DNA from: Streptacidiphilus melanogenes
GTDB taxonomy: Bacteria; Actinomycetota; Actinomycetes; Streptomycetales; Streptomycetaceae
Length of the DNA: 40,699 bases
Assembly (NCBI RefSeq): GCF_000787835.1
Contig: NZ_BBPP01000020.1
Location: 32,377-73,075 of the forward strand
Direction: 5' to 3'
Within the stretch, counting starts at the first letter, position 1. Each line of letters starts with the position of its first letter. Positions 1 to 40,699 of the stretch are shown here, piece by piece. Both the position numbers and the translations under genes were made by a program. The notes under the pieces were generated by a model, which was not told the origin of the DNA, did not search any database, and saw only the letters and a program-made list of their open reading frames with translations.

Positions 1-1119
1 ACCCCCGCCGAGACCGCCGTGAAGATCACCGGCAAGGTCGTCGACAGCCCGCAGGTCAAGCTCGGCGGTCTGGAGATCATCCCCGAGCGGGTCGAGGTCG
101 TCTCTCCGGCCGAGCCGAAGCTGCCCATCGACGAGCACACCGGCCTGGACCAGCGCCTCGACTGGCGCTTCCTCGACATCCGCCGCCCCTCCCAGCACCT
201 CGTCTTCGCGGTGCAGACCACCGTCGAGCAGGCCATGCGCGAGGTCACGGCGGAGGAGGGCTTCACCGAGCTCCACACGCCCAAGCTCATGGGCACCGCC
301 TCCGAGTCCGGAGCCGAGGTCTTCAAGGTCGACTACTTCGACCGCACCGCCTACCTCGCCCAGTCCCCGCAGTTCTACAAGCAGATGGCCATCGCCGCTG
401 GTATCGACAAGGTCTTCGAGATCGGCCCCGTCTTCCGCGCCGAGCCGTCCTTCACCTCCCGCCACGCCACCGAGTTCACCGGCGTCGACGCCGAACTCGC
501 CTGGATCGACGGCGTCGAGGACGTCATGGCCTTCGAGGAACGCCTCCTGCAGCGCGTCCTCCAGCGGGTCTCCGAGCGCCACGGCGACGCCATCGCCGAG
601 CACTTCGGCGCCCAGGTCGTCGTCCCCGAGATGCCGTTCCCGCGCATCACCATGGCCAACGCCATCACCAAGCTCCGGGCCACCGGCTGGGACCCCGAGG
701 GCGTCAAGGACGACCTCGACCCGGAAGGCGAGCGCAAGCTCTCCGCGCTGATCGCCGAGGAGACCGGGCACGAGTTCGTGTTCGTCACGCACTTCCCCGC
801 CTCGGTCCGCCCCTTCTACCACCTGCGGCCCGAGGACGACCCCACCGTCACCGAGTCCTTCGACCTGCTGTGGAAGGGCATCGAGATCACCACCGGCGCC
901 CAGCGCGAACACCGCCACGAACGCCTCATCGCCCAGGCCCGCGAGAAGGGCTTGGAGACCGAGCCTCTCGCCAGCTACCTGAACTGCTTCCGCTTCGGCA
1001 CCCCGCCCCACGGTGGGCTCGGCCTTGGTCTCAGCAGGGTACTGATGCTGCTGCTGGACTTGCCGACCATCCGCGAGGTCACGTTCCTCTTCCGCGGACC
1101 CCACCGTCTGGAGCCGTAG
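1..1119 (+). CDS. aspS: Archaeal-type aspartyl-tRNA synthetase, 5' end outside window
   Basis: Class II aminoacyl-tRNA synthetase that charges tRNA(Asp), and in the non-discriminating form also tRNA(Asn), with aspartate. The frame is open from base 1, so the start and part of the N-terminal OB-fold lie upstream; 372 codons are visible. Motif 2 reads FRAEPSFTSRHATEFTG, the archaeal/eukaryotic pattern, and motif 3 is GLGLGLSRVLMLLLDLP followed by a C-terminal FRGPHRLEP. The GAD insertion of ordinary bacterial AspRS is absent. Streptomycetes normally have a bacterial-type AspRS, so this is probably a second copy. It lies on the same side of the integrase as the mobile-element genes, which suggests cargo. 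AspRS-derived asparagine synthetase is less likely because the end of the anticodon-binding OB-fold is present. Self-resistance to an AspRS inhibitor is possible but not shown. Confidence 0.85.
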   Translation, partial: TPAETAVKITGKVVDSPQVKLGGLEIIPERVEVVSPAEPKLPIDEHTGLDQRLDWRFLDIRRPSQHLVFAVQTTVEQAMREVTAEEGFTELHTPKLMGTASESGAEVFKVDYFDRTAYLAQSPQFYKQMAIAAGIDKVFEIGPVFRAEPSFTSRHATEFTGVDAELAWIDGVEDVMAFEERLLQRVLQRVSERHGDAIAEHFGAQVVVPEMPFPRITMANAITKLRATGWDPEGVKDDLDPEGERKLSALIAEETGHEFVFVTHFPASVRPFYHLRPEDDPTVTESFDLLWKGIEITTGAQREHRHERLIAQAREKGLETEPLASYLNCFRFGTPPHGGLGLGLSRVLMLLLDLPTIREVTFLFRGPHRLEP

Positions 1120-1255
1120 CGGTCTTCGTGACACTCCCCCCTTGAGGCGAGGCAGCAGATGCGACGGGTCAAGTCTGCTGTCCGAGGCGGCAGCTATGGT
1201 AAGGACGGTTTGTGTGATGTCCATGCCGCGCTGGCGGTAGAGCAACGGGGGCTAC

Positions 1256-2902
1256 GTGCTCAACGGGAGCGTTCTGGACGGCCGGTACCAACTCGACTCG
1301 GTCCTCGGCGCGGGCGGTATGGGCGAGGTCTGGAGGGCGACCGATTCCAGGATCGGCCGACCGGTCGCGGTGAAGGTGATCCGCACGGCCCAGGATCTCG
1401 ACGAGACTGCGGTGGGCCGGTTCACCCGCGAGGCACGGCTCGTCGGGTCGTTGTCGAGCCCGCACATCGTCACGCTCCACGACTTCGGCGAGGCCCAGGT
1501 GGCCGGGGCTGCGCTGCTGTACCTCGTCATGGAGCTACTCGAGGGCACCCCGCTGGGCGCCGGCGGCGGCCCGGTCGAACCGGCACGGGTGCTGGGCTGG
1601 GCTGTGCAGATCTGCGAGGGTCTGCAAGTAGCGCACGAGGCCGGCATCGTGCACCGGGACCTGAAGCCCGCCAACGTGCTGCTGACGTCGACCGGGACGG
1701 TGAAGCTGCTGGACTTCGGCATCGCAAAGCTGGCCGAGGAGTCCACCGCGGGTCTGACAGGGACCGGCGGGCTGATCGGCACCCCGGCGTACATGTCGCC
1801 GGAGCAAGCGCGCGGTGACACGGTCGACGCCCGAAGCGACCTGTACTCGCTCGGCTGCCTGCTCTACGGGCTGTTGGCCGGGCAGCCGCCGTTCCCCGGC
1901 ACAGGCTGGAGCGTCCTGCGCCGGCACGTCATCGAGCCCGCGCCCTCACTGAGGGCTCTGGGCGCGCATCTCCCGGTTGCGCTAACCGGGATCGTGGACG
2001 AGCTGCTGCGCAAGGAGCCGGACGCACGGCCGCCGAGCGCGGCGGCCGTCGCGGACCGGCTGCGTGCTCTTGCCCTCGTGCACGCTCAGTCGGCTCCGCG
2101 TGAGGTCCAGTCGGCGGCCGGAGCGGGCTCGTACGGGGCCGGTGTGCGGGTGCGCCCTGGTGCTGGCATCCCCGTGGTCATCCCTGAAATGCCGCCCCGC
2201 GTTCCCGCGAACGGACCGGCCCCGGTCGCAGCGGCGGGGCAACCGGTGGCCCCTGTTCAGAGGCGGGCAGGCGGGGACGCCCCCGGCTCCAGGACCCCGG
2301 CTGGGCCCTCAGGGGTCCGCTCGCTCATCTTCGCGGGCGGCATGAGCGGCTCGGTTGCCACCCAATTGATCGCTGTCGCGGGCTGGGGCTCACTGTGGGC
2401 CTGGCTAGTCGCCGCGCCGCTCGGACTGGTCCTCAGCCTCCTCTTCTGGTTGGACGGGTCCTCCGATCGGTCCAGCGCGGCTGACGGCAGGGAGCCGCTG
2501 CCCGACTTCCTGGACGAGACCTCGGTCGTCGGATTCGTCCTGACGATGGCGGTCGTACTGGCCAGTTCGGGGGTCTTGCTGTTCGTCTCGCCGGTGCCGT
2601 GGTGGGGCGTCCTGCTGTTCTGCATGCTCGGGGCGCCCGTCCTCATGTGGATCACCCATCCGGTCCGCCGCATGGCCCGCGCGGTCGGCCGCTCTTCGAT
2701 CGCGGACGCGAACAATGCAGCCGTCGCCGGGATGCTCGTTGCGACGCTGTGGACGGGACTGTCGACTGGGCTGCTCCACTTCCCTGCGCTGCTCGCCCTG
2801 TTGACCGCGCTCGCCCTGTGGGTGGCCTGGGCGACGATCGCCGTCCTGATCACCACACGGCCCGGCCTTGGAAGTCTGCGGCCCTACCACGGGCGCCACT
2901 GA
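1256..2902 (+). CDS. Membrane-anchored Ser/Thr protein kinase (PknB/Hanks type)
   Basis: A 548-residue eukaryotic-type kinase. The glycine loop GAGGMG is at 18-23, the ATP lysine in VAVK at 40, the catalytic HRDLKPAN at 133-140, DFG at 153-155 and SPE (in place of APE) at 181-183. All key residues are present, so it should be active. A Pro/Ala-rich linker (about 270-350) leads to a C-terminal half with several hydrophobic segments (about 360-400, 425-475 and 490-540). This part is a multi-pass membrane domain, not the PASTA repeats of cell-wall kinases. The start is the GTG after a GGGGG stretch. It is transcribed with aspS, and a hairpin separates it from the convergent gene. Substrate unknown. 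Its place in the element suggests a sensing or exclusion role, which is inference only. Confidence 0.9.
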   Translation: MLNGSVLDGRYQLDSVLGAGGMGEVWRATDSRIGRPVAVKVIRTAQDLDETAVGRFTREARLVGSLSSPHIVTLHDFGEAQVAGAALLYLVMELLEGTPLGAGGGPVEPARVLGWAVQICEGLQVAHEAGIVHRDLKPANVLLTSTGTVKLLDFGIAKLAEESTAGLTGTGGLIGTPAYMSPEQARGDTVDARSDLYSLGCLLYGLLAGQPPFPGTGWSVLRRHVIEPAPSLRALGAHLPVALTGIVDELLRKEPDARPPSAAAVADRLRALALVHAQSAPREVQSAAGAGSYGAGVRVRPGAGIPVVIPEMPPRVPANGPAPVAAAGQPVAPVQRRAGGDAPGSRTPAGPSGVRSLIFAGGMSGSVATQLIAVAGWGSLWAWLVAAPLGLVLSLLFWLDGSSDRSSAADGREPLPDFLDETSVVGFVLTMAVVLASSGVLLFVSPVPWWGVLLFCMLGAPVLMWITHPVRRMARAVGRSSIADANNAAVAGMLVATLWTGLSTGLLHFPALLALLTALALWVAWATIAVLITTRPGLGSLRPYHGRH

Positions 2903-2911
2903 GCAGACCGG

Positions 2912-2937
2912 GCGGCCGGGGCGAGGGCCCCGGCCGC
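2912..2937. terminator. GC hairpin between convergent genes
   Basis: Arms GCGGCCGGGGC (2912-2922) and GCCCCGGCCGC (2927-2937) pair perfectly over 11 bp with a 4-nt loop. It sits 10 bp after the kinase stop and 10 bp before the stop of the opposing gene, so it could terminate both. There is no T-tract, which is usual in streptomycetes. Confidence 0.6.
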
Positions 2938-2947
2938 GGTGTCCGTC

Positions 2948-3256
2948 CTACGCCCACACGGCTCCGGCGAGGAGCCCATCGAAGCCCAATGCGATCATGG
3001 CGCGGTCGAAGTCGTTCCAGCCCTGTTCGGCGTAGGCGAAGTTGTCGTCGAAGAAGTCGATGGCGAGGCGGGGTTCGGGCCATTCGTGGGCGCAGCGGCA
3101 GCGCATGAAGACCTGGCCGCAGGTTTCCAGGAGGAGCCAGTCGCGGCGGGCGGCACAGCGAGGGCAGGTGATCGTGGTGGCGGTCGGGTGGAGTTGGTCG
3201 GGGTAGGGGATGACGCGGATCAGGTTCGGGGTGGGGGTGGCGGCGGGCTCGCTCAC
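2948..3256 (-). CDS. Small zinc-ribbon protein
   Basis: A 102-residue protein of unknown function. The start chosen is the GTG at 3256, preceded by GAGGAG 4 nt upstream; a longer frame to 3352 has no better ribosome site. The middle carries C-P-R-C and, about 20 residues later, C-G...C-R-C, so four or five cysteines could bind zinc. The C-terminal half is acidic and aromatic (FFDDNFAYAEQGWNDFDRA). Genes like this are common in actinobacterial integrative elements beside mobilisation genes, but no activity can be read from it. It lies downstream of the topoisomerase-like gene on the same strand, separated by a strong hairpin. Confidence 0.65.
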   Translation of the reverse strand: MSEPAATPTPNLIRVIPYPDQLHPTATTITCPRCAARRDWLLLETCGQVFMRCRCAHEWPEPRLAIDFFDDNFAYAEQGWNDFDRAMIALGFDGLLAGAVWA

Positions 3257-3350
3257 GCGGCTCCTCTCGTGCGGGTGATCCATGCAAGGACCACACGACG
3301 CAGGGGAGTTCGGGGTTGTTCCCGGATTCGGGCGTGGACATCGAAGCGAC

Positions 3351-3390
3351 ACCGTTCCGAGCCCCGGCGGACGCCGGGGCTCGGAACGGT
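3351..3390 (-). terminator. Strong 19-bp hairpin after the topoisomerase-like gene
   Basis: The perfect 19-bp arms at 3351-3369 and 3372-3390 flank a 2-nt loop (GA). It begins 12 bp past the stop of the topoisomerase-like gene in its direction of transcription and ends before the zinc-ribbon gene starts. It is the longest perfect stem in this part of the window and should be an efficient intrinsic terminator. Confidence 0.7.
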
Positions 3391-3402
3391 GGTTTCGGCG
3401 GT

Positions 3403-6087
3403 CTACTCCGCCGGGGGTGTGGTGGTGTTGAGGAGCTGGGTGAGGAGCTGGCGGGTCTGGTCGCGGAGGTCGGGGTGGCGGGTGGCAAGGCCGGCGGCGA
3501 TCAGGTGGTCGACGGCGTCCTGCCAGGAGCGGGCGGGGTGTTGGGCGAGGTGGGCGGCGATGTCGTTGTCGGTGATGGCGGTGAGCTCGTCGAGGGGGAG
3601 CTGGGCGCGGACGAGGTCGCCGAGACGGGAGGCGTCGACCAGCTCTGTGATGACCTTGTCGGCGACGTTGTCAACGGCCGCGGCGAGCATGGTGCGGGCG
3701 CGGGCGGCGATCGTGACGGCGGGTGGGACGACCTTTCCGGCAGCGCCGTGCTGGGCGAGCTTCGTCTCGATGTGGGCGATCAATTGGGGTGAGGTGAAGG
3801 CGTTGAGCTCGACGCGCTGGAAGCGCCACCGGGTCTTGCCCTTCTCGCTGGAGTCTTCTTCGCCGGTGAACCAGTCCAGAGCGGTCGGGGTCAGGTGCGG
3901 AATGATGCGGGCGGGCAGGGCACGGTCGCGCACAGCGGGCTCGGGATCCAAGCCGTGGGTGAGGGCGTCTTCGACGGTCAGGCCGATGTCGATAACCTCG
4001 ACGCGGTGGCCGGGCATGCGGCGGGTCTCCTCGGCCAGGGTGCGGGCGATGTTGTAGCCGTCGGGGTCGGCGTCGTGCAGGACGAAGATCTGGACGTCAC
4101 CCTCGGGGAGGCGGGCGAGGAGTTCGCGGCAGGCTTCGCTGCTGTAGCCCTCGGTGGTGATGACGGCCATGTCGAAGCGGTCGGCGATCCCCGAGGCGTG
4201 GATCGCCGGCCACAGGCCGGCCTTCTCGATCACCAGGATCTTGTTGAAGGACCAGCCGGCGGGCCGGTAGGCGCGGACCTCGCGGGTGCCGAGCGGCAGG
4301 TCCAGCGTGCCACCCGGGTCGTGGGGGTGGTGCAGGGTGCCGCGCGGCTCGCGGTACAGGCCCTCGATGGGCCCGTGCTCGCGTTCCCATTCGGGGATGA
4401 GCTCCTGCTCGACGTAGCGGGAGGCGAGCTTGGTGCCGGGCCTCAGCAGCTTCAGCGCGAGGGGCCGGATGTTGTAGAAGAGCGTGTGCGCGGAGAATGG
4501 CAGTCGGCCGCCGCCGCTGACCTGACCGATCGCTTCCTGGATCACCGCGAACACGGCGGCCTTCTTCGTCAGGTACGCCTTGCGGCCAGCCCTCTCCTTC
4601 TCCTTTTCCTCCTTCGCCTGGGCGCGCTCGCGCTCCCGCTTCTCCCGCGCCTCGGCCTTCTTCCTGGCCTGCTGGGCGCTGGCGTGCTCGCGGTCGCGCG
4701 CCGTCCTGGCCTGATGCAGGGACCTAGTGGCGGTGGCCAGGGCCTGCGCGCAAGCTTCGGCGACCTCGGCCGGTACGGTGAGGGCGGTCTTGCCCTTGTC
4801 GGTGAAGTGCGGGACGGGACAGACCAGGTGGACGACCGCGGCCCGCAGGTAGCCGTTGCTGGAGCGGGGTGCGGCGTCGCAGGCGTCCAGGAACGAGATG
4901 GCGCCCAGCGCCGTGACGTCGCCGCTGGTGAGGCGGGTGGTGCCGAGCGGGTCGCCGAAGCTGGCGGAGTAGTTCACCGCGTAGGACATCGAGCCCGGCC
5001 TGCGGGTGCGGGCCACGGTGACCTCGACCAGCCAGGGGATCCCCGCGTTGTCGGTGAGGGTCTTGCGGGCGAACCACGACTCCTCCACACCGAACGCCTG
5101 GTCCAGCACCGTCCGGTAGTGGTCGGGGCTGATCCGGCCGAGGTAGGCGGGGGTCGGGGCCTTGCTGTGCTCGCGCATCCCATGCAGCAGCACCTCGACC
5201 ATGCCGGGCTGGTCCTGGAAGCCGGACAGGTGGGAGATGCCCGGTACCAGGGCGGCGATCTGCTTGGCCTTGACCGTGCTCGACAGGCCGGTGAAGGAGC
5301 TGATGAACTCGCGCAGCGGCAGGTCCCGGCCACCGTTGCGGTGCTCGCGGACGTGGCCGAAGACCAGGGCCCTCATCGTGTCTGGGGTGTAGTGGTGGGC
5401 GGAGGTGGCGTCGCCCGGCATCGGCTTGCGCCAACCCTCTGGGGCGGTCGGCTCGTAAATCTCGACCCCCCGCCCGGCGCTGTTCTGACCGTGCTCAAGA
5501 CGGAGGCGGGCGTGGGGGTTGGCCGCCGCGAATTTACGGATCCACCGCCCCGGCTCGTCCTTGCGGACCTGAGCCTCGGGGAGTGCCACGGTGACCGAGG
5601 TCCCCGTGGTGCGGCTGCTCGGGGTGGTGGTGTGCTGGGTGACGAGGCTGCGGCCCGGGTCGAGGGAGACAGTGAGCATGTGGCGCATCCCGCAGGCGTC
5701 GATCACGACTGGCGCGTCCACGCCGAGGGCGTGGGGCATGCCCAGCAGCGTCTTCATCGCGTTGCCCTGCAGCCCGCGGGTAGGGGACCGTACGGCCTCC
5801 TTGTCGGAGACGTTGACGTTGAAGTCCAGCAGCCGCTCCACCACGGCGGCCGGGATCCCCGCGCCGTTGTCCGTCACCGTCACCAGAGCAACGCCGCCCG
5901 CCCAGGCAACGTGGAGGGCGACGTCGGGGCGCGCGCTGGCGGTCTCGGCGGCGTCCAGGGCATTGTCGAGCAGCTCCTTGATGACGACGGCGCCGAACCG
6001 CCACTCGGGCTGCCCGGTCTGCTTCTCCAGGCCACCAACCGTGACGAACTCGGTGTTCCTGGGGGTCGAGAACACCGTCCGCTGCAA
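3403..6087 (-). CDS. Fused topoisomerase VI B-A-like protein (Topo VIII-like)
   Basis: An 894-residue protein that joins both halves of a type IIB topoisomerase. Residues 1-450 resemble TopoVI-B: GHKL N-box KELLDNALDA at 37-46, DNGAGI at 73-78, a glycine-rich lid near 101-114 (SPTRGLQGNAMKTL), and a transducer loop PHFTDKGKTAL near 427-437 with the switch lysine. A charged coiled coil (about 455-505) follows. Residues 510-894 resemble TopoVI-A: HTLFYNIRPL with candidate active-site Tyr538, then a Toprim fold with E621 (VIEKAG) and DADPDG at 672-677, then the ELNAFTSPQLI block. Automated annotation would probably say only 'ATP-binding protein'. The TTG at 6087 is the first accepted start, but GAGGAG lies 7 nt before an in-frame ATC at 6138, which would add 17 residues (MTTDLN...). 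It probably acts on element DNA topology during replication or transfer (inference). Confidence 0.75.
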   Translation of the reverse strand: MQRTVFSTPRNTEFVTVGGLEKQTGQPEWRFGAVVIKELLDNALDAAETASARPDVALHVAWAGGVALVTVTDNGAGIPAAVVERLLDFNVNVSDKEAVRSPTRGLQGNAMKTLLGMPHALGVDAPVVIDACGMRHMLTVSLDPGRSLVTQHTTTPSSRTTGTSVTVALPEAQVRKDEPGRWIRKFAAANPHARLRLEHGQNSAGRGVEIYEPTAPEGWRKPMPGDATSAHHYTPDTMRALVFGHVREHRNGGRDLPLREFISSFTGLSSTVKAKQIAALVPGISHLSGFQDQPGMVEVLLHGMREHSKAPTPAYLGRISPDHYRTVLDQAFGVEESWFARKTLTDNAGIPWLVEVTVARTRRPGSMSYAVNYSASFGDPLGTTRLTSGDVTALGAISFLDACDAAPRSSNGYLRAAVVHLVCPVPHFTDKGKTALTVPAEVAEACAQALATATRSLHQARTARDREHASAQQARKKAEAREKRERERAQAKEEKEKERAGRKAYLTKKAAVFAVIQEAIGQVSGGGRLPFSAHTLFYNIRPLALKLLRPGTKLASRYVEQELIPEWEREHGPIEGLYREPRGTLHHPHDPGGTLDLPLGTREVRAYRPAGWSFNKILVIEKAGLWPAIHASGIADRFDMAVITTEGYSSEACRELLARLPEGDVQIFVLHDADPDGYNIARTLAEETRRMPGHRVEVIDIGLTVEDALTHGLDPEPAVRDRALPARIIPHLTPTALDWFTGEEDSSEKGKTRWRFQRVELNAFTSPQLIAHIETKLAQHGAAGKVVPPAVTIAARARTMLAAAVDNVADKVITELVDASRLGDLVRAQLPLDELTAITDNDIAAHLAQHPARSWQDAVDHLIAAGLATRHPDLRDQTRQLLTQLLNTTTPPAE

Positions 6088-6170
6088 GGCCGGGGCGCTG
6101 CCGGTCTGGGACTTCGTGCTGTTCAGGTCAGTGGTGATGGGCTCGCTCCTCAGAGGTAGGGGATGGGGGT

Positions 6171-6204
6171 GGTCCGCCCCAGGGGATGACTCCTGGGGCG
6201 GACC
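6171..6204 (-). terminator. 13-bp hairpin between relaxase and topoisomerase-like genes
   Basis: GGTCCGCCCCAGG (6171-6183) and CCTGGGGCGGACC (6192-6204) form a perfect 13-bp stem with an 8-nt loop. It lies 25 bp past the relaxase stop and upstream of the next gene's ribosome site, so it may end or attenuate the mob transcript. Confidence 0.6.
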
Positions 6205-6228
6205 GGTCGTACGTAGGCCGTCGCGGGG

Positions 6229-8010
6229 TCAGCGGCCCCTGCCACCGCGGGGCGGCTGGCCGGGCTGCTGCCGCAGCGGCGGCTGGACGGTGTGGTCCTG
6301 CGGTCGGGGCTGCTTGCGGCCCTTGGCCGCGCCGGCCCGGCCCGCTCGGACGGGGAGGGGCGGTAGTCCGGCGTGGTGCCGAACGCGCCAGGTCAGCACG
6401 GCGGCCGGATCCTTGGCGGTGTCCAGCTCCCGCTCCCCCACCGAGCCGGCCAGCAGTGCGGCGGGGTCCTGGCCGGCGCGCTGGGCCTGGTGGAGTGCAG
6501 TGGCGAGGACCGGCCAGTTCGCCCCGGCCAGCACCTGGTCAGCAAGCTGCAGGGGCAGGGCCTGGCGGACCGCTCCGGCGAGCAGGTCGCGGACCGGTGC
6601 GGGGGTGGACCTGGCCTGCTCGGTGAGCACCGCCAGCGGCCCGGCGGCGGCCTGGCGGGCGGCGGCTTCCAGGTGGTCGACGGTCTGCCGTGCGGCGCGG
6701 GCGTGCTGGCGGTGCCCCTCGGCCTCGTGCCACCGGTACAGGGCGATGCCGAGCAGCAGCGCCAGGTCCAGCAGCATCAGCACCGGATCCGTGTCCTTGC
6801 CGCGCCCGAGGCTCGGCCCGCCGGCCAGGGTCTGCCGTGCCGCCGAACGCAGCGCCCGCAACTCCCGGTCAGCGGCACGCTCGTGCGCGAACGCGGCCCG
6901 CCCCCATGCCCTGGCAGCGGCCCGCAGCTCGGCACGGCCCGGCCCCATGTGGGTCTGGGCGACGGCGTCGAGGACCTCCCCGAACCCCGCCGACCACGCC
7001 ACCACCACGGACGCGTCGGCCATCGGCTCCACGACGCCGGCGCCCCCTCCTGCCTCGCCGTCACCGCTGGCGGCGGTGAAGGAATGCAGCACAGCACGGA
7101 CCGCGCCGGCCGTCTCGACGAGCGCCGGACCAGCTGTGTCAGGGCTCCTGACGGCGGGTTCGTCGGCTCCGGCGGCAAGCCGGGCACGGATCCTCGGCAG
7201 GGTCAGGTCCGGGCCGAGCTCACTGCCGGGGAACCAGACCGGCTCGCCCTTGCGGTTGCGGTCGCCCGGCAGGTGGAAGGAGAAGCCCTGCGCGTCACCG
7301 GACGGCAACCGGCGCACCTTGACCCGCACGCCCTCGGCCTGAACCCGGGCAAGGAACTCGTCCTCGCTCGCCGCGCCCGCCAACGCGGTCCGCAGCGCGA
7401 TCCGCAGCGTCTCGCGCGGGGTGCGCTCCCGGCCCTGGCGCTTCGCCTTGTGGACCTCGGCGCGGGTGGGGGCCTTGGCCATCGTGGCCCGGCCGGGCCG
7501 GTGGTCAACTTCCCGCAGGCCGAAATCCCGCTCGATGAGGGCGAGCTCGTCCATGACCCGCCGGTAGTCGTTGTGCAGGCGAGCGTGGGTGAGGTTCGCG
7601 CGCACGGTGGTGGCGACGATGTGGACGTGATCCTCCGCATGGCGGACCACGACCCAGCGGCAGCCGTCCGGATCCCCCTCAGGGGCGATGCCGGCCGCCG
7701 CCATGACCCGACGCGCGACCTGCTCCCACTCGGCGTCCGACAGGTGCCGGTCCTCCGGCGCGGCGCGCAGGGAGCAGTGCCAAACGTGCTCCTTCGGCGC
7801 GCGCTTGCCCGCCTGCACCACACGCAGGTCCAGGATGTCCGTCAGCTGCGCGAGAGCGGCATCGAAGTCCGGATCGAGTCCCGGGTCGGGCAGGAACGGC
7901 TCGAACGAGGCGACCGTGTGCGGGTCGGTGTGCTCGTCCTCATCACCGGGTCCGAAGACGTAGGCCAGGACACCGCGGGTGCGGTCGCCGCGGGTGATGG
8001 ACGCGATCAC
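6229..8010 (-). CDS. Relaxase / mobilisation nuclease (MobA/VirD2-like)
   Basis: A 593-residue relaxase that would nick the element at oriT and stay covalently attached to the transferred strand. The N-terminal region carries a candidate nicking tyrosine (VLAYVFG, residues 14-20) and the metal-binding motif RHAEDHVHIVATTVR with the paired histidines of HxH relaxases. This is followed by the RLHNDYRRVMDELALIERDFG helix typical of actinobacterial relaxase/mobilisation-nuclease proteins. The C-terminal 250 residues are Ala/Arg-rich with a possible hydrophobic stretch near 420-435. The GTG start overlaps the mobC stop (GTGA), so the two are translationally coupled. A full conjugation motor is not visible in the window and may lie to the left. 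Confidence 0.9.
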   Translation of the reverse strand: MIASITRGDRTRGVLAYVFGPGDEDEHTDPHTVASFEPFLPDPGLDPDFDAALAQLTDILDLRVVQAGKRAPKEHVWHCSLRAAPEDRHLSDAEWEQVARRVMAAAGIAPEGDPDGCRWVVVRHAEDHVHIVATTVRANLTHARLHNDYRRVMDELALIERDFGLREVDHRPGRATMAKAPTRAEVHKAKRQGRERTPRETLRIALRTALAGAASEDEFLARVQAEGVRVKVRRLPSGDAQGFSFHLPGDRNRKGEPVWFPGSELGPDLTLPRIRARLAAGADEPAVRSPDTAGPALVETAGAVRAVLHSFTAASGDGEAGGGAGVVEPMADASVVVAWSAGFGEVLDAVAQTHMGPGRAELRAAARAWGRAAFAHERAADRELRALRSAARQTLAGGPSLGRGKDTDPVLMLLDLALLLGIALYRWHEAEGHRQHARAARQTVDHLEAAARQAAAGPLAVLTEQARSTPAPVRDLLAGAVRQALPLQLADQVLAGANWPVLATALHQAQRAGQDPAALLAGSVGERELDTAKDPAAVLTWRVRHHAGLPPLPVRAGRAGAAKGRKQPRPQDHTVQPPLRQQPGQPPRGGRGR

Positions 8011-8546
8011 GCGCGGCCCCGCAGCTTGGCGAGACGGTGCGCGCGCTCGTCCACCTCAGCCACCAGGGCACGCACCGTGGGCAGCAACGCGACCGCAGCG
8101 TGCGCGAAGTCACCGGCGGGGCCAGGCGGCAAAGTGCCGCCCATGTTCAGCTGCCGGGCGATCTGGTTGAGGTTGTTGCCCCACGCGCCGAGCTCGGTTC
8201 GGGTTGCCGCGAGCTCGTCGACCGCCGCGTCGAGCTGCTCGGCCCGCGTTGCAACCCCTGCTGCCGACGAGCCGCTGCCGACGGTCGGTGCGGTGTCGGT
8301 GCCGAGGGTGCGGCGGGCGATCAGGTTGGCCATCGACAGCCCTGCTGCCTTGGCCTCGGCCTTCAGTCGCTGCTTCTCGGCCTCGTCGAACCGCACGGTG
8401 ACGCGGGACTTCTTCTGCTGCTCGGCGTTGCGGGTGCGGCGCTTGGGCTTGCGGCGCGCGGCGGCAGCAGCGGAAGCGCGCACGGCGCTCGTCGGCGACG
8501 CGGCATTCAGCAGGTCCTGGTCCCGGCTGCCCTCGGCCGCGACCAC
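8007..8546 (-). CDS. MobC-like relaxosome accessory protein
   Basis: A small DNA-binding partner of the relaxase. A basic stretch (RRKPKRRTRNAEQQKKSR) leads to a ribbon-helix-helix-like segment (VTVRFDEAEKQRLKAEAKAA), and the C-terminal half has the MobC signature GNNLNQIARQLN. Such proteins bind oriT and help the relaxase melt it. The frame is open upstream to an ATG at 8939, but the upstream part is Pro/Ala-rich, unlike the family, and would have to cover three consecutive perfect hairpins. I therefore prefer the GTG at 8546, or possibly the GTG at 8483; neither has a good ribosome site. It is coupled to the relaxase through GTGA. Confidence 0.75.
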   Translation of the reverse strand: MVAAEGSRDQDLLNAASPTSAVRASAAAAARRKPKRRTRNAEQQKKSRVTVRFDEAEKQRLKAEAKAAGLSMANLIARRTLGTDTAPTVGSGSSAAGVATRAEQLDAAVDELAATRTELGAWGNNLNQIARQLNMGGTLPPGPAGDFAHAAVALLPTVRALVAEVDERAHRLAKLRGRA

Positions 8547-8965
8547 CCCCAGACCCGGCGCCCCCGCCGGGTCACCCCCGCCGCCCTCGGCGGGGGCCTG
8601 CGCCTGCGACCGCCCATAGGGCGGTCGCAGGCTATTGCTGGCTCCCCGAACGTGGCGGGCCTCATCAACGGCATCTGTCGGCATGGGAGTTGAAGCATCT
8701 GCAGGGCCGGCGCCCGCCCCGGCGATGTCGACCGGCAGCGCGGCCTGGGTGGCGGGCTGGGGTTGCTCGCCGGCCGGGGCGGGCAAGTGGGCGGTGCGTG
8801 GCCAGAAGCGAGGGGTCAAAGGCGGGACTCCGATCTGTAGGCGGTAGGGACGGCGTGGGGGCGGACCGCGATGGGGCAGGTCCTGCCGGACCACGCGATG
8901 TGGGGATGAGGGGGCGGGGCTATCCGGCCGGAAGGGCACGGACAGCCCCTGCTCGCGTGGGCGAG
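8547..8965. other. Non-coding stretch upstream of mobC
   Basis: About 420 bases between the preferred mobC start and the DUF2637 gene stop. It holds the three-hairpin cluster (listed separately) nearest mobC. The rest is GC-rich; an in-frame extension of mobC crosses it but shows no family similarity. It is the natural place for oriT and the mob promoter. Confidence 0.4.
8553..8632. repeat. Three consecutive perfect hairpins, candidate oriT
   Basis: Three inverted repeats follow one another within 80 bp: ACCCGGCG/CGCCGGGT (8553-8560 and 8565-8572, loop 4), CCCCCGCCG/CGGCGGGGG (8575-8583 and 8588-8596, loop 4), and a 14-bp pair (8602-8615 and 8619-8632, loop ATA). They lie directly upstream of mobC and the relaxase, where mobilisable elements keep oriT. 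The identity as oriT is inferred from position and structure; no nic site is recognised. Confidence 0.45.
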
Positions 8966-10000
8966 TCAGTCCGCGTCGGGATGCGGCAGGGCAGCGGGAG
9001 CGGACTGGAGGAGTTCGAGGGCTTCTTTGATCCGCTCGTTTCCGGCGGACAGTCCGGCCGCCTCGATCGCGGTCCGCGCCGTGGAGCGCGTGATCCGGCC
9101 GTCACCGTCGTGGACGGTCGCGAGGACCTGCGCCAGCTCGGGGATGGTCGCGTCGGCAGGCCGACCGAGGCGGCTGCCCCGGACCGCTTCGCCGGAATCA
9201 CCGCCCGAGCGCTGACCTGCGCGGACCTCGTCACCGTGGGCCGACACGGTCCCCTCCGAGGTGACCCTGTCCGCAGCCGAGGGCACCGGGGCAGGACCTT
9301 CGGCCGCGTCGGTCCCCACCTGCTCGTCCGGGACCGTCGAGGTGTCCCCGCTGACGGGGACCGGCTGCCGCTGCGCGGGCTCGACCCAGGCGGCCGGAAT
9401 CATGGCCGCTGCCGTCCCCGCCGTGGTGGCGTCGGCCGGAAGGGCGGACCGTATGGTCCCCGCCTGCTCGGCGAGCGGTCCGCCCGGCTCCGGACTGGCC
9501 GTGAGGTCCCGGGACCGGGACCGCTCCGTGGCGTGGCCGTGGCGGCTGATCAGGATGAACAGGTGGGTCGCTCCGGCCAGCGCGAGCGGCGCGATCGTGG
9601 AAAGCACGCCGACGACGGTGTCGGTCAGGTGCAGCTCCCCCGAGCCCGCGACGTCGAGCTGGTTGAGGCGGACGGCGTGGAGGGCGTTGGCCCAGATGCT
9701 CGCGGCCGTGGCGGCGGCGAACAGCGTCCACACGTACAGGCGGGCCCGGAAAGGCGCGCCGCGCAGGACGAGCAGGGCGCGGACGCCGTAGGCGATGAAG
9801 CCGTCGATCACGATGGGGAACAGCCATGTCAGCTGGGGGCGGACGTGGATGGCGAAGGCCATCTGCCGCAGCGCGTCGTAGGAGAGCGCGCATCCGGCGG
9901 CCCCGAGCAGGGCGATGGCGGCGCGGTCCCACCAGCCGACGCGGCGCGGCGACCAGCCGGTCGGTGACGTGGCGGGCGGGAGGGCGGGTGTGGTGGTCAA
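8966..10000 (-). CDS. DUF2637 membrane protein (plasmid transfer/spread type)
   Basis: A 344-residue protein with the DUF2637 domain common on Streptomyces plasmids and integrative elements. Four hydrophobic segments occupy about residues 25-50, 55-80, 90-115 and 125-155. The conserved blocks are ALSYDALRQMAF, WLFPIVIDGFIAYG and LAGATHLFILISRHG. A low-complexity linker follows, and the last 55 residues (about 275-330) resemble a winged-helix domain. The start is TTG at 10000, with AAGGAG 8 nt upstream on the minus strand; the longer frame to 10618 runs antisense through the repeats and has no support. The family has no proven biochemical role, though the association with intramycelial spread genes is well known. 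Confidence 0.8.
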   Translation of the reverse strand: MTTTPALPPATSPTGWSPRRVGWWDRAAIALLGAAGCALSYDALRQMAFAIHVRPQLTWLFPIVIDGFIAYGVRALLVLRGAPFRARLYVWTLFAAATAASIWANALHAVRLNQLDVAGSGELHLTDTVVGVLSTIAPLALAGATHLFILISRHGHATERSRSRDLTASPEPGGPLAEQAGTIRSALPADATTAGTAAAMIPAAWVEPAQRQPVPVSGDTSTVPDEQVGTDAAEGPAPVPSAADRVTSEGTVSAHGDEVRAGQRSGGDSGEAVRGSRLGRPADATIPELAQVLATVHDGDGRITRSTARTAIEAAGLSAGNERIKEALELLQSAPAALPHPDAD

Positions 10001-10136
10001 GGCGGATGCTCCTTGAGGTCGGGTGGGGACGCCGAGGGTCGCGCCGGCGGCGGGCATGCGGCAGCGGCGTCCGAGGACTGTGGTGGTAGGGGTGTCGGGG
10101 CAGGCCGGGCCTGTGGCGTGGCGACGCGGCCGGACG

Positions 10137-10162
10137 TCAGGCCCAGGCATCGCTGGGCCTGA
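10137..10162. terminator. 10-bp hairpin upstream of the DUF2637 gene
   Basis: TCAGGCCCAG (10137-10146) and CTGGGCCTGA (10153-10162) pair perfectly with a 6-nt loop. It lies in the 278-base gap between the replication-type gene and the DUF2637 gene. It could be a terminator for the former or a leader structure for the latter. Confidence 0.4.
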
Positions 10163-10215
10163 GGTGATACGGCACAGCGCGACGCCCCTGGGGTCGGGGG
10201 CGTGCTGTCGCCCGG

Positions 10216-10277
10216 CCCTTGGGGAACGCAGACTGCGTTCCCCAAGGGAATGCGCGCTCGTTCCCTGAGGGAATGCG
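10216..10277. repeat. 33-bp palindrome with flanking GGGAATGCG direct repeats
   Basis: CCCTTGGGGAACGCAG (10216-10231) and its exact complement (10233-10248) surround one base. The right edge runs into two direct copies of GGGAATGCG (10246-10254 and 10269-10277), with GTTCCC between them. The block ends 1 bp before the stop codon of the replication-type gene. It may terminate that gene, or serve as a binding or initiation site for its product. Confidence 0.5.
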
Positions 10278-10278
10278 G

Positions 10279-11283
10279 TCAGGCGGTGGCGGTGGTGGGC
10301 CTGGTGGCTTGCAGGGCGGCTCTGACCAGGGCGGCGCCGCGCGCGGTCGCCGCCGAGCCGAGCCCGGTGGCGGGCTGGCGCGAGGGCAGGCCCGCACAGG
10401 CGCGGCAGATTCCCGGCTTCGGGACCGGGTCGGCGCACTTGGCGCACTCGTGCCACCGCACCGCCACCGGAGCAGCGACAGCCTGCTGGTCGGGCGCGGG
10501 CGGGAGCTTGCGGGCGAGACGGTTCCGCAGGAGCGCTGCGGGCGCGTGCACCTCGGCGGGCAGCCCCGGCAGCAGGGCGGCGGCGAGGTCGCGGTCGCTC
10601 GCGCCCCGCTCCAGCCACCCGGCGACCAGCGGGGCCAGGCCCAGTGCCTCGCCCGTGCCCAGACGGAGGCGCGGCTCAGGGCGGATCACGCGGAACAGCG
10701 TCGCTGCCGCTTCGCGCACCTGCGGGGCGACCGCGTCAGGGGCAGGCGTGACCGGCGCGGTGGGCACGCTGTCCGTGGCCTGCTCGCCTCGTGCCGTGGT
10801 GGTGTCGGGTGCGGTCTCCCGCCCGCCCTCCCCGTTTCCGGGCAGGCCGGAGCCCCTTGCCGTGTCCACCCTGTCGGCAGGGTGGGGGTGGGAGGGTTCT
10901 TTCACCAGGTCCTTTGGAAGGGCGTCAGGACGACCGACCGTCCGACGGCCGGAGCCCGCAACCTTGGCGGCCGGATCGGGCTGCGGGGTGTCGTAGACGT
11001 GGGACTCGCTGACCACGGTGCCGTCGGTCTGCCGGATCTTCTCCACCCGGTAGTACCCGGCGCGTGCGAGCTCGCGCAGCGCCTTCGCGACCGCGGTGCG
11101 GCCCTGCGGGCTGGAGTCGGCCATCTGCCGGCCGTCCTCCCGCCACCCGTCCGGGCGCGAGAGGAGATCGGCCAGCAGGCCACGGGCCGTGTAGGACAGC
11201 CTGCGGTCCTGCAGCAGGTAGTTGGGCAGGGCGGTGAAGCCGCGCACGTGACGGCTACGATGAACGTGCATCTGGAGTTGCAT
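10279..11283 (-). CDS. Winged-helix replication-type protein with C-terminal zinc finger
   Basis: A 334-residue protein. The N-terminal 100 residues begin MQLQMHVHRSRHVRGF and continue TALPNYLLQDRRLSYTARGL, then a helix-turn-helix (GRTAVAKALRELARAGYYR). This is the pattern of helix-turn-helix proteins in actinobacterial plasmids and integrative elements, often annotated as replication initiators. A long Pro/Thr/Asp-rich linker (about 125-205) follows, then a helical domain, and near 285-305 a C-x2-C...C-x2-C zinc knuckle (ECAKC, CRAC). I chose the ATG at 11283, next to a GGAG; the next Met four codons in is equally possible. Replication, partition or transcriptional control cannot be separated from sequence alone. 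Confidence 0.65.
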   Translation of the reverse strand: MQLQMHVHRSRHVRGFTALPNYLLQDRRLSYTARGLLADLLSRPDGWREDGRQMADSSPQGRTAVAKALRELARAGYYRVEKIRQTDGTVVSESHVYDTPQPDPAAKVAGSGRRTVGRPDALPKDLVKEPSHPHPADRVDTARGSGLPGNGEGGRETAPDTTTARGEQATDSVPTAPVTPAPDAVAPQVREAAATLFRVIRPEPRLRLGTGEALGLAPLVAGWLERGASDRDLAAALLPGLPAEVHAPAALLRNRLARKLPPAPDQQAVAAPVAVRWHECAKCADPVPKPGICRACAGLPSRQPATGLGSAATARGAALVRAALQATRPTTATA

Positions 11284-11404
11284 CTCCTGGTGCCGGACCC
11301 CGGGGTGTTGGTAGCACCGCCGGGGTCGCCTGTTATTCGGTTGGTGGGCCAGTGAAGCCGTCCTGCGCGCTCCGCCCGACCCGATTCGCTGCATGTGGCG
11401 CTGG

Positions 11405-11512
11405 TCAGATATCAGGCCGCGCCACCGCCTCGCGGCGCTCGATCACGAGCCAAACGCTCCCCCAGATGTCCTCATATAACCGATCCCCACTACTCGCTAA
11501 CCCTTCCTGCAT
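11405..11512 (-). CDS. 35-residue protein with two TTA codons
   Basis: ATG at 11512 is preceded by AAAGGAG, and the frame closes with TGA at 11405-11407. It encodes an acidic, then basic, amphipathic peptide beginning MQEGLASSGDRLYEDIWGS. Codons 5 and 12 are TTA, the rare leucine codon read only by the bldA tRNA in Streptomyces, so translation would be growth-phase dependent. A promoter with 17-bp spacing lies 25-50 bp upstream on the same strand. It is the first gene of the leftward transcript that leads to the replication-type protein. I know no homologue. It might be a regulatory peptide or a translated leader. Confidence 0.5.
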   Translation of the reverse strand: MQEGLASSGDRLYEDIWGSVWLVIERREAVARPDI

Positions 11513-11536
11513 AGTCTCCTTTCCCTCGCGGATAGC

Positions 11537-11565
11537 ACACTACCGCCACCTCAGCCCTCATGCAA
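11537..11565 (-). promoter_or_regulatory. Leftward promoter of the replication region
   Basis: On the minus strand, TTGCAT (11565-11560) and TAGTGT (11542-11537) are 17 bp apart, a good match to the vegetative consensus. Transcription would start about 15 bp before the AAAGGAG of the 35-codon ORF. It lies in the most AT-rich stretch of the element (about 11,460-11,600), back to back with the rightward promoter. Confidence 0.5.
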
Positions 11566-11567
11566 AT

Positions 11568-11597
11568 TTGACTCGGATCTAATCCCTGTGGCATAGT
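11568..11597 (+). promoter_or_regulatory. Rightward promoter of the XRE regulator
   Basis: TTGACT (11568-11573) and CATAGT (11592-11597) with an 18-bp spacer. The palindrome CAAATTTG (11563-11570) covers the -35 edges of both divergent promoters, so a bound repressor, perhaps the XRE protein itself, could silence both. Confidence 0.5.
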
Positions 11598-11627
11598 CCG
11601 TAGGGTCGCGAGATGGGAGAGGTGGGA

Positions 11628-12122
11628 GTGGAGAACTGGCCGCACGAGGCCCCGCTGCTGTACAGCGAGGGCAACATGGCCGCGCGCGTCGCGCTGGAGC
11701 GAACGGTGCGCGGCTGGAGCACGACCGAGCTCGCCACCCGCATGACCTCCGCCGGCGTGCCCCTGAACCAGTCAGCGGTCTGGCGCATCGAAAGCGGCAC
11801 CCCCCGCCGGAAGATCTCCCTCGACGAGGCCCTCGGATTCTCGCGCGTCTTCGAGCTACCGCTCGAAGAACTGATGTCCCCGCCCCTGGAGGGGGTCGAC
11901 CTAGACGCCCGAAGACTGCTCCAGGAATGCGTGGACGCGTTCTTCGCCCACCGCGACGCCAGCGACCGCCTACATCACGCCCTCGTCGCCCTCGCCGCCT
12001 ACCGCGAAGCCCACCCCGACGCCAACGACGCCCTCCACCAGCAGTGCGTCCGGCTCGTCGGCGAAGACGACCGCTACGCCCGCGCCCTCTGGCAGCACAT
12101 CGAGGACGGCAGCTACTACTGA
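11628..12122 (+). CDS. XRE-family transcriptional regulator
   Basis: A 164-residue protein with an N-terminal helix-turn-helix of the Xre/Cro type (about 18-75: NMAARVALERTVRGWSTTEL, then SAVWRIESGTPRRKISLDEA). A helical C-terminal domain with no recognised fold follows. I prefer the GTG at 11628 because GGAGAGG lies 5 nt upstream; an in-frame ATG at 11613 would overlap that ribosome site. It is divergent from the replication genes and directly upstream of the excision factor. This is the place of the master switch repressor in many integrative elements (inference from position). Confidence 0.8.
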   Translation: MENWPHEAPLLYSEGNMAARVALERTVRGWSTTELATRMTSAGVPLNQSAVWRIESGTPRRKISLDEALGFSRVFELPLEELMSPPLEGVDLDARRLLQECVDAFFAHRDASDRLHHALVALAAYREAHPDANDALHQQCVRLVGEDDRYARALWQHIEDGSYY

Positions 12123-12169
12123 GCTCCGCCGCTGGTCGGGCTTCACCCAGCCCCACGGAAGGACTACCT

Positions 12170-13159
12170 CTGCCCCACGCCGCTACTACCCCCACCCACC
12201 GCGCTTTGTCGGGCCGCCCCGCACGCTCCCGGCGAAATGCCAGCCCGGTTCCAGACCAGCGCGCGCCGGGTCTGACGCTGCCGACCACCGAGGTGGTCGG
12301 CACCTTCCATCTCGGACGCTCTCTGGACAACCGCCCGGAGGCCCTCGCGAGCTGGCGGGTGACCACGGGCTCCAGCCCGGTGGCCACGCACATCGGTGCC
12401 CTCCTCGGCGGACGGCCTGAGTCGTGCCCCACCAGCATCGACACCGACGCGATCGAGGTCCTGACATCCTCTGCGCGCGTACGCGTCATCCTCGACGGCC
12501 CCGGCGCGGTGCAGTTCTCCATGCGCCGCTGGGGGCGCACCGGTCTGCTCCATCACTGCGACGGCGCACGGCTGCTCAGTCCCGACAACAGCGCGGGCCA
12601 GCCGTGCGGGTGCCCCGCCCCCTTCGAGGAACGGAAGGCACGGGCCAAGGCCGGCCTCGGGCCGCAGCCGAGCACAACCGTCTCGTTCCGGCTCGCGGGC
12701 GCCACGCACCTCGGCGTCTTCCAGTTCGGCTCCCGCTCCTGGCACTTCGCCAAGAGCGTCCCCAGCATGCGCGCAACCCTGGCCGCCATCCCCGGCGCGA
12801 GCATCTGGGACCTCTCCATCACGCGGATCGAGCACGGCAGTCGGTCCGGCGCGGTCTACACCTACACCGCACCGACGCTGCAGGCCCTAGACGGCAGATC
12901 CCTCTGGCTGCTTGGTCTTCATGAACTCGACCTCGACCCGCTCGCCGACGTCGTAGTTCCCTCGCCTGGCGTGCCCCCAACGGGTGGTGGCCTTGTACAC
13001 CGTGATCTGCCGGACGAACAGCGCGACGAAGTTCCGACGCGCGGTCAGCTCGGCCCCGTGCCACCACGATCCCGGGCCGACCGGGTCGGCGTCCGGGTTG
13101 GCGGGCAGCCACTGCGTGACGGGCAGCCTGACGTCCGCCGGCCCGCTCAGCGCGGCTAG
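12170..13159 (+). CDS. Recombination directionality factor, phiC31 gp3-like
   Basis: Excision factor that would turn the serine integrase from integration to excision. Conserved gp3-family blocks are EVVGTFHLGRSLDNRP, WRVTTGSSPVATHI, VILDGPGAVQFSMRRWG, CGCPAPFEERKARAKAG, VSFRLAGATHLGVFQFGS and SWHFAK. The family part fills about 239 codons (12170-12886), close to the known length of gp3. Beyond that the frame stays open for 91 codons, antisense to the 3' end of the integrase gene, before stopping at 13157-13159. No ATG or GTG opens the conserved part. GGAAGGA is followed 6 nt later by CTG (12170), and a TTG lies at 12206. The start is therefore uncertain. It is directly downstream of the XRE regulator. 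Confidence 0.75.
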   Translation: MPHAATTPTHRALSGRPARSRRNASPVPDQRAPGLTLPTTEVVGTFHLGRSLDNRPEALASWRVTTGSSPVATHIGALLGGRPESCPTSIDTDAIEVLTSSARVRVILDGPGAVQFSMRRWGRTGLLHHCDGARLLSPDNSAGQPCGCPAPFEERKARAKAGLGPQPSTTVSFRLAGATHLGVFQFGSRSWHFAKSVPSMRATLAAIPGASIWDLSITRIEHGSRSGAVYTYTAPTLQALDGRSLWLLGLHELDLDPLADVVVPSPGVPPTGGGLVHRDLPDEQRDEVPTRGQLGPVPPRSRADRVGVRVGGQPLRDGQPDVRRPAQRG

Positions 13160-14683
13160 ACGCGCCTCGGCGGCCTCCGATCGGGCGTCGACCTTCGCCT
13201 TCTTAGCGAGGAAGCGTTCCCTGCCCGTCCTGCCCTCGTAGATGCCTGCCTCCAAGTCGTCGTAGAGCTCGTTCAGCGCGCGCAGCGCGTCCGACCGTTC
13301 CGCGACGACGGCCGCGCGCTCTGCGACTCGGGTCGGGTCCTCCTGCTGTCGGGCGAAGGCATGCGTTGCCGCCATCACCACGGCCAAGGCCTCCTCGTCC
13401 TCCTCGGCGGCCTGGATCACGTCGAAGATCCGCCGCGCGACGTGGTCGTCGAGGTACGTCATCATCACGGCGTTCCCACCAAGGTGCTCACCTTCCTTGG
13501 TGGGAACGCCGTTTGCGCGTGTGCACCGGTAGACCGGCTTCGCCTTCGGGTGCTCGGACTCGCTGTTCATACTGGTCATCGGGCGGGCGCACTCACAGGT
13601 CAGCACCGCCTCGTGGTCCACGGTCCGAAGCCCGGCCAGCACAGATGTGCCGCGCGACAGGCCGCTCCCCTGGTTCCGGCCGGCCAGCCAGTCCTGCAGC
13701 TCGTACCACTGAGCGGGCGGGATGATCGGCTCGCAGACCATGACCGGCCTGCCCTCGTCATCCCGGTGGATCCGGTAGCTGTCAACGGTCTTCGTCCTGG
13801 TGCCGTCCGGCTTGGTGCGGTAGACCGTCTCATAACTCATCCCCGCGATTGCGGGGTTGGTCAGGATGCCCTTGAGCGTCCGCGACCCCCACTGGGAGTC
13901 GGCACGCTCCTTACCGGTCCGCTGACCTCGTGTGGGCACATTGCGCTTGTTGAGGTCGGTGCAGATCCCGGACAGCGACCCAGGGTGCCTACTACCGTGC
14001 TTGATCGACTCCCCCATGTGAGCGCGGATCGTCTCCCAGATCTCCCGAAGGACCTCGGCTTCCGTCGGCTCATGGTGCAGCTTGTAGACGGCGAGCTTGC
14101 CCTGCATCACCTTCTCGGCGCGCAGGCCGTAGACCGGTGCCCCGCCGAGCCAGCTTCCGGCCTCGCGCTGGACAGCCTTGACGTCGCGGATGGCCTGGCT
14201 CTTGTTCTGCGACTCCTGGTGCGCGGCGTCCAGGCGCATGATCAGGTAGATGAGCGCCATCGTGTCGCGCGGCGCGAACACGCCCTCCATGACGCTGACG
14301 ATGGTGATGCCCAGCCGGTGCAGCTCCGTGACGACCGGGATCGCGTCCACGACGTCGCGGCGCGAGAACCGGCTGACGTTGTAGACGATCAGGACCTGGA
14401 ACGCTCCCGCTCGCGCGTCGGCGAGCATCCGCTCGAAGTCCTCGCGCGTGGCGTCGGGATCCCAGCCGGAGACGCCAATGTCCTCGTAGTGCCGGCTGAA
14501 CGTGCCCCAGCGCTCCGCCTCCCTCTCGTTGGCGGCCCGTTGCGTCATGGGCGACGCCTCGGACTTATCCGGCTTGGCGGAGGACTGCCGGACGTAGCTG
14601 ACGGCGATCCGGTGGATCGCTTCGATCAGCTCGGGGTCGACCTCGGCGTGCTGCCGCGGGAAGCGAGTGGCGGAAGGAATCAC
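12887..14683 (-). CDS. int: Large serine integrase (phiC31-like)
   Basis: A 598-residue site-specific recombinase. The N-terminal catalytic domain has the nucleophile motif AVSYVRQSS, then IVYNVSRFSRR and the long E helix around LIMRLDAAHQESQNKSQAIR. The recombinase domain (about 175-330) and a zinc-ribbon domain (first cysteines at CECA, third near YRCTRANG) follow. A coiled-coil motif (about 430-510) used for synapsis control precedes the C-terminal tail. All parts are present, so it should be functional. The start is GTG at 14683, 28 bp from the truncated nth stop, so the att junction lies in its 5' leader. It reads away from nth on the same strand, so nth transcription can run into it. 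It converges on the excision factor gene with a 273-base antisense overlap. Confidence 0.92.
   Translation of the reverse strand: MIPSATRFPRQHAEVDPELIEAIHRIAVSYVRQSSAKPDKSEASPMTQRAANEREAERWGTFSRHYEDIGVSGWDPDATREDFERMLADARAGAFQVLIVYNVSRFSRRDVVDAIPVVTELHRLGITIVSVMEGVFAPRDTMALIYLIMRLDAAHQESQNKSQAIRDVKAVQREAGSWLGGAPVYGLRAEKVMQGKLAVYKLHHEPTEAEVLREIWETIRAHMGESIKHGSRHPGSLSGICTDLNKRNVPTRGQRTGKERADSQWGSRTLKGILTNPAIAGMSYETVYRTKPDGTRTKTVDSYRIHRDDEGRPVMVCEPIIPPAQWYELQDWLAGRNQGSGLSRGTSVLAGLRTVDHEAVLTCECARPMTSMNSESEHPKAKPVYRCTRANGVPTKEGEHLGGNAVMMTYLDDHVARRIFDVIQAAEEDEEALAVVMAATHAFARQQEDPTRVAERAAVVAERSDALRALNELYDDLEAGIYEGRTGRERFLAKKAKVDARSEAAEARLAALSGPADVRLPVTQWLPANPDADPVGPGSWWHGAELTARRNFVALFVRQITVYKATTRWGHARRGNYDVGERVEVEFMKTKQPEGSAV
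13467..13512. repeat. Perfect 18-bp inverted repeat inside the integrase gene
   Basis: ACGGCGTTCCCACCAAGG (13467-13484) and its exact complement (13495-13512) enclose 10 nt, inside the integrase zinc-ribbon region. The reading frame crosses it without a break (NGVPTKEGEHLGGNAV). Such a long perfect stem in coding sequence is unusual and would form a stable mRNA hairpin. Confidence 0.6.
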
Positions 14684-14725
14684 CTCAGCAGCGTACCTGG
14701 CGACGTAGTACCTAAGTGAGAGAAC
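14684..14725. other. Attachment-site junction between element and nth
   Basis: The nth frame is normal up to AACGCCTTCGGT (minus strand) and then leaves the family sequence (Gly-Ser-Leu-Thr-stop). The integrase start lies 28 bp further. The crossover core must be within about 40 bp here; GTACCT occurs twice (14693-14698 and 14708-14713). The matching half-site and the nth C-terminal half should lie left of the window. The exact core cannot be defined without the other junction. Confidence 0.65.
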
Positions 14726-15200
14726 CGAAGGCGTTGCCGAGCACGACGTTGGCCGTCTTGCGGCCGACTCCCGGAAGGGTGACCAGATCCTCCAACCGCC
14801 CCGGCACCTCGCCGCCGAAGTCGTCGCGAAGCGCGGCGGACAGGCCCAGCAGCGACTTGGCCTTGTTGCGGAAGAAGCCGGTGGGCCGGATCAGCTCCTC
14901 CAGCTCCTCCGGGTCGGCGTCCGCCATCGCCGCCGGGGTGGGGTACTTCGCGAACAGACCCGGGGTCGTCTGGTTGACGCGCAGGTCGGTCGTCTGCGCG
15001 GAGAGTACCGTCGCCACCAGCAGCTGGAACGGGTTCTCGAAGTCGAGCTCCGGGTGCGCGTACGGGTAGACCTCCGCCAGCGCCCGGTTGATCCTCCGCG
15101 CCTGCCGCACCCTCGCCGTATGGGTCTTCGGGAAAGCCGCCTTCTTGAACCCGGGCCCACCGGCAGCGCCGGCGGTCACGGACACGCCACTCTTCGCCAT
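14712..15200 (-). pseudogene. nth: Endonuclease III, truncated by the element
   Basis: The N-terminal 162 codons of the base-excision repair DNA glycosylase/AP lyase Nth. Blocks [37 protein letters not shown] and the helix-hairpin-helix [18 protein letters not shown] are intact, including the catalytic lysine. The protein then ends in Ser-Leu-Thr-stop, so the catalytic aspartate of the VDTH motif and the four-cysteine Fe-S cluster are lost, and it should be inactive. The start is ATG at 15200 (MAKSGVSV). The break coincides with the serine integrase gene, so the cause is integration rather than decay. Excision would restore the full gene. Confidence 0.9.
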
Positions 15201-15314
15201 ACCCGCCAGACTACGACCCTGCAAGGACACGCAGGCCTCGAAAGGATCATCCGCCGCCCGGCGATGTCCGCAGCGCCGCGGCGGCGCACCCGGCCTCACC
15301 ACCCCACGGACGGG

Positions 15315-16313
15315 TCAGAGGTCGAGCTGCTCGCTGGTGGTGTCGAGGATGCCCTGGAGGGCGATGAGGTAGCCGAGCTGCGCGCGGCTGCTGCTGCCGC
15401 CCAGTTGCTGGGACAGCTGGCTGACGCGGGTGGCGACGGTCCGACGGCTGAGCCCCAGTCGGCGGGCGATGGCTTCGTCGGTGAAGCCGTGGACCAACAG
15501 GCGCGCGATGTTGAGTTGAACGTCCTCCACGACGGCCTCGGATCTCACCTGTCTGTCGATCGGGCCGAACGGGCGGGCCTCCTCCCACTGACGGTCGAAG
15601 TGACCCCGGAGAAAACGGATCAGTGCGGGCTGACGGATCTCCAACGCGGCGGCGGCGCGGTTGTCACTGGTGGGAATGAAGGCGACCGACTCGTCGCAGA
15701 TGATCAGCCGATCGTAGATCTCGGGCACCGTGCGGACCTCCGCGCCGGCCTCGGTGACCTTTTCGACGTAGGCGAGCGTGGGCGCGTGTGCACGCACGGA
15801 GTGCTGGTAGAGGGTCCGTTGGCGCACTCCCCGGCCCAGGATCACGAGGTCGCGTTCGATCGCGTCCTCCAGGTACTTCGTCGGTCTGCCGCCGCCCGGT
15901 TGCACGGTGAGCAGTTCGTCCGTGCAGGCGCCCACGGCGTGGCTGAGTGCCGCGCCGATCGCCGCGTCACCGGTCAGCAGGGTGAAGGGGATGTCCTCCT
16001 GGCTCCGGGCTCTGGAGTAGACGGATTCGTACAGCCCCATGGCGGTGCGGATACCGGCGATCTCGGCCTGCCGGTCGAGGACCGCCTGTTCGATCGCCTG
16101 GACGAGGGCCGCACCGGCCGCGTCCGGAGGGATGGGCACGAGGATGCCGGGGTCGCCCGGGAGCGGCTGGAGCATCTGGAGGCGCAGCAGGCAGTCCGGC
16201 GCCGCGGACACGGCAATCGATCCGGACTTAAGCGAGTATTCGTAACATCTTAGACCTTCAGGGCAAATTTCCTTTGGCACTACATATTCTGATTCTACGT
16301 CGAATGTGCACAT
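15315..16313 (-). CDS. LuxR-type helix-turn-helix regulator of the biosynthetic cluster
   Basis: A 332-residue protein. The C-terminal 65 residues form a LuxR-type helix-turn-helix (LLVHGFTDEAIARRLGLSRR, TVATRVSQLSQQLG). The middle resembles the TrmB/phospholipase-D-like sensor region of streptomycete orphan LuxR regulators (YQHSVRAHAPTLAYVEKVTE, then RLIICDESVAFIP). There is no PAS, receiver or ATP-binding domain. The first 30 codons are AT-rich and use codons rare in this window, so the 5' end may have a different history or carry regulatory signals; ATG at 16313 is nevertheless the best start. It is divergent from the operon and probably controls it. Its ligand is unknown; the neighbouring small secreted peptide is a candidate signal. 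Confidence 0.8.
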   Translation of the reverse strand: MCTFDVESEYVVPKEICPEGLRCYEYSLKSGSIAVSAAPDCLLRLQMLQPLPGDPGILVPIPPDAAGAALVQAIEQAVLDRQAEIAGIRTAMGLYESVYSRARSQEDIPFTLLTGDAAIGAALSHAVGACTDELLTVQPGGGRPTKYLEDAIERDLVILGRGVRQRTLYQHSVRAHAPTLAYVEKVTEAGAEVRTVPEIYDRLIICDESVAFIPTSDNRAAAALEIRQPALIRFLRGHFDRQWEEARPFGPIDRQVRSEAVVEDVQLNIARLLVHGFTDEAIARRLGLSRRTVATRVSQLSQQLGGSSSRAQLGYLIALQGILDTTSEQLDL

Positions 16314-16356
16314 GTGTTACCCCTGCATGATCGTGCCGTGCACATACATGATGCAG
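16304..16356. promoter_or_regulatory. Repeat-rich divergent control region
   Basis: The palindrome ATGTGCACAT (16304-16313) covers the regulator's start codon, and GTGCACAT recurs at 16338-16345. CTGCAT (16323-16328) and ATGCAG (16351-16356) form an outer inverted pair. The clustering between divergent genes suggests operator sites, but no consensus is known to me. Confidence 0.3.
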
Positions 16357-16435
16357 CACCGGCCGATCGTGGCGCCCAGCGGCTGGCATGATCGAGAACA
16401 CCGACAAGTGCGACATCGAACCAAAGGCTTCACCG

Positions 16436-16591
16436 GTGCGACTGAGATTCATTACCACCTGTTTCGCATTTCTTCTTTCCTGCGGCGGCGTGGCGACCCC
16501 AGCCCTGCTCTCCCTCTCCCCGACGTCGACCCAGACCGGTGTCGTGGCGGATTCCGCGTCCGCCCCCGCGGATTCGGGCTGGGGGCCGTGA
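16436..16591 (+). CDS. Small secreted peptide or lipopeptide precursor
   Basis: A 51-residue ORF from GTG at 16436, with AAAGG 8 nt upstream; an ATG at 16388 would add 16 polar residues with a poorer ribosome site. It begins VRLRFITTCFAFLLSCGGVA, a positively charged start and a hydrophobic core like a signal peptide. The Leu-Leu-Ser-Cys could be a lipobox or a normal cleavage region. A Ser/Thr/Ala-rich part follows and the chain ends ADSGWGP. It lies between the divergent LuxR regulator and the first biosynthetic gene. That position suggests a signal peptide for the regulator, which is a guess. I recognise no family with certainty. Confidence 0.5.
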   Translation: MRLRFITTCFAFLLSCGGVATPALLSLSPTSTQTGVVADSASAPADSGWGP

Positions 16592-16646
16592 CCCTCGTTC
16601 CCACGCACGAACCCACCGAAGGCCGGCAAGGAAAGGTTGACCTGAA

Positions 16647-18020
16647 GTGCTGCCACAGCTGAAGACCACTGTCCCCGGACCGGAGAGCCGCCGTCTCCTC
16701 GAGCGGCAGGCCGCCGTCGAGTCCAATGCGCGAAGCTACCCCCGCAATCTCCCCATAGCCGTGGCCAGCGCGTCCGGCTGCCTGGTGGAGGACGTCGACG
16801 GGAACACGTTCATCGACTTCCTCGCGGGTGCCGGCGTGCTCTCCCTCGGCCACAGCCACCCCGAACTCGTGGAGGTGGCGAAGCGCCAACTGGACACCTT
16901 CGTCCACGGGCTCGACTTCCCCACCCCGGCGAAGGAGGAGTTCGTCGAGGCGCAGCTGGGCATGCTGCCGGAATCCATGCGGGACCGCATGCGCATCCAG
17001 TTCTGCGGGCCGACCGGGGCGAACGCCGTCGACGCCGCGCTGAAGCTGTGCAAGACCGCGACGGGACGCGGGGACGTGATCGCCTTCTCCGGCGCGTTCC
17101 ACGGCAGCAGCACCGCGGCGCTCTCCATGACCGGCTGGGTCGGGCAGAAGGAGTCGATCGGCAACGTCATGCCGGGCGTTCACTTCTTCCCCTATTCCTA
17201 CTGCGCCCGGTGCCCGCTCAGCCTGACACCCGACTCCTGCGAGACGAACTGCGTCGCGCTGCTGGAGAGCATGCTCAGGGACACCCACGGCGGAATTCCT
17301 CGTCCGGCCGCCGTCGTGATGGAGCTGGTCCAGGGAGAGGGCGGCGTGATCCCCGCCCGCCGGGATTTCGTGGTCCGCGTGCGCGAACTCACCAGGGAAC
17401 TCGGAATTCCCCTCGTCGTGGACGAGGTGCAGACCGGCTGCGGACGCACCGGAACCTGGTTCGCGTTTGAGCAGTACGGAATCGAACCCGACGTCGTCGT
17501 GGCCTCGAAGGCGCTCAGCGGAATCGGTCTCCCGGCGGCCATCATTCTCTACGACGAGAAACTCGACGTGTGGAAGCCCGGAGCGCACTCGGGGACGTTC
17601 CGCGGAAACCAGATGGCATTCGCGACGGGTGTCGCCGCCATCGAGATCATTCGGCGCGACGAGATCCTGAAGAATGTGCTGGCGCGTGCCGACCAGCTCC
17701 AGGCCGCTCTCGGCGACCTGCAGAAGCGGCACCCCCAGGTGTACGAGGTGCGCGGCCTCGGGCTGATGTGGGGCATCGAACTGGTCGACCCCGCGACAGG
17801 CCGTCCGGCCGGCGAGCTGGCGCGCGCCGCCCAACGCCACTGCCTGGAGCACGGCCTGATCCTCGAGGTCGGCGGCCGCGCGGACGGCGTGCTGCGGCTG
17901 CTGCCGCCGCTGGTGGTGACCGAGGAGGTGGTCGCCGCGGCCGTGGACATCATCGACGGGGCGCTCACCGCCCTCTCTTCGACAGCGGACACGGAGCGTG
18001 GCGCCGATGTTCGCGCGTGA
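16647..18020 (+). CDS. Diaminobutyrate-2-oxoglutarate aminotransferase (class III)
   Basis: A 457-residue PLP enzyme that would make L-2,4-diaminobutyrate from aspartate semialdehyde and glutamate. Motifs: FCGPTGANAVDAALKL at 119-134, AFHGSSTAALSMTG at 150-163, VVDEVQTGCGRTG at 257-269 with the PLP aspartate D259, and VVASKALSG with the Schiff-base lysine K288. This is the EctB/Dat pattern, and the length is normal. No ectA or ectC is nearby, so the ectoine route is not meant; the diamine is probably a building block for the cluster product. The GTG start follows GGAAAGG. It overlaps the next gene by 14 bases. The substrate is inferred from family similarity; other omega-aminotransferases remain possible. 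Confidence 0.85.
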   Translation: MLPQLKTTVPGPESRRLLERQAAVESNARSYPRNLPIAVASASGCLVEDVDGNTFIDFLAGAGVLSLGHSHPELVEVAKRQLDTFVHGLDFPTPAKEEFVEAQLGMLPESMRDRMRIQFCGPTGANAVDAALKLCKTATGRGDVIAFSGAFHGSSTAALSMTGWVGQKESIGNVMPGVHFFPYSYCARCPLSLTPDSCETNCVALLESMLRDTHGGIPRPAAVVMELVQGEGGVIPARRDFVVRVRELTRELGIPLVVDEVQTGCGRTGTWFAFEQYGIEPDVVVASKALSGIGLPAAIILYDEKLDVWKPGAHSGTFRGNQMAFATGVAAIEIIRRDEILKNVLARADQLQAALGDLQKRHPQVYEVRGLGLMWGIELVDPATGRPAGELARAAQRHCLEHGLILEVGGRADGVLRLLPPLVVTEEVVAAAVDIIDGALTALSSTADTERGADVRA

Positions 18021-19338
18021 CTCCCGGGCCCTGGACCTGCTCGATGCCGCTCATCGGGAGCAGACGGAGCTGGACGACCACGGTTACGCCAAGGACGCGG
18101 TCGACCGGCAGCAGCAGTTGAAGCTGGACGCCCTGTGGGACCGGGCCGTGCAGGTGCCCTACTACCGCGAGCTGCCCGCCGTCGCCGCCCGCAGCCTGGA
18201 GCGCCTGCCGGTCACCCCCAAGTCGGCGCTCAAGGCGGACCCCTGGGCGTTCGTGCGGAGTGACGCCGAGGTGGCGTCCTTCCACAAGTACTACGAGTCC
18301 TCGGGCTCGACGGGATCGCCGACGCCGACCCCGAGGCTCGTCGAGGACGCGGTGTGGAACACCGCCTCGGTGGCCTCGCTCTGGCGCCGCACGCTGCGTC
18401 CCGGCGACCGGGTGGCGTCGCTGCTCCCGTCCGACGTCGCCCCGGTGGGCGACCTGGTCGCGTCGGTGGCCGAGTACCTGGACTGCACGCTGCTGCGCAG
18501 CTATCCGTTCAGCCAGGGGATGTGCGACTGGGACCGGCTGGAGGAGCTCTTCACCCGCTACCGCCCGCAGCATGTCTTCGCTGCTCCCGGGGTGATCATC
18601 CAGTGGACGCGGATCCTCAAGCAGCGCCGTCGGCTGGAGGCCGTCCGTGAGAGCGTCGAGTCCCTGATGCTGCTGGGCGAGGTCAGCACGCCGGCCCTGC
18701 GCTCCCGGCTCGCCCTCGAGTGGGACGCCCGGGCACTGGACGCGTCCTACGGCAGCACCGAGACCGGAACCATCGCGGCCAGCTGCGAACACGACCGGCT
18801 GCACGTCCTGCTGCCCGGCCAGTTCGTCGAGCTGTGGGACGGCGAGCGCGCGACGCCGCTCGAGCCGGGCCGCAGCGGCGAGCTGGTCACCACGACCCTG
18901 AACAACTTCGCCCGACCGCTGCTCCGTTACGGGACCGGGGACCTGGTGACGGCCGACGTCGGCACCGACTGCCGGTGCGGCGTCGCCCTCCCCACGCTGA
19001 CCGTCCACGGGCGCGAGAGCGACGGCATCAGCGTGCACGGAGTGCCGGTCTCGGTGGCCGAGGTCGAGTCCGTGGTCTACCAGGAGCCGGGCGTGACCGG
19101 CTACCTCATCCAGCTGGTGCGGCCGGAGGGACACCGGGCCCGCCTGGTCCTGGAGCGGGACGTGGACTTCGACGGCGACGAGCAGGCCCTCTGCGACGAC
19201 GTGCGGGAACGTTTCGCCGGGCACGGCCTCCTCTGGGACCAGGTGGTGCTCGTCGGCCAGCTGCCGACCCTGACCAAGGCCGGTGGCAGCCAGAAGAACT
19301 GGAAGCGGACCAACGTGCAGTGGGTGGAGCCGTCATGA
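18007..19338 (+). CDS. PaaK-like adenylate-forming ligase 1
   Basis: A 443-residue member of the phenylacetate-CoA ligase branch of the ANL superfamily, which activates a carboxylic acid as acyl-AMP and passes it to CoA or a carrier protein. Visible motifs are the phosphate loop ESSGSTGSPTPTP, ASYGSTETG, the hinge LLRYGTGDLV followed by a C-x-C pair (DCRCG), and a C-terminal lysine region KAGGSQKNWKR. It starts at ATG 18007 (GTG at 17998 is possible), inside the end of the aminotransferase gene, and overlaps the next start by ATGA. A second PaaK-like enzyme and a shorter ANL ligase lie downstream, so three acids may be activated or one route may use several steps. Substrate unknown. Confidence 0.8.
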   Translation: MFARDSRALDLLDAAHREQTELDDHGYAKDAVDRQQQLKLDALWDRAVQVPYYRELPAVAARSLERLPVTPKSALKADPWAFVRSDAEVASFHKYYESSGSTGSPTPTPRLVEDAVWNTASVASLWRRTLRPGDRVASLLPSDVAPVGDLVASVAEYLDCTLLRSYPFSQGMCDWDRLEELFTRYRPQHVFAAPGVIIQWTRILKQRRRLEAVRESVESLMLLGEVSTPALRSRLALEWDARALDASYGSTETGTIAASCEHDRLHVLLPGQFVELWDGERATPLEPGRSGELVTTTLNNFARPLLRYGTGDLVTADVGTDCRCGVALPTLTVHGRESDGISVHGVPVSVAEVESVVYQEPGVTGYLIQLVRPEGHRARLVLERDVDFDGDEQALCDDVRERFAGHGLLWDQVVLVGQLPTLTKAGGSQKNWKRTNVQWVEPS

Positions 19339-21095
19339 CCGCCACGACCCCGATCGACGCGCCGGGCGAGCGCTTGCTGACATCGGACGGCGGAGCCAGG
19401 CAGGGCGGCGCCGACCTCTGGTGCACCTACGCGGCCATCCGCACGCTGACCTGGCTCGACGCCGAGCCTCTCGACCGTGCCGCGGCCGTCGCACAGCTGA
19501 CGGGCTGCCAGAACAGCGACGGTGGCTTCGCCTGGCAGAAGGGCCTTCCCTCGGATGTCTGGGCGACCTACTACTGCACGCAGGCCATGCGGGACCTCGG
19601 CGTCGCACCGGACCGCCTCGACGAGCTGACCCGATGGCTGACCGGCCTGCAGCACGCGGACGGCGGCTTCGCGATGACTCCCGGCCAGGCCCCGGACGTC
19701 TGGGCGACCTACTACGCCACGCGGACGTTCAGCGAGGTCCTGGCCCTGCCCGTACCGCGGGTCGGCGACGTGCACCGCTGGCTGTCCCGGCTGCAGCGCG
19801 CCGACGGCGGCCTCGGCTGGTACCCCGGGGCGCGCGCGTCCGACACCAGGGCGTGCTACTACGGCGCGATGGCCTGGCGTGCCTCGCTCACCGACCCGGA
19901 CGAACCCGCCCCGTGGCGCGTCGCGGAGCTGGAGAGCTGGCTGCTCGGCCGCCGGCAGTCCGACGCCGGCTTCGTGTTCGACGACAGCGCGGACCGCTCC
20001 TGCCTGTGGGCGACCTTCCGGGCCGTGCGCGCGCTCGACGCCCTGGCGATCCCGCAACCGCGGGCCGAGGAGTGCCTCGCCTGGATCACCGGACGTCTCC
20101 TGCCCGGGACCGGTTTCGCCCGGTGGAACGACTACGAGGTGGCCGACGTCTGGGCCTGCTTCAGCGCCGTGGGCGCGCTGCAGACCCTGGGCGGTGACCT
20201 GTCCCCGAAGGACCGGGCCCAGGTGGTGGACTTCCTCCACGGGTGCGAGCTCCCCGACGGCGGCTTCACCTACCGTCGGGTCGACCACGCCGGCGACAGC
20301 CTGGCGACCTCGGCCGCGCTGATCACCGAGTCCCTGGCCGGACGCGGCGACGAAGGTCGGGCCGGCGAACTGGCCGACTGGCTGCACCGGGCGCACATGC
20401 CCTATGAGGGCGGCGTGATGTACATGCCCGGACGCGGTGCCGAGGTCCGGTGCACGCTGTGGGCCACGTCGGCGACGAGCGCCGCGGGCGCCCGTCCCCT
20501 CGACCGTGACCGGCTGGCCGACTGGCTGGGGCGGCTGCAGAACCCCGACGGCGGGCACGGCTACTGGCACGGCCGCGCCTCCGACATGGTGGCGACGGTC
20601 TCCGCCCTGGAGACGCTGCACCAGCTCGGCCACTCCCTGGACGAGGTGCTCGACACCACCGCCACCGAACTCTTCCTCACGTCCTGCGCCGACGGCGCCG
20701 ACTACCGCTACACGCCCAGTGGACAGGTGACGGCGGGTTCCACGGCGCAGGCGGCCCGCGCGCTGTGGCTGCTCGGTCGGCGGGAGGAGGCCAACAAGAC
20801 GGCGGCACGGCTGGTGGCCTTCTCCAGCCGCATCGGGGGCAGTTCCGCCCAGACCCGCGGCCTGCCGGACCTGGCGACCACGTACCAGGTGGTGCTCACC
20901 CGCCAGACCCTGGGCGTTGCGCAAGACCCGGAGGACACCGCCCGGTTCCTGGGCCGGGTACGTCTCGCGGGCGGCTACGCGTGGAGCCCGCTGGGACAGC
21001 GGTCCGGTGGTCCGCTCGCCGACTGCCTCGGCTTCGTGCTCGACCGGTACGCCGCCTCCGGCGGCCGGATCCGGCTGCCGTCCCTGAACCTGTAG
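19335..21095 (+). CDS. Alpha/alpha-toroid protein of prenyltransferase/squalene-oxidase repeats
   Basis: A 586-residue protein made almost wholly of about eleven repeats of 45-55 residues. Each has a Q-x-x-D-G-G-F turn followed by D-x-W-A-T-Y-like helices, for example QNSDGGFAWQ with SDVWATYYCTQAMRDLG, QHADGGFAM with PDVWATYYATRTF, QRADGGLGW and QNPDGGHGY. This is the repeat of protein-prenyltransferase beta subunits and triterpene or class II terpene cyclases. I find no DxDD (class II cyclase) motif, no signal peptide and no membrane segment, so ordinary terpene cyclisation is doubtful. It lies inside the ligase operon, coupled to the preceding ligase by ATGA. It could be a novel cyclase, a condensing or lyase-type enzyme, or a scaffold. 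Function unknown. Confidence 0.8.
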   Translation: MTATTPIDAPGERLLTSDGGARQGGADLWCTYAAIRTLTWLDAEPLDRAAAVAQLTGCQNSDGGFAWQKGLPSDVWATYYCTQAMRDLGVAPDRLDELTRWLTGLQHADGGFAMTPGQAPDVWATYYATRTFSEVLALPVPRVGDVHRWLSRLQRADGGLGWYPGARASDTRACYYGAMAWRASLTDPDEPAPWRVAELESWLLGRRQSDAGFVFDDSADRSCLWATFRAVRALDALAIPQPRAEECLAWITGRLLPGTGFARWNDYEVADVWACFSAVGALQTLGGDLSPKDRAQVVDFLHGCELPDGGFTYRRVDHAGDSLATSAALITESLAGRGDEGRAGELADWLHRAHMPYEGGVMYMPGRGAEVRCTLWATSATSAAGARPLDRDRLADWLGRLQNPDGGHGYWHGRASDMVATVSALETLHQLGHSLDEVLDTTATELFLTSCADGADYRYTPSGQVTAGSTAQAARALWLLGRREEANKTAARLVAFSSRIGGSSAQTRGLPDLATTYQVVLTRQTLGVAQDPEDTARFLGRVRLAGGYAWSPLGQRSGGPLADCLGFVLDRYAASGGRIRLPSLNL

Positions 21096-21112
21096 AGGAG
21101 GGGTCGCCCGCG

Positions 21113-21541
21113 ATGCCGACCATCACCGTCGAAACCAATCTCGAGGACCCACTGCTGCCGCGCCGCGCCGCCAAGGCGTGGAGCCTGTGGATGCGGCGCA
21201 ACGGCGTCGACATCAACCACGTGATCACCAAGTTCCTGCCGCTGCCCGACGACCGGGTCTTCAGCGGCCCGTTCCCGCTCGGGGCGACCCCGTCGGGACC
21301 GCCGCAGCCGTTCGCGTTCGTCCAGTGCTCCATCAGCGAGACCCGGAGCCCCGGCTTCCGCGCGGAGCTCGCGGAACAGATCGTCCGGGCCCTCGGCCCG
21401 GACGTCCCGGACGAGCGCATCTTCATCCGGTTCGACCTGGTCGATCCCGCCCTGCACGTGACCGGCGCCGCCGCCGTGCGACCCGCCGAGGGCCCTGGCC
21501 CGTCGGCCCCGACAGACTTCGCTGAGAGGAACCCACGATGA
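21113..21541 (+). CDS. MIF/4-oxalocrotonate tautomerase superfamily protein
   Basis: A 142-residue protein that starts M-P-T-I-T-V-E-T-N, so that removal of Met leaves the N-terminal proline that serves as catalytic base in this superfamily. Two beta-alpha-beta halves are suggested (AFVQCSISETRSPG in the middle, then RIFIRFDLVDPALH), as in the MIF/MSAD group. The C-terminal 20 residues are disordered. It may tautomerise an enol or keto intermediate, or add water to or remove it from an unsaturated acid. The ATG at 21113 follows GAGGAGGGG. It overlaps the carrier-protein start by ATGA, so the two are probably made in equal amounts. Confidence 0.7.
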   Translation: MPTITVETNLEDPLLPRRAAKAWSLWMRRNGVDINHVITKFLPLPDDRVFSGPFPLGATPSGPPQPFAFVQCSISETRSPGFRAELAEQIVRALGPDVPDERIFIRFDLVDPALHVTGAAAVRPAEGPGPSAPTDFAERNPR

Positions 21542-21825
21542 CGACCCAGCACACGGACGTGGCCGCGGCCATCCGGGACGCGTTGGGAGAGGTGCTGGGC
21601 ACGACCCTGCGCCCGGAGGACGACGACCTCGCGCTGAACGAGCGTTACGAGCGCTACGACAGCCTCGCGGTGATCGACGCCGTCGGCGCGGTCGAGCAGG
21701 CACTCGGGGTCTCCATCGACCTGGTCGACGACGACCTGCGCTCCAGCTTCGCCAGCGTGGCGTCGATCGAACGCCTGGTGGCCCGCAAGAAGGCGGACCT
21801 GTCCGTCCTCGACAGCGCGTTCTGA
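21538..21825 (+). CDS. Acyl carrier protein
   Basis: A 95-residue stand-alone carrier protein. The phosphopantetheine serine is Ser42 in YDSLAVID, on a helix that begins after an acidic first helix-loop (RPEDDDLALNERYERYDS); the second half (GVSIDLVDDDLRSSFASV) is the usual helix II-IV region. It would carry an acyl or aminoacyl thioester made by one of the ANL ligases. There is no ketosynthase or condensation domain in the cluster, so downstream steps must act on a tethered unit in another way. It is coupled to both neighbours by overlaps (ATGA, TGATG). Confidence 0.88.
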   Translation: MTTQHTDVAAAIRDALGEVLGTTLRPEDDDLALNERYERYDSLAVIDAVGAVEQALGVSIDLVDDDLRSSFASVASIERLVARKKADLSVLDSAF

Positions 21826-22928
21826 TGCCCGTCCAGAAGCTGCGGCCGCCCGGCCGCGTGCCGCCTGCCGAGCATCTGGCCCGTGCGGTCCAGCAGCTCG
21901 TGGATCCCGGGTCGGGCTCGCCCGACGAGCGGGTGCTCGTGGAGTGGCCCCGCGGCGGGGCCTCCGGCGTCGCACTGCTCGAACTGCTGCCGGCGGAGCT
22001 CCCGTTCGACACGTCCGGAACCACCGGTCCGCCCACCACCTGGTGGCGCGCCGGCCTGCAACTCGTCTCCGAGGGCCAGCTGCTCGTCGAGACGTTGGGG
22101 CTCTCGCAGGTCGACGCGGTCGTCACCTACGCGCCCACCCGCCACCTGTACGGCTTCCTGTTCGGTTGCGTGGTGCCGGCCCTGCTCGGGGTCCCCGTGT
22201 ACCACGTCGACCTCGGCTCCCCGCTGCCGTTCGTCGAAGGCCGCCGCCCCCTGGTCGCGACCCTGCCCGCCGCCTGGTGGCATCTGAAGCGCTCGGGTCT
22301 CGCGCTGGACCGCTTCGACGCGCTCACCCTCGTCCACAGCAGCGCCCATCTGCCGCCCACGGCGGACGAGGTCTGCGCGGGCCTGGGGCGGCGGGCCCGC
22401 CTGTACGAGCTCCACGGCTCCACCGAGACGGGCCTCGTGGCCACACGGGTCCACGGCGAGGGCGACGTCTGGCATCTGGCCGAGGACGTCCGCCTCGCCC
22501 ACACGCTGCCCCCGGACTGCGAGTACCGGCTCGAGGTCCGCAGCCCCCGGCTGGCCCGGAGGACCGGCGAGCCCCGGCCGTCCCGGCTGCTCATGGACGA
22601 CCTCGTGCTGACCGGGCGACAGCCGCGCACCTTCCGGCTGCTGGGCCGGCACAGCCGTCTGGTCAAGGTGAACGGCAGGCGGGTCGACCTCGGCCAGGTC
22701 GAGGCGCTCCTCCTCGACGCCGTACCCGACGCCGTGCTCAGTTGCGAAGCCGTCCGTGACCCGCTGCGCGGCGAGTGGCACGAGGTGCTGGTGGCCGGCG
22801 GGTCGGCAGAGCTGGATGCCGTGGCCGAAGCCTGCCGACGTGTCCTGCTGCCCTGGCAGGCGCCGCGCGGCATCCGCCAGGTGCAGCACACCCACCGCAC
22901 TCCCAAGGAAAGGACCCTGCTGCGATGA
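21825..22928 (+). CDS. Compact ANL-superfamily acyl-ACP/CoA ligase
   Basis: A 367-residue adenylate-forming enzyme, much shorter than the usual 500 residues because the N-terminal subdomain is reduced. It keeps the P-loop DTSGTTGPPTTWW near 60-70, ELHGSTETGLVA, and a C-terminal NGRRVDLGQVE hinge region with a final TPKERTLLR carrying the likely catalytic lysine. It resembles the small AMP-ligases of aryl-polyene pathways, which load aromatic acids made by tyrosine/phenylalanine ammonia-lyases onto ACPs. The ACP gene immediately before it (TGATG) and the ammonia-lyase downstream fit that role: p-coumarate onto the ACP (inference). Confidence 0.75.
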   Translation: MPVQKLRPPGRVPPAEHLARAVQQLVDPGSGSPDERVLVEWPRGGASGVALLELLPAELPFDTSGTTGPPTTWWRAGLQLVSEGQLLVETLGLSQVDAVVTYAPTRHLYGFLFGCVVPALLGVPVYHVDLGSPLPFVEGRRPLVATLPAAWWHLKRSGLALDRFDALTLVHSSAHLPPTADEVCAGLGRRARLYELHGSTETGLVATRVHGEGDVWHLAEDVRLAHTLPPDCEYRLEVRSPRLARRTGEPRPSRLLMDDLVLTGRQPRTFRLLGRHSRLVKVNGRRVDLGQVEALLLDAVPDAVLSCEAVRDPLRGEWHEVLVAGGSAELDAVAEACRRVLLPWQAPRGIRQVQHTHRTPKERTLLR

Positions 22929-24172
22929 CCACCGACACAGCCGCCTCCCCGTCCGCGGCGACCGCCGGCCTGAGGCGCGAGGATGCGGCCCGTCTGCTCC
23001 GTCAGGCCCGTCGGCTGCCTTCGCTGCGCGCCAAGTACGCGGACCAGCCCGACGCCGCGGACTTCGGCCCGGACCAGTGGGACGGCCTGCCGGCACTCGA
23101 CAAGGCGGAGCTCAACACCGCCCTGGACGAGCTGCGTTCGCTCCCCGGCAAGTCGCGGACCGGCGCGTACTTCTACGCCAGCGGCGGCACGATGGCCGCG
23201 CCGCGGCTGAGCCTGATCCCCGGGGACATGTTCGTGGCGGACATCCTGGCCGTCTGGGCCCCGCTGGACCCGGATGACGTGCTGGTCAACCTCTTCACGC
23301 CGGGGCGCCTCTGGTCGGCGCACTACTTCTACAACGCGTTGGCCACGGCCTCCGGCGCGGCGGTGATCCCCTTCGGCGCGATGGGCGACGACGAGATCGA
23401 CCAGTGGCTGGACTTCTTCGAGGCGCAGGGGGCCACGGCCCTGGCGGCCACCCCGACCACGATCAAGCAGATCCTCGGTCACTGCTCCGTCACCGGGCGC
23501 ACGCTGCCGGGCGTCCGCAAGATCCTCTGGGTCGGCGAGGCCTTCGACGCGCGCACCGAGGAGCTGATCGAGGACCGGCTGCCGCAGGCGGAGATCTGGG
23601 GTCTGTACGGCTCCACCGAGACCTGGGTCATCGGCTGGAACGGGCCGAACTGCCCTCGCGACACCTTCCACCCGCTGCCCTACCAGCACGTCGAACTCGC
23701 ACAGGACGACGCGATCCTGGTCAGCAACACCCACGAGGACTGCGTCAACCCGCTGCTGCGCTACCGGGTCGGCGACCTGGGCGAGCTCACCGGGTGCCGC
23801 TGCGGCGGCCAGGGCCCGGCGCTGCGTGTGCTCGGGCGGGCCGACTCCTACTTCAAGTTCCTCAACCAGCTCATTTCTCCCGAGGAACTCATCGCAATCG
23901 CCAAGGAGTTGGACGACGTCGCCGACGCCCAGATCGTGCTGGTCGCCCCCGGCGGCGATCAGGAGCGGCTCCAGGTCCGGGTCCGGCCGACCGCCGCGCC
24001 GCGTCCGAACCTGCGCGAACGCGCCCGGCAGCAGGTGCTGAGCCGTCACTTCGAGCTCGGTTACGTGGTCGCGGACGCCCCGCACACGGTCGAGGTCGTC
24101 GTCGTGCCGCAGCTGAGCAGCGTCGCGCGCACCGCGAAGACCCCTCTGCTGATCGTCGAGCCCGCTCCGTGA
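22925..24172 (+). CDS. PaaK-like adenylate-forming ligase 2
   Basis: A 415-residue relative of phenylacetate-CoA ligase, distinct from the first copy. Its phosphate loop is FYASGGTMAAPRLS instead of SSGSTG. It has WGLYGSTETWVIGW, the hinge LLRYRVGDLGEL followed by C-R-C-G-G, and a C-terminal SVARTAKTPLL with the candidate lysine. The less typical P-loop may change ATP handling or substrate. It overlaps the preceding ligase by ATGA and the amidase by GTGA. Such enzymes in secondary metabolism often activate amino acids or aromatic acids for amide formation; the substrate here is unknown. Confidence 0.78.
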   Translation: MTTDTAASPSAATAGLRREDAARLLRQARRLPSLRAKYADQPDAADFGPDQWDGLPALDKAELNTALDELRSLPGKSRTGAYFYASGGTMAAPRLSLIPGDMFVADILAVWAPLDPDDVLVNLFTPGRLWSAHYFYNALATASGAAVIPFGAMGDDEIDQWLDFFEAQGATALAATPTTIKQILGHCSVTGRTLPGVRKILWVGEAFDARTEELIEDRLPQAEIWGLYGSTETWVIGWNGPNCPRDTFHPLPYQHVELAQDDAILVSNTHEDCVNPLLRYRVGDLGELTGCRCGGQGPALRVLGRADSYFKFLNQLISPEELIAIAKELDDVADAQIVLVAPGGDQERLQVRVRPTAAPRPNLRERARQQVLSRHFELGYVVADAPHTVEVVVVPQLSSVARTAKTPLLIVEPAP

Positions 24173-25455
24173 CCCAGGCCGTCCTCGATCCGCCCGCCGC
24201 TCTCACCCTGCCGCTGCGCCGCCGGGACGAGCTGCTGCGCCGGGGTGAACTCGATCCCGGGAGCTGGCGGGCGCTGCTGCTGCGGCACATCCGCTCGACC
24301 GACCCGGAGATCCGCGCGCTGGCCGACTTCCGTCCCGACGACGTGGCCGACCCGGGCATCCCGACGCGTCCGACGGTCGTCTACAAGGACACGATCGACG
24401 TGCGCGGGCGGGCGACCAGGCTCGGCATCACCTCCGGGTACCGGTGCTACCCGGAGCGTTCGGCCCGGGTCGTCGACCGCCTCGCGGAGGCCGGCTACCG
24501 GACCGTCGGCAAGGCCGCGACGACCGAGGTCAGCATCGGAGCCGTCATCCCCAGCCGCAACCCCCGCTACCGCGACGTGAGCGCGGGAGGATCGAGCAGC
24601 GGGTCGGGTGCGGCGGTGGCGGCCGCATTCGCGGACCTGTCGGTGTGCACCGACTCGGGCGGATCGGCCCGTTGGCCCGCCGTCTACTGCGGCGCGGTCG
24701 GGTTGCGGCTCGGCTGGGATCCGGCGCAGCTGGACGGCGTGACGGCCCTGTCACCGCGGATGGAGAGCCTCGCGGTGATCACCAGGACCGCGGACGACCT
24801 GGCGTGGCTGTGGCAGGAGCGAGGACTGCGCGAGGCGCTGCTTCCGGAGCCGCCCGGCCGGTCCGCGCCCGGCCGACCGCGCTTCGCCCTGGTGGCGGAC
24901 TGCTTCGACGAACCGCTCGACCCCCAGGTCGCCGCGGCTGTCAGAGGCCTGGCCGAGCGGCTCGCGAAGGCGGGCCACACCGTCTCCGAGGTGCGGGCCC
25001 CCTGGTGGGACGAGCGGGAATCCGCCTGGCAGCTGCTGCTGCGCGAGGCCTGGGACGCCCACGCCGCGCGCGGGACCGAGACGTACCAGCCGTCGACCCG
25101 TGCCGCGCTGGAACGCGGCAGCCGGATCACCGACGCCCGGCTCCGCCGACTGCTCGACCGGCAGCGCCGGGCCCGCGCCGCAGCCGACGAGCAGTTCGCC
25201 CACGGCCCCGACGTCCTGCTGCTGCCGCTCGATCCGCATCTGGCGGACCGGGTGCAGCCCGACGACCGCCCGTCGACGGTTCCCGTCGGCAGCCCGGGAT
25301 TCACCATCGGGATCAGCTTTGCCGGACTCCCCGCGCTGGCGCTGCCCGTGGCGCACGCATCCGACGGTTCCCCTCTCGGCGTTCAACTCGTCGCCCGGGG
25401 CGGAGCCGAGGACGTCCTCGTGTCGGCCGGTCGGCTGATCGAACAACTCATCTGA
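24169..25455 (+). CDS. Amidase-signature family amidohydrolase
   Basis: A 428-residue enzyme of the GatA/AtzF amidase family. The Ser-cisSer-Lys triad is present: Lys73 in VVYKDTID, the cis-serine in SAGGSSSGSGAAV (142-144) and the nucleophile Ser166 in CTDSGGSARWP. It hydrolyses an amide, or transfers the acyl group to another amine. In the cluster it may remove a protecting or carrier amide or trim a product of the ATP-grasp ligases. It is not a GatA, as no gatB/C is nearby. The start is GTG at 24169, overlapping the previous stop. Confidence 0.88.
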   Translation: MTQAVLDPPAALTLPLRRRDELLRRGELDPGSWRALLLRHIRSTDPEIRALADFRPDDVADPGIPTRPTVVYKDTIDVRGRATRLGITSGYRCYPERSARVVDRLAEAGYRTVGKAATTEVSIGAVIPSRNPRYRDVSAGGSSSGSGAAVAAAFADLSVCTDSGGSARWPAVYCGAVGLRLGWDPAQLDGVTALSPRMESLAVITRTADDLAWLWQERGLREALLPEPPGRSAPGRPRFALVADCFDEPLDPQVAAAVRGLAERLAKAGHTVSEVRAPWWDERESAWQLLLREAWDAHAARGTETYQPSTRAALERGSRITDARLRRLLDRQRRARAAADEQFAHGPDVLLLPLDPHLADRVQPDDRPSTVPVGSPGFTIGISFAGLPALALPVAHASDGSPLGVQLVARGGAEDVLVSAGRLIEQLI

Positions 25456-25467
25456 GGGGGTGACGAC

Positions 25468-27033
25468 ATGACAGCACGCCAGAGCGGGCTCACCGCCCTG
25501 CTCACCAACGCCTTCCACGGCGATCCGCTGCGCCTGACCAGCGGTGACCGCAACCGCATGGTCGCCAGCCGCCAGGCCCTCGACGGACGGCTGGCGACCG
25601 GCGGCGAGGTGTACGGGATCTCGCGCGGCTTCGGCCCGCTGGTCGCCTACGGCACCGACGGCGACGCCGAAGCCCAGGGGATCCGCCTGATCCACCACCT
25701 CTGCGTCGGCCAGGGCGCCCCGCTGGGGGCGTCCGAGACCCGCCTCATGTACTGGCTCCGGCTCGTCGGGATGCGACAGGGGCACTCGGCCGTCCCCGTC
25801 GCCGACTGGACGCGGCTCGCCGAGCTGTACGACAGCGGCTTCGTCCCGCTCGTGCCCAGCGAGGGAAGCCTCAGCGCCAGCGGCGACCTGGTCCCGCTCG
25901 CCCACGCGGCGCTCGCCCTGGCCGGTGACGGCGAGGCCTGGGCGCCCGACGGCACCGTCCGCCCGGCAGCCGAGGCACTGCGGTCGGCGGGATCCGCACC
26001 GGTCCGCTGGACCGCACGCACCGCACTCGCCTTCGTCAACGGCAGCAGCGCCTCGCTGGCCGTCGCCATCCTCAACCACCAGCGGCTGGGCGCGGTCGCC
26101 CGCTCCCTGGCCGCCGTCACCGGCAGGGTCGCCGCACTGCTCGGCTGCAACCCCGAGGCCTACGACGACGCCCTGCAACTGGTCCGCAACCAGAAGGGCC
26201 AGTGGCAGGCCGCGGAGTGGATCAGGGACGAGCTCCCCGCGGCGCAGCACCCGGCCGACGGCCGACCGCTGCAGGAGCCGTACTCGCTGCGATGCGCCCC
26301 TCAGGTGATCGGCGCCGTGCTCGACCAACTCGACCTGCAGGAACAGGTGCTGACCGCCGAGGCCGCCGGGGTCACCGACAACCCGGTGACCGTCGGCCAA
26401 CGCGTGCTGCACGGCGGCAACTTCCACGCCATGCCGGTCTCCTTCGCCAGCGACATGCTCGCGCTCTGCGCCCAGCAACTCGCCTTCCTGGCCGAGCGGC
26501 AGCTGGCGCTGCTCGTCGATCCCCGGCACAACGGCGGCCTGACGCCGATGCTCACCTGGACGCCCGGACCCCACAGCGGTCTGGCGGGGGTGCAGATCGC
26601 CGCCTCGTCCATGGTGGCGAAGGCGCGCCAGCTCGCCTACCCGTCCGGGCTGACGGCCCTTCCGACCAACATGGGCAACCAGGACCACGTGCCGATGGCC
26701 CTGAACGGCGCCGTGGTGGGCACCGAGGTGATCCGGTACGCCCAGCTGGCGACCGCCTCGTTGGCCCTGGCGGCCACCCAGCTCGGACACCACCTCGCCG
26801 CGTCACCCGCCGAGGGCACCGTCTGGGCCAGACTGCACGACATCAGCCCTCCGCTGCTGGTCGACCGACCGCTGGCGGCGGAGGTGCGGCGCACGGCGGC
26901 CACGCTGGCGGCGGCCTACAACCCCGATCCCCGGCTCGTGGACGTCCTGTCGCCGGCCGGGGGCGACAACCGCTCGTGGGGCCGGCGCGCCGAGCCCACG
27001 CAGGACGAGGACGAAGGAGCACATCATGGTTGA
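25468..27033 (+). CDS. Aromatic amino acid ammonia-lyase, tyrosine type (MIO enzyme)
   Basis: A 521-residue HAL/PAL-family enzyme that forms its own MIO cofactor from Ala137-Ser138-Gly139 (SLSASGDLVPLAH). The catalytic tyrosine is Tyr49 in YGISRGFG. The selectivity pair after LIH is His77-Leu78, which by spacing matches His89-Leu90 of Rhodobacter TAL, so the substrate is probably tyrosine and the product p-coumarate. Other family blocks are FVNGSSASLA, QEPYSLRCAPQVIGA and TDNP. A tyrosine 2,3-aminomutase giving beta-tyrosine is the main alternative. A TGAGGGGGTGA ribosome site precedes the ATG, and the gene overlaps the SDR by 8 bases. Confidence 0.88.
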   Translation: MTARQSGLTALLTNAFHGDPLRLTSGDRNRMVASRQALDGRLATGGEVYGISRGFGPLVAYGTDGDAEAQGIRLIHHLCVGQGAPLGASETRLMYWLRLVGMRQGHSAVPVADWTRLAELYDSGFVPLVPSEGSLSASGDLVPLAHAALALAGDGEAWAPDGTVRPAAEALRSAGSAPVRWTARTALAFVNGSSASLAVAILNHQRLGAVARSLAAVTGRVAALLGCNPEAYDDALQLVRNQKGQWQAAEWIRDELPAAQHPADGRPLQEPYSLRCAPQVIGAVLDQLDLQEQVLTAEAAGVTDNPVTVGQRVLHGGNFHAMPVSFASDMLALCAQQLAFLAERQLALLVDPRHNGGLTPMLTWTPGPHSGLAGVQIAASSMVAKARQLAYPSGLTALPTNMGNQDHVPMALNGAVVGTEVIRYAQLATASLALAATQLGHHLAASPAEGTVWARLHDISPPLLVDRPLAAEVRRTAATLAAAYNPDPRLVDVLSPAGGDNRSWGRRAEPTQDEDEGAHHG

Positions 27034-27778
27034 GCAGGCACAGGACCGTCAGGTCGTGGTCGTCACCGGCGGAACCAGCGGCATCGGACGATCCGTCGCC
27101 GCCGACTTCGCCCGGACCGCCACCGTGGTCGTCGTGGGACGCGACCCCGAGCGGGTGGCGGCCATGAGCGCGGAGACCGGCGTCGCGGGCGTGACCGCCG
27201 ACGTCGGCGTGCGGGCCGATGTGGAGCGTCTGGCCGACCACCTCCGCGAGCAGCACGGGCGGGTCGACGTGCTGGTCAACTGCGCGGGCTTCCTCAAGGC
27301 GGTCTCGCCGACGACGCCCCTGCCGCAGGCGGAGGAGGCGTGGGACGCCGTCGTCGACGCCAATCTGAAGGGCGCGTTCCTGGTCAGCCAGGCGTTGATG
27401 CCGATGCTGGCGAGCCCCGGCGGCCGGATCGTCAACATCAGCTCCATCGCCGCGGTCACCGGCGGGAGCGGCAGCGCCGCCCTCGCCTACGCCGCCGCCA
27501 AGGCGGGACTGATCGGGCTGACCTACTCCCAGGCCCGCGGACTCGGGCCGTCCGGGATCACCGCCAACGCGATCGCCCCCGGCTTCGTCGCGGACACCGG
27601 CTTCACCGGTGACTGGCCCGAGGAGCGGATCCGGTCGATCGTCGCGCAGACCCCCGTCGGCCGCGCCGGCCACACCGACGACGTCGTCGCCGCCACCCGC
27701 TATCTCGCCTCCGCCGAGGCCTCGTTCGTCACCGGCCAGGTGTTGCACGTGAACGGCGGCTGGGCGTTCGGACGCTGA
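27026..27778 (+). CDS. SDR-family oxidoreductase
   Basis: A 250-residue classical short-chain dehydrogenase/reductase. The cofactor motif TGGTSGIG is at 14-21, NCAG at 85-88, the serine region NISSIAAV near 137-144, and Tyr155-x3-Lys159 in YAAAK. The arginine after the second strand (GRDPERV) favours NADP(H). There are two extra residues between the serine and the tyrosine compared with FabG. It may reduce a keto or oxidise a hydroxy intermediate, possibly carrier-bound. It overlaps the lyase stop. Confidence 0.88.
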   Translation: MVEQAQDRQVVVVTGGTSGIGRSVAADFARTATVVVVGRDPERVAAMSAETGVAGVTADVGVRADVERLADHLREQHGRVDVLVNCAGFLKAVSPTTPLPQAEEAWDAVVDANLKGAFLVSQALMPMLASPGGRIVNISSIAAVTGGSGSAALAYAAAKAGLIGLTYSQARGLGPSGITANAIAPGFVADTGFTGDWPEERIRSIVAQTPVGRAGHTDDVVAATRYLASAEASFVTGQVLHVNGGWAFGR

Positions 27779-27795
27779 GAGGACAGGACCACCAC

Positions 27796-29106
27796 ATGAG
27801 CGACGCCGTCATCTTCTGCGGTGCAGCGGCCCTGAGCTGGAACCCCGACTTCCTGCACGCCGCACGCGCTCGCGGCCTGCGCGTTCTGGCCGTGGAGACG
27901 CCGGCTGCGCGCTATGCCGACTCCGCACTGCTCACCGGCGACTCCGGGCCGGACGCGCTGGCGTGGGTCGACGCCGGGGAGACCTCCGCGCTGCTGGCCG
28001 TCGTCCGGGACTGGGCCCGCGCGTACGAAGTCGTCGGGATCTGCGCGCTGCGCGAGGACTGGGTCGAGCCGGTGGGCCTCGCCGCCGACCTCCTCGAGAC
28101 GCCCGGCATCGGCCTGCGCGCGAGTCGGGCCTGCCGCGACAAGTCCCTGCAGCGCGGCTACCTGGCCGCCTGGAGCCCGCGCCACACGGTCCTCCCTCCG
28201 GGGGACCGCGGTGCGGCGAGCCACTGGGACGGTTTCCCGGCGGTGCTCAAGCCCACGGGCCGGTCCGCCAGTTCGGGCGTTGTCGCGCTCGCCGACCGGG
28301 ACGGACTGCGCCAAGCCCTCACCGCCTACCCGGACGACGAGCCGCTCCTGCTGGAGGAGCGCGTGTACGGCCCCGAGTTCTCGGTCGAGTCCCTCGTGCG
28401 CGGCGGCGACGTGGTCTTCTCCGGGATCACCGGGAAGCGGACCACCGAGGAGACGGACGGCGGCTTCGTCGAAGTCGCCCACACGGTGCCCGCGGACGTC
28501 TCCGCGCCGCTCGGTGACGCGCTGCTGGAGGCCAACCGTCAGGTGCTGCGCCGACTCGACGTGCGTGACGGGATCATCCACGCCGAGTACCGGGTGACCG
28601 ACACCGGGAGGGTCGTCCTCACCGAGGTCAACGGACGCTGCCCGGGAGGGAGCATCCCGGCGCTGTACCGCCTGGCGACCGGCGCTTCGCTGGAGGACGC
28701 CGTCGTCGCGCTGGCCGTCGGACAGCCGGTGACCATGCCTGCGCCACGACGTTGGGCGCGGCAGGTGTACGTGCGCCACCGGCCGGGTGTGCTCGAAGGC
28801 CTCGACGTCGCGGAGGGCGCACCGACCCCGGTCTGGCTCGCCGAGGAGGGTGTGCGCCGGATACCGGGGCCGGCCGACCGGTCGGAGCCGGGGACACTGC
28901 GGGCGATCACCGTGATCAAGCCGCGCGGCGCTCTGCTCGGCCGGCTGACCAGCAATCAGGACCGCGCCGTCACCTACATCGTCGACGCGCCGGACATCGG
29001 AGCGCTCGACGCCCAGGAGAGGTCGGCCGAGGCGGCCCTGCACCTGCGCGTGGGCGCCGTCGAAGAGGCCCCGGCGGCCGTCCAGGCACCGGGGGCGACC
29101 CGATGA
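27796..29106 (+). CDS. ATP-grasp ligase 1 (amino-acid ligase type)
   Basis: A 436-residue ATP-grasp enzyme that joins a carboxylate to an amine through an acyl-phosphate. Lys152 in AVLKPTGRSASSG and the LLLEERVYGPEFSVES block (184-199) bind ATP. The Mg-binding TEVNGRCPGG (276-285) includes E277 and N279. The order and length match L-amino acid ligases such as BacD/DdaF and the carbamoyl-phosphate-synthase-like group. Together with the second ATP-grasp enzyme and the amidase it points to amide-bond assembly without an NRPS. The ATG follows GAGAGGAC, and the end overlaps the exporter by ATGA. Confidence 0.85.
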   Translation: MSDAVIFCGAAALSWNPDFLHAARARGLRVLAVETPAARYADSALLTGDSGPDALAWVDAGETSALLAVVRDWARAYEVVGICALREDWVEPVGLAADLLETPGIGLRASRACRDKSLQRGYLAAWSPRHTVLPPGDRGAASHWDGFPAVLKPTGRSASSGVVALADRDGLRQALTAYPDDEPLLLEERVYGPEFSVESLVRGGDVVFSGITGKRTTEETDGGFVEVAHTVPADVSAPLGDALLEANRQVLRRLDVRDGIIHAEYRVTDTGRVVLTEVNGRCPGGSIPALYRLATGASLEDAVVALAVGQPVTMPAPRRWARQVYVRHRPGVLEGLDVAEGAPTPVWLAEEGVRRIPGPADRSEPGTLRAITVIKPRGALLGRLTSNQDRAVTYIVDAPDIGALDAQERSAEAALHLRVGAVEEAPAAVQAPGATR

Positions 29107-30383
29107 CGGCACCGACGGGCGTCACGGATCCGGCTCCGGACGTGGCGGCGACCTCGCTGCTGGGCCGGCTGCTGCCGTCCGATCGCTCGGCGCGCGTGCT
29201 CGCCGCGGCGACCTTGGTCAACATGGTGGGGAACGGCTTCTACCTGGCCAGCAGCATGCTCTTCTTCACACGGGTCGTGCAGCTGTCCACGACCGAGGTG
29301 GGCGAGGGGCTCGCCGTGTGCGCCGTCGTCGGCGTCTTCGCGGGCGTGCCGCTGGGCCATCTGGCGGACCGCCTGGGGGCGCGTGAGGTCTTCATCGCAC
29401 TGCAGTTGGTCCAGGCCGCCGCGATGATGCTCTTCCCCCTGGTGCACGGGTTCCCGGCCTTCCTGGCGGTGGTCGTCGTCGCCGCGGTCGGACAGCGCGG
29501 CGGCACGGCCGTGGGCGGGGCGCTGATCGCCTACATCGCCACGCCCGCACGACGCACCAGCACCCGGGCCTACCTCCGCTCGGTGATCAACGCCGGCACG
29601 GCCGTCGGGGTCGCGGCCGCGGGGTTCGCCCTGCAGGCGAACTCCCGGCACGACTACGTCCTGCTGGTCCTGGGCAACGGCCTCACCTTCCTGCTCGCCG
29701 CGGTCATCCTGCTCTGGTTGCCGCGGGTGCCTCCGCGTCAGGCGCCGCCGCAGGCGAGCCGGGCCGAAGCCCTGCGGGACCGGCCGTACCTGGCCGTCGC
29801 CGCCCTCAGCGGCGTTCTGGCCTTCCAGTACGACGTCATGTCCGTCGCCCTGCCGCTGTGGGTGGTGCAGGAGACCGGCGCCCCGCGCTGGTCGCTGTCC
29901 CTGCTGCTGGTGGGGAACACGGCCGTGATCGTGCTCTTCCAGGTCCGGGCGGCGCGCGGCGTCGTCGACGTGACCAGCGCGGGCCGCGTGACGCGACGCT
30001 CGGCCGTGGTCTTCCTGGTCAGCTGCACCGCCATCGCGCTCGCCGCCGGGACGCCCGCAGCGGTTGCCCTGCCGTTGCTCGCCGGGGGCGTGCTGGTGCA
30101 CTCCGTCGGTGAACTCTGGTTCGCCGCAGGCACCTTCGAGCTCGGCTACGGCCTGGCCCGGGACCACGCCCAGGGGCAGTACCAAGGCGTGTTCAACCTT
30201 GCGGCCGGCCTGGCCCGTTCGGCCTCGCCACTGGTGCTGACCACGCTCTGTCTGGAGTGGGGCCGGCCCGGATGGATCGTTCTCGGGATCGGGCTGGCCG
30301 TCACCGGCCTGGCCGTCCCTCCCGTGGCCGCCTGGGCCGCCCGCTCGCGGCTGCCGGAACCGCCGCTCACCAGCAACTCCTGA
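29103..30383 (+). CDS. MFS transporter, probable product exporter
   Basis: A 426-residue protein with about 12 hydrophobic segments. The loop 2-3 motif GHLADRLGAREVF is the A-motif of the major facilitator superfamily. The middle of the chain has a polar loop (LPRVPPRQAPPQASRAEALR) that separates the two six-helix halves. Its place between the two ATP-grasp genes, in the same overlapping operon, suggests export and self-protection. No substrate can be told from the sequence. Confidence 0.88.
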   Translation: MTAPTGVTDPAPDVAATSLLGRLLPSDRSARVLAAATLVNMVGNGFYLASSMLFFTRVVQLSTTEVGEGLAVCAVVGVFAGVPLGHLADRLGAREVFIALQLVQAAAMMLFPLVHGFPAFLAVVVVAAVGQRGGTAVGGALIAYIATPARRTSTRAYLRSVINAGTAVGVAAAGFALQANSRHDYVLLVLGNGLTFLLAAVILLWLPRVPPRQAPPQASRAEALRDRPYLAVAALSGVLAFQYDVMSVALPLWVVQETGAPRWSLSLLLVGNTAVIVLFQVRAARGVVDVTSAGRVTRRSAVVFLVSCTAIALAAGTPAAVALPLLAGGVLVHSVGELWFAAGTFELGYGLARDHAQGQYQGVFNLAAGLARSASPLVLTTLCLEWGRPGWIVLGIGLAVTGLAVPPVAAWAARSRLPEPPLTSNS

Positions 30384-30401
30384 TCCAGTGAGGTGATCAC
30401 C

Positions 30402-31643
30402 ATGACGAGCATCCTGGTACTGAACCGCCCCCCGTTGATCCACATGCCCTACGGGGAGTGGCTCGGCCCTGACATCGACATCCGGATGATCACCGGCCCG
30501 GGCGCCCTCGGGGGGCGGCCGGCGCCCGAGGGGGTGGTCGTGATCGAGGACTACGACTCCTCCGGTCTGGTGGAACAGGCCGCCGTCGAGATGTACCGGG
30601 AGCGCCCCTACGACCTGATCATCGCCCTTTCCGAGTACGACCTGATGCGCGCGGGACGCCTGCGCGAGGTGCTCGGGCTCCCCGGACAGGACTATGCCGG
30701 GGCCCTGGCCTTCCGCGACAAGGTCGTGATGAAGGACCACTGGCGGGACGCGGGCGTTCCGGCGACCGCCTACGCGCCGCTGCGCACCGCGGCCGACCTC
30801 GCGGGCTTCGTCGGCGAGCACGGCTTCCCGGTCGTGGTGAAGCCCCGTCTGGGCACGGGATCCCGCGCGGTCGCCGTCCTGAGGGACGAGGACGACGTCC
30901 ACCGGTGGCTCACCGAGTGCTGGTCACTGCCGCTCTCCGACATCTCGACCTGGATGGTGGAGTCCTTCGTCGAGGGCGAGATGCTGCACGTCGACGGCCT
31001 CTACAACGCGGGGGAGATGGAGATCGCCTGGCCGTCGACCATCACCTCGCTGCTGGGCTTCCACGAGCGCCGCCCCACCTTCAGCGCGATGCTCGACCCG
31101 GACGACCCGGCCGTCGCGGACTGCCGGGACCTGGTCAGGCGCAGCCTGGAGGGCCTGCCCTCCACCGAACTCGCGATCTTCCACGCCGAGCTGTGGCGGA
31201 CGCCGGACGGCACGCTGCTGATGAACGAGATCGCCGCCCGCCAGGGGGGCGGCAAGATCGGCCCGGCGGTCCGCGCGGCCTTCGACGTCCATCTGATGCG
31301 CCGGTACGTCCGGCTGGCCGTCCTCGGGCAGGAGGAGCCCACCCCTCCTGCCCGACCGCGGCAGTGCGCCGGATGGGCCCTGATACCGCCGCACACGGGA
31401 ACCGTTCTCGCAGCCTCGCAACCGGACGGCCACTTCGACCAGGGGTGGATGGTGGAGGCATCGGTCTCGGTCCGTGCCAGGGACCGCCTGTACGGCGCCG
31501 GGTCCAGCATCGACGCCGTCGCGAGCTGTCTGGTCACCGGGGACACCCGGGCCGAGGTGCTCGACCGCCTGGAGCAGTTCGCCGACTGGGCCGGGAACGC
31601 GGTCCGCTACGAAACCTCGGAGGCCGTCGCCGGGACGAAGTGA
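30402..31643 (+). CDS. ATP-grasp ligase 2
   Basis: A 413-residue ATP-grasp enzyme, clearly different from ligase 1. Blocks are FRDKVVMKDHWRDAGVP at 104-120, VVVKPRLGTGSRAVAVL with Lys147, MVESFVEGEMLHVDGL, and LLMNEIAARQGGGK for Mg. This resembles biotin-carboxylase-like ATP-grasp proteins of secondary metabolism. It begins at ATG 30402 with GAGGTGAT just upstream. It is the last gene of the cluster and is followed by a hairpin and a tandem repeat. Two ATP-grasp enzymes suggest two successive amide bonds, or one ligation and one carboxylate activation. Confidence 0.83.
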   Translation: MTSILVLNRPPLIHMPYGEWLGPDIDIRMITGPGALGGRPAPEGVVVIEDYDSSGLVEQAAVEMYRERPYDLIIALSEYDLMRAGRLREVLGLPGQDYAGALAFRDKVVMKDHWRDAGVPATAYAPLRTAADLAGFVGEHGFPVVVKPRLGTGSRAVAVLRDEDDVHRWLTECWSLPLSDISTWMVESFVEGEMLHVDGLYNAGEMEIAWPSTITSLLGFHERRPTFSAMLDPDDPAVADCRDLVRRSLEGLPSTELAIFHAELWRTPDGTLLMNEIAARQGGGKIGPAVRAAFDVHLMRRYVRLAVLGQEEPTPPARPRQCAGWALIPPHTGTVLAASQPDGHFDQGWMVEASVSVRARDRLYGAGSSIDAVASCLVTGDTRAEVLDRLEQFADWAGNAVRYETSEAVAGTK

Positions 31644-31699
31644 TGGCACGGCCGGCTCCAGCCGCTGTGCTGCCGCGCAGGCGGCGTCGCGCGCCGAAC

Positions 31700-31754
31700 G
31701 CACGACCGGCCCCGCCCGGCCCGCACGAAGCGGGCGCGATGCGGCCGGTCGTGC
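31700..31754. terminator. Inverted repeat between convergent operons
   Basis: GCACGACCGGCC (31700-31711) and GGCCGGTCGTGC (31743-31754) pair perfectly over 12 bp with a 31-nt loop that could fold further. It lies between the biosynthetic operon and the convergent metal-transport operon and could stop transcription from both sides. Confidence 0.45.
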
Positions 31755-31821
31755 CCGGCAACGCCGTGGTCGTGCCCGGCAACGCCGTGGTCGTGCCCTG
31801 CAACGCCGTGGTCGTGTCCGG
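31747..31821. repeat. 21-bp tandem repeat, about 3.6 copies
   Basis: A 21-bp unit (GGTCGTGCCC + GGCAACGCCGT) occurs at 31747-31767 and 31768-31788 without change. It is repeated at 31789-31809 with one change (CCCTG for CCCGG) and partly at 31810-31821. The length is a multiple of three, but no supported gene crosses it. There are no spacers, so it is not a CRISPR. Confidence 0.8.
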
Positions 31822-31857
31822 CCGCCGGTGGGCGGGCTCGGCCGCCGTCCGACGTGG

Positions 31858-32745
31858 TCAGCTCTCGGCGGTCGCCAGGCCGGAGGTGTGCCGGTCCCGC
31901 CGCGGGCGCAGCCACGTGGCCGCGTAGGCGGCGGTGGCCGCGGTCATGATGGCGAAACTCGGCGGGCACTGCGGGATCCAGGCCGCGACGGCCAGACCGG
32001 CCCACATCTCGCCCACCGCGAGGCCCGCGGCGAGGGCGAGGCCGCGGAAGGGGCGGTCGGTGAGGCGGATCGCCGTGCCCGCCGGGGCGGCGAGGAGGCC
32101 GAGCAGCAGCAGGGATCCGACGGCCTGCGTCGCCTCGCCCGCGGTGACGCCGACGAGGGCGAGGAAGCCCAGGCCGAGGGCCCTGACGGGGACCCCGCGC
32201 GCGGCGGCGACGTTCTCGTCGAGGGTGGCGAAGAGCAGCGGCCGGGCGATCAGCAGGACGGCGAGCGAGACCGCGAGCGCGATCAGCACCGCGACCAGGG
32301 TCTGGCCGCCGTCCAGGCCGAAGACGGAGCCGAACAGCACCGAGGTGCCGGCCCCGCCGTTGCCGTTGCCGCTGGCAGAGGTCGTGTAGAGGGTGAGGAA
32401 GAACGACCCGAGGCCGAGCACCCAGGCGAAGGCGCTGCCGATGACGACGTCGTCCGCCTTGCCGCGGCGGCCGACCCCGGCCAGCAGCAGCCCGACCAGG
32501 ACGCAGGAGACGAAGAGCCCCAGGCGCAGGTCGTAGCCGCCCGCCAGCGCGGCCATCGCGCCGGTGAACGCGACGTGGCTGAGCGCGTCGCCGGTGAAGA
32601 TCTGCGCCCGCAGCACCAGGAAGTAGCCGACGAGTCCGGCCGCGAGCGCGATGAACGTGCCCGCCAGCAGCGCGTGGTGGAAGAACGGCTGGGACCAGGC
32701 CGACGCCGGCGCCGCGGACGGTGCCGAGGCGAGGAGGACGCTCAT
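31858..32745 (-). CDS. Metal ABC transporter permease 2 (ZnuB/AztB-like)
   Basis: A 295-residue integral membrane subunit of the ABC-3 family (Zn/Mn/Fe). Hydrophobic segments run throughout. Family landmarks are AQIFTGDALSHVAFTG near 47-62 and ENVAAARGVPVRALGLGFLA in the cytoplasmic loop that contacts the ATPase. It overlaps the first permease by ATGA, and two different permeases suggest a heterodimeric channel. The C-terminus is short and basic. It is the last gene of the operon. Confidence 0.9.
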   Translation of the reverse strand: MSVLLASAPSAAPASAWSQPFFHHALLAGTFIALAAGLVGYFLVLRAQIFTGDALSHVAFTGAMAALAGGYDLRLGLFVSCVLVGLLLAGVGRRGKADDVVIGSAFAWVLGLGSFFLTLYTTSASGNGNGGAGTSVLFGSVFGLDGGQTLVAVLIALAVSLAVLLIARPLLFATLDENVAAARGVPVRALGLGFLALVGVTAGEATQAVGSLLLLGLLAAPAGTAIRLTDRPFRGLALAAGLAVGEMWAGLAVAAWIPQCPPSFAIMTAATAAYAATWLRPRRDRHTSGLATAES

Positions 32746-33647
32746 GCCGCGCCCCCGGCGAGGGCGGCGCCCGAGGCGTCACGACGGCGCTCCAACGCTC
32801 GCGCCGTGGAGCGCGCGACGTGGGCGAGCAGGAAGAGCCCGAAGGCGAACGAGGTCACGAAGAATCCGAGCGGGTAGGGCCAGTAGAAGGCGGCGACCAG
32901 GCCTGCCCAGGTGACGGCGAAGCCGAGGACCACGGTCAGCAGCAGGCTCAGGCCCGGACGGGCCGTCAGCACCTGCGCCGTCGCGGCGGGCAGCACCATC
33001 AGCGCGAAGACCAGCAGCGCGCCGGTGATCTGCGCGGCCTCCGCCGTGGCCACGCCCAGCAGCACCAGGAAGGTGACGGACAGAGCGCGCACGGGCACCC
33101 CGCGGGCCGCCGCGACCTGCGGGTCGACGGAGGCGAACAGCAGCGGGCGGCCCAGCACCGTCAGCGCCAGCAGGACCGCGAGCCCGGCGACGGCGAGCGT
33201 GGCGACCTGCCCGGAGGTGATCCCGAGGAAGCTGCCGAAGAGCAACGCCTGCGGTCCCTCCAGCAGGCCCTTGTAGAGGGCCATGAACAGGTAGCCGCAG
33301 GCCAGCAGGAACGCCTGCACGACCCCGGTGGCGGCCGACTCCTCCGAGCCTCCGGGCTCGCGGCCGCGCCGCATCAGGGCCAGCACCAGCCCGGCGGCGA
33401 CGCAGAAGCCGAAGTAGCCGAGGCTCAGGCTGAATCCGGCCAGCGTGGCCAGCGCCGCGCCGGGGAAGGCGACGACGGAGAGCGTGTGCCCGGCAAAGGT
33501 CTGCCGCCGCAGCACCATGAACCAGCCGACGGCGCCCGCGACGACGGCGACGATCGCACCCGCGCGGAAGGCGTTGACCATGAACGGGTAGGACCACATC
33601 AGCTGGAAGTCGTAGAGCAGGTTCCAGGAGAAGACCGGTGTCCCCAT
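32742..33647 (-). CDS. Metal ABC transporter permease 1 (ZnuB/AztB-like)
   Basis: A 301-residue ABC-3 family permease. RQTFAGHTLSVVAFPGAALA near 50 and PQVAAARGVPVRALSVTFLV in the coupling loop are the same landmarks as in the partner permease. It lies 6 bp after the ATPase gene and overlaps the second permease. It works with the ATPase and the binding protein to import Zn2+, or possibly Mn2+. Confidence 0.9.
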   Translation of the reverse strand: MGTPVFSWNLLYDFQLMWSYPFMVNAFRAGAIVAVVAGAVGWFMVLRRQTFAGHTLSVVAFPGAALATLAGFSLSLGYFGFCVAAGLVLALMRRGREPGGSEESAATGVVQAFLLACGYLFMALYKGLLEGPQALLFGSFLGITSGQVATLAVAGLAVLLALTVLGRPLLFASVDPQVAAARGVPVRALSVTFLVLLGVATAEAAQITGALLVFALMVLPAATAQVLTARPGLSLLLTVVLGFAVTWAGLVAAFYWPYPLGFFVTSFAFGLFLLAHVARSTARALERRRDASGAALAGGAA

Positions 33648-33653
33648 CTCAGC

Positions 33654-34613
33654 TCACCCCGCGCGACGGTCGCCGTGACCGTGATGGTGGTGGCCGGTGT
33701 GACGGTCGGTGTGGACGGCGGGCGCCTCGGGCTGGCCGACCACGACGAGGCGGCCGTCCTGCGTGGAGAGAACCTCCACCGGGGTGCGGTAGAGGCGGGT
33801 CAGCGTCTCCGAGTTGACGACCTCGCTCGGCGGACCGCACACCGCGCCGCCCTCCGCGATGTACACGACGCGGTCGAGGTGGTGCAGGATCGGGTTGACG
33901 TCGTGGGCGACCATGACGACCGCGACGTTCTCCCGGTGGCAGATCCGGCCGATGAGCGCGGCGACCGCGCTCTGGTTGGGCAGGTCCAGGCTGTCCAGCG
34001 GCTCGTCCAGCAGCAGCACCTCGGGGCGGCGGACCAGCGCCTGGGCGATCAGCAACCGCTGCTGCTCGCCTCCCGAGCACTGTCCGATCGGCCGGTGGGC
34101 GTACGCCGACGCACCGACCAGCTCGATCACCTCGTCGACGCGCTGCTCCTGCTCGCGCCGGTTGCGCGACCAGGGCAGCGGCACGCCCCAGCGGTCCCCG
34201 TCCAGGCCCATCCTGACTACGTCGACGCCGCGGATGCGCAGGTCCGGGTCGAAGCTGCGGCGCTGCGGCAGGTAGCCGACGCGGCTGCCGGCCTCGCCGG
34301 GGCGTCGGCCCAGCACGCGTATCTCGCCCTCGGCCGCGGGCACGATCCCGAGCAGCACCTTGACCAGCGTCGACTTGCCGACGCCGTTCGGGCCGAGCAC
34401 GGCGACGAACTCCCCGGCCCGGACCTCGAGGTCGACGCCGGACCAGAGCGTACGGCCGCCGACGCGCACCGCCGCGCCGCGCAGGCGCAGCACGGGCGCC
34501 GCCTGACCGCTCGTCTCGAGGTCCGCCCCGGCGCCCGACTCGGGCAGGGGGGCGGAGGCGGGATCCTGCTGCTCCGCGTTGTGCTGCGGCTCGGCCGCCA
34601 CGACAGGGTTCAC
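33654..34613 (-). CDS. Metal ABC transporter ATP-binding protein (ZnuC-like)
   Basis: A 319-residue ATPase with Walker A GPNGVGKST, Q-loop YLPQRRSFDPDL, signature CSGGEQQR, Walker B VLLLDEPLDSLD and the switch histidine in VAHDVNP. The C-terminus has a histidine-rich tail (HTDRHTGHHHHGHGD) that could bind zinc and sense or buffer it; this supports zinc as substrate. A 50-residue Pro/Ala-rich N-terminal part precedes the ABC core. GTG at 34613 was chosen because GAGGAC lies just upstream. It is the second gene of the operon, 8 bp after the binding protein. Confidence 0.9.
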   Translation of the reverse strand: MNPVVAAEPQHNAEQQDPASAPLPESGAGADLETSGQAAPVLRLRGAAVRVGGRTLWSGVDLEVRAGEFVAVLGPNGVGKSTLVKVLLGIVPAAEGEIRVLGRRPGEAGSRVGYLPQRRSFDPDLRIRGVDVVRMGLDGDRWGVPLPWSRNRREQEQRVDEVIELVGASAYAHRPIGQCSGGEQQRLLIAQALVRRPEVLLLDEPLDSLDLPNQSAVAALIGRICHRENVAVVMVAHDVNPILHHLDRVVYIAEGGAVCGPPSEVVNSETLTRLYRTPVEVLSTQDGRLVVVGQPEAPAVHTDRHTGHHHHGHGDRRAG

Positions 34614-34621
34614 GTGCGTCC

Positions 34622-35602
34622 TCACTTCCCGGTGGCCTGGTGGAGGGCCTGCTCGATGCCCTGGAGCTGGGCCGTCTGCCACTGCTCGAAGGTCGCGCCC
34701 ACGGGCGCGAGGGTCTCCGTCACGGTGGTGACGGGGATGCCCTCGGACCTGGCCAGCTTCACCTGGGCGACTACGTCGGGGGTGGAGTTCTGGCTGTTGT
34801 AGACGTAGACCTTGATCTGCTTGCTCTTGATCTGCTGGTCGATGGTCGCCTTGTCGGCGGCGGTCGGGTCGGTGCCCTCGCTCATCGCGTCCAGGAACGT
34901 CTCCGGCGTCATCATCCTCAGGCCCAGGCCCTCGGCGAGCGGGGTGACGATGGACTCCGAGGCGCCGATCGGGGTGCCGGCGTACTTCGCCCTGATGTCG
35001 GCGACCAGCTGGTCGTACCGCGCCAGGGTCCGCGTCTCGAAGGTCTGCTTCTGCAGGTCGAAGTAGGCGGCGTCGGCCGGGTCGATCCTCTTGTAGTCGG
35101 CGGTGATCTTCTCGATCACCTGGTGCACGTTGTCCGGCGAGTACCAGCGGTGCGGATTGCCGCCCGGCTGGACGCCCACCAGGTCGCCGACCTTGAGCTC
35201 GCTGCGGCCGCTGCCAGGGTTGGTCCCCAGCAGCTTGTCCGCCCAGGCGTCGTAGCCGATGCCGTTGACGATCACGTACTGCGCGCCGGTGACCGTGCGC
35301 GCGTCGGCGGCGGTCGGCTCGTAGGAGTGCGGGTCGGTGTCCGGGTTGCTGATGATGCTGGTCACGTGCGCATGCGAGCCGCCCAGCTGGGTGGCTATCG
35401 AACCCCAGAAGTTCTCCGCCGCCACCACCTGGATCACCCTGCCGTGGTCCGCCGCCACGCCGGAGGCGGTGGCCGGGCGGGAGCCGGGCGGAGCCGTCGT
35501 CGCGCACGCGCTGACCGTCGCCACCAGGGCGATCACCGCACCGGACGACACCGCACGGGACACGCGGCGGGTGACCGAACGGGACGGGACGGACGAGCGC
35601 AT
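34622..35602 (-). CDS. Metal-binding lipoprotein of the ABC importer (ZnuA-like)
   Basis: A 326-residue solute-binding protein of cluster A-I. The signal peptide (about 1-33) ends in a lipobox TVSAC, so it is anchored on the outer face of the membrane. Metal ligands are likely the histidines in TDPHSYEP and NPHRWYSP with an acidic residue in the C-lobe. The ZnuA-type His-rich loop is missing. The long helix between the lobes (IRAKYAGTPIGASESIV) is typical. The ATG at 35602 is first in the operon, about 50-65 bp from a Zur-like box. Zinc is favoured by that box and by the histidine tail of the ATPase; Mn2+ is the alternative. Confidence 0.9.
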   Translation of the reverse strand: MRSSVPSRSVTRRVSRAVSSGAVIALVATVSACATTAPPGSRPATASGVAADHGRVIQVVAAENFWGSIATQLGGSHAHVTSIISNPDTDPHSYEPTAADARTVTGAQYVIVNGIGYDAWADKLLGTNPGSGRSELKVGDLVGVQPGGNPHRWYSPDNVHQVIEKITADYKRIDPADAAYFDLQKQTFETRTLARYDQLVADIRAKYAGTPIGASESIVTPLAEGLGLRMMTPETFLDAMSEGTDPTAADKATIDQQIKSKQIKVYVYNSQNSTPDVVAQVKLARSEGIPVTTVTETLAPVGATFEQWQTAQLQGIEQALHQATGK

Positions 35603-35653
35603 GGTGGTGACCCCCAGGGCAGACGTGGCCGGAGCTGGCGCCTCCAGATTAAA

Positions 35654-35668
35654 TGGAAACGGTTTTCA
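35654..35668 (-). promoter_or_regulatory. Zur-like box of the metal importer
   Basis: TGGAAACGGTTTTCA is a 7-1-7 imperfect palindrome (6 of 7 pairs) close to the streptomycete Zur pattern TGAAAA...TTTTCA, 50 bp upstream of the lipoprotein start. A further TGAAAATCATTACC lies at 35693-35706 and may be a weaker second site. Zinc-bound Zur would repress the operon when zinc is plentiful (inference). Confidence 0.6.
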
Positions 35669-35823
35669 TACTCTAGCCCGAACGGGTGTGGGATGAAAAT
35701 CATTACCGAATCTTGACCGCGGCGGAGCCGGGCGGCTTCGGGGTGGTTAGGGGTGCGACCCCGAGGGCACGGGAGCAGGGGTGCACCGAGGCACGGGAAC
35801 ACCGGGCGAAGGGATGTCGAGCG

Positions 35824-36375
35824 ATGAGCCAGCCCCGCAGGCGGGCCGAACTGTTCAAGGGCGCGGAGAGCGACCCCCGGTTCGCTACGCCGGCCGTCGG
35901 GCACGAGCGGGAGGTGCTGATCGGCGTGCTGGGCGCCCAGCGGGCGACGCTGGAGGCCAAGTGCGCCGGCCTCGGAGCCGAGCTGGCCACGCGTTCGGTG
36001 CCGCCGTCGACACTGTCGCTGCTCGGCCTGGTCCGGCACCTCGCCGACGTCGAACGGCGCTGGTTCCGGCGCGTCCTGGCCGGACAGGACGCCCCGGACC
36101 GCTACGCCACGCCGGAGCGGCCCGACGCCGACTTCGACGCCGCGACGGGCGATCCGGCTCAGGTCGCGGCCGCCTGGGCGGGCTGGCACGAGGAGGTCGC
36201 GTTCGCCGAGTCCTTCACCGCCGCCGCGCCCGACCTGGACGTCAGCGGCGAGGACTCGTGGCGCGGCCCGGTCTCGCTGCGCTGGGTGCTGATCCACATG
36301 GTCGAGGAGTACGCCCGCCACAACGGCCACGCCGATCTGCTGCGCGAACGCATCGACGGCGCGGTCGGGCTCTGA
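35824..36375 (+). CDS. DinB-family protein (DUF664)
   Basis: A 183-residue four-helix-bundle protein. The metal-binding histidines are in LGLVRHLADVERRWFRR and in HMVEEYARHNGHADLLRERI, the standard triad of the DinB/DUF664 group. These proteins include thiol S-transferases and many of unknown activity. It starts at ATG 35824 with GAAGGGA upstream. It is divergent from the metal importer, and a hairpin follows it. Confidence 0.88.
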   Translation: MSQPRRRAELFKGAESDPRFATPAVGHEREVLIGVLGAQRATLEAKCAGLGAELATRSVPPSTLSLLGLVRHLADVERRWFRRVLAGQDAPDRYATPERPDADFDAATGDPAQVAAAWAGWHEEVAFAESFTAAAPDLDVSGEDSWRGPVSLRWVLIHMVEEYARHNGHADLLRERIDGAVGL

Positions 36376-36388
36376 GCTCCGCAGGGCT

Positions 36389-36447
36389 CTTCGACGCCCG
36401 ACGATCCGCGGGCTGCGCGCAGCGCGGCGTTTCGCCGGGCGTCGAAG
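36389..36447 (+). terminator. 12-bp inverted repeat after the DinB-family gene
   Basis: CTTCGACGCCCG (36389-36400) and CGGGCGTCGAAG (36436-36447) pair perfectly. The 35-nt loop is itself GC-rich and can fold. It begins 14 bp after the DinB-family stop. Confidence 0.55.
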
Positions 36448-36482
36448 GGCGGGCACACGGAAAATGGCACCTGTGTGGGCAC

Positions 36483-37127
36483 ATGGGTCCGTGGGCCCAG
36501 GAGCGTGCCCAGGACCGTAAGGAGAGCGCCGTAGCGACCGACCTCCACCTCGCCCAGAACCCGGACGCGGACGCCCTGCTCAGCCGCAGCCCCCTGGCCG
36601 CGCTGATCGGGATGCTGCTCGACCAGCAGGTGCCCATGGAGTGGGCCTTCACCGGCCCCTACACGCTCCTGCAACGCCTGGGCGGGGACGACCTGGACGC
36701 GCACGCGATCGCCGACTACGACCCCGAGGCCTTCGCGGCGCTGTGCGCAGAGAAGCCGGCCGTCCACCGCTACCCGGGCTCGATGGCCAAGCGCATCCAG
36801 CAGCTGTGCGCCTACCTCGACGCCCACTACGACGGCGACGCCGAGGCGCTGTGGCGGGACGTCTCCAGCGGGACGGAACTGCTCGACCGGCTGGAGGACC
36901 TGCCGGGCTACGGTCGCCAGAAGGCGCAGATCTTCCTCGCGCTGCTCGGGAAGCAGTTCGGCGTCCAGCCCAAGGGCTGGCGTGAGGCGGCCGGCGCCTA
37001 CGGCGAGAAGGACAGCTTCCGCTCGGTCGCGGACATCACCGGCCCGGCGTCCCTGGAGAAGGTCCGCTCCCACAAGCAGGAGATGAAGGCGGCGGCGAAG
37101 GCCGCGAAGGCGGCCAAGACCGGCTGA
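36483..37127 (+). CDS. HhH-GPD-type base-excision DNA repair protein
   Basis: A 214-residue protein of the endonuclease III/AlkA fold without an Fe-S cluster. PLAALIGMLLDQQVPMEWAF is the family's first helix, and LEDLPGYGRQKAQIFLALLG is the helix-hairpin-helix with the lysine position; the GPD aspartate region is not clear. A Lys/Ala-rich tail may bind DNA. The ATG at 36483 has no ribosome site. AAGGAG at 36519-36524 lies 6 nt before GTA at 36531, exactly where homologous proteins are expected to begin, so the true start may be a non-standard codon. With nth interrupted elsewhere in the window, this enzyme may partly share the repair load (inference). Confidence 0.8.
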   Translation: MGPWAQERAQDRKESAVATDLHLAQNPDADALLSRSPLAALIGMLLDQQVPMEWAFTGPYTLLQRLGGDDLDAHAIADYDPEAFAALCAEKPAVHRYPGSMAKRIQQLCAYLDAHYDGDAEALWRDVSSGTELLDRLEDLPGYGRQKAQIFLALLGKQFGVQPKGWREAAGAYGEKDSFRSVADITGPASLEKVRSHKQEMKAAAKAAKAAKTG

Positions 37128-37676
37128 GCCGACGGTCTGCCGAACGGCGGCGCCTACGATCGCTCACGGGCACTCAACACCTTTGGCAACGTTGCGTTCC
37201 GGCTCCGAGAGCTGCAGCAGGCACGGGCCTGCTACGACGAGGCGCTGGCCCGCGCCACCGGCAACAAGGTCGGCGAGGCACACCTGCTGGGGAACCTCGG
37301 CCAGGTGCTGGAGCGCTCGGACCTGTGCCACGAGGCCCACGACGCCTTCGACGCCGCCCTCGCGCTGCACCGCACGCTGGGCAACCGGCTGGGCGAGGCC
37401 GCCGCGCGCAACGGCCTGGGTGAGGCGGCGCTCGCGGCGGACACCCCGGACCGGGCGGTGGCGGAGCACACGGCCGCGCTGCTGCTGGCCGCCGAGTCGC
37501 GCAGCCGCCCCGAACGCGCCCGCGCCCACGAAGGCCTCGCCCGCGCGGAGCAGCGCCTCGCGCGGCTGGGTGAGGCGCGCGAGCACGCCGGCCGGGCCGC
37601 GGAGCTCTACGAGCAGTTGGACGTCCCGGAGGCTGCGGACGCGCGGGCTCTCCGGGACTCGCTGGGGGCGGACTGA
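37128..37676 (+). pseudogene. Remnant of a TPR-containing regulator
   Basis: Directly after the preceding stop codon, in the same frame, the sequence reads as the C-terminal TPR array of an AfsR/SARP- or LuxR-type regulator. Examples are ALNTFGNVAFRLRELQQARA, GEAHLLGNLGQVLERSDLCH and LGNRLGEAAARNGLGEAALA. At least four repeats are present, ending LRDSLGAD-stop. No start codon or N-terminal DNA-binding or ATPase domain precedes it; the first possible start is a GTG at 37305 inside the array. It is a truncated gene, not expected to be made. Confidence 0.7.
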
Positions 37677-37700
37677 CGCGTCAGGAACGCGTAAACGGAT

Positions 37701-37730
37701 TTGACAGAGTTCTCAGAGCGGGGCGAACCT
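37701..37730 (+). promoter_or_regulatory. Promoter of the Mg-transporter leader
   Basis: A perfect -35 TTGACA (37701-37706) with a weak -10 (GAACCT, 37725-37730) and an 18-bp spacer. Transcription would start about 15 nt before the riboswitch P1 stem. Confidence 0.5.
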
Positions 37731-37751
37731 GGACGGGTTGTTGAGATGAGA

Positions 37752-37906
37752 CACCTCGTTCGGTGAGGCGTCTCCACGGACACAGGCCACTGATCCCAAC
37801 CGTCGAGAGACGCTCCGGATCAGGACACCTCCTCCCGACCTAAGGGTTGAGGCCAAGTGGCTGCGCGCAGCGCTACGCCGTGGAGTGCCAAAGCTCTGAC
37901 GAGTTG
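37752..37906 (+). promoter_or_regulatory. M-box (ykoK) magnesium riboswitch aptamer
   Basis: The core reads CGTTCGGTGAGGCGTCTCCA, matching the conserved GTTAGGTGAGGCTCCT start of M-boxes. A middle domain follows (CTGATCCCAACCG, GAGACGCTCCGGATCAG), and the end is GTGCCAAAGCTCTGACGA, matching AGTGCTAAAGCTCTACGA. P1 pairs CACCTCGT (37752-37759) with ACGAGTTG (37899-37906). The aptamer folds around several Mg2+ ions and turns expression off when magnesium is high. It lies 295 nt upstream of the NRAMP-related transporter it should control. Confidence 0.88.
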
Positions 37907-37912
37907 GGGTGT

Positions 37913-37943
37913 ACCGGACCGGTTCCGACGGTCCGGGTCCGGT
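37913..37943 (+). terminator. Hairpin after the M-box, possible expression platform
   Basis: ACCGGACC (37913-37920) pairs with GGTCCGGT (37936-37943), and a competing copy of the 3' arm (GGTCCGG, 37930-37936) allows a second fold. It starts 6 nt after the aptamer and could be the Mg2+-dependent terminator, though no U-tract follows; Rho- or translation-dependent control is also possible. Confidence 0.5.
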
Positions 37944-38200
37944 GTGCCCCCTGCCGCTGCGACGCGACTGACGCGTCATGACCGGAGGGAGGCGAGAAGC
38001 AGTGGACTGCAGTAGTCCGGGTCGGAAACGACCCCACGAAACCCGCTTGACCTCGTCTTCTTTCGGCATGCGGTAACCACCTGCCCCTGCGCCCGTCGAG
38101 GCGCTCCGCCTGCGTGCGCCGACGCGCGCGGGGCGGCCGGCTGCTGCATGCCCTCCGACCGGCCCACGGCCCGCCCGTGGCGCCCCAGGGAGGGATTCTC
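37944..38200 (+). other. Long leader between riboswitch and transporter
   Basis: About 257 nt. It holds a GGGTCG-GAAA-CGACCC hairpin (38019-38034) and a 32-codon open frame (37978-38076, beginning MTGGRREAVDC) that lacks a ribosome site. The transporter's own GGGAGGG lies at the end. The length suggests further control steps after the aptamer, but nothing else is clear. Confidence 0.4.
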
Positions 38201-39847
38201 ATGACCACCACGCTCGACCCCCAGGTCACCGGCGCCACCCGCTCGGCGGTGCTCGACGACGCGCACCTGGGCGACATCCGCGGCGCGCTCGGCACGATCA
38301 GGCTGGAGGAACACGGTGCCCGCACCGGCCTGTCCGCCAAGCTCAAGACGCTGCTCGCCATCGTCGGCCCCGGACTGATCGTCATGGTCGGCGACAACGA
38401 CGCCGGCGCCTTCGCCACCTACGGCCAGGCCGGGCAGAACTACGGCACCCAGCTGCTGTGGACGCTGCTGCTGCTCGTCCCCGTGCTCTACGTCAACCAG
38501 GAGATGGTGCTGCGCCTCGGCGCCGTCACCGGAGTCGGCCACGCCCGGCTGATCCTGGAGCGCTTCGGCAGGTTCTGGGGCGCGTTCAGCGTCGTCGACC
38601 TGTTCGTCCTCAACGCGCTCACACTGGTGACGGAGTTCATCGGCATCACGCTGGCCGCCGGCTACCTGGGCCTGCCCAGGGCCGCAGCCGTGGTCCTGGC
38701 CGCCGCGGTCATCATCGCCTCCGCGTTCACCGGCTCCTTCCAGCGGTTCGAGCGGATCGCGGTCGCGCTGTGCGCGGGCTCGCTGCTGCTGGTGCCGGTC
38801 TACTTCCTGTCCCACCCCAGGACCTCACAGATGGTCCACGACTTCGCAGTGCCGAACCTGCCGGGCGGTCAGGGGCAGCTCGCCGGCGTGATGCTGCTGG
38901 TCATCGGCATCGTCGGCACGACCGTCGCGCCGTGGCAGCTGTTCTTCCAGCAGAGCTACGTCATCGACAAGCGGATCACCCCGCGGTTCATGACGTACGA
39001 GAAGGCCGACCTGTGGCTCGGCATCGTGGTCGTCGTCCTCGGCGCCGCCGCACTGATGGGCGCCACCGCGGCCGCCTTCGCCGGCACCTCGGGCTCCGGC
39101 GGCTTCACCGACGCGGCGGGCCTCGCCCACGGCATCGAGGCCCACGCGGGCAGGGTCGCCGGGGTGCTGTTCGCCGTCGCGCTGCTGGACGCCTCGGTCA
39201 TCGGCGCGTTCGCGGTCTCGCTCTCCACGGCCTACGCCATCGGCGACGTCTTCGGCATCAAGCACTCGCTGCACCGCGGCCTCAAGGGCGCGAAGGGCTT
39301 CTACGCCGTCTACGCGGGCATCGTGGGCCTCGCGGCCGCGGTCGTGCTGGTCCCCGGCTCGCCGCTCGGCCTGCTGACCGAGGGCGTGCAGACGCTCGCG
39401 GGCGTGCTGCTCCCCTCGGCCACGGTGTTCCTGCTGCTGCTCTGCAACGACCGTCAGGTGCTGGGCCCGTGGGTGAACGGCCCGAAGACGAACGCCTTCA
39501 CGGCGGCCGTCGTCGGGGTGCTGGTCACACTGTCGGTCGTGCTGACGGCCTCGGTGCTGTTCCCGGACATCAGCGCGGGCGCGATCGTCGACATCATGGC
39601 CGCCTGCGGTGTCGCGGGCGTCCTCGCCGCCGGGTACGCGGCCTTCACCAAGCGCCGCACGGCCACGGTGGAGGACGAGCTCGACCGCACGGGCCGGGAC
39701 AGCTGGCGGATGCCGCCGCTGGAGACGCTCACCCGGCCCGTCATGGCCACCGGCCGCAAGATCGGCATGAGCGCCCTCCGCGGCTACCTGCTCGTCGCGA
39801 TGGTGCTGGTGATCGTCAAGATCGTCGAGGTCGCCCTCACTCGTTGA
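38201..39847 (+). CDS. NRAMP-related magnesium transporter (NRMT-like)
   Basis: A 548-residue membrane protein with about 11 hydrophobic segments in the LeuT-like NRAMP order and a 45-residue cytoplasmic N-terminus. The metal-site motif of helix 1, DPGN in Mn/Fe NRAMPs, is here D67-A-G-A70 (VGDNDAGAFATYGQAGQNYG). The helix 6 A/C-M-P-H motif is VA-P244-WQ (GTTVAPWQLFFQQ). Loss of the soft-metal methionine is the hallmark of NRMT magnesium importers, and the M-box upstream agrees. The start at ATG 38201 follows GGGAGGG with a 6-nt spacer. The 3' end overlaps the convergent gene by 11 bases. Mn2+ transport is the less likely alternative. Confidence 0.85.
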   Translation: MTTTLDPQVTGATRSAVLDDAHLGDIRGALGTIRLEEHGARTGLSAKLKTLLAIVGPGLIVMVGDNDAGAFATYGQAGQNYGTQLLWTLLLLVPVLYVNQEMVLRLGAVTGVGHARLILERFGRFWGAFSVVDLFVLNALTLVTEFIGITLAAGYLGLPRAAAVVLAAAVIIASAFTGSFQRFERIAVALCAGSLLLVPVYFLSHPRTSQMVHDFAVPNLPGGQGQLAGVMLLVIGIVGTTVAPWQLFFQQSYVIDKRITPRFMTYEKADLWLGIVVVVLGAAALMGATAAAFAGTSGSGGFTDAAGLAHGIEAHAGRVAGVLFAVALLDASVIGAFAVSLSTAYAIGDVFGIKHSLHRGLKGAKGFYAVYAGIVGLAAAVVLVPGSPLGLLTEGVQTLAGVLLPSATVFLLLLCNDRQVLGPWVNGPKTNAFTAAVVGVLVTLSVVLTASVLFPDISAGAIVDIMAACGVAGVLAAGYAAFTKRRTATVEDELDRTGRDSWRMPPLETLTRPVMATGRKIGMSALRGYLLVAMVLVIVKIVEVALTR

Positions 39848-40331
39848 CGGGCCAGGCCTGGGCCGCCACGCTGACGCGGTTCCAGGCGTTGATGGTGGTG
39901 ATCAGCCACACCAGCTCGGCGAGCTCGGTCTCCTCGAACTCCTCGGCCGCGGCCGCCCACACCTCGTCGCCCACCGGACCGTCCGAGAGGCGGGTCACCG
40001 CCTCGGTGAGCGCGAGGGCGGCGCGCTCGCGGCGGGAGAAGAGACCGGTCTCCCGCCAGACCGGCAGCAGCAGGAGCCGCCGCTGGTCCTCGCCGCCGGC
40101 CAGCGCGTCGGCGCTGTGGGTGTCGACGCAGTAGGCGCAGCCGTTGATCTGCGAGGCACGGGCGCGGACGAGCTCCTTGAGCCCGGCCTCCAGGTCGCTT
40201 CCGGCGGTGGCCTTGTCGAGGGCGACCATCGCGCGCATCGCGGCGGGGGCGAGCTTGTCCGCCGCGATGCGGACGGCGATCTGAGGGTTGTCGTTCTTGG
40301 CTGCGGTGTTCGTGTTCGTCGTCATGCCCAT
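39837..40331 (-). CDS. Carboxymuconolactone decarboxylase/AhpD-like protein
   Basis: A 164-residue protein of the alkylhydroperoxidase-like family. The redox motif is NGCAYCVDTHSADA (C-x2-C with the following histidine), preceded by the LKELVRARASQI helix, and the end WLITTINAWNRVSV is also conserved. It would reduce peroxides through the cysteine pair, although many relatives have other roles. The first ATG (40331) or the second (40325) could be used. It is divergent from the MocR-type regulator, which may control it. Confidence 0.9.
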   Translation of the reverse strand: MGMTTNTNTAAKNDNPQIAVRIAADKLAPAAMRAMVALDKATAGSDLEAGLKELVRARASQINGCAYCVDTHSADALAGGEDQRRLLLLPVWRETGLFSRRERAALALTEAVTRLSDGPVGDEVWAAAAEEFEETELAELVWLITTINAWNRVSVAAQAWPVNE

Positions 40332-40337
40332 CAGTCT

Positions 40338-40391
40338 GGTCCAGCAGTGGACCCACGATAAGGTCCATTTCCATGGCAGATGAATGGTCCA
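40338..40391. promoter_or_regulatory. Repeated GGTCCA operator candidates
   Basis: GGTCCA (40338-40343) and TGGACC (40348-40353) form an inverted repeat with a 4-nt spacer. Further direct copies of GGTCCA lie at 40362-40367 and 40386-40391, the last inside the regulator gene. MocR/PdxR-type regulators often bind such mixed direct and inverted repeats at their own promoter; the assignment is by position. Confidence 0.45.
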
Positions 40392-40699
40392 CTTTCGGTG
40401 TCGACCTCCACCTCGACCTGACCGCGGGGCGGGCCTCCGGCGAGGGGGTGCGCGCCGCGCTGGAGCGGTCGCTGCGCGACGCGATCCGCGGCGGACGCCT
40501 CTCCTCCGGCGCGCAGCTGCCGGCCACCCGCGTCCTCGCCGCCGAGCTCGGCGTCTCCCGGGGGACGGTCAGCGCCGCCTACGACCAGCTGACCGCCGAG
40601 GGCTATCTGATCGCCCGTCACGGCTCGGGCACCCGCGTCGCGGACGTCGCCCGCCCCGAGCGGCGGGCGACCCGCGCGCGCCCACCGCCACCGCCCCGA
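40373..40699 (+). CDS. MocR/PdxR-type GntR regulator, N-terminal part
   Basis: 109 codons from ATG 40373 to the right edge, with no stop. The sequence has a GntR winged helix: VRAALERSLRDAIRGGRLSS, then GAQLPATRVLAAELGVSRGT, then VSAAYDQLTAEGYLIARHGS. The G-x-x-LPATR-x-LA pattern and the following basic/Pro-rich linker are those of MocR proteins, whose C-terminal domain is an aminotransferase-like PLP fold; that domain would lie outside the window. It is divergent from the AhpD-like gene, with shared operator repeats. Confidence 0.85.
   Translation, partial: MADEWSTFGVDLHLDLTAGRASGEGVRAALERSLRDAIRGGRLSSGAQLPATRVLAAELGVSRGTVSAAYDQLTAEGYLIARHGSGTRVADVARPERRATRARPPPPPR

Follow-up and report, generated by a model that had tools for sequence, protein, structure and literature searches.

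What would be made by an operon that places an aromatic ammonia-lyase, a free acyl carrier protein (ACP), three adenylating ligases and two ATP-grasp ligases side by side? This question is raised by a locus in the window, the 40,699-nucleotide stretch of Streptacidiphilus melanogenes DNA that was analyzed here. An earlier note had described the locus as a cluster without nonribosomal peptide synthetase (NRPS) or polyketide synthase (PKS) genes that should form amides, and had proposed a coumaroyl or beta-tyrosyl unit joined to 2,4-diaminobutyrate as the core of the product. Our analyses support that interpretation in part: its NRPS/PKS-free character and tyrosine-type lyase were borne out, but its gene count and its choice of core were not.

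Gene content and layout of the operon

Genes were called from open reading frames, codon-position GC and start sites. Thirteen co-directional genes were called on the forward strand (16647–31643), rather than the twelve counted earlier, with one divergent helix-turn-helix (HTH) regulator on the reverse strand (15315–16313). The first operon gene encodes a class III aminotransferase (AT; 16647–18020) that passes the curated cut-off for the diaminobutyrate-2-oxoglutarate transaminase family (TIGR00709; 464.1 bits vs. 401.6) and has a 76% identical copy in related locus L037. It is followed by core genes 1 to 5, which encode a PaaK-like adenylating ligase (AMP1; 18007–19338; PF00501 at 38.2 bits, over its cut-off), a double alpha/alpha-toroid protein (TOR; 19335–21095; PF00432 at 130.1 bits), a tautomerase-superfamily protein (TAUT; 21113–21541), a free ACP (21538–21825; PF00550 at 21.5 bits vs. 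a cut-off of 20.8) and a short adenylating ligase that is a putative p-coumarate:ACP ligase (AMP2; 21825–22928). Downstream lie a second PaaK-like adenylating enzyme that is 23% identical to AMP1 (AMP3; 22925–24172; PF00501 at 49.6 bits, over its cut-off), an amidase-signature enzyme whose relatives are GatA and malonamidase (AMID; 24169–25455; PF01425 at 159.9 bits), an MIO-type aromatic ammonia-lyase (25468–27033; PF00221 at 371.7 bits), a short-chain dehydrogenase/reductase (SDR; 27026–27778; PF13561 at 177.2 bits), an ATP-grasp ligase with weak PDB matches to amino-acid and D-Ala ligases (ATPG1; 27796–29106; PF13535 at 65.1 bits), a predicted MFS exporter (29103–30383; PF07690 at 91.5 bits) and a further ATP-grasp ligase (ATPG2; 30402–31643; PF13535 at 28.4 bits vs. 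27, LAL_C2 at 24 vs. 29.4).

As had been claimed, most operon junctions (8 of 12) overlap by 1–14 bases. The AT/AMP1 overlap is 14 bases if AMP1 starts at ATG 18007 and 23 bases if it starts at GTG 17998; the others comprise 4 bases at AMP1/TOR, TAUT/ACP, AMP2/AMP3, AMP3/AMID and ATPG1/MFS, 8 bases at lyase/SDR and 1 base at ACP/AMP2. The remaining junctions are gaps of 17 (TOR–TAUT), 12 (AMID–lyase), 17 (SDR–ATPG1) and 18 bases (MFS–ATPG2; 9 bases if GTG 30393 rather than ATG 30402 is the start of ATPG2). Based on family assignment, none of the 13 operon genes encodes a condensation domain, a ketosynthase or a multidomain NRPS/PKS module. The divergent regulator had been labeled LuxR; an HTH gene is indeed present, but that label rests on a sub-threshold GerE match (22.2 bits vs. 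23.5; HTH_23 at 24.4 vs. 24.6). Proteins with 26–27% identity to this regulator are encoded beside the cores of loci L033 and L036.

The distance from nth to the znu operon is 16.6 kb in S. melanogenes versus 0.7–0.9 kb in two of the five related genomes examined. The cluster is absent from this position in those two genomes and therefore looks like a discrete insertion.

A conserved five-gene cassette with a variable periphery

Relatives were identified by scanning genome contigs with the TOR alignment, which yielded 46 loci. Twelve (L056–L067; E 1e-5 to 8e-4), comprising short toroid matches mostly from Bacteroidales, were dropped before counting, and 34 (L022–L055) were kept; three of these (L055, L039 and L045) apparently lie on the same contigs as L014, L021 and L019, respectively, and all counts of 34 take only L022–L055. 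Of the 34 loci, 33 were actinobacterial, and the cassette AMP1-TOR-TAUT-ACP-AMP2 was complete and in the same order in 28 of the 34. It occurs in a dozen or more actinobacterial genera, and its periphery is of at least four types. The operon's full gene set had been flagged as one to seek in other actinobacteria, and the cluster, far from being a singleton, belongs to a widespread actinobacterial family. The recurrence of the cassette in order, together with the absence of the cluster between nth and znu in two of five genomes, is more than chance, and the compact co-directional gene set that had been described is thus real. Since the cassette forms a coherent and conserved unit for biosynthesis, solving one member would go far toward explaining the others.

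A DAHP synthase was encoded beside the core in 27 of the 34 loci and an MIO-type lyase in 21. No lyase was detected in the covered stretch of the other 13 loci, although coverage reached 10 kb to either side of the core in 8 of them; the matches in L049 and L050 were limited to lyase fragments. A homolog of AT was present in the covered stretch of only 3 of the 34 relatives. Collectively, these distributions identify AMP1-TOR-TAUT-ACP-AMP2 as the conserved heart of the family, often with an MIO lyase and a DAHP synthase, and AT, AMP3, AMID and the ATP-grasp ligases as a variable periphery. The diaminobutyrate and ATP-grasp portion is therefore not the core of the family, and we rejected diaminobutyrate as such. 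None of the 13 operon genes encodes a DAHP synthase; a class II search located the one class II copy in this genome on another contig.

Screening with individual core genes returned few homologs. AMP2 was detected in 2 of 396 genomes of the phylum (S. melanogenes itself and genome G648), TAUT only in S. melanogenes itself (1 of 396) and TOR in 9 of 391 genomes of the order, its own included; a scan of genome contigs with AMP2 alone found no relative. Examination of the core genes in other settings among these phylum and order genomes gave no link to a characterized pathway. For residue-level comparisons, relatives were aligned from 27 of 36 usable TOR frames (A3), 22 of 35 for TAUT (A4), 20 of 34 for ACP (A5), 13 of 34 for AMP2 (A6) and 18 of 37 for AMP1, to which AMP3 of S. 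melanogenes was added (A7).

A proposed carrier-bound route from tyrosine

Evidence for a carrier-bound intermediate comes from the ACP and AMP2. Ser42 of the DSL motif of the ACP is invariant (21 of 21 sequences). The best NCBIfam model for AMP2 is 4-coumarate-CoA ligase (TIGR02372; 76.8 bits, below the cut-off of 334.7), and its predicted fold matches adenylating ligases. Collectively, these features, the 1-base overlap of the ACP and AMP2 genes and the selectivity residues of the lyase suggest that p-coumarate is loaded on the ACP. Counting against such loading, AMP2 also falls below the PF00501 cut-off (26.7 bits vs. 29.9), and a lysine at what we take to be the usual P-loop position is missing from all 14 AMP2 sequences compared. 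It is conceivable, if unlikely, that AMP1 or AMP3 loads the ACP with an amino acid or a different acid, and that a PaaK-like ligase directly joins any coumarate that is made, given that BagE/FevW of bagremycin and ferroverdin biosynthesis are proposed, in the portion of the source available, to condense an acid with an alcohol directly via adenylation (PMC6692506). AMP1, which is conserved across its alignment, resembles the BagE/FevW model (98.6 bits, below the cut-off of 800), and a lyase is found beside only 21 of 34 cores. Against direct joining, AMP2 comes after the ACP gene wherever both were found in a locus, and its best model is a coumarate ligase.

We consider it quite unlikely that a published pathway already explains the family. 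As the earlier note had stated, the gene set and its product are not described, judged by title and abstract among the open-access full-text matches listed, and none of the five S. melanogenes core proteins scored above the cut-off of an NCBIfam model that would name it. However, this literature result covers open-access papers only, and the family has a wide distribution that includes Streptomyces viridochromogenes DSM 40736 and S. galbus DSM 40089.

The lyase carries the MIO Ala-Ser-Gly motif (as SASGDL), and its best PDB match is the Rhodobacter tyrosine ammonia-lyase 2o6y (E 7.4e-58). His77-Leu78 align with the selectivity pair His89-Leu90 of that enzyme, consistent with the tyrosine-type assignment made earlier, and all four close lyases of relatives that were compared in alignment A2 (with row L002 left out) have the same pair. 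A second lyase type (L015 and L017) has Tyr-His at these positions, and that of L015, which represents another subtype, scores 658 bits against the BagA/FevV tyrosine-lyase model (cut-off of 1000). No NCBIfam lyase model exceeded its cut-off for the S. melanogenes lyase, histidine-lyase models being the highest-scoring (histidine ammonia-lyase, the best, at 328.7 bits vs. 524); scores for other models were 226 vs. 700 for the flexirubin enzyme FlxA, 210 vs. 501 for Tyr_2_3_mutase and 162.5 vs. 1000 for BagA. Since the lyase has the His-Leu pair of the Rhodobacter enzyme, p-coumarate is the likelier product than beta-tyrosine, although this pair by itself cannot separate an aminomutase from a lyase; of the two acyl units suggested previously, coumaroyl is thus favored. 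An improbable alternative is that the lyase acts as a tyrosine 2,3-aminomutase, with AMP2 loading beta-tyrosine on the ACP, as occurs on a carrier protein in enediyne pathways, and the ligases making beta-tyrosyl amides: the aminomutase 2qve is among its solved relatives (E 3.8e-46), but the closest is 2o6y, the aminomutase model falls far short of its cut-off and L015 has a BagA-like lyase.

TAUT of S. melanogenes has no Pfam or NCBIfam match of its own, and its assignment derives from conserved residues and from Tautomerase_3 matches in 16 of the 23 members of its alignment. Pro2 (Pro1 after loss of Met) and His36 are conserved in 23 of 23 sequences and Arg78 in 22. A weak match to cis-CaaD (E 0.06) allowed four positions to be compared with residues given for that subgroup (Pro1, His28, Arg70, Arg73, Tyr103 and Glu114 in the available part of PMC5818174): equivalents of Pro1 and His28 are present in 23 of 23 sequences and of Arg73 in 22 of 23, whereas the Arg70 place is variable.

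The structure model of TOR (pLDDT 91.9) resembles squalene cyclases and prenyltransferases. Class II terpene cyclases use DxDD as their general-acid motif; none of the 28 TOR sequences contains it, and assignment of TOR as a canonical cyclase of this class was dropped because of this absence. Beta subunits of protein prenyltransferases have a Zn site of Asp, Cys and His. By comparison, conservation of any His in the first toroid of TOR does not exceed 19 of 28 sequences; the second toroid contains the best-kept His (26 of 28), which S. melanogenes (Phe496) and L023 lack. No His is fully invariant, as judged from conservation across the 28 sequences.

We give just short of an even chance to the operon making a small tyrosine-derived amide on one free ACP, by way of p-coumaroyl-ACP, remodeling by TAUT and TOR, and joining to an amino acid. 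The BagA-like lyase of L015, the DAHP synthase that accompanies 27 of 34 cores and is also part of the bagremycin cluster, the invariant Pro and His of TAUT with its nearly invariant Arg78, and the conserved gene order argue for this reading. Counting against it are the sub-threshold lyase models, the existence of a Tyr-His lyase type, the 13 loci without a lyase, the lack of a DAHP synthase in the operon and the weak link of TAUT to cis-CaaD. In the proposed pathway, the lyase would convert L-tyrosine to p-coumarate, which AMP2 would adenylate and load on the ACP at Ser42. TAUT, through Pro1, His and Arg, and TOR may then target the conjugated double bond in coumaroyl-S-ACP, isomerizing it, adding to it or closing a ring within the toroid chamber, and AMP1, a distant relative of the bagremycin synthetase, would couple the coumaroyl-derived unit to a partner. 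AT would make 2,4-diaminobutyrate or a relative, with the accessory block supplying and attaching the amine; coupling of the acyl unit to 2,4-diaminobutyrate itself is a guess. AMP3 and the two ATP-grasp ligases could form further amide bonds, with AMID trimming or transferring, SDR reducing and the MFS protein exporting. The sequences and models show the content, order and conservation of the genes, the lyase selectivity residues, the carrier serine and the predicted folds; the reactions and their order are inferred from these, with the least confidence for TAUT and TOR.

More doubtfully, the cassette may represent a new class of carrier-protein pathway that operates without condensation domains or ketosynthases, in which p-coumaroyl-S-ACP is rearranged or cyclized by a Pro1 tautomerase and a DxDD-less double-toroid protein to a common phenylpropanoid scaffold, decorated across dozens of actinobacteria with amide, aldehyde or amino acid modules. 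If true, the known range of the squalene-cyclase fold would be broadened by a toroid protein that acts on a thioester derived from tyrosine.

Comparison with known systems

The ATP-grasp ligases and MFS exporter of the operon are shared with NRPS-independent ATP-grasp peptide pathways such as that of bacilysin (BacD, BL00235), which, to our knowledge, have no ACP or toroid core. The tyrosine-type lyase, putative coumarate ligase and ACP resemble the flexirubin starter unit, where, in the portion of the source available, the tyrosine ammonia-lyase FlxA and coumarate ligase FlxY start an ACP-using pathway (PMC3992019). In contrast to the loading proposed here, the same portion shows FlxY making a CoA thioester and flexirubin synthesis continuing with ketosynthases, and none of the 13 operon genes encodes a ketosynthase of that type.

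The available part of the bag gene table contains 3,4-AHBA enzymes as well as decarboxylases of the UbiX/UbiD type, but lacks an ACP, a toroid protein and a tautomerase (PMC6692506); neither a 3,4-AHBA synthase nor a DhnA-type aldolase was assigned among the 13 operon genes, and AMP1 and the lyase score far below the BagE/FevW and BagA cut-offs. Nonetheless, the Streptomyces bagremycin cluster comprises a tyrosine ammonia-lyase, a phospho-2-dehydro-3-deoxyheptonate aldolase and a PaaK-like synthetase in that same portion of the source (PMC6692506). Like bag and fev, clusters of the family often have an MIO-type lyase, a PaaK-like ligase and a DAHP synthase, and both a BagA-like lyase and a DAHP synthase occur in subtype B relatives.

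Cluster organization and genomic site

Open reading frames, codon-position GC, and start sites place a divergent HTH regulator at 15315–16313 (reverse strand) and 13 co-directional genes at 16647–31643 (forward strand). From 16647, these encode a diaminobutyrate-type aminotransferase (AT), a PaaK-like ligase (AMP1), a double-toroid protein (TOR), a Pro1 tautomerase (TAUT), a free ACP, a short adenylating ligase (AMP2), a second PaaK-like enzyme (AMP3), an amidase (AMID), an MIO lyase, an SDR, an ATP-grasp ligase (ATPG1), an MFS exporter, and a second ATP-grasp ligase (ATPG2). Genes overlap by 1 to 14 bases at eight of the 12 junctions and are separated by 12 to 18 bases at the other four. The regulator and co-directional run described at 15315–31643 in an earlier note are upheld, with its count of 12 genes corrected to 13.

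Homologs of the znu permease were identified in all 14 host-genus genomes searched and AMP2 in one, that of the window. The nth–znu site was compared in stretches from five of the 13 other genus genomes. The distance from nth to the znu operon is ~0.74 and 0.89 kb in two of the five (G007 and G006, respectively) versus 16.6 kb in the window, while G002 carries 7.8 kb of different genes in between; nth was not found in the compared stretches of G008 and G004. These layouts suggest, most simply, that the cluster is a discrete insertion at a place that also accepts other genes. In G008, the znu neighborhood (L085, G008:C263:9000–28900) encodes a 1405-residue protein, an adjoining 90-residue protein that appears MbtH-like by eye, and two ATP-grasp enzymes 30–33% identical to ATPG1/ATPG2. 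Judging from this content, the place looks as if it were a hotspot for biosynthetic genes.

A Gp3-like directionality factor (11927–13156) and a serine integrase (12887–14683) abut an nth-like fragment (14712–15302), and an nth–NUDIX match longer than this fragment lies on contig C88 (176–1892). Together, these observations suggest that an element of about 45 kb inserted into nth immediately left of the cluster.

Conservation and subtypes of the cassette

Scanning with a TOR profile recovered 34 good loci from named genomes; the record titles mark 33 as actinobacterial. The other, a 3-kb contig labelled Melainabacteria (L047), encodes AMP1 and TOR (identity, about 47%) and is perhaps a misbinned actinobacterial contig. 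Neighboring genes were identified by tblastn up to 10 kb either side of each core. AMP1-TOR-TAUT-ACP-AMP2 occur in this order on one strand in 28 of the 34 loci. Among the other six, L046 and L047 are short contigs, L028, L035, and L040 yielded no tblastn match for one or two small cassette genes, and in L054 AMP1 and TOR are the sole cassette genes in place. The cluster is a real, discrete, and conserved biosynthetic unit.

Within the same 10 kb, DAHP synthase occurs near 27 of the 34 cores and an MIO lyase at 21 (eight >50% identical to that of the window; two as fragments), with AMID at 18 and AT at three. Subtype A comprises an asparagine-synthase-like amidotransferase, an aldo-keto reductase, and a class II DAHP synthase. 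In subtype B (L015 5715–17372, L017, L026, L027, L030, L031, L033, L036, L040, and L043), the core is accompanied by a class I DAHP synthase together with an aldehyde-dehydrogenase-like protein, a further short ligase, and a barrel resembling allene oxide cyclase; 8/10 of these loci also have an MIO lyase of the L015 type. The L015 lyase, the one tested, scored 658 bits against the BagA model but has Tyr-His at the selectivity pair; subtype B could be a bacterial coumaryl-aldehyde route. Subtype C has a RimK-like ATP-grasp, and subtype D a divergent AMP3 with ATP-grasps; in the subtype D locus L016, a DDAH/amidinohydrolase-like gene (14437–15336) adjoins AMP3. The remaining subtype is the window's own, nearest by TOR to Kitasatospora indigofera (57%), Kitasatospora sp. 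MBT63 (51%), and Winogradskya consettensis (49%).

Enzymes of the cluster

AT scores above the threshold of TIGR00709 (464.1 bits; cut-off, 401.6), AMID is an amidase signature family member, and ATPG1 weakly resembles amino-acid ligases. AMP1 and AMP3 are both PaaK-like and share 23% identity. AMP2 does not reach the PF00501 cut-off; its best NCBIfam model is 4-coumarate-CoA ligase (76.8 bits; cut-off, 334.7), and its predicted structure (pLDDT 84.9) matched malonyl-, chlorobenzoyl-, and coumaroyl-type ligases in Foldseek at TM-scores near 0.5. The ACP serine is kept in 21/21 sequences.

Searched alone, TAUT of the window matched no family, whereas 16 of 23 family members matched Tautomerase_3 (best, 6.7e-6). 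A TAUT profile reached cis-CaaD at E 0.06, with Pro1, His28, and Arg73 retained and Arg70 not. cis-CaaD hydrates an acrylate, an example of the known tautomerase-superfamily reactions at conjugated double bonds.

The lyase matches PF00221 (371.7 bits). Among solved structures, the Rhodobacter enzyme 2o6y is its best match (E 7.4e-58); the file labels this enzyme a putative histidine ammonia-lyase, and it is known as a tyrosine ammonia-lyase. His77-Leu78 align with His89-Leu90 of 2o6y, and another lyase of the same genome (L001) has Ser-His; these pairs mark substrate selectivity, His-Leu being the tyrosine type. The best NCBIfam model, histidine ammonia-lyase, fell below its cut-off, and no NCBIfam lyase model passed.

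Proposed pathway and precedents

That lyases and DAHP synthases accompany a single cassette suggests tyrosine as the feedstock and p-coumarate as the likely acid. AMP2 and ACP would form p-coumaroyl-ACP. TAUT and TOR are retained in the cassette throughout the family and might act at the conjugated double bond. The amide side, which varies between subtypes, would be made by AT, AMP3, AMID, ATPG1, and ATPG2. Evidence against this reading includes the weak AMP2 family scores, the absence from 14/14 AMP2 sequences of a lysine where the P-loop usually has one, the lyase-model scores, and the 13 of 34 loci with no lyase within up to 10 kb each side. Moreover, DAHP synthase is absent among the 13 genes, and the one class II copy of the genome is on another contig.

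Neither a product of the cluster nor a description of the cassette family was found in open-access literature, among the matches listed. Judged on this literature, the cluster is a new variation among carrier-protein and NRPS-independent pathways, and its core may turn out to be a separate class. Precedents for parts of the tyrosine-to-p-coumarate reading are the bagremycin cluster for lyase and DAHP synthase (in sections of PMC6692506) and flexirubin for lyase plus coumarate ligase (in sections of PMC3992019).
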